A stretch of DNA of 64,000 bases from Neckera pumila (taxonomy: Eukaryota > Streptophyta > Bryopsida > Hypnales > Neckeraceae), in the NCBI GenBank assembly GCA_963969595.1, contig OZ018408.1, positions 39,246,108 through 39,310,107 of the forward strand, given 5' to 3'. Shown here in pieces: positions 1 through 64,000 of the stretch. The notes beneath the pieces are model-generated. The model saw only the letters and a program-made list of their open reading frames with translations. It did no database searches and was not told the DNA's origin. Position numbers and translations under genes: made by a program. How positions within the stretch are numbered: the first letter of the stretch is position 1; every line of letters starts with the position of its first letter.

Positions 1-922
1 ACAATTTGGATCCGGGCAGGTTCCTCCTGTCTCAATTTTTAGTGATATTTTTGGGGATTTTTTGAAGTTGTGTATTTTTGCAAGAGCTTTGTGAACATAG
101 AATTTTTATTTTAATTGATGCCTGGGTGTAAAAGTTTTTGGCACAATAAGCAAAAATGAAATTCGGCGGGCAGCATAAAATAAATCACCAAAAATTAAGA
201 TAATTTTTTTTCAAATTTTTTTCTCAAAGATTATATTTTTGTCTACATGTGAAGCTTTGTTTCATTTAATTTGGACTAATAATGAAAAAGTTATGGACAA
301 TCTTAGTTCTTCGGGCAATCTAAGCATCTTCTTGAAAAAATAAACTTGTAGAATTCATTTTTGAATGCAATTTTTTGAATTTTCAAATTTTTTTGTTAGA
401 CAAGGTTATGTTTTTTTGCTAGAACAATCTTACCATTGGGATTATTGTGATTCAATTGCATCTAAAAGCTATCAACAATTTGTTTTTTTCTTCAATCTTG
501 AACCCACCTCTACTTAGCAAATTTTTAATGAGTGAAAATTAAGTGCTTTTTTTCCTAAATTTTTTTTTTGTAGATTCTCAACTCAACTACTTAACATAAT
601 TAATTAGAAAATCAAAATCAGTAGTACAAAAAATTTGAACTAAAAAGATTCAAAGCCAAAAAATCTAATCAAGCAAGGTGCCAAAAAAAGTTTGTTTTCT
701 TCACTTTAAATGCATATATCTTACAATCTATATGGTCAAAGATTCTGAAATTTCTTCCATGTATTTATATACTAGTCAAATATAAGATCTTACAGTTGGA
801 TATGCAAAAACAAAATAAAAAAAACAAAAAAAACAAAAACTAATTTCTTTTCTCTTTGCAATAGAAATGACAATTTTGAGTGGTTTCTGATAGGAAAATC
901 ACCTTGGTCCTTTAGGAGTTAA
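1..922. mobile_element. TTAA-family element, right part (left end outside window)
   Basis: AT-rich non-coding DNA ending in CCTTTAGGAG followed by TTAA at 919-922. It shares the internal order of the complete copies at 36.3, 45.5 and 52.3 kb: a 'cctgggtgtaaaag' box, 'gttatggacaatctta', a block about 'atatcttacaatctatatgg', then the end block with 'ggtcctttaggag'. No protein-coding potential is visible. The left end lies before the window. Confidence 0.65.
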
Positions 923-929
923 AACATTT

Positions 930-1116
930 TTTTCAACTTCAATCACTCTAATCTTGCAATCTATACAATCAAAACCTTTCATTGTTCTACTACAACATAA
1001 TGAAGTAGTCTACAATTAGAAAGTTCGTTAAGATGTAACAAGATTTCATTTGCCATCAAAACAATCCATTTTAAGTGTTTTTGGGTGAAACATAGTCAAA
1101 GAACTTTAGGAGTTAA
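930..1116. mobile_element. TTAA-family solo end fragment
   Basis: About 185 bp resembling the terminal part of the TTAA family. It has 'cttgcaatctatacaatcaaaa', then 'gtgaaacatagtcaaagaac', then CTTTAGGAG and TTAA at 1113-1116. It follows almost directly on the previous element. It is either a truncated copy or a remnant of a nested insertion. Confidence 0.45.
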
Positions 1117-2163
1117 GAATGGCACAATGCTCTGAGTAATGTCTTCCTCCAAAAAATAAAAAATGTTTGGTAGAGGCACAATGAAAAGTCGTATTTGCCC
1201 TTGTGTTGATATCAACTTGCTACCTTCTATCTTCCCTTATTTTAAAAAATGTCTTTTGATAATCATGTAATCCAAAAACTAATAGGGAAGATTTCCACCT
1301 TATTACTAGACATGCAATTTAGAACTAAAGTAGCCACACCTAATTGCAAACCTATTGTAAAAAACAACTTCTACAAAATATCGTTTAAAATCTACACCTT
1401 TCAAAAATGATAGCTTAAGAATTAATTTTGTATAAAACCATTATGAAAACTTTAAATATTCATAGTTTATTGATGCAGGTCTTCAAAAATGTATGATAAG
1501 TTCATCCAAAATCCACTTTTTATCGGCAACAAGTCTCCTTCCCCCAAAGTTAATAATTATAAGAACTTTTACCTAGTTGCATTAAGAAAAAATTGTCACC
1601 ATCAAAATGCTCTAGGTTTTTTATGAAGTATTTGGCAAAATGTATGACTGAGGATTGAGTCGGTAGAATATATAAACACATTTACATTTGCAAAGTTCAA
1701 TAACACTAAACCTTTGATAAACAATTGGAAGAACAATTCTCCATAAAATTTATTGTTGGAAGGCTTATAAAAATATACTTCTAATAGTACTAAGATATAT
1801 CTTTTAGTTCAAAAACTAAAAATACACAAAGCTTCCAATTTTTTGCGTGAAGTCTAAGAATGATAGAAAAAACATAAAAAATTAGGAATATAGAAGAAAA
1901 ATCTGAGCAAAGTTTTTAGGCTCCAAATTCTTTCCAAGGTAACTACACCAGAATTCAAAAAAGCACCTACAATTGACTGTAGAACAATTGTTGATGATGA
2001 ATATTTAAATATGTAAACTAATGTCTTATTTAGGTTATGACCTCCCCAAAACTAAATCCCTTTATAACTTTTGGATTAGGTTTTAATTGAGACATGCTTA
2101 GTTGGGTTATAGTCTTTTTGTAATTGTTGACAAGAACAAAAATAAAATTGGACAATCTAATAA
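1117..2163. other. AT-rich intergenic DNA, nothing recognised
   Basis: About 1 kb of AT-rich sequence without a credible open frame, splice pattern or inverted termini. I see no gene in it. Confidence 0.5.
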
Positions 2164-2738
2164 TACTCCCTCTGTCCCACTAAAAAACTCCAAAAAGCTT
2201 CCCCATGAAGGATTAACTACATTTTTAGTCTTTCTAATAGGGATACATGCATTCAAAAACTAGCAACCCATCCTTTAGATCTTTACAAAATCTCCAATTT
2301 AGGCACCATCGTTTAGGCACCCAAAATCCATACGGAAAGTACCATTTTTGACAAAATTTGTAAACGCTGCCAGCTCCATCATTCTTGATGATTTAAATGT
2401 TGGTAGCAACATTGGGATTCTAGAAACATCTACTGCAGCCTAAATACCCACAACAAAGATCCCTACACCACTTCAAGAACAATTCTTCAAAGTGTTGAAG
2501 TGGTCACCAAATCCATTGTCAATACTACTATTTAAGGAAGCACAACAAGTCCAAGGTGTCTCATATGGGCAAGGCCAAAATTTTTTGGCGAAGAATGCTC
2601 CCTAATCACTTGACTTGCCCCCACGAGGTCGTTCAACACGGGCAACACTTACCCAACAATTGAAATCTAAAAATGGAGCTTTTTAGTGGGACATAAATTG
2701 TGCTTGATTTGGAGGGTTTTCGTGGGACAGAGGGAGTA
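2164..2738. mobile_element. Stowaway-type element with TA target duplication
   Basis: Starts TA-CTCCCTCTGTCCCAC (TA at 2164-2165) and ends GTGGGACAGAGGGAG-TA (TA at 2737-2738), so the termini are perfect inverted repeats of at least 15 bp. The end sequence differs by one base from the plant Stowaway consensus CTCCCTCCGTYC (Tc1/mariner superfamily), and the TA duplication fits. The body of about 570 bp is long for a Stowaway element and has no transposase frame, so it is non-autonomous. Confidence 0.85.
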
Positions 2739-3583
2739 ATAACTATACTAAATGTTTATCCCCTAAATGTTGAGTGCTATATTTCTATAGCATTCATTAT
2801 CTTCAAACACATTTTTCATCCAATTAGAAGTTTCTAGGAAAATAATGATGGACATTGATAGATGCATAAGGAATTTTACCAATTAGAGAATGTAATGGTA
2901 TCTAATCAATGTATGTATCATAGTTTATAAGAAAATTAAAACTCACCTAAAGATAATTCAAAATTTTCATTAATATATTATATTTTCAATAATTTTTCAA
3001 ATGTAGTAATATAACATTTTTCTTTGTTCAAAACTTATTGTATATAGAAAGTTAAAATTTGTAGTGCTTTCAATAAAAAAATAGGAAAGCTTTCAAAGCT
3101 CACAAAATAGTTAAAGAAGCCATTTATTAAAGGCATCATGTATTATCTTCAAGCATTAGGAAATTAAAGTGTCCAAAATAACACTTACCATAAAATAAAG
3201 TAATTGCACATAATTGTGACCTTTTGATAAAAATTATTCCATCTAGCTTCTTGCCTAAAATGTAAGCTTCTAAACATCATCAAAGCGTAGGATTAATTTT
3301 GGTTTGCCAATTTTTAGAATTCATTGAAACTTCATCATTTATTCACATATTGTCCCAAATGCATGCAACAAAAAAATTTGAATCCTCTTGAACTCCCAAC
3401 AAGATCCAACAAAACTTTATACAATCATTAATCCCTAATGATCCAAGCAACCATTTTCTAATTGCTTTCCCACTTTTTTGGGCTTCGTGTTCTCAAATTT
3501 TGATTTTAAAATAAAAATAAAGGTTATTAATAGAAAATAGACTGCATTATGAATCTAGTGGCGATAGTTTCATCAATCTTGAG
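2739..3583. other. AT-rich intergenic DNA, nothing recognised
   Basis: No gene, no clear repeat ends. AT-rich sequence between the Stowaway element and the nested TTAA elements. Confidence 0.5.
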
Positions 3584-5280
3584 TTAACCCTTAAAGGAGC
3601 AAGCTACATTTTTTGGCAACATAACAATTTTGAGCAGTTCACTACGAATAGAGTTTTTATTTTTTTTCTTTGAAAATTTTACACAACATGTGTCCGAAGA
3701 GTAGCTTTAAGGCCCAACAATTTTCATAACTTTTGACTACATAGTTACAAAGTTATTGCATGATATGTAATTTTCATTGGTTGGCGGGCAGCCCGGGCAG
3801 CTCAAAAAACTTCTTTAACCCTTAAAGCCCTGAACATGCTTTTTTGAGAACATAGCATTTTTGGGCAGCTCACTACGAGCGGAGTTTTTAATTTTTTTCT
3901 TTGAAATTTTCACACAACATTTTTCCGAGGAGTAGCTTTAAGGCCCAACAGTTTTCATAACTTTTGACTACATGATTAAAAAGTTATTGCATGATATGTC
4001 ATTTTCATTGCTCGACAGGCAGCTCGGGCAGCAAAAAAAACTTCTTTAAAAATCACTTTTTAAGAAAATAAAAATTTGAAATTAGTTCTTTAGATTTATA
4101 TGTACACGGGAAGCTTTGAATCATTCCATTTGGATTAACGAGTCAAAAGTTATGAGGATTCTTAGTTTAGGGTAGTTTATGGGTAGTTATGAAAGCTCTA
4201 CTCTAAAATAAACTTTGAAGTCCTTTATCTAACTCAATTTTCAATGTTTTTGAATAAAATAAAAAACATTGGGTGTATATTGTTTATCACAACATTACAA
4301 CAGTTGGGATTGGCATTTTTCAATTCCATAATTAAATTCTTGACAATTTAGTATTTTGAGTCATTCTCTACCTCTTCCTACTTACTATTTTTTTCCTATA
4401 TGTTGTACAATTCCAAATGATCTGAAAATTTTCAAGGATGTAGCCAACTTGCCTTGAAGAGTGAATTCAAAGAGTAACCACCATTTTGGACATTTTTTCA
4501 TACAAATGTGACCTTGTGAAGGGCAGCTGCCCGGATTTTTGCAGTGATTAAAAAGGGACTTTTGTCAATTCAAACGCTATTATCTTGCAATCTACATGGT
4601 GGAAAATTCTGAAAATTTTCCCCCATCTTCCTAAACCAATGTACTACAATATCCTATGGTTACGTGTGTTCAAAAGTTTTTTTTTTTCTAAAACTTGGTA
4701 CTTGTATTAGAAATGGCAGTTTTGGAGCGGTTTTGGTGAAAACATAGTCAAAAACTTTAGGGGTTAAAAATTATTTAAGAAATAAATAAAAATCTGAAAT
4801 TGGTTCTTTAGATTTATATAGAAGTGTGAAGCTTTGAATCATTCAATTTGGATCTATGAGTCAAAAGTTATGAGGAGTTTTAGTTTGTGGGTCGGTATGG
4901 TTTTGAAAGACTCCATACCTACCCACAAACTAAAACTCCTCATAACTTTTGACTCATAGATCCAAATTGAATGATTCAAAGCTTCACACTTCTATATAAA
5001 TCTAAAGAACCAATTTCAGATTTTTGTTTATTTTTTAAATAATTTTTAAAGAAGTTTTTTGAGCTGCCCGGGCTGCCCGCCAACCAATGAAAATTACTTA
5101 TCATGCAATAACTTTGTAACTATCTAGTTAAAAGTTATGAAAATTGTTGGGCCTTAAAGCTACTCCTTGGGCACATGTTGTGTAAAATTTTCAAAGAAAA
5201 AAAATAAAAACTCCATTTGTAGTGAGCTGCCCAAAATTGCTATGTTGCCAAAAAACGCAGCTTGGTCCTTTAGGGGTTAA
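3584..5280. mobile_element. TTAA-flanked foldback element, interrupted by a second element
   Basis: Outer element with TTAA at 3584-3587 and 5277-5280 and ends CCCTTAAAGG / CCTTTAGGGG. Apart from the insertion at 3819-4763, the left half (3588-3814 plus 4768-4899) is a near-perfect reverse complement of the right half (about 4911-5276), with only about 12 bp between the arms near 4900-4911. Without the insertion the element is about 750 bp of almost pure palindrome. No coding sequence is present. Confidence 0.85.
3815..4767. mobile_element. Complete TTAA element nested in the foldback element
   Basis: The element body 3819-4763 lies between TTAA at 3815-3818 and TTAA at 4764-4767. Its ends are CCCTTAAAGCCC and ACTTTAGGGG. 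The unfilled site is preserved in the opposite arm of the host palindrome (around 5032-5055): there 'cttctTTAAaaattatt' (reverse complement) has a single TTAA. This proves insertion into TTAA with duplication of TTAA. It belongs to the same subfamily as the copy at 6100-7033. Non-coding. Confidence 0.9.
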
Positions 5281-5879
5281 ACTCTACCTTGTGGATTTTT
5301 TCAAAGTTAAGTGGTGTAATATAGTTTATAGACTAGCTTATTTTTTGGGAGTTTGGTTTGGGTAGAGACAAAAATTTAGCCAACCAATGTGATGCTTGCC
5401 TACCTCAAAAAGGTTAGATTCAAAGTGTTCAAGGAGTAGACAAGTGTCCCATTCTTTTTTTGCTTACAAATACTACTCTCATTTTAGTGACCACTGAGCA
5501 GCTCTACCATGAATTGAAAAATGCTTGGAATGTTGTGAAATTTTACAAGTACATTTCAACCTTCTTATCTTTCATTGAGCCAAAAAAAACATCATTTTAA
5601 AATATTCTCACAAAAATATGCTCCTTCAAAGTGAGTTGCCATGTAATTCCATTGACCCAAATAAAACTTCAAGCTAAATATCTTGTAAACTATGAAGTCA
5701 AATAATCTAAATTTTTTGAGGTGCTCACTCTCAATGTGAACTTCAAGATCTTATGGGTTACATTCTATCCAATCTCAAGAAAAGATGAGTAAATAAATTT
5801 TTCCAATGCTTGGCAAGTTTTGGTCCATTTTGAAAGTACACCCTCCTTCGAAGATTGAAGGGTTATCCCTATAAAGACA

Positions 5880-6099
5880 GGTTAGTCACTGTAAAAATCA
5901 TCCTTTTTGGTACTATGGTGCAAATCATTTGCTTACAAAACAACCCAAGAGTACTTATTGGAGATCAAACTATTGTGTGAGACCTCTTCTTTTCGCACAA
6001 AATTCTGAGGATAAGCATTTTCACTTAGAACTGTCTTACATAGAAAGATCCTTTGTCATACCACTTGCGTTTGTCTACTATACAATATCCTTTACACGG
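5880..6099. repeat. Dispersed repeat F, copy 1
   Basis: A block of about 210 bp from 'ttagtcactgtaaaaatcat' to 'cttgcgtttgtctac'. Related copies lie at 28.60-28.79, 30.95-31.17 and, reversed, 32.14-32.37 kb. Shared features are the 'catcc(t)tttgg' start, 'ggaggtcaaactattgt', 'gacctcttcttttcgcacaa' and 'agaaagatcctttgtc'. It abuts the TTAA element that starts at 6100. Confidence 0.6.
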
Positions 6100-7033
6100 T
6101 TAATCCCTAAAGGACCAAACGGCATTTTTTGGCAACATATCAATTTTGGGCAGCTTACTACAGATGGAATTTTTGGTTTTTTTTCTTTGAAAATTTCACA
6201 CAATGTGTACCCAAGGAGTAGCTTTAAGGCCCAACAATTTTCAAAACTTTTGACTACATGGTTAAAAAGTTATTGGATGATATGTCATTTCAACCCTCGG
6301 CTGATAGTTCAAAAAAATTCTGAAAAATTACTTTTTAAAAAAATAAAAATTTGAAATTGGTTCTTTAGATTTATATATACATATAAAGCTTTGAATTATT
6401 CTATTTTGATTTATAAGATGAAAATTATGAGGTGTTCTAGTTTGTAGGCAGTTATAGACTCTCTACTCTAAAATAAACTTAGAAGTCCTTTATTTAATTC
6501 AATTTTTAATATTTTTTGAAAAAAATAAAAGCATAGGATGTATATTGTTTACTACAATATTACAACAATTGGAATTGATATTTTTTTATTCCATAATTAA
6601 ATTCTTAAACAATTTAGTGTTTTGAATCATTCTCTACTTCTTTCTACAACCTATTTTTTTCCTATATATTGTATAATTCCAAATGGTCTGAATTTTTTCA
6701 AGCATGTATCCAACTTGCTTTGAAGAGTGAATCCAAGGAGTAACCACCATTTTGGACAATTTTTCATTTAAATGTGACCTTGTGAAGTGCAGTTGCCCGT
6801 TTTTTCGCAGGGTCAAAAAAAGGGTTTTTGTCAATTCAAATGCAAATATCTTGCAATCTACAAGGTGGAAAATTCTGAAATTTTTTCTACATATTCTCAA
6901 CTAAGTTTACTACAAGATCCTACGGTTACATGTGTCCAAAAATGTTTTTTTTTGTGAATTTGATACTTGTACTAGAAATGGCAGTTTTGGAGTGCTTTTG
7001 GTGAAAACATAGTCTCCGACCTTTAGGGGTTAA
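6100..7033. mobile_element. Complete TTAA-family element
   Basis: TTAA at 6100-6103 and 7030-7033, ends TCCCTAAAGGACC and ACCTTTAGGGG. The body of about 930 bp matches the element at 3819-4763 ('ttttttggcaacatatcaat', 'gggcagcttactac', 'aggcccaacaattttcaaaac', 'tttgaatcattctctac'). Short open frames across it are chance; no transposase domain is visible. Confidence 0.8.
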
Positions 7034-7550
7034 TATTGGTAACCATGCTCAAAGGCTTAATATTCATTATTCTTTGCATCCAATTTTCAGTCCACCAAAT
7101 TTTTAGGTGCCGTTACCGCTAACAGACAGACGCTTTAATTGAGATACAATCATGATTCCCAAGCATCATGGTCCCCGGGGCCAAGTTTTCTACTCTAGAA
7201 TCTAGATATCATGTTGGTTGGAAGGACCCTGGCACCACATGATCCCTTGGCCGGGTACTTTGGGATACAAGCGGCCAGAGTCCCGCCAGGCATATCATAG
7301 TGCCAATCGAGACAGTGCAATGCAAATCTCATAATCTCGTCCCTTTTCGGAACCTCATTCCAGCTTTTAATTCCCATGCAGGGCATGACCCGGCAATTGC
7401 ACTGGACTAGTGGATCTTTCGGTGGATTTGAGCCAGAGAGAATGTTCATTGGGTTTGTCACTCCGGAGGATTTGAAGTCAACTTAGGCAGCCGGCAGCAT
7501 GCCCGGCATTACCCATTGCGTACTACGACAAACCATGGAAATACAACCCT
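7034..7550. other. More GC-rich unique segment, no recognised gene
   Basis: Base composition is clearly richer in G and C than the flanks. A minus-strand open frame at 7195-7461 reads about 88 codons, but it resembles no family I know and has no upstream or downstream exon support. It could be a captured gene fragment or an old transposon. Confidence 0.35.
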
Positions 7551-7806
7551 TTAGGTTGCCCCAGACTAATATCTCAACATTCAACTATATCAATATCTGA
7601 GTTACTGTGGAAGGATGCAAAGATGTGGGGAAACATGTGTGCTACATGGGTTGGTACACTGACTCATGGCTCGGAATCAGAGAATGACTTTTGCCTCCAT
7701 CTGGACAAGCCATGAGTCATGAGGTAACATGAGGTAACTTCTCTGGGGTAAGGCAACCTAATTGTCAAGGCAACCTAATTGTCAAGGCAACCCAATTGCA
7801 CTATTT
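7551..7806. mobile_element. Decayed copy of the TA-flanked GGTTGCC element
   Basis: Similar, in reverse orientation, to the element at 50993-51525. Shared blocks are 'ggttgccccagactaatat', 'tatcaatatctgagttact', 'ccatgagtcatgaggtaa' and the end 'cccaattgcactatttagta'. The right end is preserved and the left terminus is eroded. A 16-17 bp unit 'caaggcaacctaattgt' is repeated three times just inside the right end (about 7750-7798). Confidence 0.6.
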
Positions 7807-8315
7807 AGTATAGATTTGTTCAACATTTCAGGACAAATGGAGGGAGGTAGAGAGGTGAATGCCATGGAGTACTGATTATTATGGTCTCTCGGGGTCCATC
7901 CTCGATGGGTATGCCGGGATACCTTACCCAACAAAGTTCGCCGTCCATGGGAATATGGCCCAATTGCAACCCAATTGCGAGTGATTTGCGTATCTAGATT
8001 TGCCCAACATTTCAGGACAGATGGGAGATAAATAGGTGAATGCAATGGAGTTCTTGATTATTACGGAGTAGTTTATTACGGTCTCGGGGTCCATCCTTGA
8101 GGGGTATGCCAGGATACCTTACCCGAATTTCTTCATCCATGGGAATACGGCCCAATTGCATCTTAATTGCAAGTGAGTTGCATATCCAGATTTGCCCAAC
8201 ATTTCAGGACATATGGAGATAGAGAATTGAATGCAATGGAGCACTTGATTATTATGGTCTCCAGTTCATCCTCGAGCCGGGATACCTTACCTGACAAAGT
8301 CCGTCGCTCATTGGT
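7807..8315. repeat. Tandem repeat, about 190-bp unit, 2.7 copies
   Basis: Three head-to-tail units begin near 7806, 7996 and 8189. Each opens with 'tagatttg(c/t)(c/t)caacatttcagg', followed by 'tgaatgcaatggag', 'attattatggtctc', 'ggggtccatcc' and 'gggataccttacc'. The third unit is truncated. The units differ by substitutions and small indels (for example an extra 'ggagtagtttatta' in unit 2), so the array is old. Confidence 0.75.
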
Positions 8316-8648
8316 TCAGCCGCGTTGCCCGCATCTTCTCTGAATTGCCTACAGGTCCCTTTTGGCAGTACCGGTACACCATATCTGCAAAATTCCATGC
8401 AGTTGGAAGGCTTGGAAGCCCTTTCATATGGGTTGGGGCACTTTCTCATGGGCGGCAGCCTTTCTTGTACCATTTTTCAGTTGTTTCGTACCATTTTTCG
8501 ATTTTTTTTCTTCCTTCTGTGCAGTTGCCATGACAAACTTTTGGTTTGGTGAAGGTACTGAAGGTACTTCAATTAGTGCGCCGCTTGTAGAGATACCATG
8601 ATTGATTTTTACTAAATTTTGGTTTTGGAAATTTGTGGATTTGGGAAG

Positions 8649-8988
8649 CACACTAAGGGAGGAGGTCCATAAAGCGCTCACTTAAGAGCTGAAACTGAAT
8701 TTTGGGGAGGTGAAACTTCTTGAAATATTTTTTAGTAAATTTTCCTTCAAAGACAAATGAAATTGCCATCCAATCCAAGTCGTTTCATATTTTTTTGGAG
8801 CTTTGTGGAATTAGTTATGAATTTTTGAAGTTCAAATTTTTGACGCTTCGGAGGGCTCTAAAATCGCCCACCTCCTCAAATGTTCATAGCTTGTACATTG
8901 CAAAAAGCAACATGTACAAGCAATGAACATTGAGGAGGTAGGTGATTTTAGAGCCCGAACGGTTTAAGAACCTCCTCCCTTAGTGTGT
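8649..8988. mobile_element. Foldback element with CACACTAAGGGAGGAGGT ends
   Basis: Left end CACACTAAGGGAGGAGGT near 8653 and right end ACCTCCTCCCTTAGTGTG near 8970 are inverted. A second, inner inverted pair ('gctctaaaatcgcccacctc', about 8851, against 'gaggtaggtgattttagagc', about 8955) closes into a long hairpin around 8900. A possible short target duplication 'ggaag' lies on both sides. No coding sequence. The class is uncertain: the ends contain CACTA, but this is not enough to call an En/Spm element. Confidence 0.6.
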
Positions 8989-9533
8989 GGAAGTTCAAAT
9001 GAAATGAATAGAATGTGGTTGACACTATTTTTCATATGATTTGCTCTCAAATGATGTGATTGTCATCCAACTTGCATCTGAAATTTCTTTCTAAATTGCT
9101 CACTGTTCTTATACTCTACATTCATCCTAAACTCATGCTATTTAGTGGAAGGGGATCTTGCACTATTCAAATTGTTACACTAGTAAAGTAATTTGAGTAC
9201 TAATTCTGGTGAATCTCATATGATTGTTTGATTATTTTGGTAGGTTCAATACAATTTGTGACATATTACAATAAATTTTCAACAAAATGGGACTAAATAT
9301 TTGCATTCTTCCTTAAATTTTGTAAAGGCTTGTCAGTAGATAGACCAAAAAATTGTTGACTTTTGGAATATTTATCTTAGAATAGAATGAAAGCTTCTCA
9401 TTTGTAGAAAATAAGGTATCTATCAATATACCCTAAACCAACAATGAAACTAATCCAACACTAAGTGCATATGAGCACTAAGTGCATATGTTAGAAAGCT
9501 AACCTTGCAACATTGATTGCACTTTGAAGAAGT
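8989..9533. other. AT-rich intergenic DNA
   Basis: No gene or clear element ends. A local direct repeat of 'actaagtgcatatg' occurs near 9460-9490. Confidence 0.45.
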
Positions 9534-10157
9534 TAACCCCTAAAGGACCGAGGCCATTTTTCTACCAAAAAACTCTCAAAACTGCCATTTCTAGTGCAAA
9601 GAGTAAACAAATCTGAAAATTGTTTTTTTTGCACATCCAACTGTAAGATCTTATACCTAACTAGTATGACAATGTGTAGAAAAAATTTCAGAATTTTTGA
9701 CTGCACAGATTGCAAGATATCTGCATTTAAAGTGAAAAAAACAAGATTTTCAGTACATTGCGGGACTAGGTTTTTGGACTTTGAACATTTTTAACTTAAA
9801 TTTTTTGCACTACATAGTTTTGAGCTTTAAATCTTTATAGTGGAGAATTGAGTTGAGAGTCTAGGAAAAAAAAAGAAACTCAAAAAAACTTAATTTTCAT
9901 TCTTAAAAAAATTATTAAGTAGACGATAGTACAAGATAGAAGGAAAATCTAAAATATCAATATCTTTTAGATGGAATTAAAATGCACTAATCCCAATGGT
10001 GAGATTGTTCTAGCAAGAAAACTAAACCACATGGAAGCTTATCAATTTTTCTATCTTCAAAAAAAGTTTCAGAAAATCACGACAAAAATTCAGCCCGTAG
10101 GTACCTACCCAAAATCCCATTTGTCCCCTGCAGGGACAATGGTCCTTTAGGGGTTAA
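9534..10157. mobile_element. Short TTAA-family element (reverse orientation)
   Basis: TTAA at 9534-9537 and 10154-10157. Ends are CCCCTAAAGGACC and GGTCCTTTAGGGG, a perfect 13-bp inverted repeat and the best preserved pair in the window. At about 624 bp it lacks roughly 300 bp of the interior found in related copies (36.3, 45.5, 49.9 and 52.3 kb). A subterminal palindrome 'gtccctgcagggac' lies at the right end. Non-coding. Confidence 0.85.
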
Positions 10158-11304
10158 AGTAGCATTAAAATACCTAATGTTTGCTACTAAATCTTTTGTA
10201 ATTACTAGAATAGTGACAACAACAATCTCTAAAAACATGCCTTTGAAATTCATATACTCCATGGATTCCTTCAATAATCATAGATTCATGACAACAAAGA
10301 GAAAAGTTATTGCATGCATATATTTTTGCACCAAATTGTGTAGTATAACCACCAAATTGTTACCATATTTTAGTGCACTACTAATAAATATTTCAAATTC
10401 ATCTCGTTTGTGGAAGGAATATATATCACAAAAAGCCGGTACCTGAGTCCTAGTACAATAAAAGTACTTGATAGCTATACGACCAAGAATTTATAAATAA
10501 AGGCATTATAGCTGCTCAAGCATCAGGCTCCACAAAGGGAATAAAATTGGACACACATGAAACTCTAGAAACTCTAGGGAAGGTCAAGTATTTCAAGTCA
10601 AGGACTGCCGCCTCAAATTCCCAGTGCTGATTTTGGACTATCCAGATAGGGAGCAATCTCTGAATTTGAACCCCACCGTTGGAAATTCTTTGATTGAAAA
10701 GGTGTTATTTCTCTCGCAAAAGGCACTTCTGCAAATGGTGCAACAGACAGTGCAACAGGTGAACACTAGTTTTGTTCAAAAGAACAAAACTTGGGAATCG
10801 TGTCTGCAACGCAAATGTGCGTCAAATCCACATTGCTGGACAAATCTTAAGAATCTAGAGGTGTCATCTTCAGTGCGCTAGAACGGATAAAAAAGGTTCA
10901 CTTCAAAAGACAACAAAACCCTGTCTAGCACACAAGGCTGCAGCATGCAAGTTCACCAGAATTCAATCATGGACCCCTTTTGTCTCTCGGCCATGGATTC
11001 ATGACATCGACGTAATTCTACAGTAAAATATAGTCTATATTTTAGACAATGTGAGTCCAAATTCAGTAAACCAAAATTACTCTAGAATGATCATTCCACC
11101 ACCCTTATTAAGGGTTGTAAATGTATCAGGATTTAGAGAGTAATGAGCTCCAGTCTCATGTCTCCATTGACATATTCATGTCAACATGTAATAGACACTT
11201 GCTATCAATTGGTGACATTAAGATTTGACCTCATCATACAAAGAGCGTATTTCCCAGCTTCAACTCGGTCTCCACATAACAAAGAAGAGTGCCAAATAAG
11301 TCAC
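10158..11304. other. Intergenic, 3' flank of the ABCB gene
   Basis: No recognisable gene. The part adjoining 11305 must contain the 3' untranslated region and poly(A) site of the minus-strand ABCB gene. I could not fix the cleavage site. An open frame at 10624-10881 starts at GTG and has no family resemblance. Confidence 0.4.
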
Positions 11305-14300
11305 CTATTCACGTGATTTTGTTAGGTTGATGAGCTTGGAGTACGCCCCGTCCTCCTTCGTTATCAATGTACTGTGAGTCCCTTTCTCTACTATCTGTCC
11401 ATCTCGCACCACAGCTATGGTATCGGCATTTCTGATTGTGGACAACCTGTACGCACAGAAAGATATTTGCTGAATATTTGTTTATAAAGGACACAAAAAG
11501 AGGTCGAACACAACAACGAAACTCTGCAGTGAACTAAAAAAACGTCACGTTCTCATATACGACGAAGCTCTGCATTAGGATGTTCGTCATGTCTGCATGA
11601 ACAATGGCGACTAGATAGTGTGATTCCGCAAAAAAGGGGAATTCTTATATTCTGTGAATGAAGAGCTCTATATGTGAAATGTAGGGTAAGCTATTTGGTT
11701 GTGTAGCTTATCCTGTGTAAGGAACTGAGGAAATTGCACCACTTGGAGCTCAAGACTTGGCTTACGCTGGTTTGAACTACATGCAGTGGCTCGTAACAGT
11801 TTATAATCTTCAAACTTATTCCTTTGACCAAACCATGTTAGCGACAATAACAAATACCTACGAAGGAAATATAGTGGATTGGGTCCCGCAATTTCTGGGG
11901 AGGTTGCTAGGTGTTGTATAGAATATTATGTACGCTTTGGATAACATTCTTTCACTCATATGAGTGACGTTATGCCTGGTAAGCGTCACTCAAAATACAT
12001 TGGCGCAATTTCCGGAGTTCTTACGTACCTGTGAGCAATGAGGACAGTAGTACGGCCATGCATGAGCTTGTCCAGAGCCTCCTGAACAATCTCCTCAGAC
12101 TGTGAATCCAATGCGCTTGTTGCCTCGTCCAACAGCAAGATAGCTGGATCCTTGAGCACAGCCCTGGCTATAGCCACTCTTTGTTTCTGTCCTCCAGAGA
12201 GCTGTAACCCCCGCTCCCCAACCTCTGTTTTGTACCCGTTTGGCAAAGAGCAGATAAAGTTGTGAGCGTTTGCAGCCTTGGCAGCTTCCACAACCTCTGC
12301 ATCCGAAGCACCGTCCCGGCCATACAAGATGTTCTCATGAATCGTGGTTGCAAACAACGCAGGCTCTTGCTGGACAAGGGCAATGTGACGGCGCAGGGAG
12401 CGCAACCTAAGCTTCTTGATGTCATGGCCGTCAATCTTGACCTTTCCTGATGTGGGATCATAAAATCTTGCAATAAGAGCAATGACTGAGCTCTTTCCTG
12501 CAACACATGCAACACAAAAAATAAGGCAAACCGACAATATATTCTTCAAAACAATATCTTAAGTGCTGCCAGAGTACTTGAACCCAGCAGAGAACTTCAA
12601 ATGGAGCTAGGAAATCCCTAAAAAATTCCTCATCAATGAATCCATGAAGCAGGAAATGAAAGACAGACAAACAACCTGAGCCACTGGCACCAACTAATGC
12701 AAGACTCCTCCCCGCGTGCACATTCAGGCTAAAATCCTTGAATATGACCGTGTCAGGTCTAGAGGGGTATGAAAAGTGGACATGACTCAGGCTTATGTCG
12801 CCTCGCATCTCCAGCACTTCTTGAGCATCTGGGTTTGTTGGATCGATTTCCGTCTCCCGGTCTAAAATACTGAAAATAGATTTCAAAGCCTGCACAGCTA
12901 GTAAACCGTCAGAATTTCGAAGAAGCCATTCGGTGAATGCAGCATTCACAGACGGAGAGCTGTGATGGATACACAACAAACCCATGCTCTAACGCAACTA
13001 AAATGATCCCTCTGAAAACCGTCCAAAGAGAATTGTCAACAAGAAGGTGAAAATAAGGTAGAGGTTTCTAAACCGTTATAGACCTGATCCCATCTCCTAT
13101 ACTGACCCTTTTTACCAACAGGAACTCATATCTTCCAGTCAACACTTGGTTGGCCTTCTATTAGCAAGTGAATTGGCTCCATGTCCATGATCACTGATCT
13201 TTGAATGGACATGGAATTTTCTACCGCCCCTCTAATAGTGGTCTACAACCACTCATTGGGATGGTTTAATAAGAAACCCATGCATGATGATAAAAATATG
13301 ATCTCAACATGTTGGGCTATTTTACACAAGGCTCTCTCCACACCTCTACAGATCTCCCAAAATCACTCCTAGTGTGAAGCAAATAGTATCCACTACTATA
13401 CCAGACATCCTGACACATCATAATAAATGAAAATGGTGGATCAATACCTGAGAGCCTTTCAAGATGTCCGGGGCCATAGTGAGGGACTCGGCCAGCATGA
13501 CAGCAGTAACAACGAGCACGATGAAAGTGCGAATAATGTTAGAAAAGTCGTCAAATCCGCCATGGGTGACCAGTGTGGAGGAGTACCACATGGCCAGTCC
13601 ATAGGAGCTGAAAATTAAGAACTGTGACAGGCCATAGCCCAGGCCAGCCAAGTGGCCTCGAAGAAAAGCGCGGCGCTTGGGCAAGGCGAGCTCCCGAATG
13701 AATAGGTCCAGCACTTTCTCCTCCGCACAGAAGGCTGCCACCGTGCGGATGTTGCTCACGGCCTCCGTGGCCACCATGCTGGCTCTTGCGTACGCCTTGC
13801 CTACGTCTCCCCCAAATCCTTTCAGGAAATGATGCTGCATACAACATCCATCGTTGCTGATCAATTTGATTATTTGTAATTACTCAAAAAATACAAGATT
13901 TTACTACACATATTAATTCACTTAGTGCCAAGAGAAAAAAAAATCGAAAACTTCAATGACTTCGGAGCAAAGAAGATACTCCCTTCTTCTCCTAGTAGCC
14001 ACTAAACAAACAAAAATCAAATGATTTCCGGGAAAAAACTGCAATGTAAAACAGGAAGTGTATCTCTCACTAATTGAATTAACTTGAGTAGGTTTCTCGG
14101 ATTCATGACATTCGAAAAAGGTATAATGTTACTCTGAGGTATGAGTTCATTTTATTGACCCCGTTTAGTTTGTATTTTAGAGAACCCGGAGGAGGAAACC
14201 CAGCGTACACCCGGATTTATCATGCTTGACGTCATTCTGTGAGGTTGAATGAGAGTTTCTTAAAGTCGTTGAGAGAAGCATGTAGTTACCTCACCGATAA

Positions 14301-17300
14301 AAGCACCAACCATGAAAGGATATGTGGCCAACACCACGAATGCAATTTTCCAGTCCAAGTAGAAAGCGATACCGAAGGCTAAGAACATGAGAGCTAGTGT
14401 CATGAGGAGCACGGAGGCTCGGTCACCCACAAACGCCCTCACCAGCGTTGCATCCACTGCCAGGCGAGAGGCCACCAAACTGCTGTTGTTCTCGTCTTGG
14501 TCGAACCAGCCCACCTCTTGACGCAGGATTGCTGGCCAGCCCAGACCCTGCATCTCGCATTAGTAGAGCCAGTAAATTTCTCTTTTTTTCGCTACTGGAG
14601 TAACTCAGGGTTTAATATAACCCTTTTCAATGAGAAATATCATTGCCGCACCCCACCTAAGTAGCACCAATTAGCTAACTGGAATTAGTTACTAAATGCT
14701 CATACAACCAAAGTATGCCAGTAAATTTACATTAACTGTGGCGTGATCCCACTAACTTGTCAATGAATTCACATTCATTTCCACCTATTAACATAAACTC
14801 AATTTTGGACAAATACCAATGACTTGAAGTGCTAAACCCTCCCATACCGACCAAGTAGCAGCAGCAAGCTAACTTCAATTCTTAACACTGCCTGCTACTT
14901 ATCTGTTGGTTAAATTCCAACTAGCACATGGATCTGACACCTATGTTAGCTAGCTGGCGATACTTATTGGTATGGGTGGGTCTTAAGATGGAACGAGTAG
15001 CAACTGCTGATTGGGAAAGATGACGCCCCCAATTTGCCTCTTCTAATGTAATGACCGGCAGGAAGCAACTAGACAATTCTGTTCTCAGCAAATTGATAAC
15101 AAATTAATATTCCTAGAGCCATCAGGAGACCAGGAAGTAGTTTTCAAGCTAGAGGAACTAGAGGAAGCAGTTAATTCTAGTAGAGAATCCACTCTCAGGG
15201 GTGTTCTAAAAATGCCTAGCTCCGTTACAATCGACAATATCTTCATTAGAGTTGCCTTAAATGGTGTTACAATCCCGGTTACAATTGGCAAGGTATTCAC
15301 GCGAATAAAATATCTAAAACACCTCTGGGGGAAATTCCTACTAGTTAAAATTATAACGTAAAAGAAACCGAGCAGAATAATGGGGGGGAAAGCTTACAGG
15401 TGAGCATCTTCTCACGGACACGAATGGTAAGCCGTTCTCCCATGACTTCGAAGAAATAGTTTTGCATCAGAAAAGCCAGCACCGTCACAGGAATGGCCCC
15501 AGTGAACAACAAGCATATCTTGCGGACCTGGTGCCTGATGTACCAGTCGTCAAAGGTGTAGAATGACACCAGAATGTTGCTCATACCCAAGGCAGCCAGC
15601 GGGGTTTTCCATCCTGCGAGGGAAGCACCGATGGATCCAAGGATGGCGTATGGCCATTCAGGTGCGTTTAGCAGAAGCAGACGTCTCAGGGATGGTTTGT
15701 AGGAGCCCATAATGGGAGCTCGGGGTGAGGGTCCAGAGGTGGATGCTTCAGAGACATCGGACTCAGGCGTTTCGTGATGGGGTCTTACAGAACGGGGTTG
15801 GCTGAACTGCTCAATCAGAGATGATGATCTTGACTGCCTGAAACACAAACAGTAGCAAAGAAACTGTCACCGTTTGCAAAAACAAGCCGAAACAAGCAGC
15901 TACGCTACAAGAGGCTCTATCCCTGTGAAACTAGAAACCTTGCACTGCAGCACTGGCTTGCATCTCAAGTGGCAACCTACTCAAATTTCTTCACATTTAT
16001 TGCAGATATAGCTTTTGACAATGTAATGCCTCCCTCTTCAGTCCAGAGCCCGCGTAGCAAGAAATGCCCATGATAATACTTCACACTTGGTAGATAATCC
16101 AAGGTGGAGGATACTAAAACCGTTAGGCACCTGGGTGTGTCTCCTATTGACTGACCCCTGTTGACAGCAACAACTCATCTCTTCCAATACACTTGATTGG
16201 CCTTCAATTAGCAAGTTGGATGTAAGCATCACTATGGATCCACGTCTATGGCTACAGATCTTTGAATGGAAATGGAGTTGTCTATCTGTCCCTTCAATAG
16301 TGGTTGTATACAGCCTCCCAGGGCTTGAACGATTGTGTAAGAAATTATTTAAAACATTGAGTGAGAAGAAAATTTGATCTCAAGGAGTTTGGCTCATGCA
16401 GTACCGAAGTGTTCTCTCCAGAGAGCCCTTTTGAGTAATCTCTCAACGACAGCACACTCCTACATATGAATTAAAAAGCTTAAAAGTGACTGAAAGAGAA
16501 TATTATAACTCAATGCTTTATTAGGAACTGCTAAAATCAGCTATCGGTTTTGGCATCGTGCTTTACATCAAAGGATCTAAGAGTATCTATTCTAAAGAAA
16601 CAAGACACAAGGGAATCAGGGCCTAGGATTATGCATACTTGGAGTTATGCCTTGTCAGGTTGGGGGTGCAGTCACACGACTTGCTCTCTCTAGCATGCGG
16701 CAAACTTGACCCAGGCAAATACATATCCTTTGTGTGTCTGAACAGAGATTCGCCCCAACAACCAAGTCAGTCAATCGCAACACCATCAGATTTTGATAAA
16801 AATTGCAAGCAAGATTAATAACCGGCAAGTTAGACAATATTGGGAGTACTGGTGCAGAGCATATATACGTGAAAAGTGGTTCTGGCGACACCCCCACATC
16901 AAACAGATCACCCCTCTCGCTGCCAGGACTGCAGCAACAATCAAACATTGCCCACTTTATAAAAGTTTAGAGCCAATCCGCAATTAGGACATCATTGAAA
17001 CACGTCCTTACATTAATCTACAGATGCACCAATTGTTTCTTCCTCACGGAGGATCAGGCTATCAGATTCCATTCCCGTTCTTACACATCTCCAAGAAAGG
17101 TTAAGAAGTGGAAGTCCTTGAGCTTTAGCAACCGGAACATGGATTCACCCCTAAAAGCTCAAATGGACAAAAGTGGCTGCTTCCATATGAGTAGGAATAA
17201 ATCATTCAGGATGCTGCAAGGAAGGCTGTAAAATGCACCATAGAAAGAAGAAATCATATCCTACATATTTGAATGACAAGAAATATGTTTTAAGGATTGC

Positions 17301-20300
17301 TATAATCCACTATTAGATTCCAAAATGGACTTTCAGCTTGGGCACTTACAAGTGGACAATTAAATACCTGGAGTGTCTGGTCGTGATACCGGGAGTATCG
17401 TTTCGGATGTGATTGCCTAACCACGGAGATCTTTCCGTTATTGTGTCTTTTGAAGAGTCTTTTAAAGAGTCTGAGCGCTGCATTCGCACTAACTCGGCAT
17501 AAGCTCCTCCATTGCCTTTTCCTACAAGGAAAGAATTCTCAGAAGCTGGCGCTCAGCAGAAGATCACCATTAGAATTGGATGCTTCCTAAAGGATCAACT
17601 TTCAAGAAAATATTTGCCAAGGGATTGCACTAGGACATCAAAATTTGAAAAAAGAAAATTCATTGAGCTTCCATGGGGTTAAAAAGGTACCCATTTACAA
17701 GTGCCATCTAAACACTTGACTTGCAAGAAATGAGATCAACTTCGAAGTTCTATCATAGTCAAAGATGCTTCCAAGAGATACATCGTAGATGCAATACTCA
17801 TGGTTCGAGGATAGTCTAGGCTTGTGATTGAAACCCTACTCCGTCAAACTTCAACAATACCTAACTTATTCATACAGTATCCAAATAATAAGAATTTTCG
17901 TGTGTTAGAATCCTCTCAAAATGGGGACAAGATCCAAATAAAAATAAAAGTAAACATTCGATAATAGAAACCACTCAAAGCAGATGAAAGCCACAGGACA
18001 GCGTGCACTACCTTGCCAGCAACTGCGAAAACGAAGTACGAAGTAAATGAGGAAGAGTGGATACCAAGGAGCTCATTGTGGGTGCCAGATTCAATGACTT
18101 CCCCGTTCTGCACCACGAAGATGGCATTGGCATTGCGAATCGTTGACAGGCGATGGGCGACCACCACAGTGGTCCGGCCAATCATGAGCCTGTCCAAGGC
18201 CTCTTGCACCAGCTGCTCCGAATTCGCATCCAAGGCGCTCGTGGCTTCGTCCAGGAGCAGAATGGCCGGGTTTTTCAACATGGCCCTAGCAATGGCCACT
18301 CGCTGCTTCTGCCCTCCAGACAGCTGCACTCCTCTCTCCCCCACCTGCGTGTCGTACCTCTGGGGAAGCTTGTCGATGAACGAATGTGCGTTGGAAGCTT
18401 TCGCCATGGCTGTTACTTCTGCTGTTGATGCTCCATCTTTACCATACAGGATGTTCTCTAGTATGCTTGTTGCAAACAACGCCGGTTCCTGGTTCACTAA
18501 TCCGATTTTCCCTCGAAGCCAACTCAGCTGCAATGCCTTGATGTTGTGACCGTCCACTAACACCTCACCTGCACTATACATGATGTCAGTCAGACAAATT
18601 CTCTATGAATCCGAAAGGATACCCGCCAGAAGGAAATCCCGAAGACGTGGCACCATAGGGCTTTGAGTTCGGTACTTCCCCATAGGGCTTTCTGAGCATT
18701 AAGAGGTTAAAGATGAGTTAGAGAAACCGTTGCTGACAGAAGGGAAGATGTAATACCTGCGGTAGGGTCATAAAAGCGCTCAATCAAGGAGATGATGGTC
18801 GATTTTCCAGATCCGCTGCTTCCAACAATGGCAGCCGCGGTGCCAGCAGGAATGGAAAGGTGGAACCTGTCGAAAATCTTCACGTTGGGTCGAGACGGAT
18901 AGCTGAAGCTGATGTCACGAAGCTCAATGTGACCCGCCACGTGAGGTAGGATTCGGCCTTCAGCACTGCGCCTGCAATCCCGCAACTGCTTCCTCTCAAT
19001 GACTTGCATGATATGGAGCCCCGCTGCTGTACCCTTGGCAAAGACATGAAGATTTGGTGCCATCTGGCCGAGTGACCTGCAAGTTCAAACAAGAGAACCT
19101 CGACATTAAGAGGAAGCTGCACACAGGCTGCAAAATCTCCAATACACCAAAATGCATAGTATTTTTCATGCCTGAAGCAGGCGACAGTCGACATTGTAGA
19201 TGGAATAATTCCATATTGAGTACTACTATCAGTAGATTTAGAATTCAAGATTACAGATCCAGTTACACTTCAATAAAAAAACAACTACTGAGAATAATGG
19301 GGAGCGTTGCAGAATCCCTTCCCACTGGTCTAGAATGTCAACTTGTCAAGTGTGCAAACGTGGCACTCCGTCCTTAAGTTTCGTTGGTTGTTCGGAAAAC
19401 TTAATTGTTTTGGAGCATACTATGCTGACAGACTCTAATGATAACACATACAATGTAGATCTAATGTAGAAAAGGAGGGTTAGGTTGTTTTCTTACAGGC
19501 CACTGACAACCGCGTTGATAATAGTGGTGAAAGCCTGCCCACCGTCGGAGTGCTTGCGCAACACCAAGAGACTGGCATACCAAAACAACAAACCCCATAC
19601 ACCGATGAGAAGACCATGGGTTAAGCCGACGCTCAAGCCCTTGGCAATCCCTGCTCGCTTAGCCATATCGAGTGTTCTGTGCAAAGCTCTGCTGTAAGCT
19701 TGTTGTGTTTTCACCTCCCCTACAAACGAGTAAACGGTCCGCACTTGAGCAATTGCCTGTACACAGTCCCAGTCATGATGACGCATTAAAGGAAATTCCA
19801 TAGTCATTTGGCTTTCAAGACTCTTAGTTCCCTGAACTCACTATTACACAACCTCGAGATAATTTTGGTTTTGCACGATGACAAATGTACTACATTACCA
19901 TACATAACTTCTTGGCATAGACTTTAAATCTTAACGTTTTGGCACATGGATGATTAACTTCTTGGATGATGGAACAAATTTCATAGTTTTCTTCTAATGT
20001 GCTTCAGAATTCAAGTTCAAAATGAGGGGTAGACAGGTCACAGTTAGATACTGGTACATTTGGCAGATTGATATGACGCTGGAAAGAGACTGCTTCTGTA
20101 TATCGTTTGACTATAACCTTGAGCTATCTGTCACCGACCTTCTACATTTAGGTCTTGACCAACACATACAATGTTCTTGATTCTGGTGATATGAAATTTG
20201 GCATCATCTCAGTTGTATTAATTCATTCAAATTTGTCGTTTTCTAACCAAGATTGTTGGTCCTGTTGGGGTCAACCAATGCAGTTATTGGTTTCGAGCAA

Positions 20301-22644
20301 CAGTACCTCCTCTGCGATGCCACCAGCTTTAGAATAAGCCTCCTGGCTCCACTTGGTTTGCTGAACTCGTATCGCTAAGTATGCTCCTCCCGCTGCGGCA
20401 AGCAAAGGTAGCACTGATAGAGTCACGGCTGTCAGCTGCCAAACGGTCCCGAAACTCACACAGATGCCAGACACAAAAATACTCGCATAGTGCAAAAAGT
20501 TCCCTGCCTGCACAAAGCTTCTCTCAATTGCATTTTTCCTCGATATGTTTTGAAGTGATCTGAATTGATAGTAGAACTTCCACAGTTGGGACGGAGTATT
20601 CATAAATTGATTGAGCTGATCTTTTTTTTCAGACAAGTAAACGAGAAGACTACCTTGTCGCCAATAGCCTCTTGAACCAGCAATGTATCACTTGATATTC
20701 GACTGACCAGCTCCGAGGTGCAAGAGTCCGTATCAAAGAATCCAACTTCCTACATTGAAAAGCCAATAAGGTCACAGTGCATCAACACCCAGATTCAAGA
20801 GCTAGTTTACCGCGACTGCTACAGAAAGAGAAAGGATCTTTGAAACTGGAAGTTGCCAGTATTTTCCTCAAGACTTCTGATGAAACTAAGAAACGTGAGA
20901 ATTAGTAGGTCTCAGAGTAGTTTATGAGGCAGAAAATTTAACGCTGACTATTTCCAACCCTGAAATAGGAGGACCAATAAGAGGGGGCAAAAGTTGTGAA
21001 TACTTTGAAACCGCATCATCTCTAAATGTTCTAATTAGAGGAAGATGCATAACATTAGTAGTAGTTGTGAGAACTCACCCTTCTCCACCAAGAGACTCAA
21101 AAGTTAGACACAAACCTCCAACAATGCAAGTGGAAATTCTGAACGACTATTATGTCCGGAGTCCATTTTCATAGAACAAGGGTACATGGACAAAAGTTCG
21201 TAACAAAACATTCAAGGGTACTTCAAGTGCATACTTCAGTTAGCATGGCGTGCAAGTACTTGGTCCGTATTCGAGCCGACTGGCGCTCACCAGTGATCAT
21301 CCAACACGAAACCTCTGCACGTGATAAGTCAGAATGTCATGAGACTACTGAGGTTTAAATTAGCAGATCTTATTGCTTAGAGAAAAGTCAAGTCGCAAGC
21401 ACACACGAGTAACAACTACCTCTTGTCCAAGTTATCACATACAAAACTTGATAAAAGTAAGCACCTAAGAATATAAGCTGATAATGTAAACTGCGGAAAC
21501 AACCTAAGGATGTAAACTGAGGATATACGCCCAAGGAACACTTGGTGAGCTTAGAACAAAATTGAGGATATAAGCTGACAGTGTAAACTGAAGATAAACA
21601 TGAGAATATAAGGTGAGGAAATAAGATGAGAATGTAAACTGAGAGGACACGTTTATAAAAAGCATTACAATTGAGCATATTGCACTAAGAGGCTGAGCTA
21701 AGATGGGTCAAAGAGTGGACTCACCTAACCATGCTGTTACCAAGCAATGGAGTCCCAAGTAAAAGAAATTCATGGAATACTGCACAAGCCAAAATATATG
21801 GTAAATCAAGACATTATTATCTCAAGACTCCTACATTGTTGCAATCTCTAATCATTCTTGAGCAGTTACAAGAACCCACCCCTCTCCACAGTACATAGCA
21901 ACCAAAAAAAGCTACAAACTCACTAAAGACACATCCCAACCGTCTATCTTCTACCCGTAGCTTGTCGTACTTCCCACCTAAGATGTGCTCAAGATTGGGC
22001 ACAAAAAGAATGTAGATTTCTTTTCCAACAGTGTCAAGGCAACTCCTCAAGAATGCGATGATCCTCACAATCATATTGTCAAGAGTGCAAGACTTGCATT
22101 CTGCAAGAAGAGGTGATCTCAAACGACTTGAATTGTTAGGCCTAACTCTACGAAGCGGCTAGTATTATTGACAAGAATTTGGGACTCACAATCGGGTAAA
22201 GCTCAAAATGGGAAGAAAAAGGAGAATCTTGCAGTTGAAAGTTGCGCACTGTGACACCATCGAATATGATCTTAATGAACGCTAAACGGACAATCAACCA
22301 CAAAGAAAATGATGCAGAATTAATACCCGAGCAACTTCGGCAGTCTGCTTCTTGGGATCAAACATACTATGGCCAAGATCATTGATGAGCCGGGAGAAGT
22401 AAATGAAGAACACAGGGACAGCTGCCCCATGAAGAACCGCCGCAGTGCCCCCCACAACCATCAGCACATAATCCACCTTATCTGCAAACAAGAACAACTT
22501 GTGGTAGGCAGCTCTTTGTTTCCCCTTCTTCCGCTTCTTTTTCTTGGCCCTTTCCGGTGTCATCGACTGCGACTGTTGCTTCGGTGACGGTGTTCGCAGT
22601 GTTTGAAGACCCACGGCTTCATAATCATAATGAACTGCACGCAT
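11305..22644 (-). CDS. ABCB (P-glycoprotein/MDR type) full transporter, 15 exons
   Basis: Exons (minus strand): 22327-22644, 21725-21779, 21235-21314, 20654-20749, 20307-20507, 19497-19756, 18757-19076, 18065-18568, 17368-17521, 15398-15837, 14290-14531, 13448-13834, 12676-12889, 12029-12497, 11305-11446. Donors are GT, acceptors AG, all phases agree, and they sum to 3882 nt: 1293 residues plus TAG. Layout is TMD1-NBD1-linker-TMD2-NBD2. NBD1 has Walker A GSSGSGKS (about 422-429), Q470, signature LSGGQ (526-530), Walker B ILLLDE (546-551) and H582. NBD2 has GASGSGKS (1086-1093), Q1134, LSGGQ (1190-1194), Walker B to E1215 and H1246. Both sites look competent. The N-terminus has a lysine/arginine cluster (33-42). 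The start is the first ATG after an in-frame TGA (22657-22659). The family exports auxin or other amphiphiles at the plasma membrane; the substrate here cannot be read from sequence. The small exons 2 and 3 were placed by homology ([11 protein letters not shown]) and phase. Confidence 0.93.
13050..13420. repeat. Intron-12 copy of a dispersed repeat in ABCB
   Basis: Resembles the sequence at about 16100-16450 in intron 9, in the same direction. Shared blocks are 'taaaccgtta', 'ctcctat..tgaccc', 'ttggccttctattagcaag', 'gatctttgaatgga' and 'aatagtggt'. The two copies are diverged, so they are old. No coding potential. Confidence 0.6.
15838..17367. other. ABCB intron 9 (largest), holding a dispersed repeat
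   Basis: A 1530-bp intron between the linker exon and the first TMD2 exon. Its part near 16100-16450 matches the intron-12 repeat. Otherwise no exon-like or coding sequence is seen. Confidence 0.6.
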
Positions 22645-24406
22645 GCTCAACAAATGTCACACGACGCAACAAGAGTGACGAAAGAGTATCTGAATTAGGT
22701 CAAGACCGGCGAAATTGAGGACCAACTTAACCTCTACAAGACTGAGACTTCATGGTTCTTAAATGACCAATTTGTGTGCAAAATATAATTCAGACAGCGA
22801 CAAAGATGAGGCCCAAAGATAAGTGAGAACATTGCATGTGTTGGTCAAAAATTAATAAAAACTTGATCAGAAGAAAGTCCCCATATGACCCTTTCAGAAG
22901 TGCAAAGAAAAACATGAGGCCCATATTGATTTTTTTGGTCACTTAGGATTAAGAAGAGTTACGGACTTCGCCGTGCGAGCTTACTTGTACTTGGAGCGCT
23001 TTGGTTTAAGGAAGTCTCAATCATCGATTTCCGCTTATCCTTCACGCGGGACTCCAATTCGGCGGAGTTCAATTCAGGTATCTCCATCTTTATCCGAACG
23101 GAGTGCCTGATATCAAATCGACTCACACAAGTCCTCAACTCCCCGAGTAAGATTTCAAGCCGGGTCTAAAGACCATGGTAACTTAATTAATGGGTGAATC
23201 AAAAATTCAAATTGAGGTTTCGTGCTCAAAACCAAATGCTGAGTGATATCTTGTTGGTAAGATCCTCAAATGCGCTTCTAATCAGCTAAATTCAAGTATT
23301 GACATCACAACAAGCAGTCAAAGGTGCACAGCGAATATGATAGCATACACCTAACAAGTAGTTTTGTTGTTTTTGAGATTTCTTTCTCATTCCTGGGTCA
23401 AATGAGTTGAAGGGGAGTCTGGGAGATTGCAATTGAGTGACTCATGCGACCGTGGATTGTTGTAGAGCGAGAGATTTGGTCACGGCTGCGGGGGAGGTGG
23501 CCGGGTGCCGTGGGATGCAACTTGGGCTGGTTTTCCACTCCAACACAGGCGTCACAGGATGCTCGTGGGGCTCGTGCTGTCGACAGGGGTACCCATCTTA
23601 TGATAGTTTGTCGGAAAGCTATGAAAAATTCGGTTCTAACAAGCTATAACTGTACTCCACATTCTGAGTATTGATATCGATATTGCAGTGACTAAAAAAA
23701 GTTTTTCTAGCTAGGGTTTCAAATAGTATAGCATTTATCCGGCGTTCCAGTTTATTCAAACAGCGACGACAGGCGAAAAGTCAGTCAGTGTAACTCATTA
23801 TTGAATTCCAATGCACAAATGCCTTACCAGAATCAAAGGGGAGCACACATCATTCCGGGTCGAGCTGATGTGATTCGAATTCACAGGGAAAATGGCCTCA
23901 AATCCTAAACCTAACTGATGATGCAAACGTAACGTTCGCAACCTGAATTTGAGAAACTTCGGAGATTGCCGCGGTTGCAATGATTCCTATCGTCTTGCAA
24001 AGAATAATCAATGCTGATCATCAGGTCGAATGAATGTGTGCCTTCCAAAGTTCCCTTGGTGAAGTTCCCAATCAATGGAACATCGTCTCTCTCCTTCCGC
24101 AATTTTCGAAAACCCTAAACCCTCCAATGAATTCGGCCCTGAACGCTCTTGAAGGTGATCATTTTTGGCCCTGACCGCAATCAAACTCGCTTTGTGCAAT
24201 CTGATGGCACAGCTTCGGGCTGGTTTTAGGGTTCCCCAGGCAGGATAAGGGTTGTATGGGCAGGTTTTAACACGGTTTAGGGTTTGTTGAAGGGGTTTGC
24301 ATCATTTTGCGTGGAAGAAAATTTTTGGTCAAAAGAAATGCAGCGAGGAGGAGCTGTATGAGTTTAGAATTTTGTTAAGAGTGTCGCTGTGAGGAACCCT
24401 TTCACG
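22645..24406. promoter_or_regulatory. Divergent intergenic region between ABCB and bL21m
   Basis: About 1.76 kb separates the two start codons, which point away from each other. It must contain both promoters and leaders. I see no confident TATA box, no gene and no TTAA-family element, in contrast with the repeat-rich flanks elsewhere. Open frames at 23437-23674 and 23798-24199 have no family resemblance. Confidence 0.4.
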
Positions 24407-27118
24407 ATGGCTATGACTTCAGCGCGTCTGCTCTCACGGAGGGTTTGCAGTAGGATCGGTCTCTCTTCGTTTTCAAATAGTGGTCACTCTTCCGCATATT
24501 CTTCCCCCCCGTCAGCCGATGAAGCGCTGGTGTTATCAAGATACTTGTCCAGTTTTTCTCTTGCAAATGTGGGCTTGGGTTGCGGGAACGAGGCTGTGAG
24601 GTCCAGGGTTTACAGTACTGGCGTAGGAGAAGGCGGTTCCGAAGAGCAGAAAGAGGATCTGTCGCAATTGGCACCCAAGGCACCGGTTAAGCCGGCACCA
24701 CGACCATTCAAACTCAACAATGAGCAACGGGAATTGGCAGAGGAGATTGGCTACAGAGTTGTGGATCGCTATACAGAGGAGGATTTTGGGCGGAACAAAC
24801 GGCCGAAAGCCTTCGCAGTCGTTCAGGTATGTTTCTCTTCCTTTCATTCGTGCGTTGAGATCTGGCAATCAGATATGTAAATTATTAGGTCAGTTTGGAG
24901 GCAAAGACTTCGTGTTCTAGAAATATTAGTGTATACAATACATTCTAGCGTTGATTCTTGCGTTGGCATTCATACAGCTTTGCTGGTTAGTCTTTCTTGG
25001 TAAATAATCAGATTATTAGGTCAGCTTGGAAGTGAAGATTTCGCAATATCTACTTGAATGCAAGTCATGGTTATTACATTCTAGATCACCTGTTTTCTGT
25101 ACTTGAATACTGGTGACTTAGTTTTGCCAAATTGTTGCAGGATGTTGGCATTTTCTATTTGCCCAATTATGGTCATAGAGACGCAGGAACAGACATTTTT
25201 AGTGACATTTTGCTAAGAGTCTTTATTTCGGTAGATGTTGGAGCGATTGTGCATAATATTCTTGAAAAGCTGCCTGAGCACCTTGGAATCAATGAAGGAT
25301 TGAGTCAAGGAAAGGAATCCAGATATTCCTTTTGTGCTCACTCTTGCGCTCATGCTATGTTTGCAAAGGTTGCATTCTAAAAGATGCTTCGGTGGTGCTG
25401 TACAGATCGGCTCTCACCAGTTCAAGGTGTCTCCAAACGATCTTATATACACTGAGAAGCTGAAGTACTGCGACATCAATGACAAGGTAATTGTAAGGTA
25501 GAGGACACTATTTGCGAATTTCAACATATGAACGAGTGTCAATTTTTGGAGAACACTATAGAGCTGTGAAAAAATCAATTTGGGTACAAGAAGCAAATCT
25601 GTTGAGGTTAAATTTTCATCCTTGTGTATGGTTATCGTATGCAATCTCTAAGATTGAGGTTGAGGCCACTACAAGTGGTAGTAGACATTCCTACTTCCAT
25701 TCAAAGATCAATGGCCATAAGACATCACTTGTTAATAAGTCCGAGCAAGTTAATGAACCAAGTTCACGAATAGATGAGTTGTTGGTACATCATAGGAGAT
25801 GGGATATGGTCCCTAAGGGTTTAGTATTTTTATGCCTTATCCTTTGAACTTGATTAGAATAGGTTCTGCAACGAGTCTCTTCGTTATTATGGGGTTGTCA
25901 TGAAATGCGCGCAGTTCTCTTCCTTTCATCGCAAGCTAACCGTGTCTGAAATTATTTGTGTGATGAGATCTTCTAAATTTGTCTGTTTGTAGCTGATGCT
26001 GAATAAGGTCCTTTTGCTTGGATCAAAAGACCAGACTATCATCGGTCGACCTACCGTACCCAAAGCGGCAGTCTTTGCTGTCGTTGAAGAACATGTAAGC
26101 AAGAACCTGTATTTGTTTTCATTTCAAACTTCATTCCAAGTATGTGTTTGCAGGAGAATTCCCCTATACTAGAATGCTGTCTCAACCCTCTCTAATTGCA
26201 CTGCCTCACGGGGGGTAATGGGCTCTTGTCAAATGTTTTCACATTCAAGTTCTCCAATCAGAGATGTACAGAATATGACAGATCCTCAGGGCATATTGGG
26301 AATGTGCAATTACAGAATGCAAAAAGCGTGGGTTGAGTGTATTGTCTGAGAGATTGTTACTAACGGGATGTGTGTATGACCTTAATGCAGGCTTTGGATG
26401 AGAAAGTGATTATATTCAAGAAAAAGAGACGAAAGAATTATCGTAGGACCACTGGTCATCGTCAGGTAAGAATTAGCCTTCACTCATGATCTAAAACTGT
26501 AACCAAATTCAGTCCTTGTGGCAGCTTGCCAAATTTCGGGTAATTTTTGGATCTAACATAACATTCTTGGAAAGACGGAACTCGTAACAACTTGGGCCCA
26601 TTGAATTCATGGAAAAATGTTTCAATCCAAGATGCTCCAATCTTTTGACATCCGTCCTCTTATACCTTGAGTTCAAGAATTTCGAAGAGGGACGACTCTG
26701 ACATTCCTCGCTTCAATAGCTCCCTGCCAGTAGCTCCCAAATTGACACTTGTGAGCAAGCACAAGTATCGTGTCGTTGCACTCCATTCTCAGCCATATTG
26801 ATTGAATCCAATTCATATCTTATTTTTTTGGTATGTTGTTAGATGAACAGTAAGATGGATGCACTCATTGAAAAACTAAGGATTGATCAGTGGATTCGCT
26901 ACAATGGAAAAATTGATCAGTGGTGGTTTCTTACTGATGGCTTCCGCATACAGGAATTGACACGTCTTAGAATTTTGGAGGTCAAAGGCATAAGTGTGGA
27001 AACAGCTTCCCCAACACCATTGAGGAAAGCGAAAGCCGCCTCTTCGTCCAAGGTGAAAGAAGCATCATCTAGAGCAGATTCCAAAACCGAAAGCTGTCCT
27101 ACACCTGTTTTGGCTTGA
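24407..27118 (+). CDS. Mitochondrial large-subunit ribosomal protein bL21m, 5 exons
   Basis: Exons 24407-24826, 25406-25486, 25993-26094, 26391-26465 and 26954-27118 join in phase 0 with GT-AG borders and give 280 residues plus TGA. The N-terminal 110 residues are rich in Arg, Ser and Ala and lack early acidic residues (MAMTSARLLSRRVCSR...), as in mitochondrial targeting presequences. The bL21 core follows: AFAVVQIGSHQFKVSPND, KVLLLG, QTIIGRP, VVEEHALDEKVIIFKKKRRK, NYRRTTGHRQ, ELTRLRI. This matches plant mitochondrial L21 (Arabidopsis NFD1). The product binds 23S-type rRNA in the mitochondrial ribosome. The C-terminal 40 residues are low-complexity (Ala, Ser, Lys). ATG 24407 is the first in-frame ATG; an upstream in-frame GTG is not used. 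An AATAAA lies near 27292. Confidence 0.93.
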
Positions 27119-27144
27119 GAGCAGTATGCAAAATCTGCACACTA

Positions 27145-27220
27145 GTGCAACAATTTTTATGCTTTGGCTATTACTGAACGATTAGTACAACAATTTTTAT
27201 GCTTTGGTTATTACTAAGCT
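27145..27220. repeat. Short direct repeat in the bL21m 3' region
   Basis: The unit 'caacaatttttatgctttgg' followed by a/t-rich 'ctattact' occurs twice, about 39 bp apart (near 27148 and 27187). It lies in the presumed 3' untranslated region, upstream of AATAAA near 27292. Confidence 0.6.
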
Positions 27221-27447
27221 GTGACCTCTTTGGTGGCTTCTTTCTCTTGAGGTGCGATCATGGTTTGCACGACGAATTGTATGCTCAAAGAATAAATACT
27301 TCCTGCCGTGTGTCTAGGCATGTGCTGTGAGCTTCTTCGACACAGAAGTTACTAAAGAATATATTAGTATCCATTAATTCTATGTCGTGAAGCTGCACCG
27401 TCAGTATGGTAATCTAGTATGTTCAGCACTGAGGAGGTTTTTATAGA

Positions 27448-27486
27448 GAGCTCTTCAGAGCTACTGTCAGTAGCTCTGAAGAGCTC
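27448..27486. repeat. Perfect 18-bp hairpin
   Basis: 'gagctcttcagagctact' (27448-27465) and its exact reverse complement (27469-27486) are separated by three bases. It lies beyond the bL21m poly(A) signal and just before the TA-flanked element copies. It may be a remnant of a foldback element. Confidence 0.75.
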
Positions 27487-27493
27487 AACATTC

Positions 27494-27604
27494 TACACTA
27501 TATAAATATCTACCTTGGGTTGTACATCTTGTCTCAAATATGTACAGTTTCTAAAGAAAGGTCCCTTTAATTATTTGGTCCTCTTAATACCCCTATTCAG
27601 TGTA
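27494..27604. mobile_element. Right half of a TA-flanked CACTRAATAG element
   Basis: Matches the right part of the complete copy at 27626-27785: 'acactatataaatatct', 'gggttgtaca', 'acagtttctaaagaaaggtc', 'ttaattatttggtcc' and the end 'cttaatacccctattcagtg' followed by TA. The left terminus is missing. Confidence 0.65.
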
Positions 27605-27625
27605 CACCTAAAATCAATTGCTTGC

Positions 27626-27785
27626 TACATTGAATAGGGATATTAAGGGGACCCGTACTAATTAATTGGCATTCTACACTATATAAATATCTATGTGGGG
27701 TTGTACATTTTGTTTCAAACATGTACAGTTTCTAAAGAAAGGTCCCCTTAATTATTTGGTCCCCTTAATACCCCTATTTAGTGTA
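27626..27785. mobile_element. Complete 156-bp TA-flanked element, CACTRAATAG ends
   Basis: TA (27626-27627), then CATTGAATAGGGATATTAAG and GGGACC; at the other end GGTCCCC and TTAATACCCCTATTTAGTG, then TA (27784-27785). The inverted termini are about 26 bp with few mismatches. It is a non-autonomous MITE. Related copies are at 39168-39331 and about 42250-42428. Confidence 0.8.
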
Positions 27786-28595
27786 AAACCCCACAGTCTA
27801 GATTCTTGCCTAAAATGTACTTCCACTATTCATGAAAGTCTATGGTCCATTTTAGGTGAACCTATTTTCAGCACTTTGAAAATTCATAGTTTATTCACAC
27901 GGTGTCCAAAAAATGCATTCCAAGAGAATCTAGAATCTCCATTTGACTACCAATAAGATCTCACAAATGCATTTTCAATATAATAATGGGAACCATGTTG
28001 AAAATGTGCAATTTGCTTAACTGTGTGATTTTAAGTGTAGTTACCTTATAAGATAGCAAGCCTAGCCGATTATAGCCAACAGAATTAGCAGTCTACCTCA
28101 ATAGTTGATTCTGCCCAAAAAAATGGCTCAAAATGAGCAAAATCAAACATATAATTAGTACTTTAATGTAGCATAGCTTGTGAGCCTTGCCTAAGAATGC
28201 ATTTGTCAAATAATTGATATTTCATTTGGTATGACTTACATGAAATAACATTCTCCAATGGGACACTCAACATTCTTCGATGATACATTCTATAATTGCT
28301 TACTCCATATAAATCATGTGTATAAGGTAGGAGGTCTATAAATTGCCTATTTGAGCCTACCTACTTCATCAATGATTGTAATAGATATTTCAAGGAGCAT
28401 GTCACTTGTTCTTAGATAGGACACATTTTTTTCATGTTTTAGACTCATTTTAGAGGGGATTTGGGACAATAGCCATATCAAATCATTAATTGAGCAAAAT
28501 CATACAAAAGCAAATCAAGTAATATTAAAATGGTGTTACTGTGGTTCATTAGATTGAGGAGCTTAATTATTTAGATTGAGTTAACCTTAGAATGT
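27786..28595. other. AT-rich intergenic DNA, nothing recognised
   Basis: No gene. An open frame runs to 27956 but has no family resemblance and begins inside the preceding element. Confidence 0.45.
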
Positions 28596-28599
28596 TGGG

Positions 28600-28795
28600 T
28601 TAGTCACTATGGAAATCATCCTTTTGGGTACAATGTGAACCATTTGCTTAAGAACACCAACTAAGTGTTCATTGGAGGTCAAGCTATTGTGCAAGACCTC
28701 TGCTTTTCACACAATTTTAAATATGAACATTTGAAAATAGAAAGATTCTTTGTCCTCCATCAAACACTTAGTGTCCATAGCTATATTATAGGGTG
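28600..28795. repeat. Dispersed repeat F, copy 2
   Basis: From 'gttagtcactatggaaatca' through 'ggaggtcaagctattgtgca' to 'agaaagattctttgtcct'. Same direction as the copies at 5.9 and 30.95 kb. Confidence 0.6.
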
Positions 28796-29169
28796 AATTT
28801 TATGAAACAAGGTGTTGAGAATTCGAAATTTCTAAGCATATTCATACAATGTCCAAAGTGCATAGGAATCATTTTTTAAATTCAACATTCAACAAGGCAA
28901 TTTGTTTCTTCAATAAATTTAAGAAAATAAAAATGAGAAGAATATCTTGTAGCTGACAATTGTTGAAGATGGAACAGTCAAATGTGCTTGAGGAGTGTGT
29001 AAAATGCCGTATGTTAGATGAGTATCCTCTGTTACAAACTGTACGTTAGCATAATAAATGGTAGAGATTTTTTTGCTTTTGTACATTCGGAGTTTTGCAT
29101 TTGTTTAGAAGTTAAAACCTAAATGTCCAACGCATTATATTTTGGTGTCAATCAAACTTTGAAATTAAA

Positions 29170-29556
29170 TAAAATTTTACAAAAGAGCTATTTTTGAGTT
29201 TTTTTTAGTTGAATACCTTTTCAAATCTATTTTAAGCAAAAAAAATCTGATTTTGAAGAAAAGAAAGGTTTATAACTTTTCTACTAAGGATTTTGCACAA
29301 GGATATCCATTGCAAATCTTGATTTTTAGTGATTTTTAGGGAAAATATCAAATTGAAAATTCACTTAAAACTTTTTCTAATCCATAAGTAAAATGGTTGT
29401 GTTTTCCTTTCCTACGTGATCCGTAACATGTCTTGATTGAATTCATACACTTATCGGTTTTAAAAATTTGATCAAACTTATCAAAACTTGGGCTTTTGTT
29501 TAGTTTTGAGCAAACAACAAGAAGTTCAAAAATGGCCTTGGGCATTTAGGGGTTAA
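29170..29556. mobile_element. TTAA-family end fragment, subfamily D
   Basis: Ends with CATTTAGGGG and TTAA (29553-29556). The interior ('aatccataagtaaaatggtt', 'gtgttttcctttcctacgtg', 'caacttatcaaaac' type block, 'ggccttgggca') is shared with 59140-59426 but not with the main subfamilies. I could not find a matching left end. Confidence 0.55.
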
Positions 29557-29832
29557 CATAACAAAGTACACATTGTGTAATAAACAAACTGATTGGCCCT
29601 CTAAACAATTTATTTTTTGACGTGATGAATTTTGCAGCATTGGCAGCAATGCTTGAGAAATGTAGGAATCCAATCTTGCAACTCCAACAATTTTGTAGTA
29701 TTAACCTTGAAACAACATTGAAGGCACAAACTATCTAATGGATGACTTTCTGTGTTATTGTAGACATTAGGAAAAATTTGAACTTTGGAAAGGGCTATTA
29801 ACTTTTGATTTTCAGCACCCCCCGCAGTGCAC

Positions 29833-29963
29833 AGAAAAAATAATTTTAAAGAATTTTAAAGAATTTTAAATTTAAAAAAAAGATTAAATATTAGATATGC
29901 TGACGTGGCACCAATAGTGCCACGTCAGCAAGTCCAAAATTTTTTCTGTAACTGCACCAAACG
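29833..29963. repeat. Foldback repeat with a GCTGACGTGGCAC hairpin
   Basis: The core GCTGACGTGGCAC (29899-29911), a 5-base loop, then GTGCCACGTCAGC (29917-29929) is a perfect 13-bp hairpin. It is flanked by a weaker outer inverted pair ('gcagtgcacagaaaaaat' and 'attttttctgtaactgca'). Similar core-plus-context segments occur near 39.47, 49.60 and 57.59 kb. Function unknown; probably a MITE family. Confidence 0.65.
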
Positions 29964-30943
29964 CATACAGCAGAGTATAGAACTCACGGCCCCCTTTTGG
30001 GCTCATTTTTTTGTAATGAAACAAAGAATGCAACTATTGGTCTAAAAATTGAAATGTATTTGAGGAAGTATAAGTACCTATCATTGCAACATTGTCCTTC
30101 CAAGCATGCTATAATCCAGACAATTTTTCTTGCAGACTTCCAGTGAATTTCGGAATAGATCTTCGTGGTTGCTTGCAAAGTGACTTTCCAAAACAAGTCT
30201 AGTAAGCTTAGAAACCGTCCTACATATACAATTGTATAGGCTCTAAAAACAAAACAAAGGGAGATGTGACCAAAGGAATTCAACAATGACTAATACTGTA
30301 CAACCTTGACAAATTGTACAAAAAAGAATCCATAGCTGGTACAAGTGTAGGAAAGAGCAAATTGGTGCAAGGGGGAAGCATTTCTTGAAAGACTTGATAA
30401 TGGAACTTACTGCATAATTTTCCAATTGAAGAAGAGAAACCAAGCTTTTTCACCCAATGTTTGGGGAGAACCACCGGTTAGTTCATTTGTGAATTGGGAA
30501 AAAAATTGATTGCAATTTTGAAACCTTGGAAAAGAAAACTATAAAAAAGACTATTAAATTTCTATTCAGAGTTAAAAAAAATAGAGAAAAAAACGGATTC
30601 GGTACTTGAAAAAACATTTCAATATCAGAATCAGAGAAAAATACTTGGTTGGCAAAACTCAAAAAAAATTCCCGAACGTTGTTGTCACCCTTTTAAAAAA
30701 GGAGACTTTTGTAGGCAAACTCGATCCACATTGTAAACCTTTGTCAAGAAACTCCCATTCATTTTGAGAGGAGATTTCCGAAAGTAATTATTAAGAAACA
30801 AGGACAGATATGATAACTAGATATTTGTGTTAATTGTAAAATGAACTCTAGTTTGTAGAAGGGATGTTTCAGGAAGGTTTAACTAAAAATCATACAAAAG
30901 AATCACATCACCAAATTCCATCAGACCAAGTTTGTGTACAAGC

Positions 30944-32366
30944 GTTTAATCCTTGAATGCTGAGCTGGTGACCGTGGAATTCATCTCTTTTGGCATTGCA
31001 TGACATCATCTTCTATGAAAAAAAACAAAAAGTGCCCACTGGAGGTCAAACTACTATTTATGATCTCTTTTCACAATAAAATTTTAAGGATGAATAGTTA
31101 CACTTTTATCCTACACAAAAAGATTCTTTATCATTCATCTACCAAAAAATGATTGCAGTGTTGTTTATGGGTTAACCCTTAACCACTAAAGGACCAAGTA
31201 TCCATTCAACATATGCAAAAAATCTCGGGTAGGTTCCCACGAAGTCTTTTTTTGCTGGATGTTCATGAAATTTGGAGACAATGTGTAAACAAGTACCTTG
31301 GTGATAAACTAATTTCTTTTCCGATCCGATGCCCAAATCAAACGTTATGCTGCCCTGAACTTTTAGGGCAGCTCGGGCAATTTGAGAATCTTTTGGGAAT
31401 CTTTTGCAAAAAAGATCATCAACTTGAGAAATTTGGCACGGATGTAACTAATAAAATATGACATGTAATTGTCTAAAGAAAAATAAATTTTAGTTCTCAA
31501 ATCACATTCTAAGAGGAGTCAAACTTTGTTAGCTAAGTTGAGGCGGTTTGAAGAAAAAAACATTTTCTTCTAACTTCAAGGCCTATTATCTTGCAATCTA
31601 TGAAGTCAAAATTCTTGAAATTTTTCTACATATTCCAAATGTTTGCTTCTAACTTTTCACCATTTAGATTTCGAATAAAAAAATTTCCCATTGCACAAGA
31701 AATCATTAAACAATGACTAGTGTATTGCCAATTCACTTAACCTCTTTGCATAGCAGGGTGATTTTGTGTAAGCTAGACATTTAAGTTGCCTCTAAAATTT
31801 TTAATGAGTGAAGCTAACATCATACACTTATGAACAGCCAAAATCCTCATATTTGTGTAGAACAAAAAATTTTAGTCCAAGAGGGCCCAAAGTCTGCTAA
31901 CCCTATTTCGCAGGAATGAAATTTTTTTATTTTTCACACTTAAAACATTATGATCTTTCAATCTGCGTGGTCAAATGGGCTAAAATTTTTTCCGCATTCT
32001 AGTTAACTTTACTTCAATTTTGTACAGTAAAAGTTTCAAAAAAAATTACAATTTTCATTTTTTGAATAACATATCCAAAAATCGCAGTTTTTGACAATGT
32101 CTCCTTGGAAAAAAAAACTCGTTTCGTAGGGGTTAAACGTTGAGGCGGATGTTTTGCGGCCAATGAATGACAAGAGACTCTCCTGTGTAAGATAGAAGTG
32201 CAACTATTCATTCTCAAAATTTTGTTGTGAAAAAGGGAGGTCTCTTACAATAGTTTGACCTCAAGTGAGTACTTTTTGCTATTTCTTAAGCCAATGATTC
32301 ACACGGTTAGTAATGGAAAGGGATGATGATTTTCCAGAATCACCCGTTTGTCCTTTAAGGGTTCAA
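30944..32366. mobile_element. Repeat F inverted pair forming a larger foldback, split by a TTAA element
   Basis: The left arm (about 30945-31178) and right arm (about 32137-32366) are diverged reverse complements ('ggaggtcaaactactattta' / 'gaggtcaaactattgtaaga' on the complementary strand; 'aggatgaatagttacac' / 'gagaatgaatagttgcac'). The outer ends read TTAATCCTTGAATG and, reversed, TTGAACCCTTAAAGGAC, like eroded TTAA-family termini. The element at 31179-32136 sits between the arms. Confidence 0.6.
31179..32136. mobile_element. Complete TTAA-family element between the F arms
   Basis: TTAA at 31179-31182 and 32133-32136, ends CCACTAAAGGACC and CGTAGGGG. Interior blocks 'tctcgggtaggttccca', 'aacgttatgctgccctgaac', 'ttgcaatctatgaagtcaaa' relate it to the main subfamily, but it is more diverged. 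No coding capacity. Confidence 0.7.
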
Positions 32367-32954
32367 GGGCTTTATCTTGTGTAAGTTTTTCTCAAGCTCC
32401 GGCTCCATGTTCCCCTCATTATAATACACACACTCTTTACAAAGACCTCCGTCTACTATCCCGACTTCTTCATCCCCAATCTTGAAGCTCCTCCATTTCT
32501 TGGCGGTTGGTTCCCGTCATGCAATGCCCTTTCCGGAAGAGGGCATTCCTCTATCCATGATTGTTATTAGTAGGAGTAGTTACAGCTTGTTTACAATCAA
32601 GGGGAACAATGGAGATTGAAGCGGTGACGGCGAAGGGTTGGCCTCCTTTTGTTGGAATATTCTTAGCGTGACATTGTTTGTTCACCCTCAACATCCACCT
32701 TTGGAGGTGAAGATTGAAAGTGCGCAAGCGGTGAACAATGGAGATACACGTGCTGAACCGACGACCTTGCTTGCCATCGCTAGAGAGAACTCCAGGTTTC
32801 CTCGTATCGCCCCCCGTCTCTATCGCGAAGGATGAACAATGGGGTGTTTGATATTCTACTTTTTGCTTCTCTTCCTCTTGTCGTTTCTTTGTAATTTAAA
32901 AAATAAAAATAAAACCCAAAGAATTTAGCCAATCAACCCCTAATCCCCTTTAGC

Positions 32955-33037
32955 AAACCCTACGAAGGACTGTAGCTACATGCCTAGCGGCGCTCCGCTA
33001 CAAGCCTAAACCCTACTCGCTCTGCTTCGTAGGGTTT
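32955..33037. repeat. Inverted repeat AAACCCTACGAAG
   Basis: AAACCCTACGAAG (32955-32967) and its exact reverse complement (33025-33037) bracket about 57 bp. A small foldback structure; no coding role seen. Confidence 0.6.
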
Positions 33038-33327
33038 AGGTGAGTTCATTTGTTGTTGTGTTTGTTACCTGAATGAAATTCATCTTGAGTGTGGGGATGC
33101 CCAACGATTCTCCGGGCACCATAGCTGAGATCATCGGTTTAGCAGGGTACCCGTGTGATCATTATCATTCCCCGCATGGTTGACCCTGATGAAGAATGGC
33201 TTCAGTTCCCTCGGAAAGAGCTGCAGTTCATTCCCACAAGGGAGTGGCGAACTGGACTGATTTTCCAACGTAAACCACTCCTAGGAAATGTCTTGTTCAA
33301 TCGGCGGGAAGCTTCTGTGCTGTAATG

Positions 33328-33359
33328 CCCGATTACGTAGGCAAAACCGCGTAATCGGG
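33328..33359. repeat. Hairpin CCCGATTACG / CGTAATCGGG
   Basis: Ten-base arms around about 12 bases ('taggcaaaaccg'). Just downstream, two more palindromes occur: 'attgcgccaaa' against 'tttggcgcaat' (about 33453-33520) and 'caatgccct' against 'gggcattg' (about 33517-33540). The last has a parallel near 32520-32548 ('caatgccctttccggaagag' then 'ggcatt'). Confidence 0.55.
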
Positions 33360-33772
33360 GATTATGGATTTTTCATCCAGCTCATCGTTTTCATCCCCTT
33401 TTCATCGCAATTTTGTCGTGATTTACGTCAGGCAATACCCTTATCGTCGATCATTGCGCCAAACAATCGGCCCTCCTCGTCGGGCTCTACCCTCCTCATC
33501 GGCCAATTATTTGGCGCAATGCCCTCCTCTGTGGGCATTGCCCTATACAAATACTACTCGGAGGATTTGATTCGGTCCGTCCGTGTCCAGGTCCAGCTCC
33601 GTCCGTCGAGCATCTTCACGAAATGATTCCTACCGAGGGAGTGCCGAGTGCCGAGTGCCAACATCCTCGCTCCGAGTGTTCTATTACTAGATGGAAGCCC
33701 ACTGTGGAATTATTAACTCTCTTGGTTCCCAGTTGAGGGGGAAAAAGAAAAAGAAGAAAGAGAAGAAGCTGT

Positions 33773-33827
33773 CCAATGGGGCCCAATGGGGCCCAATGGG
33801 GCCCAATGGGGCCCAATGGGGCCAATC
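33773..33827. repeat. 10-bp tandem repeat GCCCAATGGG
   Basis: About five and a half uninterrupted copies of a 10-bp unit, exact except at the edges. It lies directly after a purine-rich tract (gaaaaagaaaaagaagaaag). Probably a recent minisatellite. Confidence 0.85.
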
Positions 33828-33980
33828 GGACAACAAGAGGACTGAACATTTTATTTTCTGAGAGCCGGACACTCGGAGGTTCCACGAAGGACCGACTGGG
33901 GGAATGGGATGAGATGGAATCGTTCAGGATGTACTGTTATACTGTAGATAGGCCGGTAACCCAGCTTTGTGTGCAATTGG

Positions 33981-33981
<1 letters not shown>

Positions 33982-34013
<32 letters not shown>
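33982..34013. repeat. (ATT)n microsatellite
   Basis: About ten uninterrupted ATT units. Confidence 0.95.
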
Positions 34014-34422
34014 TTCAAGTGGGCACCCTCCACATGCGCTGCTGCTGACCCAAACCCACCATCATCCGTCACATTCTGTACTTCTTCTCCCAAATCAATA
34101 GGGAACTTACTCTGGACAAGTTCGTACCTATGTGGACCAGATGGAAGAAACAGTTGCATAAACCATTACCAAAGTTTTGAAACTTCTCGCATACTGACTG
34201 ACGGTGGTCGCAGTCTTTGATGAGTTGGAACCCGCCTCCGTCGGCTTTCCCTTGCCAACAAGACGGAAAGTATGAAATTTGGACCAGTCGAATAATAGTA
34301 ATAACTTGGAACCGTAGCAAAAAAGTAGCAGCTTTGGGGGTGCCCAGTTGCCCACCTTCTGATGATCCACCTTATTACATCCATGGATGGGGATGATAAG
34401 TACACGGCAATTGAAGCGCAAC

Positions 34423-34446
34423 TGGATGGATGGATGGATGGATGGA
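34423..34446. repeat. (TGGA)n microsatellite
   Basis: Five to six uninterrupted TGGA units. Confidence 0.9.
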
Positions 34447-35016
34447 GATTCGTTCATCTAAAAAGGTGATAAGTTATTCACAGGCACTCCACCTTCTCCT
34501 CCCATAACATTATTAACCTTCATTGGAGGGGTTCCTTTTGCTCTCTCAATATCAGGCCCCCCCCAGCAAATGATGTCCACAGCTCTGAGCTCTTGTCAGA
34601 GGTACAGTAATCTAAACCAATGAGGTTAGTTCAATTATAACTAAACTTCCCCCCTGCAGGCATCTAGGGGAGGATTATCCCTCATATCAGAGGGAAGAAA
34701 CCATCGCTGTTAACAATGTTATGTCCCCTCCCCAGTGGGATGCCCTAGGATTTCATTGGGCAAGATCTGATCAACCGATTCAGAAGTACGGAATAACTAG
34801 TAGTAATTTACTAGTAAGATATAAGTTAGCCTTTTCCTTCCATGAAGGGCTGTCAATCTGTCATTCAGTGGTTGCCCCGCTGGAGTGGAATTAGAATAAA
34901 CTATAAAGGTCACTTTCAATTTGGGGACGGATGGACCGGGGCAGGCACAACTGAGATAAAAAGTAGTAGGGTTGATTGTGCCCCGGTCCCCCTACCGAGC
35001 ACCAAACGGACGTTGA

Positions 35017-35959
35017 TTAACCCCTAAAGTTCTATGACTATGTTTTCATTGAAAATGCTCAAAAATTGTCATTTTTAGAACAAGTACCAAGTTTTTGAAA
35101 AAAAAAACTTTTTTGACACATCTAACCGTAGGATCTTGTAGTATGCTGACTTAAAAACATGTGGTAAAAGTTTTAGAAATTTCCACCATGTGGATTGCAA
35201 GATATAAGCATTTGAATTGACAAAATTCCTTTTTTTGTCCCAGCAAAAAAATCAGGCAGCTGCTCTTCACAAGCTTACTTTTCTAGGAAAATATGTCCAT
35301 AATGGTGGTGCTGCTTTGGATTCTTTTTCCTAGACAAGTTGTCTACATGCTTAAAAAATTTCAGATCATTTGGAATTGTACAACATATAGGAAAAAATAG
35401 TAAGTAGATAGTAGTAGAGAATGATTTAAAATACTAAATTGTTAAGAATTGAATTATGGAATTGAAAAATGCCAATCCCAATGGTTGCAATAAACATCAC
35501 AGGATGTTGTAATAAACAATCTTCATCCTATGATTTTATTTTTTTCAAAAAATATTGAAAATTGAATAAGATAAAGGACTTCAAAGTTTATTTTCGAGTA
35601 GAGAATCCAAAACTAGCTGCAACCAAAAAATCCTCATAACTTTTGACTCATTGATCAAAATGGAATGATTTAAAGCTTTCCAAATATATAATTCTAGAAA
35701 ATCAATTTCAAATTTTTGTTTTGAAAAAAGTTTTTTTTTAATCTACCCGGACTGCCTAGTTACAAAAAAGAGTAACATATTAGGCCATAACTTTTGACTT
35801 ATATTTCCAAATGTCATGAAACTTGGTGCATATGAAAGGCATTCCTTGCCCCCACTTGCTATCACAATTTGGCCCCAAAATATGGAATCTCTAGTCAAAA
35901 GTACCTGCCCAAAAATTCTGTACGGCCAAAAAACGCATGTTGGTCCTTTAGGGGTTAAA
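35017..35959. mobile_element. Complete TTAA-family element
   Basis: TTAA at 35017-35020 and 35956-35959, ends CCCCTAAAGTTC and GGTCCTTTAGGGG. It is in the opposite orientation to the related copies at 3819-4763 and 6100-7033. The interior keeps 'tttggaattgtacaacatat', 'gtagagaatgatttaaaata' and 'cataacttttgactca'. Non-coding. Confidence 0.85.
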
Positions 35960-36305
35960 GTGGTGCTCATTCAAAATCTGCAATTGTACCCCCCAAAAAC
36001 ATTGGAATGATTTATTTGCCACCAACCACCCATGATAAAACTTTGGAAATTTGGAATTTGAATTTGGAATCAGAGGCCCCAAATTAGTTTTGGGAAGGGA
36101 AGATCATGGGGCACTAAAAATCCACAAAGTAGACGCAAATTTTTTACATTTACCCTTAGCTAGGGGAAGACATACACGGGACGTAGACTTTGAATGACCA
36201 TTGTAACATCTAGCCTAACGAGTATGTTTATTTTTGTATAATGTGGATATTAAGTGGGTTTTTAAAATCCCATTTGTTGTGCAAAGGCAGGTAGAAAGAC
36301 AAGTT

Positions 36306-37236
36306 TTAACCCCTAAAAGCCCAAGTGTCCATTCAACGGACAAATGGGATTTCGGGTAGGTACCTACGGGCTGAAATTTTGTCCTGATTTTTTGAAACAT
36401 TTTTAGAAGATAGAAAAACTGATAAGCTTTGTGGGAGTATAATTTTTTTTTCAATCGGTGCCCGGGAAAAAAAGTTATGCCCAAATAAGCTCAAAACAGG
36501 GGAGAGCAGGCAGCAAAAAAATTTTTGCAAAAAATAATTTTTTTTTTTTTGAATTTTTTTCCCATAGATTATGTTTTTGTCTATCTAGAAATCTTTGATT
36601 CATTTCATTTGGATTTGTTATGAGAAAGTTATGGACATTCTTGTTTTTCGGGCAGTTAGAGCATCTTTTTGAAAAAATATCTTGTAGGACTCATTTTTTA
36701 ATGCAATTTTTCAAATTTTTCAAAATTTTTTTTTGGCATGGTTTAGTTTACTTGCTAGAACACTCTCACCATTGGGATTAGTGCATTTTAATTCCATCTA
36801 AAATATATGAATATTTTAGATTTTCCTTCTATCTCATACTTAATTCTACTTAACAATTTTTTTAATAATGAAAATTAAGTTTTCTTGAATTTTATTTTTT
36901 TTCCCTAGACTCTCAACTCAATTCTCCACTATAAAGATTTAAAGCTCAAAACGCTGTAGTGCAAAAATTTTAAGTTAAAAGTGTTTAAAGTCAAAAAATC
37001 TGGTCCCGCAATGTACTGAAAATCTTGTTTTTTCCACTTTAAACGCAGATATCTTGCAATCTGTGCGGTCAAAAACTCTGAAATTTTTCCACACATTCTC
37101 ATACTAGTTAGCTGTAAGATCCGATGGTTAGATGTGCAAAAAAAACATTTTTAATTTTTTTTTCACTCTTTGCTAAAAAAATGGCAGTTTTGGGTGTTTT
37201 TTGGTAGAAAAAAGGCCTTGGGCCTTTAGGGGTTAA
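36306..37236. mobile_element. Complete TTAA-family element, main subfamily
   Basis: TTAA at 36306-36309 and 37233-37236, ends CCCCTAAAAGCCC and GGGCCTTTAGGGG. The subterminal palindrome here is GTCC-attcaac-GGAC (about 36327-36341). The interior has 'caatcggtgcccggga', 'gttatggacattcttg' and 'atatcttgcaatctgtgcgg'. Non-coding. Confidence 0.85.
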
Positions 37237-38395
37237 AAAACAAAATGGATCTCTTCTAGAATGTTGATTGTGTCACTGATTCATATAGAGCATTCTTTCT
37301 TCTTTTTATTGATATCATTATCTTTTTAGAATTAGCCATAATAAAGTCTACTTGGAAAAAGGAAAGAAGAAGGCGGTAGCCTTACCTATCCATATCCACA
37401 AAGCATGGTTAGTCAAACGACCCCCACTAGATCCTTCATTCACAATGGTTTATAGATTAAAGTTGTCAGTTATTTATTATTTAGTTATTCTATCTTCCGA
37501 GGCATTTCTTCAATGGGTAGTAATTGGATGGAGCACATTTTTTTTAAAACATTCATGACTTTTTGGATAGATAATTGAGGTTTAAGGGATTGAGGATTTT
37601 TTACTTTGCACTAATAATTGTGATACAGGCAAGAACATAGCATTTTCTTCTCGCTTATATTTTTTGAAAGGATTGCACAAGTATAAAGGGCCAATGTTAT
37701 TTATCCTATAGATCCCCCGTAGTTCAAAAGAAACTCAATTTCCAATACCTACTTACAAAACATTGCTTTATATGGAAATATATAGAAGTGTATAATTATA
37801 CAAATTCCAACTATAGAAAGTAGAAGTGCTTTTGGTGGTGTTCCCGTTTATCAAATGTGGTACGCATCCATTAATGCATTTTACAACAAATTATGTGAAT
37901 TGCAAGGCATGCAATCAAATAATATGTGCATTATTCAATGATTCTAGGGTGAATAAATAGAAAGTCCCATCTTTTATTTTGTAGTTGGTTACTTTTGTAT
38001 ACCTCAGCCCCTTATTCCAAACATGAATTCAAATCCTATTAATCATTGATAGTACCAATAAGGTCATACTTCTTTTCCATGGACAACAAATTGGAATTGG
38101 GTTATAAAGATCTCTCCTGATGAAATTATGAATAAATACCTTCCATAAGGTATAGATTATGAAAATTCCTCCAATGCAAAGGAAAAAAATTTATAATCCA
38201 TCCATATTATAAATGAAATTTCACAAAATTTCACAAAAATCCTTCAAATCCAATTGAAAATTGTTTCTTCGGAAATTTCCCTTGACATGTGCCTTAAGAT
38301 AATTTCTTTGGAAATAGTCTTTGTCCTATCAAATATACCATGAGACCAAATGAGATTTAGTTCCACTCTCGCTCCAAATGCCTTGGACACTTGGA
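37237..38395. other. AT-rich intergenic DNA, nothing recognised
   Basis: No gene found. A frame at 37352-37558 has a few hydrophobic residues but no family resemblance and no supporting exon. Confidence 0.45.
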
Positions 38396-38643
38396 GACAG
38401 TGTTTTCTTTATGCACTATTTTTTGGCAGTTGGCTACAACCAAAAGACATTGGTTATTTTTTGTGATGTAAATTTTCCTATTGGAGGGGTGTCAAATAGC
38501 TATATTATTGTCATTTTTAAGACCAATAGCTAAAATTTACCTAGGCATCACCTAATTTTGATATACACATCACAAAGTATTACATGAGTATTGAAGAAAT
38601 AGCTCACTACTTCTCCAAAATGATAAAAAAAAAAAAAAAATCA
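38396..38643 (+). repeat. Retroposon-like repeat ending in poly(A), copy 1
   Basis: Begins 'gacagtgttttctttatgca' and ends 'cttctccaaaatgat' followed by a run of about 16 A (38627-38642). The 5' part recurs at about 38680-38825. The 3' part recurs at 39110-39365, where it also ends in poly(A). The shared A-tail suggests a SINE- or LINE-like 3' end. Confidence 0.55.
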
Positions 38644-38679
38644 TTGGTTGAAGGGGAAAAAACTTGAATAATATAAGAC

Positions 38680-38880
38680 AGTGTTTTTTCCATGCACTAT
38701 TTTTTCCCAGTTGACTACAACCAAAAGACATAAACTACTTTTTTTGAAGAAAATTATCATTTTGGGGAGATCAAATTAGCCATATCATTGTTGTTTTAAC
38801 ACCGATAGCCAAATTTTACTTATATTTCACCTACACTAAATAGTGGAAATTAGGTTGCCCCTCACTAATTTCTCTACATT
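38680..38880 (+). repeat. Repeat of the 38396 segment, then a CACTRAATAG terminus
   Basis: 'gacagtgttttttccatgca' to 'gccaaattttacttat' parallels 38396-38545. It then runs into TA-CACTAAATAGTGGAAATTAG and GTTGCCCC (from 38827), a left terminus of the same type as at 50993. Confidence 0.5.
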
Positions 38881-39104
38881 TGACACTACATTAATATTTA
38901 TTGTTACTATACTAATATGCACTACTTTTGTTGCCCCTCACTAATTAGTTATTGTTGTAATTGTGACTCATGAACCTCCATATGTACAAATAGAAATATT
39001 TGTAGAAATATCTATTGATTTTGATGGCTTTTAAAATAACTTTCTTGGAGTGAGTCAACCTGTTTATTCAAGCAACATAATTTCACTATTTAGTACAGTT
39101 TTGA

Positions 39105-39366
39105 TGTAGGTATCACCAAGTAATACCCAAGTATCACATGAGTATTGAAGAAATAACTACACTGAATAGGGGTGCTATAGGGACCAAAAAATTAAAGGGA
39201 CTTATTGTAGAAAACTGGTACACCACCCCCGACACTTCAATAACTATTGATGTACAGCAAAGTTAGATATTTATATACTGTGAAATGTCTATTAATTAGT
39301 ACATGTCTCCTTAAAATCCCTTTTCAGTGTAACTACCTCTTCAAATGATAAAAAAAAAAAAAAAAC
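39105..39366. mobile_element. TA-flanked 160-bp element inserted in a poly(A) repeat
   Basis: The element occupies 39170-39329 between TA at 39168-39169 and TA at 39330-39331, with ends CACTGAATAGGGG and CCCTTTTCAGTG. The flanks (39105-39167 and 39332-39366) together match the uninterrupted copy at 38567-38643 ('catgagtattgaagaaata' / 'actac(c/t)tct..aaatgat' plus A-run). This is a filled/empty pair supporting TA duplication. Confidence 0.75.
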
Positions 39367-39439
39367 CCACTGATACTCAGTAGATGACATTTTGCTGCAT
39401 TAAAAGATTGTAAATTCCTGGAGAGTTTCCTTGTGTTTC

Positions 39440-39610
39440 AGATTATGGGAATGCAACTGCAACAGCTGGTTGATGTGGCCGGTACCATGCTACATCATTT
39501 ACAAATAAATAAATAAATAAATTTGATAGCCCATACCGCTATTCACAGAATGGGACCAGATTGAAGAATAGGCCTGAAATGGTCTTCTAATGCCCTCAAA
39601 TGTCATCTAA
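39440..39610. repeat. Diverged copy of the GACGTGGCA repeat, with an (AAAT)n tract
   Basis: 'gcaactgcaacagctggttg' then 'atgtggcc..gctacatcat' corresponds to the 49.6-kb copy. 'ggaccagattgaagaatagg' and 'cctgaaatggtcttctaatg' also match its right part. It contains five AAAT units at about 39507-39527. Confidence 0.5.
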
Positions 39611-40251
39611 TGACTGCAGCGAAAGTCGGTAAGAAACTACGTTCACGGCAAGGTCCCGACTTCGCCGACGAAGCAACGGCGGCAGACACCAGTTGGCGGC
39701 ATCCCTAGGCTGCCTACCCCAAATACGTAAGCTTACTCGTCAAAACGTGCACAATACGAGACGTTCTCCATCTCCTTCTCGAGATACGCCTCTCACCGTG
39801 GCCACCGCGTCCTCGTCGGAGGAGTGGGGTCTCAATTTGGCGTTGAACGGAAGCATATCCGACTGCCCACGCCGGTGGCCCCGCCCTTGCACTTGTCAAA
39901 CGCCGGCTCACCATCTCCCTCGCATCTTCCTCAAAGTGTCTGCAGCGTCCAGGCAGTCAGCTCGGAAATTCAACTCCCTGAAGATCACCGCGGCTTCCCC
40001 AATTGTATATGAGAATGGGTTCTCTCTGTCACCCATCTCACAATTCTCAAAATCCAATCTCATTACGACTGTCTAATTAAGTCTCTTCAATCCCATCCTT
40101 ATACGAACTCTCTGAACCTCGACTCGATCTCGGCCTCAATCTTGACGTGCGAAATTGCGTCAACCCATCTTCCTACAACTGAATTCAACTCTTCCGCGAG
40201 CTTGAAGCTTTCCTCTGTGAGATTTCAAGGGCTTTGCATCGAAGTTGTGCA

Positions 40252-40821
40252 ATGAAGCTCAAGTTGAAAAGCCGCAATTCTCGAACTTCTTCACCTCGTG
40301 GTTCAGGGCGCATGGAAGAAGCGACCCCTGTGACAGACCCCATGATTGTGAAAGAACTCACCGCCACGTTTAGGGTTATTGATAAAGACGGGAACGGGAA
40401 GATTTCCAAGGAGGAGCTTGGGCAGGTTCTTCGTTCACTAGGCGACAACATGACTGACTGCGAGCTCGACGAAGTGATGGCGAATCTGGGTGGTGACGAT
40501 GGGTGCATCGATCTTCCACAATTCATCACCTTCCACACAAACAAGACACCAGTCTCGAGATCGTCAGAAACAAGTGATGCGGAGGGCGAGGATCCTGAAG
40601 TGGCGGCTTTGAGGTCGGCGTTTACGGTGTTTGATATCGACAAGAACGGTTTCATTTCAGCGGAGGAGCTCCAAAGAGTGATGCACACTTTGGGAGATAA
40701 GCATACCTCGTTGGAGGAGTGTCGGCATATGATCAGTTGCGTGGATCGTGATGGTAACCAAATGGTGGATTTTAGCGAGTTTCGAAGCTTGATGTCAGGC
40801 ACTTCGGTGCTCTCCTGCTAA
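40252..40821 (+). CDS. Calmodulin-like (CML) EF-hand protein, 189 aa
   Basis: Intronless. ATG 40252 is chosen because it opens the same MKLKLKSR/MKLNLRSR start as the neighbour at 43934. Four EF-hands. Loop 1 D44-E55 (DKDGNGKISKEE) is canonical. Loop 2 L79-Q90 is degenerate: Leu, Gly and Gln stand at calcium positions 1, 3 and 12, so it should not bind calcium. Loop 3 D128-E139 is canonical. Loop 4 D165-E176 has Gln170 in place of the usual Gly at position 6. A charged, Ser-rich linker (about 100-116) joins the two EF pairs. No signal or membrane segment. CMLs are calcium sensors that bind and regulate target proteins. A tandem duplicate lies 3.1 kb downstream. Confidence 0.93.
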   Translation: MKLKLKSRNSRTSSPRGSGRMEEATPVTDPMIVKELTATFRVIDKDGNGKISKEELGQVLRSLGDNMTDCELDEVMANLGGDDGCIDLPQFITFHTNKTPVSRSSETSDAEGEDPEVAALRSAFTVFDIDKNGFISAEELQRVMHTLGDKHTSLEECRHMISCVDRDGNQMVDFSEFRSLMSGTSVLSC

Positions 40822-41545
40822 TCGAAACTTAGCGTAGGTTTAGTTCAATTCAGTGACATCCATTTTTTACACCTCCAATTTCGTTAAATTGGCTGAAGTC
40901 AAAGCGCCCCATTTGTCAACTCCCCTACTCAACTGCAGAAAGCTCGAAAACAAGGAGTAGTAGAGATTTTCGTGCAACTCAGCTCATCCATCCTGAAAAA
41001 AGTGACGATGCCATTTTAACGAAATTGACCGTTAGTCTTAGAGGCGGCATCTGGAGATTCAGGAGCACAGCGTTGAAAGTTTGGCACATGTGGCAAAACC
41101 GACAGAGCTACAGTGCCTGCAACGTCGACTTCGACGACCACTGATTCCACTACAGTGCGAAATTTAGTCACGACAAGTTTTCCTGCGAAAGTGTTGCCTG
41201 TTGATTCCTCGGATGAGGACCGTGTAATTCTAAGGTTGATTATTGTGAGCAGACGAATTGGTAGTCTGGAAGAAAAAAAGGGATCATGAATAAAACATTG
41301 GCTGATGTTAGCCATTGAGCTACTTCCTCTTACTGGAAGTAATTCTCGAGTTCTTTGCAAAGTTCAGTGTCTAATTTGTTTTCAATGATAGTGCAAGTTG
41401 TGACATGTTTGTCTGTTCTGTTTACCATTTATTGGCTCAAGTGAAGTGATTAGAGCATTACAATACACACTGGAGGTAACAAGATCTCTAGCTTGGCCTC
41501 CTACAAATGCACGACAAGGCTAGATAAAAATGGCAAAATCGTACC
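40822..41545. other. 3' flank of the first CML gene; no other gene
   Basis: Contains the presumed 3' untranslated region. A minus-strand frame at 41016-41360 has no recognisable domain. No element ends are visible. Confidence 0.4.
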
Positions 41546-41549
41546 TCTA

Positions 41550-41820
41550 GCAAACCTCTTTGGTCAACCCTTGGAGTTCCAAGGCTTTTTTTTCATCAAA
41601 TACCACTCAAAAATACCATTTCTAATGCAAAGAGAAACTAAATTAAATTTTGCATATCTAACTATAGGATATTGCACTAGACTAGTATAGGAATATGTAG
41701 AAATTAATTCAGAAACTTTGATTGTTGAGAATAGCAAAATATTAGCATTTAAAGTGAAGAAAACATGAGATTTTGCACTTTCCTAGACGAGATTGTAAGA
41801 TTTTGAATCTTCTTCACTTA
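41550..41820. mobile_element. TTAA-family fragment (reverse orientation, interior end missing)
   Basis: Resembles the left part of the copies at 9534 and 49860: 'ccaaggctttttttt', 'ccactcaaaaataccatttc', 'gcaaagag', 'atatctaactataggat'. The TTAA terminus is eroded ('cctctttggtcaacc'). Confidence 0.45.
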
Positions 41821-41822
41821 TA

Positions 41823-42245
41823 TTAACCTCCTAAAGTTCAAAAGTCCCCTCAAGGGACACTCAAAGGGATTTTGGATAGGCTCATGTGACCTCAATTTTT
41901 AATACGGTTTATTAAACTTTTGAAGATAAGAAAACGCAATAGTTTATGGGAATGTGATTTTTATTTCAATTGGTGCATGGCAGCAAAAATTATGCCACCT
42001 CAGCTCAAAAAGCAATTCAACGGCAACCAAAAAAATCTACAAAAGACTTGAAATACAAAAGAAACTAAATTTTTTTCTCATAGATTATCTTTGTTTTGAA
42101 CATGAATAGCTTTGATTCATTCCACTTGGATTAGTGTTGTGAAATTTATGCGTCGTGGTAATCATTGCATCTTCTCGAGAAAATAATGTATTGGATTCAT
42201 TTTTTAACCCAATTTTTACAATTTAAAAAAGGTATATGATTTTTC
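41823..42245. mobile_element. TTAA-family element, left part, truncated on the right
   Basis: TTAA (41823-41826) and CCTCCTAAAG, a subterminal palindrome GTCCC-ctcaa-GGGAC, then 'tttggataggctcatgtgac', 'caattggtgcatggcagc' and 'aatagctttgattcattcca'. Homology stops near 42245, where a TA-flanked element starts. Confidence 0.6.
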
Positions 42246-42249
42246 TTGC

Positions 42250-42430
42250 TATAATGAATAGGGAAATTAAGGAGACCAAAATATTAAAGCGGTTTATTTT
42301 CAAAAATTGTAGATGTTTGAAACATGATGTACAGTCCCCGCACACTTTGATAACTATTGATATACAACAAAGGTAGATATTTATATGGTGTAAGATGTCA
42401 ATTAATTAGTATGGGTCCCCTTAATAACAA
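42250..42430. mobile_element. Decayed TA-flanked CACTRAATAG-type element
   Basis: TA-TAATGAATAGGGAAATTAAG at the left and GGGTCCCCTTAATAAC near the right end. The interior shares 'gatgtacag', 'cacactttgataactattga' and 'gtagatatttatatggtg' with the copy at 39168. The right terminus is eroded. Confidence 0.55.
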
Positions 42431-42506
42431 TCTCATCTTTTTTATTAGCATGTTTCAATTCTATCTTAGAGCAATTAATGATTTAGTTTTCCTTCTATTG
42501 CATACC

Positions 42507-42529
42507 AATATATATATATATATATATAG
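42507..42529. repeat. (TA)n microsatellite
   Basis: About eleven uninterrupted TA units within AT-rich DNA. Confidence 0.9.
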
Positions 42530-43419
42530 GTATAGGTATGAAGGTAGTGAAGTTCATGAACTTTATGGTAAGTTAGAAACACTAAAAAGGTCTATTTATG
42601 TAATTTGGCATAGGTGGAGACATCTTTTTCTAGAAAAAATATTTTCTGTAGTATGAGCAATCGAAAAATCATAAATTAAAAAATTAAAAAAAAAATCAAG
42701 CATCTAATTTCTAATGAATTTTCAAAATAGAACTCTAGGGCACCTTCAACCGCATTCTAGTAAAATTGCCCTGGTTTTGACACAGAAATTTTGAAAAAGT
42801 AGCAACCCGCCAACCGCAGTTAAGCATGGGGACAATTTTAATGGTACTTTTGGGGGGACTCTAGTATGTAGGAGTGCGTGCATGGACGGGAATGGGTGTC
42901 TCTACCTTACAATGTGCCGAAACTACCCAACCGATGACGGGATTGGACGAAACTGGATCCGTGCACGCTGATAAGGACGGTGCTAGGAGTACACCTGCAA
43001 CCCCTCCGTACCCTTGCCGGACTAGCCCGGTTCTCAATCCACAGCCGCATAGTATGCCACCAAAAGATCATCGTCATACGAACATACAAGAATGTTCTCA
43101 ATCCTCTCCTTCTCTACTCAGCAAGGAAAGATCCACAGAAGGCAAACATTCCGGTGTCGTCAAAATCCAATGAATCTGTACAGACGGTATCATCCACAAA
43201 ATGTGAACATAATGAAAACGAGAGCAGCAATCTGGTGGAACTGTCACAGAAAGATCAATACTTCTATAATCTACACCAGGTGAACATAATGACTCGGTAC
43301 TATTCCCTACCATCCTATGAGTCCTTGACACCGGCCTTCCTTCGGAGAGACTCCGCTTTACATTCCTTCCTTGCAATTCCCCCTCCGCATTGATGACGAG
43401 CGATCGAGGGATCTTTAAT

Positions 43420-43430
43420 TCATATAAATG
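43420..43430 (+). promoter_or_regulatory. Probable TATA box of the second CML gene
   Basis: 'catataaatgcg' matches the plant TATA consensus and lies about 510 bp before ATG 43934. This implies a long leader that spans the repeated sequence at 43590-43870. Inference from sequence only. Confidence 0.45.
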
Positions 43431-43589
43431 CGCAAGCCCATGCCATTGGGATTATATCAATGTTTGTTTGCAAATTGAGGTAGAAGCGTACTGAGATTCT
43501 GAGTGCAAAGTGTCCGTGTTTTGAAGCGAGTGTGTTTTGTTGCGAATTCTGTGTGTTTAGAAGCAGTCTTTCAGAGTGGAAGTGGGTTT

Positions 43590-43900
43590 GAAGAAGGGCT
43601 TCCTTGCCATTTCCGTGTTTGCGGTGATCTTGGGTTGCGAATTGCGCTTTAGAGCACACATTTTGAGTGTGGGTTGTGTTTTTTGGTGCTTGCTTGCTTG
43701 CCATATCCGTATTTGCTGCTAGTGGGTGTTTGGAAGTTGCGGTAGAAAGCTCACATTCTGAGCGTAGGTGGGTTTTTAGCGTTTCTTGAAGAAGGGTTCC
43801 CTGCCATATCCGTATTGCTGCTAGTGGGTGTTGGAAATTTACGCTAGGAGCACGCATTCTGCGCGTAGAGTGTTTTCTCGGCGGTTTTGAAGAAGGCTTT
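43590..43900 (+). repeat. Imperfect tandem repeats in the CML leader
   Basis: Three copies of a unit of about 93-103 bp. Anchors are 'tgccatttccgtgtttgc' (43606), 'tgccatatccgtatttgctg' (43699) and 'tgccatatccgtattgctgc' (43802). The latter two continue with 'ctagtgggtgtt(t)ggaa'. Units also share 'agcacacattttgagtgtg' / 'agctcacattctgagcgtag' / 'agcacgcattctgcgcgtag'. They lie between the likely TATA box and the start codon. Confidence 0.7.
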
Positions 43901-43933
43901 AATTTCTTGCGCAAGATTGTGTTATTTACTACA

Positions 43934-44515
43934 ATGAAGCTGAACTTGAGGAGCCGGAGTAAGAGAAGCTCGAGTAGCAAAGTGAAAGAGGTCGAAGTGG
44001 CCGTGGATCCTCGTTCCCCGCTTGTGAAGGAGCTTTCGGCTACGTTCGTGGTGTTCGACCGAGATTCCGATGGCCGAATCTCGAAAAGTGAACTTGGCAC
44101 CGTGCTGAGCTCTCTCGGAGACAAGCTCAGCGAGTCGGAGCTTGACGAGCTGATGGCGAAAGTGGACGGCGATGGCGATGGCTTCATCGACTTGCAAGAG
44201 TTCATTGATTTCCACACGCAAAAGAGCGGAAGAACGAGCGATGCTTCCCAATCCTCGTCGAACTCTTCTTCCGAGTGGAGCGAGGAGAAGGATGCGTTGC
44301 AGGCGGCTTTCGATGTGTTCGATGCGAACAAGGATGGTTTCATTTCGGCGGAAGAGCTCCGGAGAGTCATGTGCAGTCTTGGCGACGAGCACACTTCGTT
44401 GGCGGAGTGTTCGCATATGATCAGTTGCGTGGACAAAGACGGGAATCACATGGTGGATTTCAATGAGTTTCAAGACCTGATGACTAGAGGCGTAGCGGCT
44501 TCTATTTTGTGTTGA
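43934..44515 (+). CDS. Calmodulin-like (CML) EF-hand protein, 193 aa
   Basis: Intronless; ends in TGA. Begins MKLNLRSRSKRSSSSK, a basic, Ser-rich N-terminus. Four EF-hand loops: D42-E53 (DRDSDGRISKSE), D78-E89 (DGDGDGFIDLQE), D130-E141 (DANKDGFISAEE) and D167-E178 (DKDGNHMVDFNE). The first three keep all ligand positions. In the fourth, His172 replaces the usual Gly at position 6, although the Asp/Asn/Glu ligands remain. A Ser-rich acidic linker (about 98-119) separates the lobes. It is a tandem paralogue of the gene at 40252 and probably a better calcium binder, because its loop 2 is intact. It ends SILC; this is not a CaaX box. Confidence 0.94.
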   Translation: MKLNLRSRSKRSSSSKVKEVEVAVDPRSPLVKELSATFVVFDRDSDGRISKSELGTVLSSLGDKLSESELDELMAKVDGDGDGFIDLQEFIDFHTQKSGRTSDASQSSSNSSSEWSEEKDALQAAFDVFDANKDGFISAEELRRVMCSLGDEHTSLAECSHMISCVDKDGNHMVDFNEFQDLMTRGVAASILC

Positions 44516-44694
44516 ATGATGCCGGAAGCCATAGCAGACAGGAAAAAGTTTTTCTGTTTCGTGGAAACTATTTTTGAGAGTTTCCGGAAGCAGATTTGTA
44601 AATATTTTAAATCTGTACATTATTTACGAACTTGAACAGAAGTTTCCACGGAGGTACAATCTTCTTTGAGCTTTTCAATTAAACAATTGTCATT

Positions 44695-45204
44695 CTAGAA
44701 CGTCTCATTTGTCAAGCAAACTTTCAATTCTGGTCTCCGAACACTTTCAAATGCCATGATGATGGCCCCGAGCTCCTCAAAGTCGGCCGTCGTCAAGATT
44801 TTCAGAGGTCTACCTGCGACAAGTCGGGTTCTCGATTCAACTGCAAGAAAAAGAGAAATTTCGTGCATTTGCTCCGTAGTTTTTTCAGTAACGTATCAGA
44901 GCGTTGAACGACTAATTCTGCTAATAACACGATTAACAAGCAGAAGCGGATGGATAGATTGCTGCATTCCTTTGATTTCCTGTGTTGCAATTGATTGCGG
45001 AGTTGCAGAAAGAACGTGCATGGAGCCGCAACTTAACTTAAGTAGCAGACGACAAGGCTTGGCACATATCTCAGAGAGACTGTTATCTAAGTTACCAATA
45101 GCATTCCACAGTCCGCCTGCCGCATGCGTAAGCAGCAGCATGGGGTCCCTTCCAGAAAATCCCAGAATATCTTCCTCACTGGGACTTGGGCCATTGGCTC
45201 CTGA
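44695..45204 (-). pseudogene. Possible minus-strand gene remnant, family not recognised
   Basis: From 45204 down to 44898 the minus strand reads an uninterrupted, protein-like frame (PSPSEEDILGFSGRDPM ... GGLWNAIGNLDNSLSEIC). An in-frame TAA lies just upstream (45205-45207). After a good acceptor ('ctttttcttgcag', near 44842) a second frame reads to a stop at 44695 (ILTTADFEELGAIIMAF). I could not find a donor that joins the two in phase. It is either a decayed gene or chance. A plus-strand frame (44756-45247) overlaps and is equally unproven. Confidence 0.25.
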
Positions 45205-45545
45205 TTATGGTGACGGAACCTGCGTATTATCACAACCCAGATCCTAGATCCTAGATCCCACGACCTCATGTACGTGCTGTGCACATAGAATGTTCTGAAA
45301 TGTACCCAGGCTGAATTGAGATGGGAGTAGTTGTAGGGTGGTTTGTTGTTGAAACATAATATTTGTCCCCACCACCCACCACCGAAAAAAAAATCTTTAT
45401 TAAACCTCCAAATCCCTTGTGTAATTGGAACTTGATAGTTGTCCCCAATCCAAAAAAAAGTTTCTTAACCCTTATATTGTTTAAACTTGGTATTTGTCCC
45501 CCACCCCCTTAAAAAATCTATTAACCCTTTAAATCCCTTGTGTTG

Positions 45546-46478
45546 TTAACCCCTAAAGGACCATTGTCCCTTTCGAGGACAAATGGGAATTTCAAGTAGG
45601 TACCTATAAGCTAAAATTTTGTCTTAATTTTTTGAAACTTTTTGAAACAATAGAAAATTGATTAGCTTTGTGAGAGTATAATTTTTTTTTTCAATCAATG
45701 CCTTGGAATAAAAGTTATGCCCCCAAATAGCTCGAAACTTGGAAGAAGGGAGAGGGGGCAGCAAAAAAAATTCAAAAATTTGAATTTATTTATTTATATT
45801 TTTTTCTTATAGATTATATTTTTGTCTACTTGGAAAGCTTTGATTCATTCCATTTGGATTTATTATAAGAAAGTTATGGACAATCTTGTTTTTTGGACAA
45901 TTAGAGCATCTTCTTGAAAAAATAACTTGTAAGAATCATTTCTGAATGCAAATTTTTACAATTTTAAGAAAAAAAATTGACATGGTTCAGTTTGCTTGCT
46001 AGAAAAATCTCACCATTGTAATTATTTCATTTTATTTCTATTTTAGAGATATTAATAATTTAGATTTCCTTTGATCTTGTACCTATTTCTACTTAACAAT
46101 TTTTTGAAGTATTAAAAATAATTTTCTTTTGAATTTTTCTTCCCCTAGAATCTCAACTCAATTCTCAACCATAAAGATTTAAAATTTCTAAACTCTGTAG
46201 TGCAAAGAATTAAAGTTAAGAAGGTTCAAAGTCAAATAATCTAGTCCCGCTATGTGTTGAAAAACTGGGTTTTTTTCACTTTAAATGCAGATATCTTGAA
46301 ATCTATGAGGTCAAAAATTTTGAAATTTTTTCCACACCTTCTCATACTAGTTAGGTGTAAGATCCTATGATTCGGTGTGCAAAAGAAACAATTTTCAAAT
46401 TTTCTTATTCTTTACTATAGAAATGGCAATTTTGAATCTTTTTTGGCAGAAAAAAGGCCTTGGTCCTTTAGGGGGTAA
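45546..46478. mobile_element. TTAA-family element, right TTAA mutated to GTAA
   Basis: TTAA at 45546-45549; the right end reads GGTCCTTTAGGGG then GTAA (46475-46478). The left subterminal palindrome is imperfect (GTCCCtttcgaGGAC). The interior matches the copies at 36306 and 52304. Non-coding. Confidence 0.8.
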
Positions 46479-46904
46479 AACTTGATATTTGTCTCTCCCC
46501 CAAAAAATCTACATTAATCCTTTAAAGATGCCAACGACTATGGTGACTCCCAAAAGTAGTTGGCCACTATATAAATCGCTCTTATAAATTGAGAAATTGG
46601 AGTTATAAAGTGAAATTTGGAAATGTTGTTGTACAGAAGGGATTCTATCTTCATGTATAATTTCATTTAAAATGAACTATGTTTAGACCTACTATTATTT
46701 GACTAAAATTTTTTATGCAAAAAAAAACTCTTTGTGAAAAGTCAAAATGTCTCATTGCTTCTTATAGGACGAATGTACATCTTGACTAGAATCACATGTC
46801 ACAAGTTTCATGAATTTTGGATTTTTATTGATTGAAATCTTATGATTGAAATTTGACCTTAAAATTTTGACTTTTTCATTTTTCACTCTATAAATTGCAA
46901 AAAA

Positions 46905-47706
46905 ATATGTTTTTGATATATACAGATATTTGATGTTATTTAGAATTTTTATTTTATGAATTGACTTTCATATGCACTAAATTTCACGACATTTGGAAAT
47001 ATGAACAAAAAATTATGGCCTAATATGTTTATTTTTTTGTAAATAGGTAGTCCGGGCAAATAAGAAAAAATTACTTTTCTAAAAGAAGAAGTTGAAATTG
47101 GTTTTCTAGAGTTGTATATACATGGAAAGCTTTGAATCATTCTATTTTGATCAATGAGTCAAAATTTATGAGGATTTTTTGTTTGCGGGCAGATGTGGAT
47201 TCTCTACTCTAAAATTAACTTTGAAATCTTTTATCTTACTCATTTTTCAATATATTTTGGAAAAATTTTCCAAAATATAATTATAAATTATAATTTGGAC
47301 AATTTTTCCAAAAGTTATTGGCCTCCAAAGTTTGCAGCTAGTCACCGCAGATTCGTCCGATTCGTCCGTGAACAGCAAAATTCTGTCCGATATGACAACC
47401 GTGATCCATTGGGATTGGCATTTTGGAATTCCAAAACTAAATTATTATTAGTATTTTCAATCATTCTCTACTATTGTCTACTTACTATTTTTTTCCTATA
47501 TGGTGTACAATTCCAAATTTTTAAGAAAAATTTTAAGCATGTGGCCAACTTGTCAGAAAAAAGGAATCCACAGAAGCACGACCATTTTGGACATTTTTTC
47601 ATACAAAAGTGAGCTTGTGAAGTGAGCTGCCCTATTTTATGTAAGGCCAAAAAAATGATTTCAGTGAATTTGAATACTTATATCTTGTAATCCATGTGGT
47701 GAAGCC
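46905..47706. mobile_element. TTAA-family fragment lacking both termini
   Basis: Homologous to the interior of the 6100-7033 type: 'agctttgaatcattctattt', 'tcatgaggattt..', 'ctactctaaaattaactttg', 'tcctatatggtgtacaattc', 'gaccattttggacattttt'. A block of about 70 bp at 47335-47405 ('cgtccgattcgtccgtgaac') has no counterpart in the other copies and is probably inserted. Confidence 0.55.
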
Positions 47707-48360
47707 ACTTAAGCTCTTTATCAACGCCCATCAATGGTTGAAAATAAATTATTTCATGATTATCCTTTAAAAGATAGGCTGGAGCACATTTGGGACATAA
47801 AATGTCAAAATTGAACGCTTATTAGGGCATTGAAAAAAAAATGAAAAAATGCCCACAAAATTTGATTGTGTGAATTGAAAGAATATAAGATATTTGAAGT
47901 TAGAAGAAATAGGGTCAATAGACTTTAAATCCTCCTAGAGTGAGATTTTTGCACTACATATGGGATATTTTTTGATAAGTGCATCCTATGTAATATTAGT
48001 TATACGCTTACCGAATTTCAAAGGTAAAAGAAGAATTTGCTCATATTGTCGAAGTTGCCAGCCTTGTGTAGGAAACTTAGGGTTGTTATTTTTTTTATCT
48101 AGGCATCCAATTGGAAAAAAAATTGCATTCTTGACAATGCGGTACATGCCTACACTTTGTATCAAAATTTCAGAAAGATCTGTTCAAAATTGAGTTTGTA
48201 TAAATCTACCCAAAGTTTAATTGGTTGTTTGACAATGAATTGGTCTTTTCAAGGGAAACATAAGAGCATTTATTGTATTCACAATTCCTTTGTAGTTTTG
48301 ATTGAGCTCCAAGGTTATTATGTCATATCACATGCAGATGGATTCCATCAAATATTGACC
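47707..48360. other. AT-rich intergenic DNA, nothing recognised
   Basis: No gene. Short open frames near 47960-48193 lack any recognised domain. Confidence 0.45.
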
Positions 48361-49075
48361 TTAACCCCTAAGTGCCCAAGCCTTTCCAAGTGTGTTTTAT
48401 CTATGAAAAACAACATGGAGTTATAGCTATTCCTAATAAAGTAAGTTAGATTTTTTCTTAAATTTAATCATATAGATGTTCAAAAAGCTTGTTTGTTTGT
48501 ATGCATATCAATTTTGAGTTCAAAATTGCATAGGAGTTGTGAGATTATAGCAAGAAAAATATATTTAACTTATTTTTGGTATATTATCCTCCCCACAATG
48601 TTTCAGAAATTTGCATATAAAGTTTTTTGAGATTGAAGGTCACATGAACAACTACAAATAGTGTTAGCACACTAAAATGCACTTTCAAAAAAACAAATTT
48701 CTCATGAAATGCTATCAAGTTCATTACGCAATCCACTTGCATTTTTTATAAGTAGAAATTACAAATAACTCCAAGTCACACTTGCATGTTTAAACTTTCA
48801 ACAGTGAAGATCATGAAACACTTCATTCTTTCCATTGGGACCATTTTCCAAGCAAATGGATAAGTACAAATTCTTAAATTTCAAATCAAGTAAAATTGTT
48901 ACGCTTATCAATTTCACTTGACATTTTCTAATGAAAATTAAAAGCTTTCAACAATTATCCTTCAAAACTGTCTATTAAAATTTTAAATTGGTCAAAGGAA
49001 TTTTACTACCTACACCAAAATGAGCCTAAAATATTGGATTGACCATATAGGGTCGATTGGGTAGTTAAGGATTAA
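48361..49075. mobile_element. Diverged TTAA-flanked element, 715 bp
   Basis: TTAA at 48361-48364 with CCCCTAAGTGCCCAAG; at the right, the reverse complement reads TTAATCCTTAACTACCCAA (TTAA at 49072-49075). The termini agree at most positions, but the interior differs from the other subfamilies. Probably a separate, older lineage. Confidence 0.5.
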
Positions 49076-49530
49076 ACCCGATATACGTGGAGTGTGGTCA
49101 AAAAATTAAGGAGAAAATTGAAAAACAACAAAATTTTTGTCCAATTTAAAACCACTGCACTAATCTACAAATGTAGCTTTGGATAGATGAATTAATAATA
49201 ATATTGCATTAATAATAATATTTGGGGTCAACCACATTACTTGATTCACAAATGCTATAAATTTATACTCTGGATGAAAATCTTTACCAACTAAGCTTAT
49301 CACGATCTCCCCCTTTGAATAGTACAAATATCCTATGATGTTGGTGAAAATCTTCATTTAAATTAAAAACCTACGATAGGTATTCCAAAATTGCGCTATG
49401 CTTTAAATTGCACCCTAAAATAAGCCCCAAATGGTATAAGCACCTATTGAAAATTGTCAATGAGTGAGATATGGCGGCTTTTGATTACCATAGTGTTATT
49501 ATAGTTGAATACCATTAGAAGGGATTCGGG
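49076..49530. other. AT-rich intergenic DNA
   Basis: No gene or clear element. A short direct repeat 'ttaataataatatt' occurs near 49190-49222. Confidence 0.45.
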
Positions 49531-49539
49531 GATCATGGA

Positions 49540-49800
49540 GGGCTCTGAATTCCTTTGTGTTCTGCAGCGTTTCCAAACTGTGGAAACGCAGTTGCAGCAG
49601 CTGGCTGACGTGGCACAACGACTGCCACGTTATTTTTTGTTATTTTTTAAAAAAAATGCTTAAAATGATATTATGGTAAAACAAAATTATTTTTTTTATC
49701 TTAAAAAAACAAAACTTTGACACGCCCGTACCAACGTTCACTGAATCTAGCTAGATTGGAGAACAAGCCTGACACGGCCCTCCAAGGACCCCAAACTCCA
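49540..49800. repeat. GACGTGGCA repeat, copy at 49.6 kb
   Basis: Contains 'gcagcagctggctgacgtgg' then 'cacaacgactgccacgt', a weaker form of the hairpin at 29899-29929. Inner inverted pair 'gcgtttccaaac' / 'tgtggaaacgc' (about 49568-49590). The right part ('gattggagaacaagcctgac') parallels 39.55 kb. Confidence 0.55.
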
Positions 49801-49859
49801 TCTAATGCAAAGGCTTTAGCACTCATATAACAAAAAAAGATTTAAGTCTCTGACAACTC

Positions 49860-50759
49860 TTAACCCCTAAAGGCCCAAGGCCTTTTTTTTGCCAAAAAAC
49901 ACTCAAAACTGCCATTTCTATAGCAAAGAGTAAAAAAATTTGAAAATTGTTTTTTTGTATATGTAACTGTAGGATCTTACACCTAACTAGTATGAGAATG
50001 TGTGGAAAAAATTTCAGAATTTTTGACCATATAGATTGCAAGATATCTGTGTTTAAAGTGAAAAAAACAAGTTTTTCAACACATTGTGCGACTAGATTTG
50101 ATGACTTTGAACATTTTTAACTTAAATTCTTTGCACTACAGAGTTTTGAGCTTTAAATCTTTATAGTAGGAAATTGAGTTGAGAATCTAGGTGAAAAAAA
50201 AATCTAAAAAAACTTAATTTTCATTACTAAATAAAATTGTTAAGTAGAAGTAGGTACAAGATAGAAGGAAAATCTAATATTAATATCCTTTATATGGAGT
50301 TAAAAAGCACTAATCCCAATGGTGAGATTGTTCTAGCAAAATAAAATAAAATTGTGGAACTTTTTTATTTGAAAAATTGTTAAAATTGTATTCAGAAATG
50401 AATCCTACAAGTTATTTTTTTAGGAAGATGCTCTAAGTGTTCGAAAAACAAGATTGTCCATAACTTTCTCATAAAAAATCCAAATGAAACGAATCAAAGC
50501 TTCCCAGATAGACAAAATTAAAAAAAAATATAATAATAATAATAATTTTGTTGCCCTCCATCCCCTGTTTTGAGCATATTTGGGCATAATTTTTTTTCCC
50601 GGGCATAATTTTTTGATTGTAATATATATTCCTACAAAGCTTAGCAGTTTTTCTATCTTCCAAACAAATTTTGGAAAATCACAACAAAATTTCAGCCATA
50701 GGTACTTGCCCAAAATCCCATTTGTCCCCTCGAAGGGACAATGGGCCTTTAGGGGTTAA
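49860..50759. mobile_element. Complete TTAA-family element (reverse orientation)
   Basis: TTAA at 49860-49863 and 50756-50759, ends CCCCTAAAGGCCC and GGGCCTTTAGGGG (perfect 13-bp inverted repeat). The subterminal palindrome GTCCCctcgaaGGGAC lies at the right end. Same subfamily as 9534, 36306, 45546 and 52304. Non-coding. Confidence 0.88.
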
Positions 50760-50992
50760 TGTAAACTACGTTTTGAGTTGCTTGTTGAGTTTTTTTATTA
50801 ATGGCACGATTATAGTTCCATGTCTTTCAATTCTAGCACCTTGGGAGGGGGAGCTTTTGAATATGGCTGCTCCTTTTGAAGGTTGTCTATGAACAATTTT
50901 AATCATTCTACTTTCAAAACTTTTGGTACCCCTACAGTGGTCTTATATTTGCCAGAATCAGAAAATTGATTGTAATGCATATCTTCTTTCTC

Positions 50993-51525
50993 TACACTAA
51001 GTAGTACAATTGGGTTGCCTTGACAATTAGGTTGCCTTACCGCAAAGAAGTTACTTCATGTAATCTCATGACCAGGGCTTTTTTTTTGGCTTTTTGGTGC
51101 CAGATTGCACCAGAAAAAATAATCTAGCTAAAAAATGGTAAAAAAAATGGCAAAAATCTTGGATGAAATCACCAGAAAAAATTCAAAGTAAAAAAAAACT
51201 AGATCAAATTGCCAAATTGTAAATTATAGACATGTGATATGTATGTTTTCTATCTAATATAGATGAATGTTGAAATTTGAAGCACCACTGCAAAATTTTA
51301 TATCGCCACTATGGCACTTCTTAAAAAATGAAAAAAAAAATCCATGCTCATGACTCATGGCTTGTCGAGATGGAGGCACAAGCCATTCTCTAATCCCAAG
51401 TCATGAATTAGTGTACCAACCTGTTTCCCCACATCCATGCATCCTTCTATAGTAACTTGGATATTGATATAGTGTAGAATGTCAAGATATTAATCTGGGG
51501 CAATCTAATTGCACTATTCAGTATA
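50993..51525. mobile_element. TA-flanked element with CACTRAATAG/GGTTGCC ends, host of a hAT-like insertion
   Basis: TA (50993-50994), CACTAAGTAGTACAATTGGG, TTGCC at the left; the reverse complement of the right end reads TA, TACTGAATAGTGCAATTAGA, TTGCC (TA at 51524-51525). A diverged relative is at 7551-7806. Removing the insertion at 51073-51346 restores alignment with that relative. Confidence 0.75.
51073..51346. mobile_element. 274-bp hAT-like non-autonomous element with 8-bp target duplication
   Basis: The octamer CTCATGAC occurs at 51065-51072 and again at 51347-51354, exactly bracketing the element. Ends are CAGGGCTTTTTTTTT and, reversed, CATGGATTTTTTTTTT. An 8-bp duplication and CAGGG-like ends are hallmarks of the hAT superfamily. 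The related sequence near 7710-7745 lacks the insert and has one copy of the octamer region ('gtcatgag' on that strand). No coding capacity. Confidence 0.82.
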
Positions 51526-52303
51526 CACATCTCTTTGTTGTCTTATTTTTATTATTAACTATTTAGCCTTCAAATTACCCACAGCCCAATTTGTGCCCGT
51601 TTAGGGTGTACCCACCTTATAGCTTTTCCAAATCAATTAGCGTGGTTTCACTAAACCAATTATCATTATTAATGTAGCTTTCCAATTGGTGTTCTTTTTC
51701 TTGTCTGTACTTGATTGATTTTTTCTTACACCACTTTCTGGTCCCCTTAAAGCCTGCTTGGCTTTAATTTTCCAGTGCTCCACAGACCTGGGCTGGCTTG
51801 AATCCTGACAGTATTGTCCGGTGAGTCGGTGTCAACCATCCATTGGATCTTTCAGGTAGACTTGGACACTCGTAGTTTTCTTTTCCTTTTTCTTTTTTGA
51901 AACAAATGAAAACAAGTTTCATTGCAACACTCGTAGTAGTTTTCAATGGGCGGTCACATTCTCATCCATTCACTTATTGAGCTGGAATTGAGAAGGATGT
52001 AAGGTGGGTACACCCAAAATCACCACTTCTTGCTACTGTGCCTGGTTAATATTATTATTTTGCTCACATTTTCATTCATTTTCTTGTTGGCAAGCATAAA
52101 GACGTTCCAACGCACCAAAGAATGTGTCATTTGAAAATCGCATGCAAAAGTTATAAAGGATCAAAGTTTTTTTTTATAGAGGATCTAAAATTGTTTCTTT
52201 CACATAAGGTACATATTGATTTTGGAAATGTATTGAGAGTGATGATGGAAGTTTTGGATTAGTGGAACATTTGGGAGTGTCCACCTGAAAGAGTCATCTT
52301 CAA
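51526..52303. other. Intergenic DNA, no recognised gene
   Basis: No gene. The sentence-like repeat 'gggtgtaccaccttat' type motif occurs inverted ('gggtgtacccaccttat' near 51604; 'aaggtgggtacacccaa' near 52001), a 16-17 bp inverted pair spaced about 400 bp. It could mark the ends of another element. Confidence 0.4.
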
Positions 52304-53234
52304 TTAACCCCTAAAAGCCTGTTGTCCCTTCGAGGGATAAATGCGTTTTTGGGCAGGTACCTAAGGGCTGGATGTTCTCTTCATTTTTTTGAAACTTTTT
52401 TGGGAGGTAGAAAAGTTGATTAGCTTTGTGGGAATATAATTTTTTTACACAATCGGTGCCCAGGAACAAAAGTTATGACCAAATTAGCTCAAAGTAGGGG
52501 ACGGCGGGCAGCAAAAAAAAATTGCACTTTTATTTTTATTTTTTTTATTAGTATTTTTTTTCTCATAGATTATATTTTTTTCTATCTAAAAAGCTTTGAT
52601 TCATTTCATTTCAATTTGTTATGAGAAAGTTATGGACATTCTTGTTTTTTGGGCAATTAGAGCATCTTTTTGAAAAGAATAACTTATAGGATTCATTTCT
52701 GAATGCAATTTTCCAAATTTTTCAAATTTTTTTTTCCATGGTTTAGTTTACTTGCTAGAACAATCTCACCATTGGGATTAGTAAATTTTAATTCCATCTA
52801 AAATATATGAATATTTTAGATTTTTCTTCTATCTCGTACCTACTTCTACTTAATAATTTTTTTAATAATGAAAATTAAGTTTTTTTGATTTTTTTTTTGG
52901 AGGGTAGATTATCAACTCAATTCTCCAATATAAACACCTAAAGTTCAAAACTCTGTAGTGTAAAAGTTTTAAGTTAAAAATGTTCAAAGTCAAAAAATCC
53001 AGTTCCACAATGTGCTGAAAAATTTGTTTTTTCACTTTAAACATTGATATCTTGCAATCTGTGCGGTCAATAATTCTGAAATTTTTTCCACACATTCTCA
53101 TACTGGTTAAGTGTAAGATCCTATGCTTAGATGTGCAGAAAAAAGTTTTTAATTTTTTTTCACTCTTTGCTAAAAAAAATGGCAGTTTTGGGTGTTTTTT
53201 GGCCAAAAAAAGGCCTTGGGCCTTTAGGGGTTAA
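52304..53234. mobile_element. Complete TTAA-family element, main subfamily
   Basis: TTAA at 52304-52307 and 53231-53234, ends CCCCTAAAAGCCT and GGGCCTTTAGGGG. The subterminal palindrome is GTCCCttcgaGGGA. Close to the copy at 36306-37236 throughout. Non-coding. Confidence 0.87.
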
Positions 53235-54377
53235 ATCTCACTATTCTTAATTTTTGAAGGATAGGGCACATGGATGATAAGGCAAACATCATCTTTAACT
53301 TTGCAAGGACAAGACCTATCATTGAAGTACTTTTGACCTTTTAGAATTAAGATTGATTTAACTATACTTCTGGTATTTGAAATTGAATATTTTATTCATT
53401 TATTTGAGAACATATGTTGTACACTGACAAACAAAACCAAGTTAAGATTTGAAACTTTTTCATTCAAACAACCGTACCATTAGCATCAATGGGCAAATTC
53501 TTAAAGTTGATATACAAAAGTTGTAGTGTACAACATATAACACATTACTACTCAGTGGAGGTTTCAAGAAAAAATTAGTTGTCACGTGAAAGAAAATGAA
53601 TTTCAAAGTTTGCCATGTTGAAACTGGATTTTGTACACTATAATTTAGAACTACTTTATATTTTGTCATTTCTTTTGTAAAACTCCAAAAAACTTTTTTT
53701 GTGCCTTAGCATGTTGGTATACATCATTTCAAATTGTTGTACACAAAAAATTGAAAGAATTTGCCATTTTGTAAAATTTAAAATATCAAAAATTTGACAA
53801 GCATGCAAATGACGTTGGTTCTCACAGTATTTGAATTTTTTTTTTGAATTGAGAGCATGGGATTGCATTAGCTATTGTAGAGAGAATATAGGTTGCAACA
53901 TGAACCTTTATTATATCTTAATCCTTGCATTTGAGTGAGTGTATGTGAATATGGAAAATATCTAGTGATTTTGCAAGAAATTGACACCATTGTATTTCTT
54001 TTTATAGCAAAAGGTGCGAATAAATTGGTAAAAAAACAAAAACAGTCTAATTAACTTGAAATTTCTTGCAATGTTTCCAAAGGTCATGCTAGTTCATAAA
54101 TTTTTGGTCAAAAACAAAAGTCATGTGGTTTTGAATATTGTAGTTAATATGAAAATAAAATTATATCAGTTATCATATATGTTAAAAATAAACCTTCAGT
54201 TTCTTTATATTGAAGGTTAGAATAAGAAACATTGCTTTTATAATATAAATGTTAAAACATTTTAAAAGAAAAAAATACAGATGAATATTGTGTAGTATAA
54301 TTTGATTTCTACCTCATGAAAATTGTAATTGCCATAATTTGTTGAATTTAAATTTTTTAAATAATTTTAAAATGTAC
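53235..54377. other. AT-rich intergenic DNA, nothing recognised
   Basis: No gene. Short frames only. Confidence 0.5.
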
Positions 54378-54822
54378 TAAGGTAAACGAGCCCATTGTGG
54401 TCAAAATTAGGAGTCTACCCTCATGTTGTTGCTGAAAATTTTCAAATGTTTTCCCACACGAAGACAAGTGTGAGAGAAAGTGAGGATATTTGAAATTACA
54501 TTTTTTGGACCAAGTATGAATTAGTTCTGAATTTCTGAAGTGATCTGTCCAAAAGAGTCAGTAGACTACCCCATAACCAACAAAAAGTGTATCCAATATG
54601 CTCTTCTTAATCACCTAAAGTGGTCACAATAATTTCTAATGTAGAAGGTCATAAAAAGTCACTTCCTACAATGATTTACACTGAAAAAGCAGGTGTTTCT
54701 AATGAGGTCACTAATCACTCCATTGGTGTCAGGTTAGACATTGATTGTGGCCAAAAAAACTGTCATGGGGTCATTAGGTGTCCACTATGGGTCATCTGAC
54801 CACAATGGGCTCGTCTACCTTA
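54378..54822. mobile_element. 445-bp TA-flanked element with 24-bp inverted ends
   Basis: TA (54378-54379) and AGGTAAACGAGCCCATTGTG then GTCA at the left. The right end, reversed, is TA, AGGTAGACGAGCCCATTGTG, GTCA (TA at 54821-54822). There is one mismatch in 24 bp. No second copy in the window and no coding sequence. TA duplication points to the Tc1/mariner group, but the ends are not Stowaway-like. Confidence 0.75.
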
Positions 54823-55023
54823 CCTCCATTTGGAAGAACATATTAATATTCAATAGCCTTCACACAAGTTGCCTTTTTCCCTCTTGAGTCCTCATCACAA
54901 ACTTCATTCAAGGTAAAAACTAGGAAGAAAAGCCAAATGAGAGAACTGAATCAATAAATTACAAACTAAGTTAGTATAGAAGTCAGACCTAAATCAACAT
55001 TAACAACAAATGAGGGGCATTAC

Positions 55024-55950
55024 TTAACCCCTAAAGGCCCAGAGTCCCCTCGGGGACACTTGGGATTTTAGGCAGGCTCGTGTGACCTGAAATTTTGGCC
55101 TGATTTTTTTTTAAATTTTTTGAAGATAGGGAATCACATTAGCTTTCTAAAAATATAGTTATTTTTTCAATCGGTGCCCGGGAGCAAAAGTTATGCCACC
55201 CGAAGTCAAAAAAGCAACTCGCCGGACAGGAAAGAAAAACTGTAAATTTTTTATTTTTATTTTTTATTACTCCTTCTCAAAGATCATGTTTTTTTTCTAT
55301 ATTTGAAGCTTTGATTCATTCTATTTGGACTCAGAATGAGAAAGTTATAGACAATCTTGTTTTTTCGGGCAATCTAGCATCTTCTTCAAAAAACAACTTA
55401 TAGAATTCATTTTTTAATGCAGCTTTCAATTTTTTTCAATTTCATTTTTTTGAAAAGTTTAAGTTTGTTTGCAAGAACAATCCCACCATTGGGATTATGG
55501 TGTTTTAATTCCACCTAAGAGCTATTAAAGATTTAGTATTTCATTCAATTTGGACCTATTTCTACTTAACAATTTTTTTATATGTGAAAATCAAGTTTTG
55601 ACATTCTGAAATTTTCTTCCCTAACTCTCTACTCAAATGTTCAAGACAAAGAAATTTAACCCAATGGTATGTAGTGCAAAAAAAATCTACAAATGGCCAT
55701 CAAAGTCATCTGAAGTTGTAGGCAACAGTTCAAAAAAACTTCTTTTTCCAACTTCAAATGCTTATATCTTCCAATCCATACGGTCAAACTTCATGAAAAT
55801 TTTAACACATGATCTAAGACAAATGAAGTACAAGATCCTATAGTTAGATTCTAAAAAGAAAGTAATTTCGGTTTCTTGAATGATCGCAGCAGAAATGGCA
55901 GTTTTCAGTGATTTCGGAGCCAGAAAATGCCTTCGGTATTTAGGGGTTAA
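55024..55950. mobile_element. Complete TTAA-family element, subfamily with GTGACCTGAAATTTTGG
   Basis: TTAA at 55024-55027 and 55947-55950, ends CCCCTAAAGGCCC and ATTTAGGGG. The subterminal palindrome is GTCCCctcgGGGAC. The interior has 'caatcggtgcccgggagc', 'cgaagtcaaaaaagcaactc' and 'gtgatttcggagccagaaaa'. Closest relative is 58228-59133. Confidence 0.85.
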
Positions 55951-57500
55951 AATGACTTTTTGTCATTTTTGGGGGATCGAAGCTTGCATGGGAGCCTAGC
56001 CATAGCAAAATTAATTTGGCCAGCTTTATGGTGGTTAACCACATGATGGGACTCCTCTCAGCTATTTTTATCCTGTCAGACTGTCAATCTAGTTAGTCGT
56101 CCAAGCTAGGTTGGGCAATTAACTATTGGATCATGTCATAAACTTACAATATCTGAAGTAATGGCCAAGTGTTTTAGTTTACCACTCCCTAATGTGACCC
56201 AGTTGTTCATTTCTCATTCTCTGATGCGTGGTAACAAGTGGCTTATTAGCTACTCCCTAATGGTATGGAATATTCCACACCTTTTCATCTTGGAAATGGA
56301 ATAATGTGTAATATTCCACATCATTTTGTCCAAGTGAAGGTAGCCATTACTGCTACTACTAAATGTTATGTAGTGCATTCATGCTCATAACAATCATTGC
56401 TGAGAGTGGATATATTATTTCCAAACAGAAGGAGTAATATAATTTTTTTTGCCACCTTAAAATGCTGCCTCAAGATAGAAAATAGTCACCTTGGAGTTAT
56501 CATTTGTAGCAACATCTCACATATTATACTCATGATAGGTCAGTTTCAACGTTTGTGCCCCGAAATGGTTTAATTTTGGAATTCAAATTGTACAAACGTT
56601 GTTTTTAAGTTTTTAAATTATTAGAAAACTAACAATTCTAGAATTTGACATCTCATATAGAAATCAAAACCTTCAAATAAAATTTTCATTGTTTTTTCAA
56701 ATATTGATCAACAAATTTAACAGACTTTGGACATGCTTCAAATTTGGCTTAATTATAAACCGAACTGACCCAGAATCTTAGAATCTAAGAATTGAGTGAC
56801 TTATCCTAGATTTGAGTTGTGGACTGATTGGGTTGCTGAACCCTTTACCGAATCTGACTAAGAAAAAGCTAGTGCAGTGCCTGCCAGCTGCGCAAGCCTT
56901 GAGGCTCCGCCACGTGTCCATCTCTGCACAACTGATGCTCACTGGGGGTCGGTTCACTCGGTGGCGGTTCTCACACTGACTTGGGGGAGATATTTGTCCT
57001 CCGTACTAATCAAATATTAATCAAAGTGAAATGTGAGGTTTGTACGGAAATTGCGTCCCAATGTACACCCTTTTTTAATTCTACAACTCAAATTTAGGAA
57101 AGGTTAGTGAATCATACTTGACTTATGAGATTTGTGCCATATGAATAAAAGAAGAATGATAAATCTTGATTTGGGTTCTAAAACGAAATGAAGAAGTGAT
57201 ATCAGCTTTGGTATGCAATAAAATAGTAGGGATGTGGGGTCGCAATTAGGTCTACTTACATTGTTCCAACTTTGCTTTGCACCTTTGCACTATATGTGAA
57301 GAAAAATAATTTAAAAGGATTTGAATGAAGGTTACACAAAATTATAGTTTCTGTTAGTTGTTATATTTTTTGAAAGAAGACTTCAGGAGGGTTCTAGAGA
57401 GTAGTTAATCCCTAAGGATTTGCGGATCGAAAAAATGAATGCATCTTGGTCAAACTTGATTGTAGTTTTCAAAGTATCACATTAGGAAAAATTTTAGCCT
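55951..57500. other. Intergenic DNA, no recognised gene
   Basis: No gene. The segment 56230-56400 ('gtatggaatattccacacc' and 'ctaaatgttatgtagtgc') resembles the foldback element at 59.44-59.60 kb. A short GC-rich patch at about 56880-57000 has no coding signature. Confidence 0.4.
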
Positions 57501-57760
57501 TTTGGAAGGTTGCAAATTTGGACACCCCTCGGTGCAATTAAAGAGGAAATGAAATTATTATTTATTTATTTTTAATTTTAATTTAGCATTTGATGTGCCA
57601 CATCAACAAAATGTCAAATTTTACTATTTCTAAATTATTTTTTTATTTTTTAAGTTATTTTTAAAAAAAAAGTTTAAATATATATATATTTTTTGTACTT
57701 GCATTGCGGAGGGCCGAAAAATGAAAGCTTAACGGCCTTCCCAAGGGTTCAAATTTTTCT
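57500..57760. repeat. Diverged GACGTGGCA-type repeat, copy at 57.6 kb
   Basis: 'gatgtgccacatcaac' lies in AT-rich DNA flanked by 'cggtgcaattaaagagg' and 'cttgcattgcggagggcc'. It parallels the organisation at 29.83-29.96 kb. Also contains a short (AT)n tract near 57678. Confidence 0.45.
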
Positions 57761-58227
57761 TACAACTAGAAATTCAATGTATTAAACAATCCAAATACCA
57801 CCAAATTTGTATGTATTTCATTATTTTGTATTTTCTTCTTTAAAAATGATTTTCAAGTTTGCTTTACAACTGATTATTGTTTTTCCTTTTGAACTTCATT
57901 TTTGATCAAATCTCAAATACACATTTTTTTTACTGTTGTATGTGTCAATTCATGCACCTTGTATCTCATAATACACAAAAGACACTCATGTTGCAATCCA
58001 AATTGGACTTTTAAAACCTTTACTCCCTTAGTTAGCACTCTTACGTTCAAAATCTGGACAATGAATAGAAAGGTTCCAAAGTCTTTTTTGCCTACAGAAC
58101 TTTTCATTCCTCAAAACTGATGCTTCATGTATAATGAATTTAATGGAATTGAGGTAAGTAATATTATATTTATAGAGATATAAGCGCAAATATAAGAAAA
58201 TTCAAGAAAGGATTCACGTGTAAGGGA
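57761..58227. other. AT-rich intergenic DNA
   Basis: No gene. A plus and a minus frame overlap at 57902-58120, which suggests chance open reading. Confidence 0.45.
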
Positions 58228-59133
58228 TTAATCCCTAAAGGCCCAAAGTTCCCTCAGGGGACACTTGGGATTTTGGACAAGCTCATGTGACCTGAAATTT
58301 TGGGCTGATTTTTGGAAACTTTTTTGGAAGATAAGGAATCACATTAGCTTTCTAAAAATATATATTTTTTTCAATCGATGCCTGGGAGCAAAAGTTATGC
58401 CATTCAAAGTCAAAAAAGCAACTCGCTGGCAGAAAATAAAAACTGTAAATTTTTTTTTTTTCTTTAAAATTTTTTTTTCTCAAAGATCATGTTTTTGTCT
58501 ACATTTGAAGCTTTTATTGGACTCATAATAAGAAAGGTATAGACAATCTTGTTTTTCAGGCAATCTAGCATCTTCTTTAAAAAACAACATACAAAATTCA
58601 TTTTTGAATGCAAATTTCAAATTTTTTCAATTTAAAAAAAAAGAAAAGTTCAAGCTTGTTTGCAAGAACAATCCCATGGTTGGGATTATGGTGTTTTAAT
58701 TCCACCTAAGTGCTATTAATGATTTAGTGTTTCATTCAATTTTGGACCTACTTCTACTTGACAATTTTTTTATATGTGAAAATCAAATTTTGATACTCTG
58801 AAATTTTTTCCCAACTCTCAACTCAAATGATCAACATAAAAAAATTTAACCCAATGGTATCTAGTGCAAGAAAAATCTACAATGGCCGTCAAAGTCATCT
58901 GAAATTGCAAGCCACAGTTCAAAAAAACTTCTTTTCCCAACTTCAAATGCTAGTATCTTCCAATCCGTTCGGTCAAACTTCATGAAAATTTTTTACATAT
59001 TTGAAGACAAGTGAAGTACAAGATCCTATGGTTAGATTCTAAAAAAAAATTACTTTTTTGGTTTCTTGAGTGATCGCAGCAGAAATGACAGTTTTCAGAG
59101 GTTTCGGAGCCAAAAAATGCCTTGGGCCTTTAA
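58228..59133. mobile_element. TTAA-family element with eroded right end
   Basis: TTAA at 58228-58231 with TCCCTAAAGGCCC. The right end reads GGGCCTTTAA with the AGGGG lost. The interior is nearly collinear with 55024-55950. The subterminal palindrome is TCCCtcaGGGGA. Confidence 0.75.
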
Positions 59134-59139
59134 TTTCAT

Positions 59140-59426
59140 ATTTTTTTGGTGACCTTAATTTCATAATTGACTTGTGAAAAGAAGATTGAAAGACTTAAAA
59201 TCATTTTCACAATTTTAACACCCTCACGATCAAACATTATAATCTTTCAATCCATAAGTGATATGGTTGTGTTTTCTCTTCATATGGGATCTCTAATATG
59301 TCTAGTTTGAATTTTTTTGGTTACAATTCAAAAAAAATTGATACAACTTATCAAAACGTTGTCCTTTTGTTCATTTAGAGCAAATTCGAAGAAGCTCAAA
59401 AAAGGCCTTCAGTACTTAGAGGTTAA
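59140..59426. mobile_element. TTAA-family end fragment, subfamily D
   Basis: Ends TACTTAGAGG then TTAA (59423-59426). Shares 'aatccataagtgatatggtt', 'gtgttttctcttcatatggg' and 'caacttatcaaaacgttg' with 29170-29556. It abuts the preceding element. Confidence 0.5.
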
Positions 59427-59435
59427 TGCCCTTGC

Positions 59436-59597
59436 TACCATAACATTCAGTAGCTTGTGTTGATGTTGCCTTGGTTCTACAGTGATGGTGTGCCTCTATA
59501 TCCTCCACCTGTCTAATTCATCAGTAACTACTGATGAAACACTGTTGGGGTGTGGAATATACCACACCATCACTGTAGAGCTACTGAATGTTATGTA
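59436..59597. mobile_element. Foldback element with ATAACATTCAGTAGCT ends
   Basis: The left terminus TA-CCATAACATTCAGTAGCT and right terminus AGCTACTGAATGTTATG-TA are inverted. Inner blocks 'tctacagtgatggtgtg' / 'caccatcactgtaga' also pair, so most of the 160 bp folds. A related but rearranged sequence lies at 56.23-56.40 kb. Confidence 0.7.
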
Positions 59598-60030
59598 CTG
59601 GCACACTGTGATGTATACAAATGCACAATTACGAAGAATTACTGGGAGCTTTCTCTCTTTTTATTCTTGCACAACACAATAGTTCAGTACAGTTCACATT
59701 CGGCAGCGAAGACGCATTCCTCCCGAGGTCATGAGTTTCGCCACAACCTCGCTCAAGGCGAGGCTCAAGGTCATACATCTAGCATGAAAGATGCCTCATA
59801 AATAGGGCGAATGTCTCTGTTCTAGAGGCATCGCGCGGAATGAACCTGCTTCGCTAATATACACTTCAATCAAATCCTTGTTGCCGTGGTGTTCGCCACG
59901 TTGCAACTAAAGATGGTATCAAAAAGACCACCTTCACCAAGAAATTCGACTGCAATCCCTACTTGAACAACTAATTACTCTATGATAACTAATTCTAACA
60001 GAAGTAAGAACAGGATCTTCACTAGGCGTG

Positions 60031-60630
60031 TCATTGGGCAGTACCTCGGGCAGTACCTCGGGCAGTGTGGTCTGTTGCCAGAGGGCTAGTCATGAGAGAC
60101 TGAAACTCTTTGAAATCGACCAACTGGTCCCCATCGGCGTCCACGCAGCTGATCATATACCGGCAATCGTCCATGGAGAGGTGGTCATCGCCAAGGCCGG
60201 ACAACACCCGGTGAAGCTCCCCGGCAGAGATGAACCCATCTTTGTCCGAGTCGAACACATCGAACGCTGACTGAAGAGCAGCGTCGACTTCTTCGTCGTC
60301 TCCTCCGGTTTTCGACGAACTCACAGGGGGTCTCTTGGAGTTCAAAGTGATGAACTCGAGCAGGTCGATTTCGCCGTCCCCGTTCGCATCCACGTCCTGT
60401 ATCATCTGATCCAACTCGGTTTCCGTCGGAGTCTCCCCGAGAGAGCGAAGGATTGTTCCGAGCTCCACTCGCGATATCTTCCCGTCACCGTTGATGTCGA
60501 ACATCTTGAAGGCTTCCGATAAATCCTTGTACACGTTCGCTGACAGGTCGAAGGCATTGAGCTCCGGTCGAGTAATGTTGGCATTGCTTACTTCCTCAAT
60601 CTCGAAACTACCAGAGATCGACACCGCCAT
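60031..60630 (-). CDS. Calmodulin-like (CML) EF-hand protein, 199 aa
   Basis: Intronless, minus strand, ATG at 60630, TGA at 60031-60033. Four EF-hand loops: D45-E56 (DINGDGKISRVE), D81-E92 (DANGDGEIDLLE), D127-E138 (DSDKDGFISAGE) and D164-E175 (DADGDQLVDFKE). Loop 4 has Gln169 where Gly is usual, as in the first CML of the window. The linker (about 98-115) is Lys/Ser then acidic. The N-terminus is acidic and differs from the two plus-strand CMLs. The C-terminus ends ARGTARGTAQ, encoded by a 12-bp tandem repeat at the stop codon. Predicted soluble calcium sensor; partner unknown. Confidence 0.93.
   Translation of the reverse strand: MAVSISGSFEIEEVSNANITRPELNAFDLSANVYKDLSEAFKMFDINGDGKISRVELGTILRSLGETPTETELDQMIQDVDANGDGEIDLLEFITLNSKRPPVSSSKTGGDDEEVDAALQSAFDVFDSDKDGFISAGELHRVLSGLGDDHLSMDDCRYMISCVDADGDQLVDFKEFQSLMTSPLATDHTARGTARGTAQ
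60036..60066. repeat. 12-bp tandem repeat at the CML stop codon
   Basis: 'gggcagtacctc' twice in exact succession (60036-60047, 60048-60059), then 'gggcagt'. On the coding strand it produces the repeated Ala-Arg-Gly-Thr at the C-terminus. Confidence 0.85.
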
Positions 60631-60860
60631 TGTAACGTACACCTCAAAGGTAGAATTCCGTTCCAAAACAGCTCACAGACACCGACAAAATCTCGTCACC
60701 GCTCTCTGCAGTAGCAGCAGAAACACAAAACTAATCGAACAGCGGTAAAAAGCTGATGCCAACAACCAAAGTTGACGAGCAATGCAAACTGGGGTAGGAG
60801 GAAAACTGAAGGGCTGAAATCGAATGATGGCACCATGCCCAGAGTCCCAGACACCAGCTC

Positions 60861-60868
60861 TTAAATAA
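60861..60868 (-). promoter_or_regulatory. Possible TATA box of the minus-strand CML gene
   Basis: On the minus strand 'ACTTATTTAAGAGC' lies about 230 bp before ATG 60630. It is TATA-like but not a perfect consensus. Inference only. Confidence 0.35.
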
Positions 60869-60899
60869 GTCGAATGGTTTTCGGCTTTAAACATTCCGC

Positions 60900-62866
60900 G
60901 AAGCTACCGAAGACGAAGCTTCGTTCAGAACTTTAGTGTGCTTCCTGTGCAGATAAGTTTCGTTGCAGTTACGGGATCTAGCAAAGATAGGCGTCAAGTT
61001 GCAGGAAGTGCAGCTGTGCAAACAGGGCCACCACTACACTATAATAGTGCTACGAGCCTTCTTCGGGAGGGTAAAAATTTGGGCCTCCAAATTCTTACTT
61101 CGGGGAAACGCAAGAACAAATTTTTTACCAAATTTTGAATTCATATTTGGAACTGAATCCTAGACTCCACTGAGACACAAGAAGTCACGAAATACAAAAT
61201 TGACAGCCCAAAATAGGGGGCAGATTTTTACATCCAGGAGTGACAAGTGTGGGAAAAAAATTAAAACATCTCACCCTCCCACTAAAGGCTCTTAGCACTA
61301 CAGTACAGTACTTCAGACAAATCCTGCAAATAGTTGCGGTGACTTGGGTCTGTTGGGACAGAACTCACACAGAAGCATCCTCGTCGTGAAGGGCCAAAGT
61401 GGACCACGCCGGACACGGGAATCGTGCGCCGAACGGGATCTCTGATTCCCTTCAGACCGCAATAACTGTACGGACGGTGGGATCCCTTCTCTTTGGGCAT
61501 CGTCCTTGGCCGAACGAACTTGCCTGGGACTCTCATTCCTGACCCCGCCAAATTAATTCACCCGGCCGGCCGGCCCCCTGTGATCACCGCCCGGTCCAGT
61601 CTGACTGCGAAAGGTCGAATCCAGTCAAGGAAGTGGGCCACCTGCGGTGGGTCCACCGAAAAGATGTCTACCTACCGCCTTGTTTGAAGAAGCACATATG
61701 GAATGAAACGGGCACGTAACTTCTCAAATAATGAAAAGGAGCTTGTACATCAATGGAATTTGTCCATGTGTTTAGAAAAAAAAAAAAAGGAGCTTGTACA
61801 ATCGAAGATTGGGATTCTGACTTAACTTACGAAGTCAATGTGCTTTTGTGCCGCCGAAAAATTCTACAGTTTGAAAACCTGCTGAAGCGGCATATTGTCA
61901 AACAAATAGCAGTGTTTCCTGCACTGTGCACGTTCAGTAAGCAGCGGACCAGGCATCTAATCTGCAAATCAAAGATCAGCTACAAGAATGCTTCTATTTC
62001 AGGTGATAATTTAAATGCTGGACGTAGTCAAGGACCTACTACTGGCATCCTTCTTTTCCAATGAAAGTTGATTCATTGGTTTTTAGATAGAACCAATTTT
62101 CTGTTGGCCCATAATCTGCGTGTATCAATGCATTAAGTCTGCGTTGCGCTGAGTTCGCTATCTTCACATCAGAGATTATGATGAGCAGATTTGCGGACTG
62201 ACTAAATCGAATGTAGATTCGAGATCAAATGTTTCATCATGACCGGGGATAGCTTGTGGAAGGAAGGAGATATTAATACCCCTGGGATTCATGAGTGTCG
62301 TTAGTACCTTACTGCTGCTTGTTACTGACTGCCGTTCTGCTCTAGATTCTCACGAATCCTTGCAATCTGGAGTACGAATTCAAACAAGCTGTTCATAGAG
62401 TACAAGGGTAATATCAGACATCAAACATCATTTTTATTAGTAACCTTGAATAACTGGACTCATAATCATGCGAACAATCATGTTTCCAATATCTCACTGG
62501 CTAAAGCAAATTTCGATGAGCCTGTAAAGTCTTTTCATTACGAAGCACTTTATACAATGGGTCCGAAGAATAATAAGGGGAAAACTTGAGCTGTGTGGTC
62601 TGCCATTTACCACACAGAAAAATAAATGAGTAGGTACACTGGGCATAATACCATGAGACCTACAATGTCACCAAATGATGTCCGTTAGGTTCCACCATCA
62701 CTTGCGCAAGTTCATCTAACCAGAGGTTAGACCATTAGACTAACCAGAGGTTAACTCTGTGAACTTTCCTCGTAGGACATGTGGACAGCCTAAATGAAAT
62801 GATACGCCTGGTGGAAGTAACCTCACCAGGCAGCGATCGAATGCCCACACATTAGTAAAGCAATTA
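60900..62866. other. Intergenic between CML and nodulin-like gene; no confident gene
   Basis: Open frames at 61282-61551 (minus; Arg/Pro/Ser-rich, TTG start) and 61753-62064 (plus; ATG start) show no known domain. A GC-rich patch with CCGGCCGGCCGG lies near 61561-61576. A direct repeat 'aaaggagcttgtaca' occurs near 61738 and 61787. The part next to 62867 must contain the 3' untranslated region of the nodulin-like gene. Confidence 0.35.
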
Positions 62867-63925
62867 CTACTCGCTATCCATTCGACTTTGCACAGGATGA
62901 CGGTGCCGATAGGCATCCGAGAAGCCACTAGACTTCAATACTGGGGACGTGATTGAAGCATCATCCTCTTGCTGTGATTCATGAGAGGCGACTAAGGGTG
63001 TATGCTCGCTTGGAATTCCCTTTGCTAGTACGTCCTTGGCCTGTTGCACTTTGTACATATCCATGTAGACCTTCCGGGTGCGAGCAATCAAACGAGTGAG
63101 TGCCAGACACCCACATGCACATACACTTGCCATCACCAAGAACGTCGACCTATATACCAGCAGACAGCATAAGAATCAGCTGCACAGCCGACTTCCATAA
63201 GCAAATCATCCCATAAACCAGCTTCATAAAAAAGAAAGAAAGACTCCCCCCGGCTTAAAAAGCAATTGCGAGCAATTTATACTGACCTGAAACATTGAGG
63301 ACCAGCACACTTTTGAGGCCCTGACAAAACCTGTCCTTCTGCTACTGCCGCAGCTAGAAGAGAAGCCACTTGCTGGTCGTATATATAGCCAGCAAGCTTT
63401 ACAGAGAGGAGGTACGAACCGACAGTAGCCGAGATGCTGCAATCAAGGGAATCAAGTTTCAGAGGAACTCAATATTTCACTAAGTCGAGTTGCTATGTAA
63501 AACAAGCGAGTCTTGACAAACAAATGCATGCAGCAGTATGATTAGAAGTACAAATTAAAGAGAACTAACTAAACCTGTTCAGTCCAGCAACGGATCTACA
63601 AAACCTTCCCGTGCTTTCAACCTTCCAGTATGACCACCTAACAAAATTCTTTGAACGTACATAGATTTATTCGCGTCTTATAAGAAAATCACTTTGATAT
63701 CAAGTTATTATGAAATGAACTCGGCACTTGAATATGGATATGATCAAGATCTGCAGATCACTCTTACAAGAAGTAGATAGTAGAAGGTGTCAAACCTAAG
63801 TGTATTGTAGAGAGCTCCAAAATTCTTCAACCCAAATAGCTCAGAAGACGTAGCTACCATCAATGTCCAGTGAGCTCCATGAGCCAATCCAACCAGAATG
63901 GAAGCCAGATATAGCATTGTTGGCA
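62867..63925 (-). CDS. Nodulin-like major-facilitator protein, last three exons (5' part beyond window)
   Basis: Exons on the minus strand: 63796-63925, 63287-63436 and 62867-63149, with GT-AG borders and agreeing phases; TAG at 62867-62869. They encode about 186 C-terminal residues. Recognisable pieces are LASILVGLAHGAHWTLMVAT (membrane helix), SELFGLKNFGALYNTL, ISATVGSYLLSVKLAGYIYD, a Cys-containing loop (CAGPQCFR), a last helix (STFLVMASVCACGCLAL) and a hydrophilic tail of about 70 residues. The SELFGLK..LYN and AGYIYD signatures are those of plant nodulin-like/MFS proteins (NFD4 type). These are multi-pass membrane proteins; the substrate is unknown. The first visible exon needs one base from an upstream exon past 64000, since an in-frame TGA lies just before the acceptor at 63926. 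Confidence 0.88.
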
Positions 63926-64000
63926 CTGATCACAAGTCCCAGCCAAACATTACGAGATAACCGAGTAACGTGCAACAGAGATAAATGAAAGGTTAGGTAC

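Follow-up and report, generated by a model that had tools for sequence, protein, structure and literature searches.

Short TTAA-bounded elements of a moss genome share their ends with piggyBac transposase-bearing elements

Introduction

The moss contig examined here contains many short, similarly ended sequences next to TTAA, and the question is which transposon superfamily they belong to and what moved them. The usual plant MITEs are Tourist (PIF/Harbinger) and Stowaway (Tc1/mariner), both non-autonomous with AT-rich targets, and the target duplication of Stowaway is 2-bp TA. Terminal inverted repeats of piggyBac begin with CCC or CCY; Kolobok and Sola3 also use TTAA. Insect piggyBac MITEs are short, non-coding and TTAA-bounded, and have ends in common with autonomous copies. 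piggyBac is a major genome-engineering tool, and knowledge of it comes mostly from animals. The duplication of PIF/Harbinger is given as 3-bp TTA/TAA in the relevant passage of PMC10004981.

Results

A family of non-coding copies in the window

The window is the whole stretch of Neckera pumila DNA that was analysed (64,000 nucleotides). A TTAACCCCTAAAGG-like end (0-2 mismatches) was present at all 12 copy starts listed in an earlier note on this DNA, one of which, 9534, is corrected here to 9533. According to that note all copies run from TTAA to TTAA; this holds for nine of the twelve, and in the other three the right end is damaged or missing. The features are as follows, where + is the orientation of copy 36306, which has its CCATTGTCC-type end at the left.

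43..922, +, MITE copy with right end CCTTTAGGAG-TTAA; left end unrecognised (at or beyond the window start)
3584..5280, no strand, near-palindromic copy, 748 bp minus insert, TTAA at both ends
3815..4767, +, MITE inside the palindrome's left arm, with TTAA on either side
5046..5049, no strand, empty-site single TTAA in the palindrome's right arm
6100..7033, +, MITE, TTAA at both ends; one end L009/L016-like
9533..10157, -, MITE, internally shortened (625 bp), TTAA at both ends
31179..32365, +, weak: diverged candidate copy, TTCA right end; family alignment only at 31554-31635 and 31926-31996
35017..35958, -, MITE, TTAA at both ends
36306..37236, +, MITE, TTAA at both ends; 93% identity to L034 (another site, same contig)
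41566..42230, no strand, family fragment(s)
45546..46478, +, MITE, GTAA right flank; both 14-bp ends are those of L016
46962..47265, +, family fragment
47406..47701, +, family fragment
49860..50759, -, MITE, TTAA at both ends
52304..53234, +, MITE, TTAA at both ends
55024..55950, +, MITE, TTAA at both ends
58228..59132, +, MITE, final bases of right end lost

Internal homology of copy 31179 to the family is weak. The pieces at 43-922, 41566-42230, 46962-47265 and 47406-47701 are additional to the twelve, and the family occupies approximately 12.0 of the 64 kb. Ends with at most one mismatch numbered 22 in the window, against a mean of 0.03 in 100 first-order simulated sequences, and nine copies used as BLAST queries gave 131 hits in the window and none in the reversed window. 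Sound copies measure 900-953 bp (n=9), the exceptions being 9533 and 3584, a near-palindrome split by copy 3815 to form a nested pair. The longest stop-to-stop frames are 53-122 amino acid residues in 24 copies measured, a range likewise obtained for six window copies, which thus contain no transposase. On these points the earlier description of a TTAA-bounded, non-coding family is confirmed, as is, for those six copies, the lack of a transposase. The CCCCTAAAGG ends are inverted repeats opening with CCC, as in the piggyBac superfamily, and a TCCC start occurs at a few window ends and in L020, one of the transposase loci described below. Subterminal ends of the MITEs are of two clearly different types, one usually with a hairpin.

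An empty site within the nested pair

Copy 3815-4767 sits in one arm of the palindrome, and the unbroken other arm provides the empty site, with a single TTAA. Filled and empty sites have 4 bases in common, not 8, and a hAT-type 8-bp target duplication is absent. Because TTAA is palindromic, a 2-bp TA duplication is equally possible, and duplication length by itself is ambiguous between TTAA and TA. The earlier note had taken TTAA plus CCC as the piggyBac signature; such ends alone are no proof, and it is the transposase evidence presented below that supports piggyBac.

Abundance in the genome

One end type, searched with up to two mismatches, gave 12,944 matches in the 339.5-Mb genome, and the reversed pattern gave none. 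TTAA was found at one end of 2,109 of 2,430 exact cores (87%), contrary to what was to be expected if copies lacked TTAA genome-wide, an outcome named beforehand as a refutation. At 20 sampled loci TTAA was present at the sampled end in 18, and the opposite end lay 856-1132 bp away in 19. The family is short, non-coding and high in copy number, with ends common to an autonomous element, as MITEs are. Sampled MITEs are old, each being 68-93% identical to its nearest relative, and differ from their consensus by about 12%.

The same abundance bears on whether these sequences belong to the plant. Contamination, for example by an invertebrate living on the moss, would agree with the fact that all five organism-named relatives of the transposase in the protein collection are animals. 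Nevertheless, matches to this end type run into the thousands across the assembly, and the window copies sit on a 52.8-Mb contig amid ABC-transporter and EF-hand reading frames, one EF-hand protein having its named relatives among mosses (Ceratodon and Physcomitrium). The contig itself implies long reads spanning moss genes and copies, and we regard contamination as extremely improbable.

piggyBac transposases and full-length elements

Among 872 candidates for PF13843 (the piggyBac domain, DDE_Tnp_1_7), 116 loci were scored and all 116 exceeded the curated cut-off. Family ends were not found at the first 8 transposase loci, because the flank was only 1.5 kb; when ends were sought in 10-kb stretches around 20 loci, they appeared. 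The clearest case, L016, is a 7,300-bp element with TTAACCCCTAAAGGACCA at both ends (an identical 14-bp pair) around an uninterrupted PF13843 frame of 671 amino acid residues. L009 also has an uninterrupted transposase frame, and one base is changed within the first ten after its TTAA. The DDE_Tnp_1_7 domain lies inside the terminal inverted repeat pairs of both (E 3.2e-76 for L016, 2.1e-81 for L009). Four aspartates of L016 (380, 471, 589 and 592) do not vary among the six proteins aligned, and they align with the catalytic aspartates of the moth transposase structure 6x67. The sampled transposases adjoining CCCCTAAAG-type ends (L009, L010, L016, L018 and L022) form one subclade (SH-aLRT 97); for L010, L018 and L022 the left end was not recognised within the 10 kb fetched.

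Other loci were less regular. No convincing end pair was seen at 7 of the 20 (L010, L015, L018, L019, L022, L024 and L025), and the pairs of L011, L023 and L026 score just 10-11 of 16 bases, those of L023 and L026 being backed by end-to-end alignment and that of L011 by nothing. At L021 either of two left ends is possible. The domain in L014 and L026 is preceded by about 460-505 residues without a Pfam match.

Elements at TTAA beside an older end were seen at L013, L014 and L021. Tandem arrays with a 349-bp unit begin at TTAA beside an end at L010, L018 and L022. We dropped these arrays as a new arrangement: L016 contains a relative of part of the unit (69% over 183 bp), and an element inserted into another element's array would therefore be the simpler reading.

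Ends shared by window copies and transposase-bearing elements

The earlier note had proposed a search for a piggyBac transposase flanked by the same ends; L016, and also L009, are such elements and have subterminal sequence in common with the copies. Of the 24 window ends, 5 carry the 14-bp end of L016 unchanged and 13 carry it with no more than one mismatch. In BLAST searches with 11 window copies, nine aligned with L016, L009 or both at an end or close to it (68-91% over 32-267 bp), and five of the eleven (9533, 36306, 45546, 49860 and 55024) match one of the two at both ends. Copies 3584 and 3815 had no BLAST match to either (E cut-off 1e-5 for 3815). Within the L009 and L016 elements nothing matches the central part of the MITE consensus, so no direct parent emerged.

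The superfamily call is settled because PF13843 transposases were found, one of them, in L016, with window-type ends. From these transposases and the ends and subterminal sequence shared with L016, we conclude, with a probability of roughly 95%, that the window copies are non-autonomous piggyBac transposons (MITEs) of a moss. For the ends to belong instead to another DDE superfamily (Tc1/mariner with TA, PIF/Harbinger with TTA/TAA), the transposase of L016 would have to be a coincidence. The empty site would fit a TA duplication with A...T ends equally well, TTAA being palindromic, and the PIF/Harbinger domain PF13359 (DDE_Tnp_4) does exist in the genome (150 loci scored of 402 candidates). 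However, the best 8 of the 150 scored loci had no such ends within 1.5 kb (0/8, up to two mismatches), so that a PIF/Harbinger element with these termini, also named beforehand as a refutation, did not emerge. L016 and L009, in turn, are complete piggyBac elements with such ends on both sides, sampled transposases adjoining such ends cluster together, and TTAA stands at most exact cores. Assignment to another superfamily is thus highly improbable.

Age and mobility

L023 and L026 are 98.7% identical, with a 942-residue frame in both, and L013, L014 and L020 are 98.8-98.9% identical, the full 987-residue frame being present only in L014 and interrupted in L013 and L020. Since these are complete elements at different TTAA sites, such identity shows that movement in two other piggyBac lineages was recent, and some full-length relatives look still able to move. 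The window copies themselves could be relics that no longer move, their own transposase being dead, a reading compatible with a piggyBac origin and consistent with the distance of sampled MITEs from their consensus. Against it, the transposase frames of L016 and L009 are uninterrupted, and near-identical complete copies occur in these two lineages of the same clade; we consider it somewhat short of an even bet. Neither the intact frames nor the near-identity is proof of activity for the enzyme that would act on the window's ends.

Discussion

In the mechanism that we favor for the piggyBac MITEs, each copy would consist of two transposon ends (inverted repeats of roughly 14 bp plus subterminal sequence) around non-coding filler. 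Transposase from full-length relatives in the same genome would recognise these ends, excise the copy and insert it at TTAA, leaving TTAA on both sides. The piggyBac transposase of such relatives probably moved the window copies, presumably by the same chemistry as animal piggyBac.

Compared with insect piggyBac MITEs, the moss copies are likewise short, non-coding and TTAA-bounded and share ends with transposase-bearing elements, but they have a plant host, a length of about 0.93 kb and two different subterminal ends, one usually hairpin-bearing. Like Tourist and Stowaway they are non-autonomous; the transposases are different. The full-length elements resemble the type element of the cabbage looper (solved transposase 6x67) in TTAA target, CCC ends, an uninterrupted DDE_Tnp_1_7 frame and the four aspartates that align (for L016, E 4.3e-26). 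They differ in the moss host, in the long stretch preceding the domain in L014 and L026, and in size, 5.0-7.3 kb versus 2.4 kb as given in the relevant part of PMC2874221.

The earlier statement that piggyBac has no established place in the genomes of land plants was overstated, although the listings that contradict it are without detail in the passages concerned: reviews place plants among piggyBac hosts (PMC2874221, PMC8086355), one counts PiggyBac as a MITE superfamily of angiosperms (PMC10004981), and PiggyBac has an entry in a table of fern repeats (PMC6890710). A Niphotrichum paper was rejected as a moss report, its relevant text containing only the word "piggybacking" (PMC10619864). Earlier plant piggyBac reports may exist. 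As a kind, piggyBac MITEs are known; none of the titles and abstracts that our searches listed and we read described piggyBac in a moss, and we met no account of such an expansion there.

From this moss genome the origin of the MITEs can be seen, and it may be that annotation of plant repeats leaves elements like these among the unknowns. A genome with copies in the thousands, several lineages of transposase and full-length elements that are nearly identical would be a source of natural, plant-adapted ends and enzymes. We give an even chance to the broader proposal that mosses have their own deep, still mobile piggyBac branch whose elements are large and carry long N-terminal extensions. By way of its MITEs the branch would have shaped a few percent of this genome, and it might be usable as a native gene-delivery tool for plants.

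A repeat family bounded by TTAA

The earlier note had described a TTAA-bounded repeat family in the window, and this description is upheld. Nine of the twelve copies listed carry TTAA on both sides (the exceptions start at 31179, 45546 and 58228), and the two end types pooled, at no more than one mismatch, occur 22 times against 0.03 expected from simulation. With up to three mismatches for each, there are 20 TTAACCCCTAAAGG-like and 18 CCTTTAGGGGTTAA-like sites. BLAST searches with nine copies as queries covered 12,023 of the 64,000 window bases and gave no matches in the reversed window. An Rfam scan of the window returned nothing at the gathering score, and five window reading frames were assigned, two to ABC transporters and three to EF-hand proteins. 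The ABC-transporter exon frames (PF00005; 11986-12558 and 17916-18602, minus strand) come from one or two genes. The nearest named relatives of the EF-hand protein at 60031-60672 come from two mosses, Ceratodon purpureus at 66% and Physcomitrium patens at 61%; a further match reaches 96%. Judged by this single protein, the genome is probably that of a moss.

The assembly searched (339.5 Mb, 18 contigs, window at C1:39246108-39310107) contains 12,944 occurrences of the TTAACCCCTAAAGGNCCAAGGCC end at no more than two mismatches, and none of the reversed pattern at the same tolerance. TTAA accompanies 2,109 of the 2,430 exact cores, which were counted without demanding it. Taking the exact cores on C1 in listed order, the first 20 include 18 with TTAA; at 19 an opposite end (up to three mismatches) lies 856-1132 bp away, terminating in TTAA in 18 of these. 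At about 0.93 kb per copy we estimate about 12 Mb, or 3.5% of the genome, a figure that covers the TTAACCCCTAAAGGNCCAAGGCC end type, leaves other end types uncounted, and may include fragments or relatives.

The near-palindromic copy that begins at 3584 has its left arm split by another copy (3815-4767), and its right arm is intact. The insert is flanked by CTTCT-TTAA on the left and TTAA-AAATT on the right, and the intact arm reads CTTCT-TTAA-AAATT; the palindrome is a filled site adjoining its matching empty site. Since TTAA is itself palindromic, identical letters would result from duplication of TA around an element with ends A...T. The empty site favors TTAA targeting; alone it does not settle the superfamily.

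Transposase-bearing elements

Assignment to the piggyBac superfamily, as originally proposed, proved right: PF13843 (DDE_Tnp_1_7) transposases occur in the same genome, and one such locus, L016, carries window-type ends. Of 872 candidates in the profile search, 116 were scored as matches, every one of them above the cut-off (best E 4.6e-80); 14 control genomes gave none. Twenty loci selected from the 116 were examined as 10-kb stretches, and 13 hold a TTAA-bounded end pair, 5.0-7.3 kb apart, enclosing the domain; pairs are the best-scoring among TTAA sites, and those of L011, L023 and L026 score weakly. L016 has CCCCTAAAGGACCA on each end, which is identical at 5 of 24 window ends (right ends of 3584, 9533 and 35017, both ends of 45546) and present with at most one mismatch at 13 of 24. 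The end of a second element, L009, differs from that of L016 by one base among the first ten, and the remaining complete elements have different ends. For PIF/Harbinger transposases (PF13359), 402 candidates yielded 150 scored matches, many of which have open frames; DNA transposons of other kinds are thus plentiful too.

Measured from the first ATG, frames reach 671 aa (L016), 638 aa (L009), 987 aa (L014), 942 aa (L023 and L026) and 653 aa (L017); they are broken in several other loci, including L013 and L020. In all five frames scanned (L014, L026, L016, L009, L017) the domain extends from profile positions 4-11 to 347-349 of 349. Against solved structures, L016 matched the moth transposase 6x67 (E 4.3e-26) and piggyBat 9c0f (E 3.4e-25), and its Asp 380, 471, 589 and 592 are unchanged in all six aligned proteins. 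The frames at L014:2843-5806 and L026:2966-5794 have some 460-505 aa N-terminal to the catalytic domain, with no Pfam match at E 0.01.

Of 11 window copies compared by BLAST, nine matched L009 and/or L016, and 3584 and 3815 matched neither. Matches lie at or near the ends: 54-267 bp at 68-85% for the CCAAGGCC-type end and 32-101 bp at 72-91% for the CCATTGTCC-type end. A hairpin around TTGTCCC...GGGACAA at the latter is shared by L009, L016 and five of the seven window copies examined, being absent from 36306 and 58228. Nothing similar to the filler of the MITE consensus was found within either element; filler matches elsewhere in the two loci are adjoining MITEs. The end types are exchanged relative to the transposase, the CCAAGGC-type end lying downstream in L009 (1981-7614) and upstream in L016 (1589-8888).

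Transposase-bearing elements at L013:1980, L014:1946 and L021:2412 sit precisely at a TTAA adjoining an older element's end, which suggests a possible preference for such sites. Tandem arrays of 349-bp and 173-bp units begin at the TTAA or CTAA of a piggyBac end (L010:7397-10000; L018:7394-8094 and 8197-8787; L022:7353-9445). The 349-bp unit contains a hairpin of about 58 bp and has a 69% relative over 183 bp within L016.

Relatedness and age

In a quick, midpoint-rooted tree with long-branch warnings, the 20 sampled transposases and 20 unnamed environmental or assembly proteins form one clade of 40 rows (SH-aLRT 100), with three named animal proteins outside; the genome's own transposases are not a single group within it. 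No named plant protein was among the matches listed in two protein searches, one with 51 rows at E 1e-3 and the other, from candidates capped at 7,992, with 70 rows at E 1e-20.

Pairwise identity among 24 MITE copies, a set leaving out window copies 3584, 3815, 6100, 35017, 58228 and 31179, is 64-93% (median 81%). Among complete elements, identity is 98.8-98.9% for L013, L014 and L020 and 98.7% for L023 and L026, in each case with differing flanks; judged by these sequences, both lineages moved recently, and neither is the lineage with window-type ends.

Relation to published accounts

Two reviews report piggyBac-like elements from plants (PMC2874221, PMC8086355), another names PiggyBac among angiosperm MITE superfamilies (PMC10004981), and a fern repeat table gives 1,230 PiggyBac annotations amounting to 122 kb (PMC6890710). 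The literature searched, from which most subscription papers were absent, yielded no description of piggyBac from a moss. The kind of element is already known and the host is surprising; the novelty, in this moss-like genome, lies in scale and in completeness, MITEs occurring together with transposase-bearing elements that match them and with relatives that moved recently.
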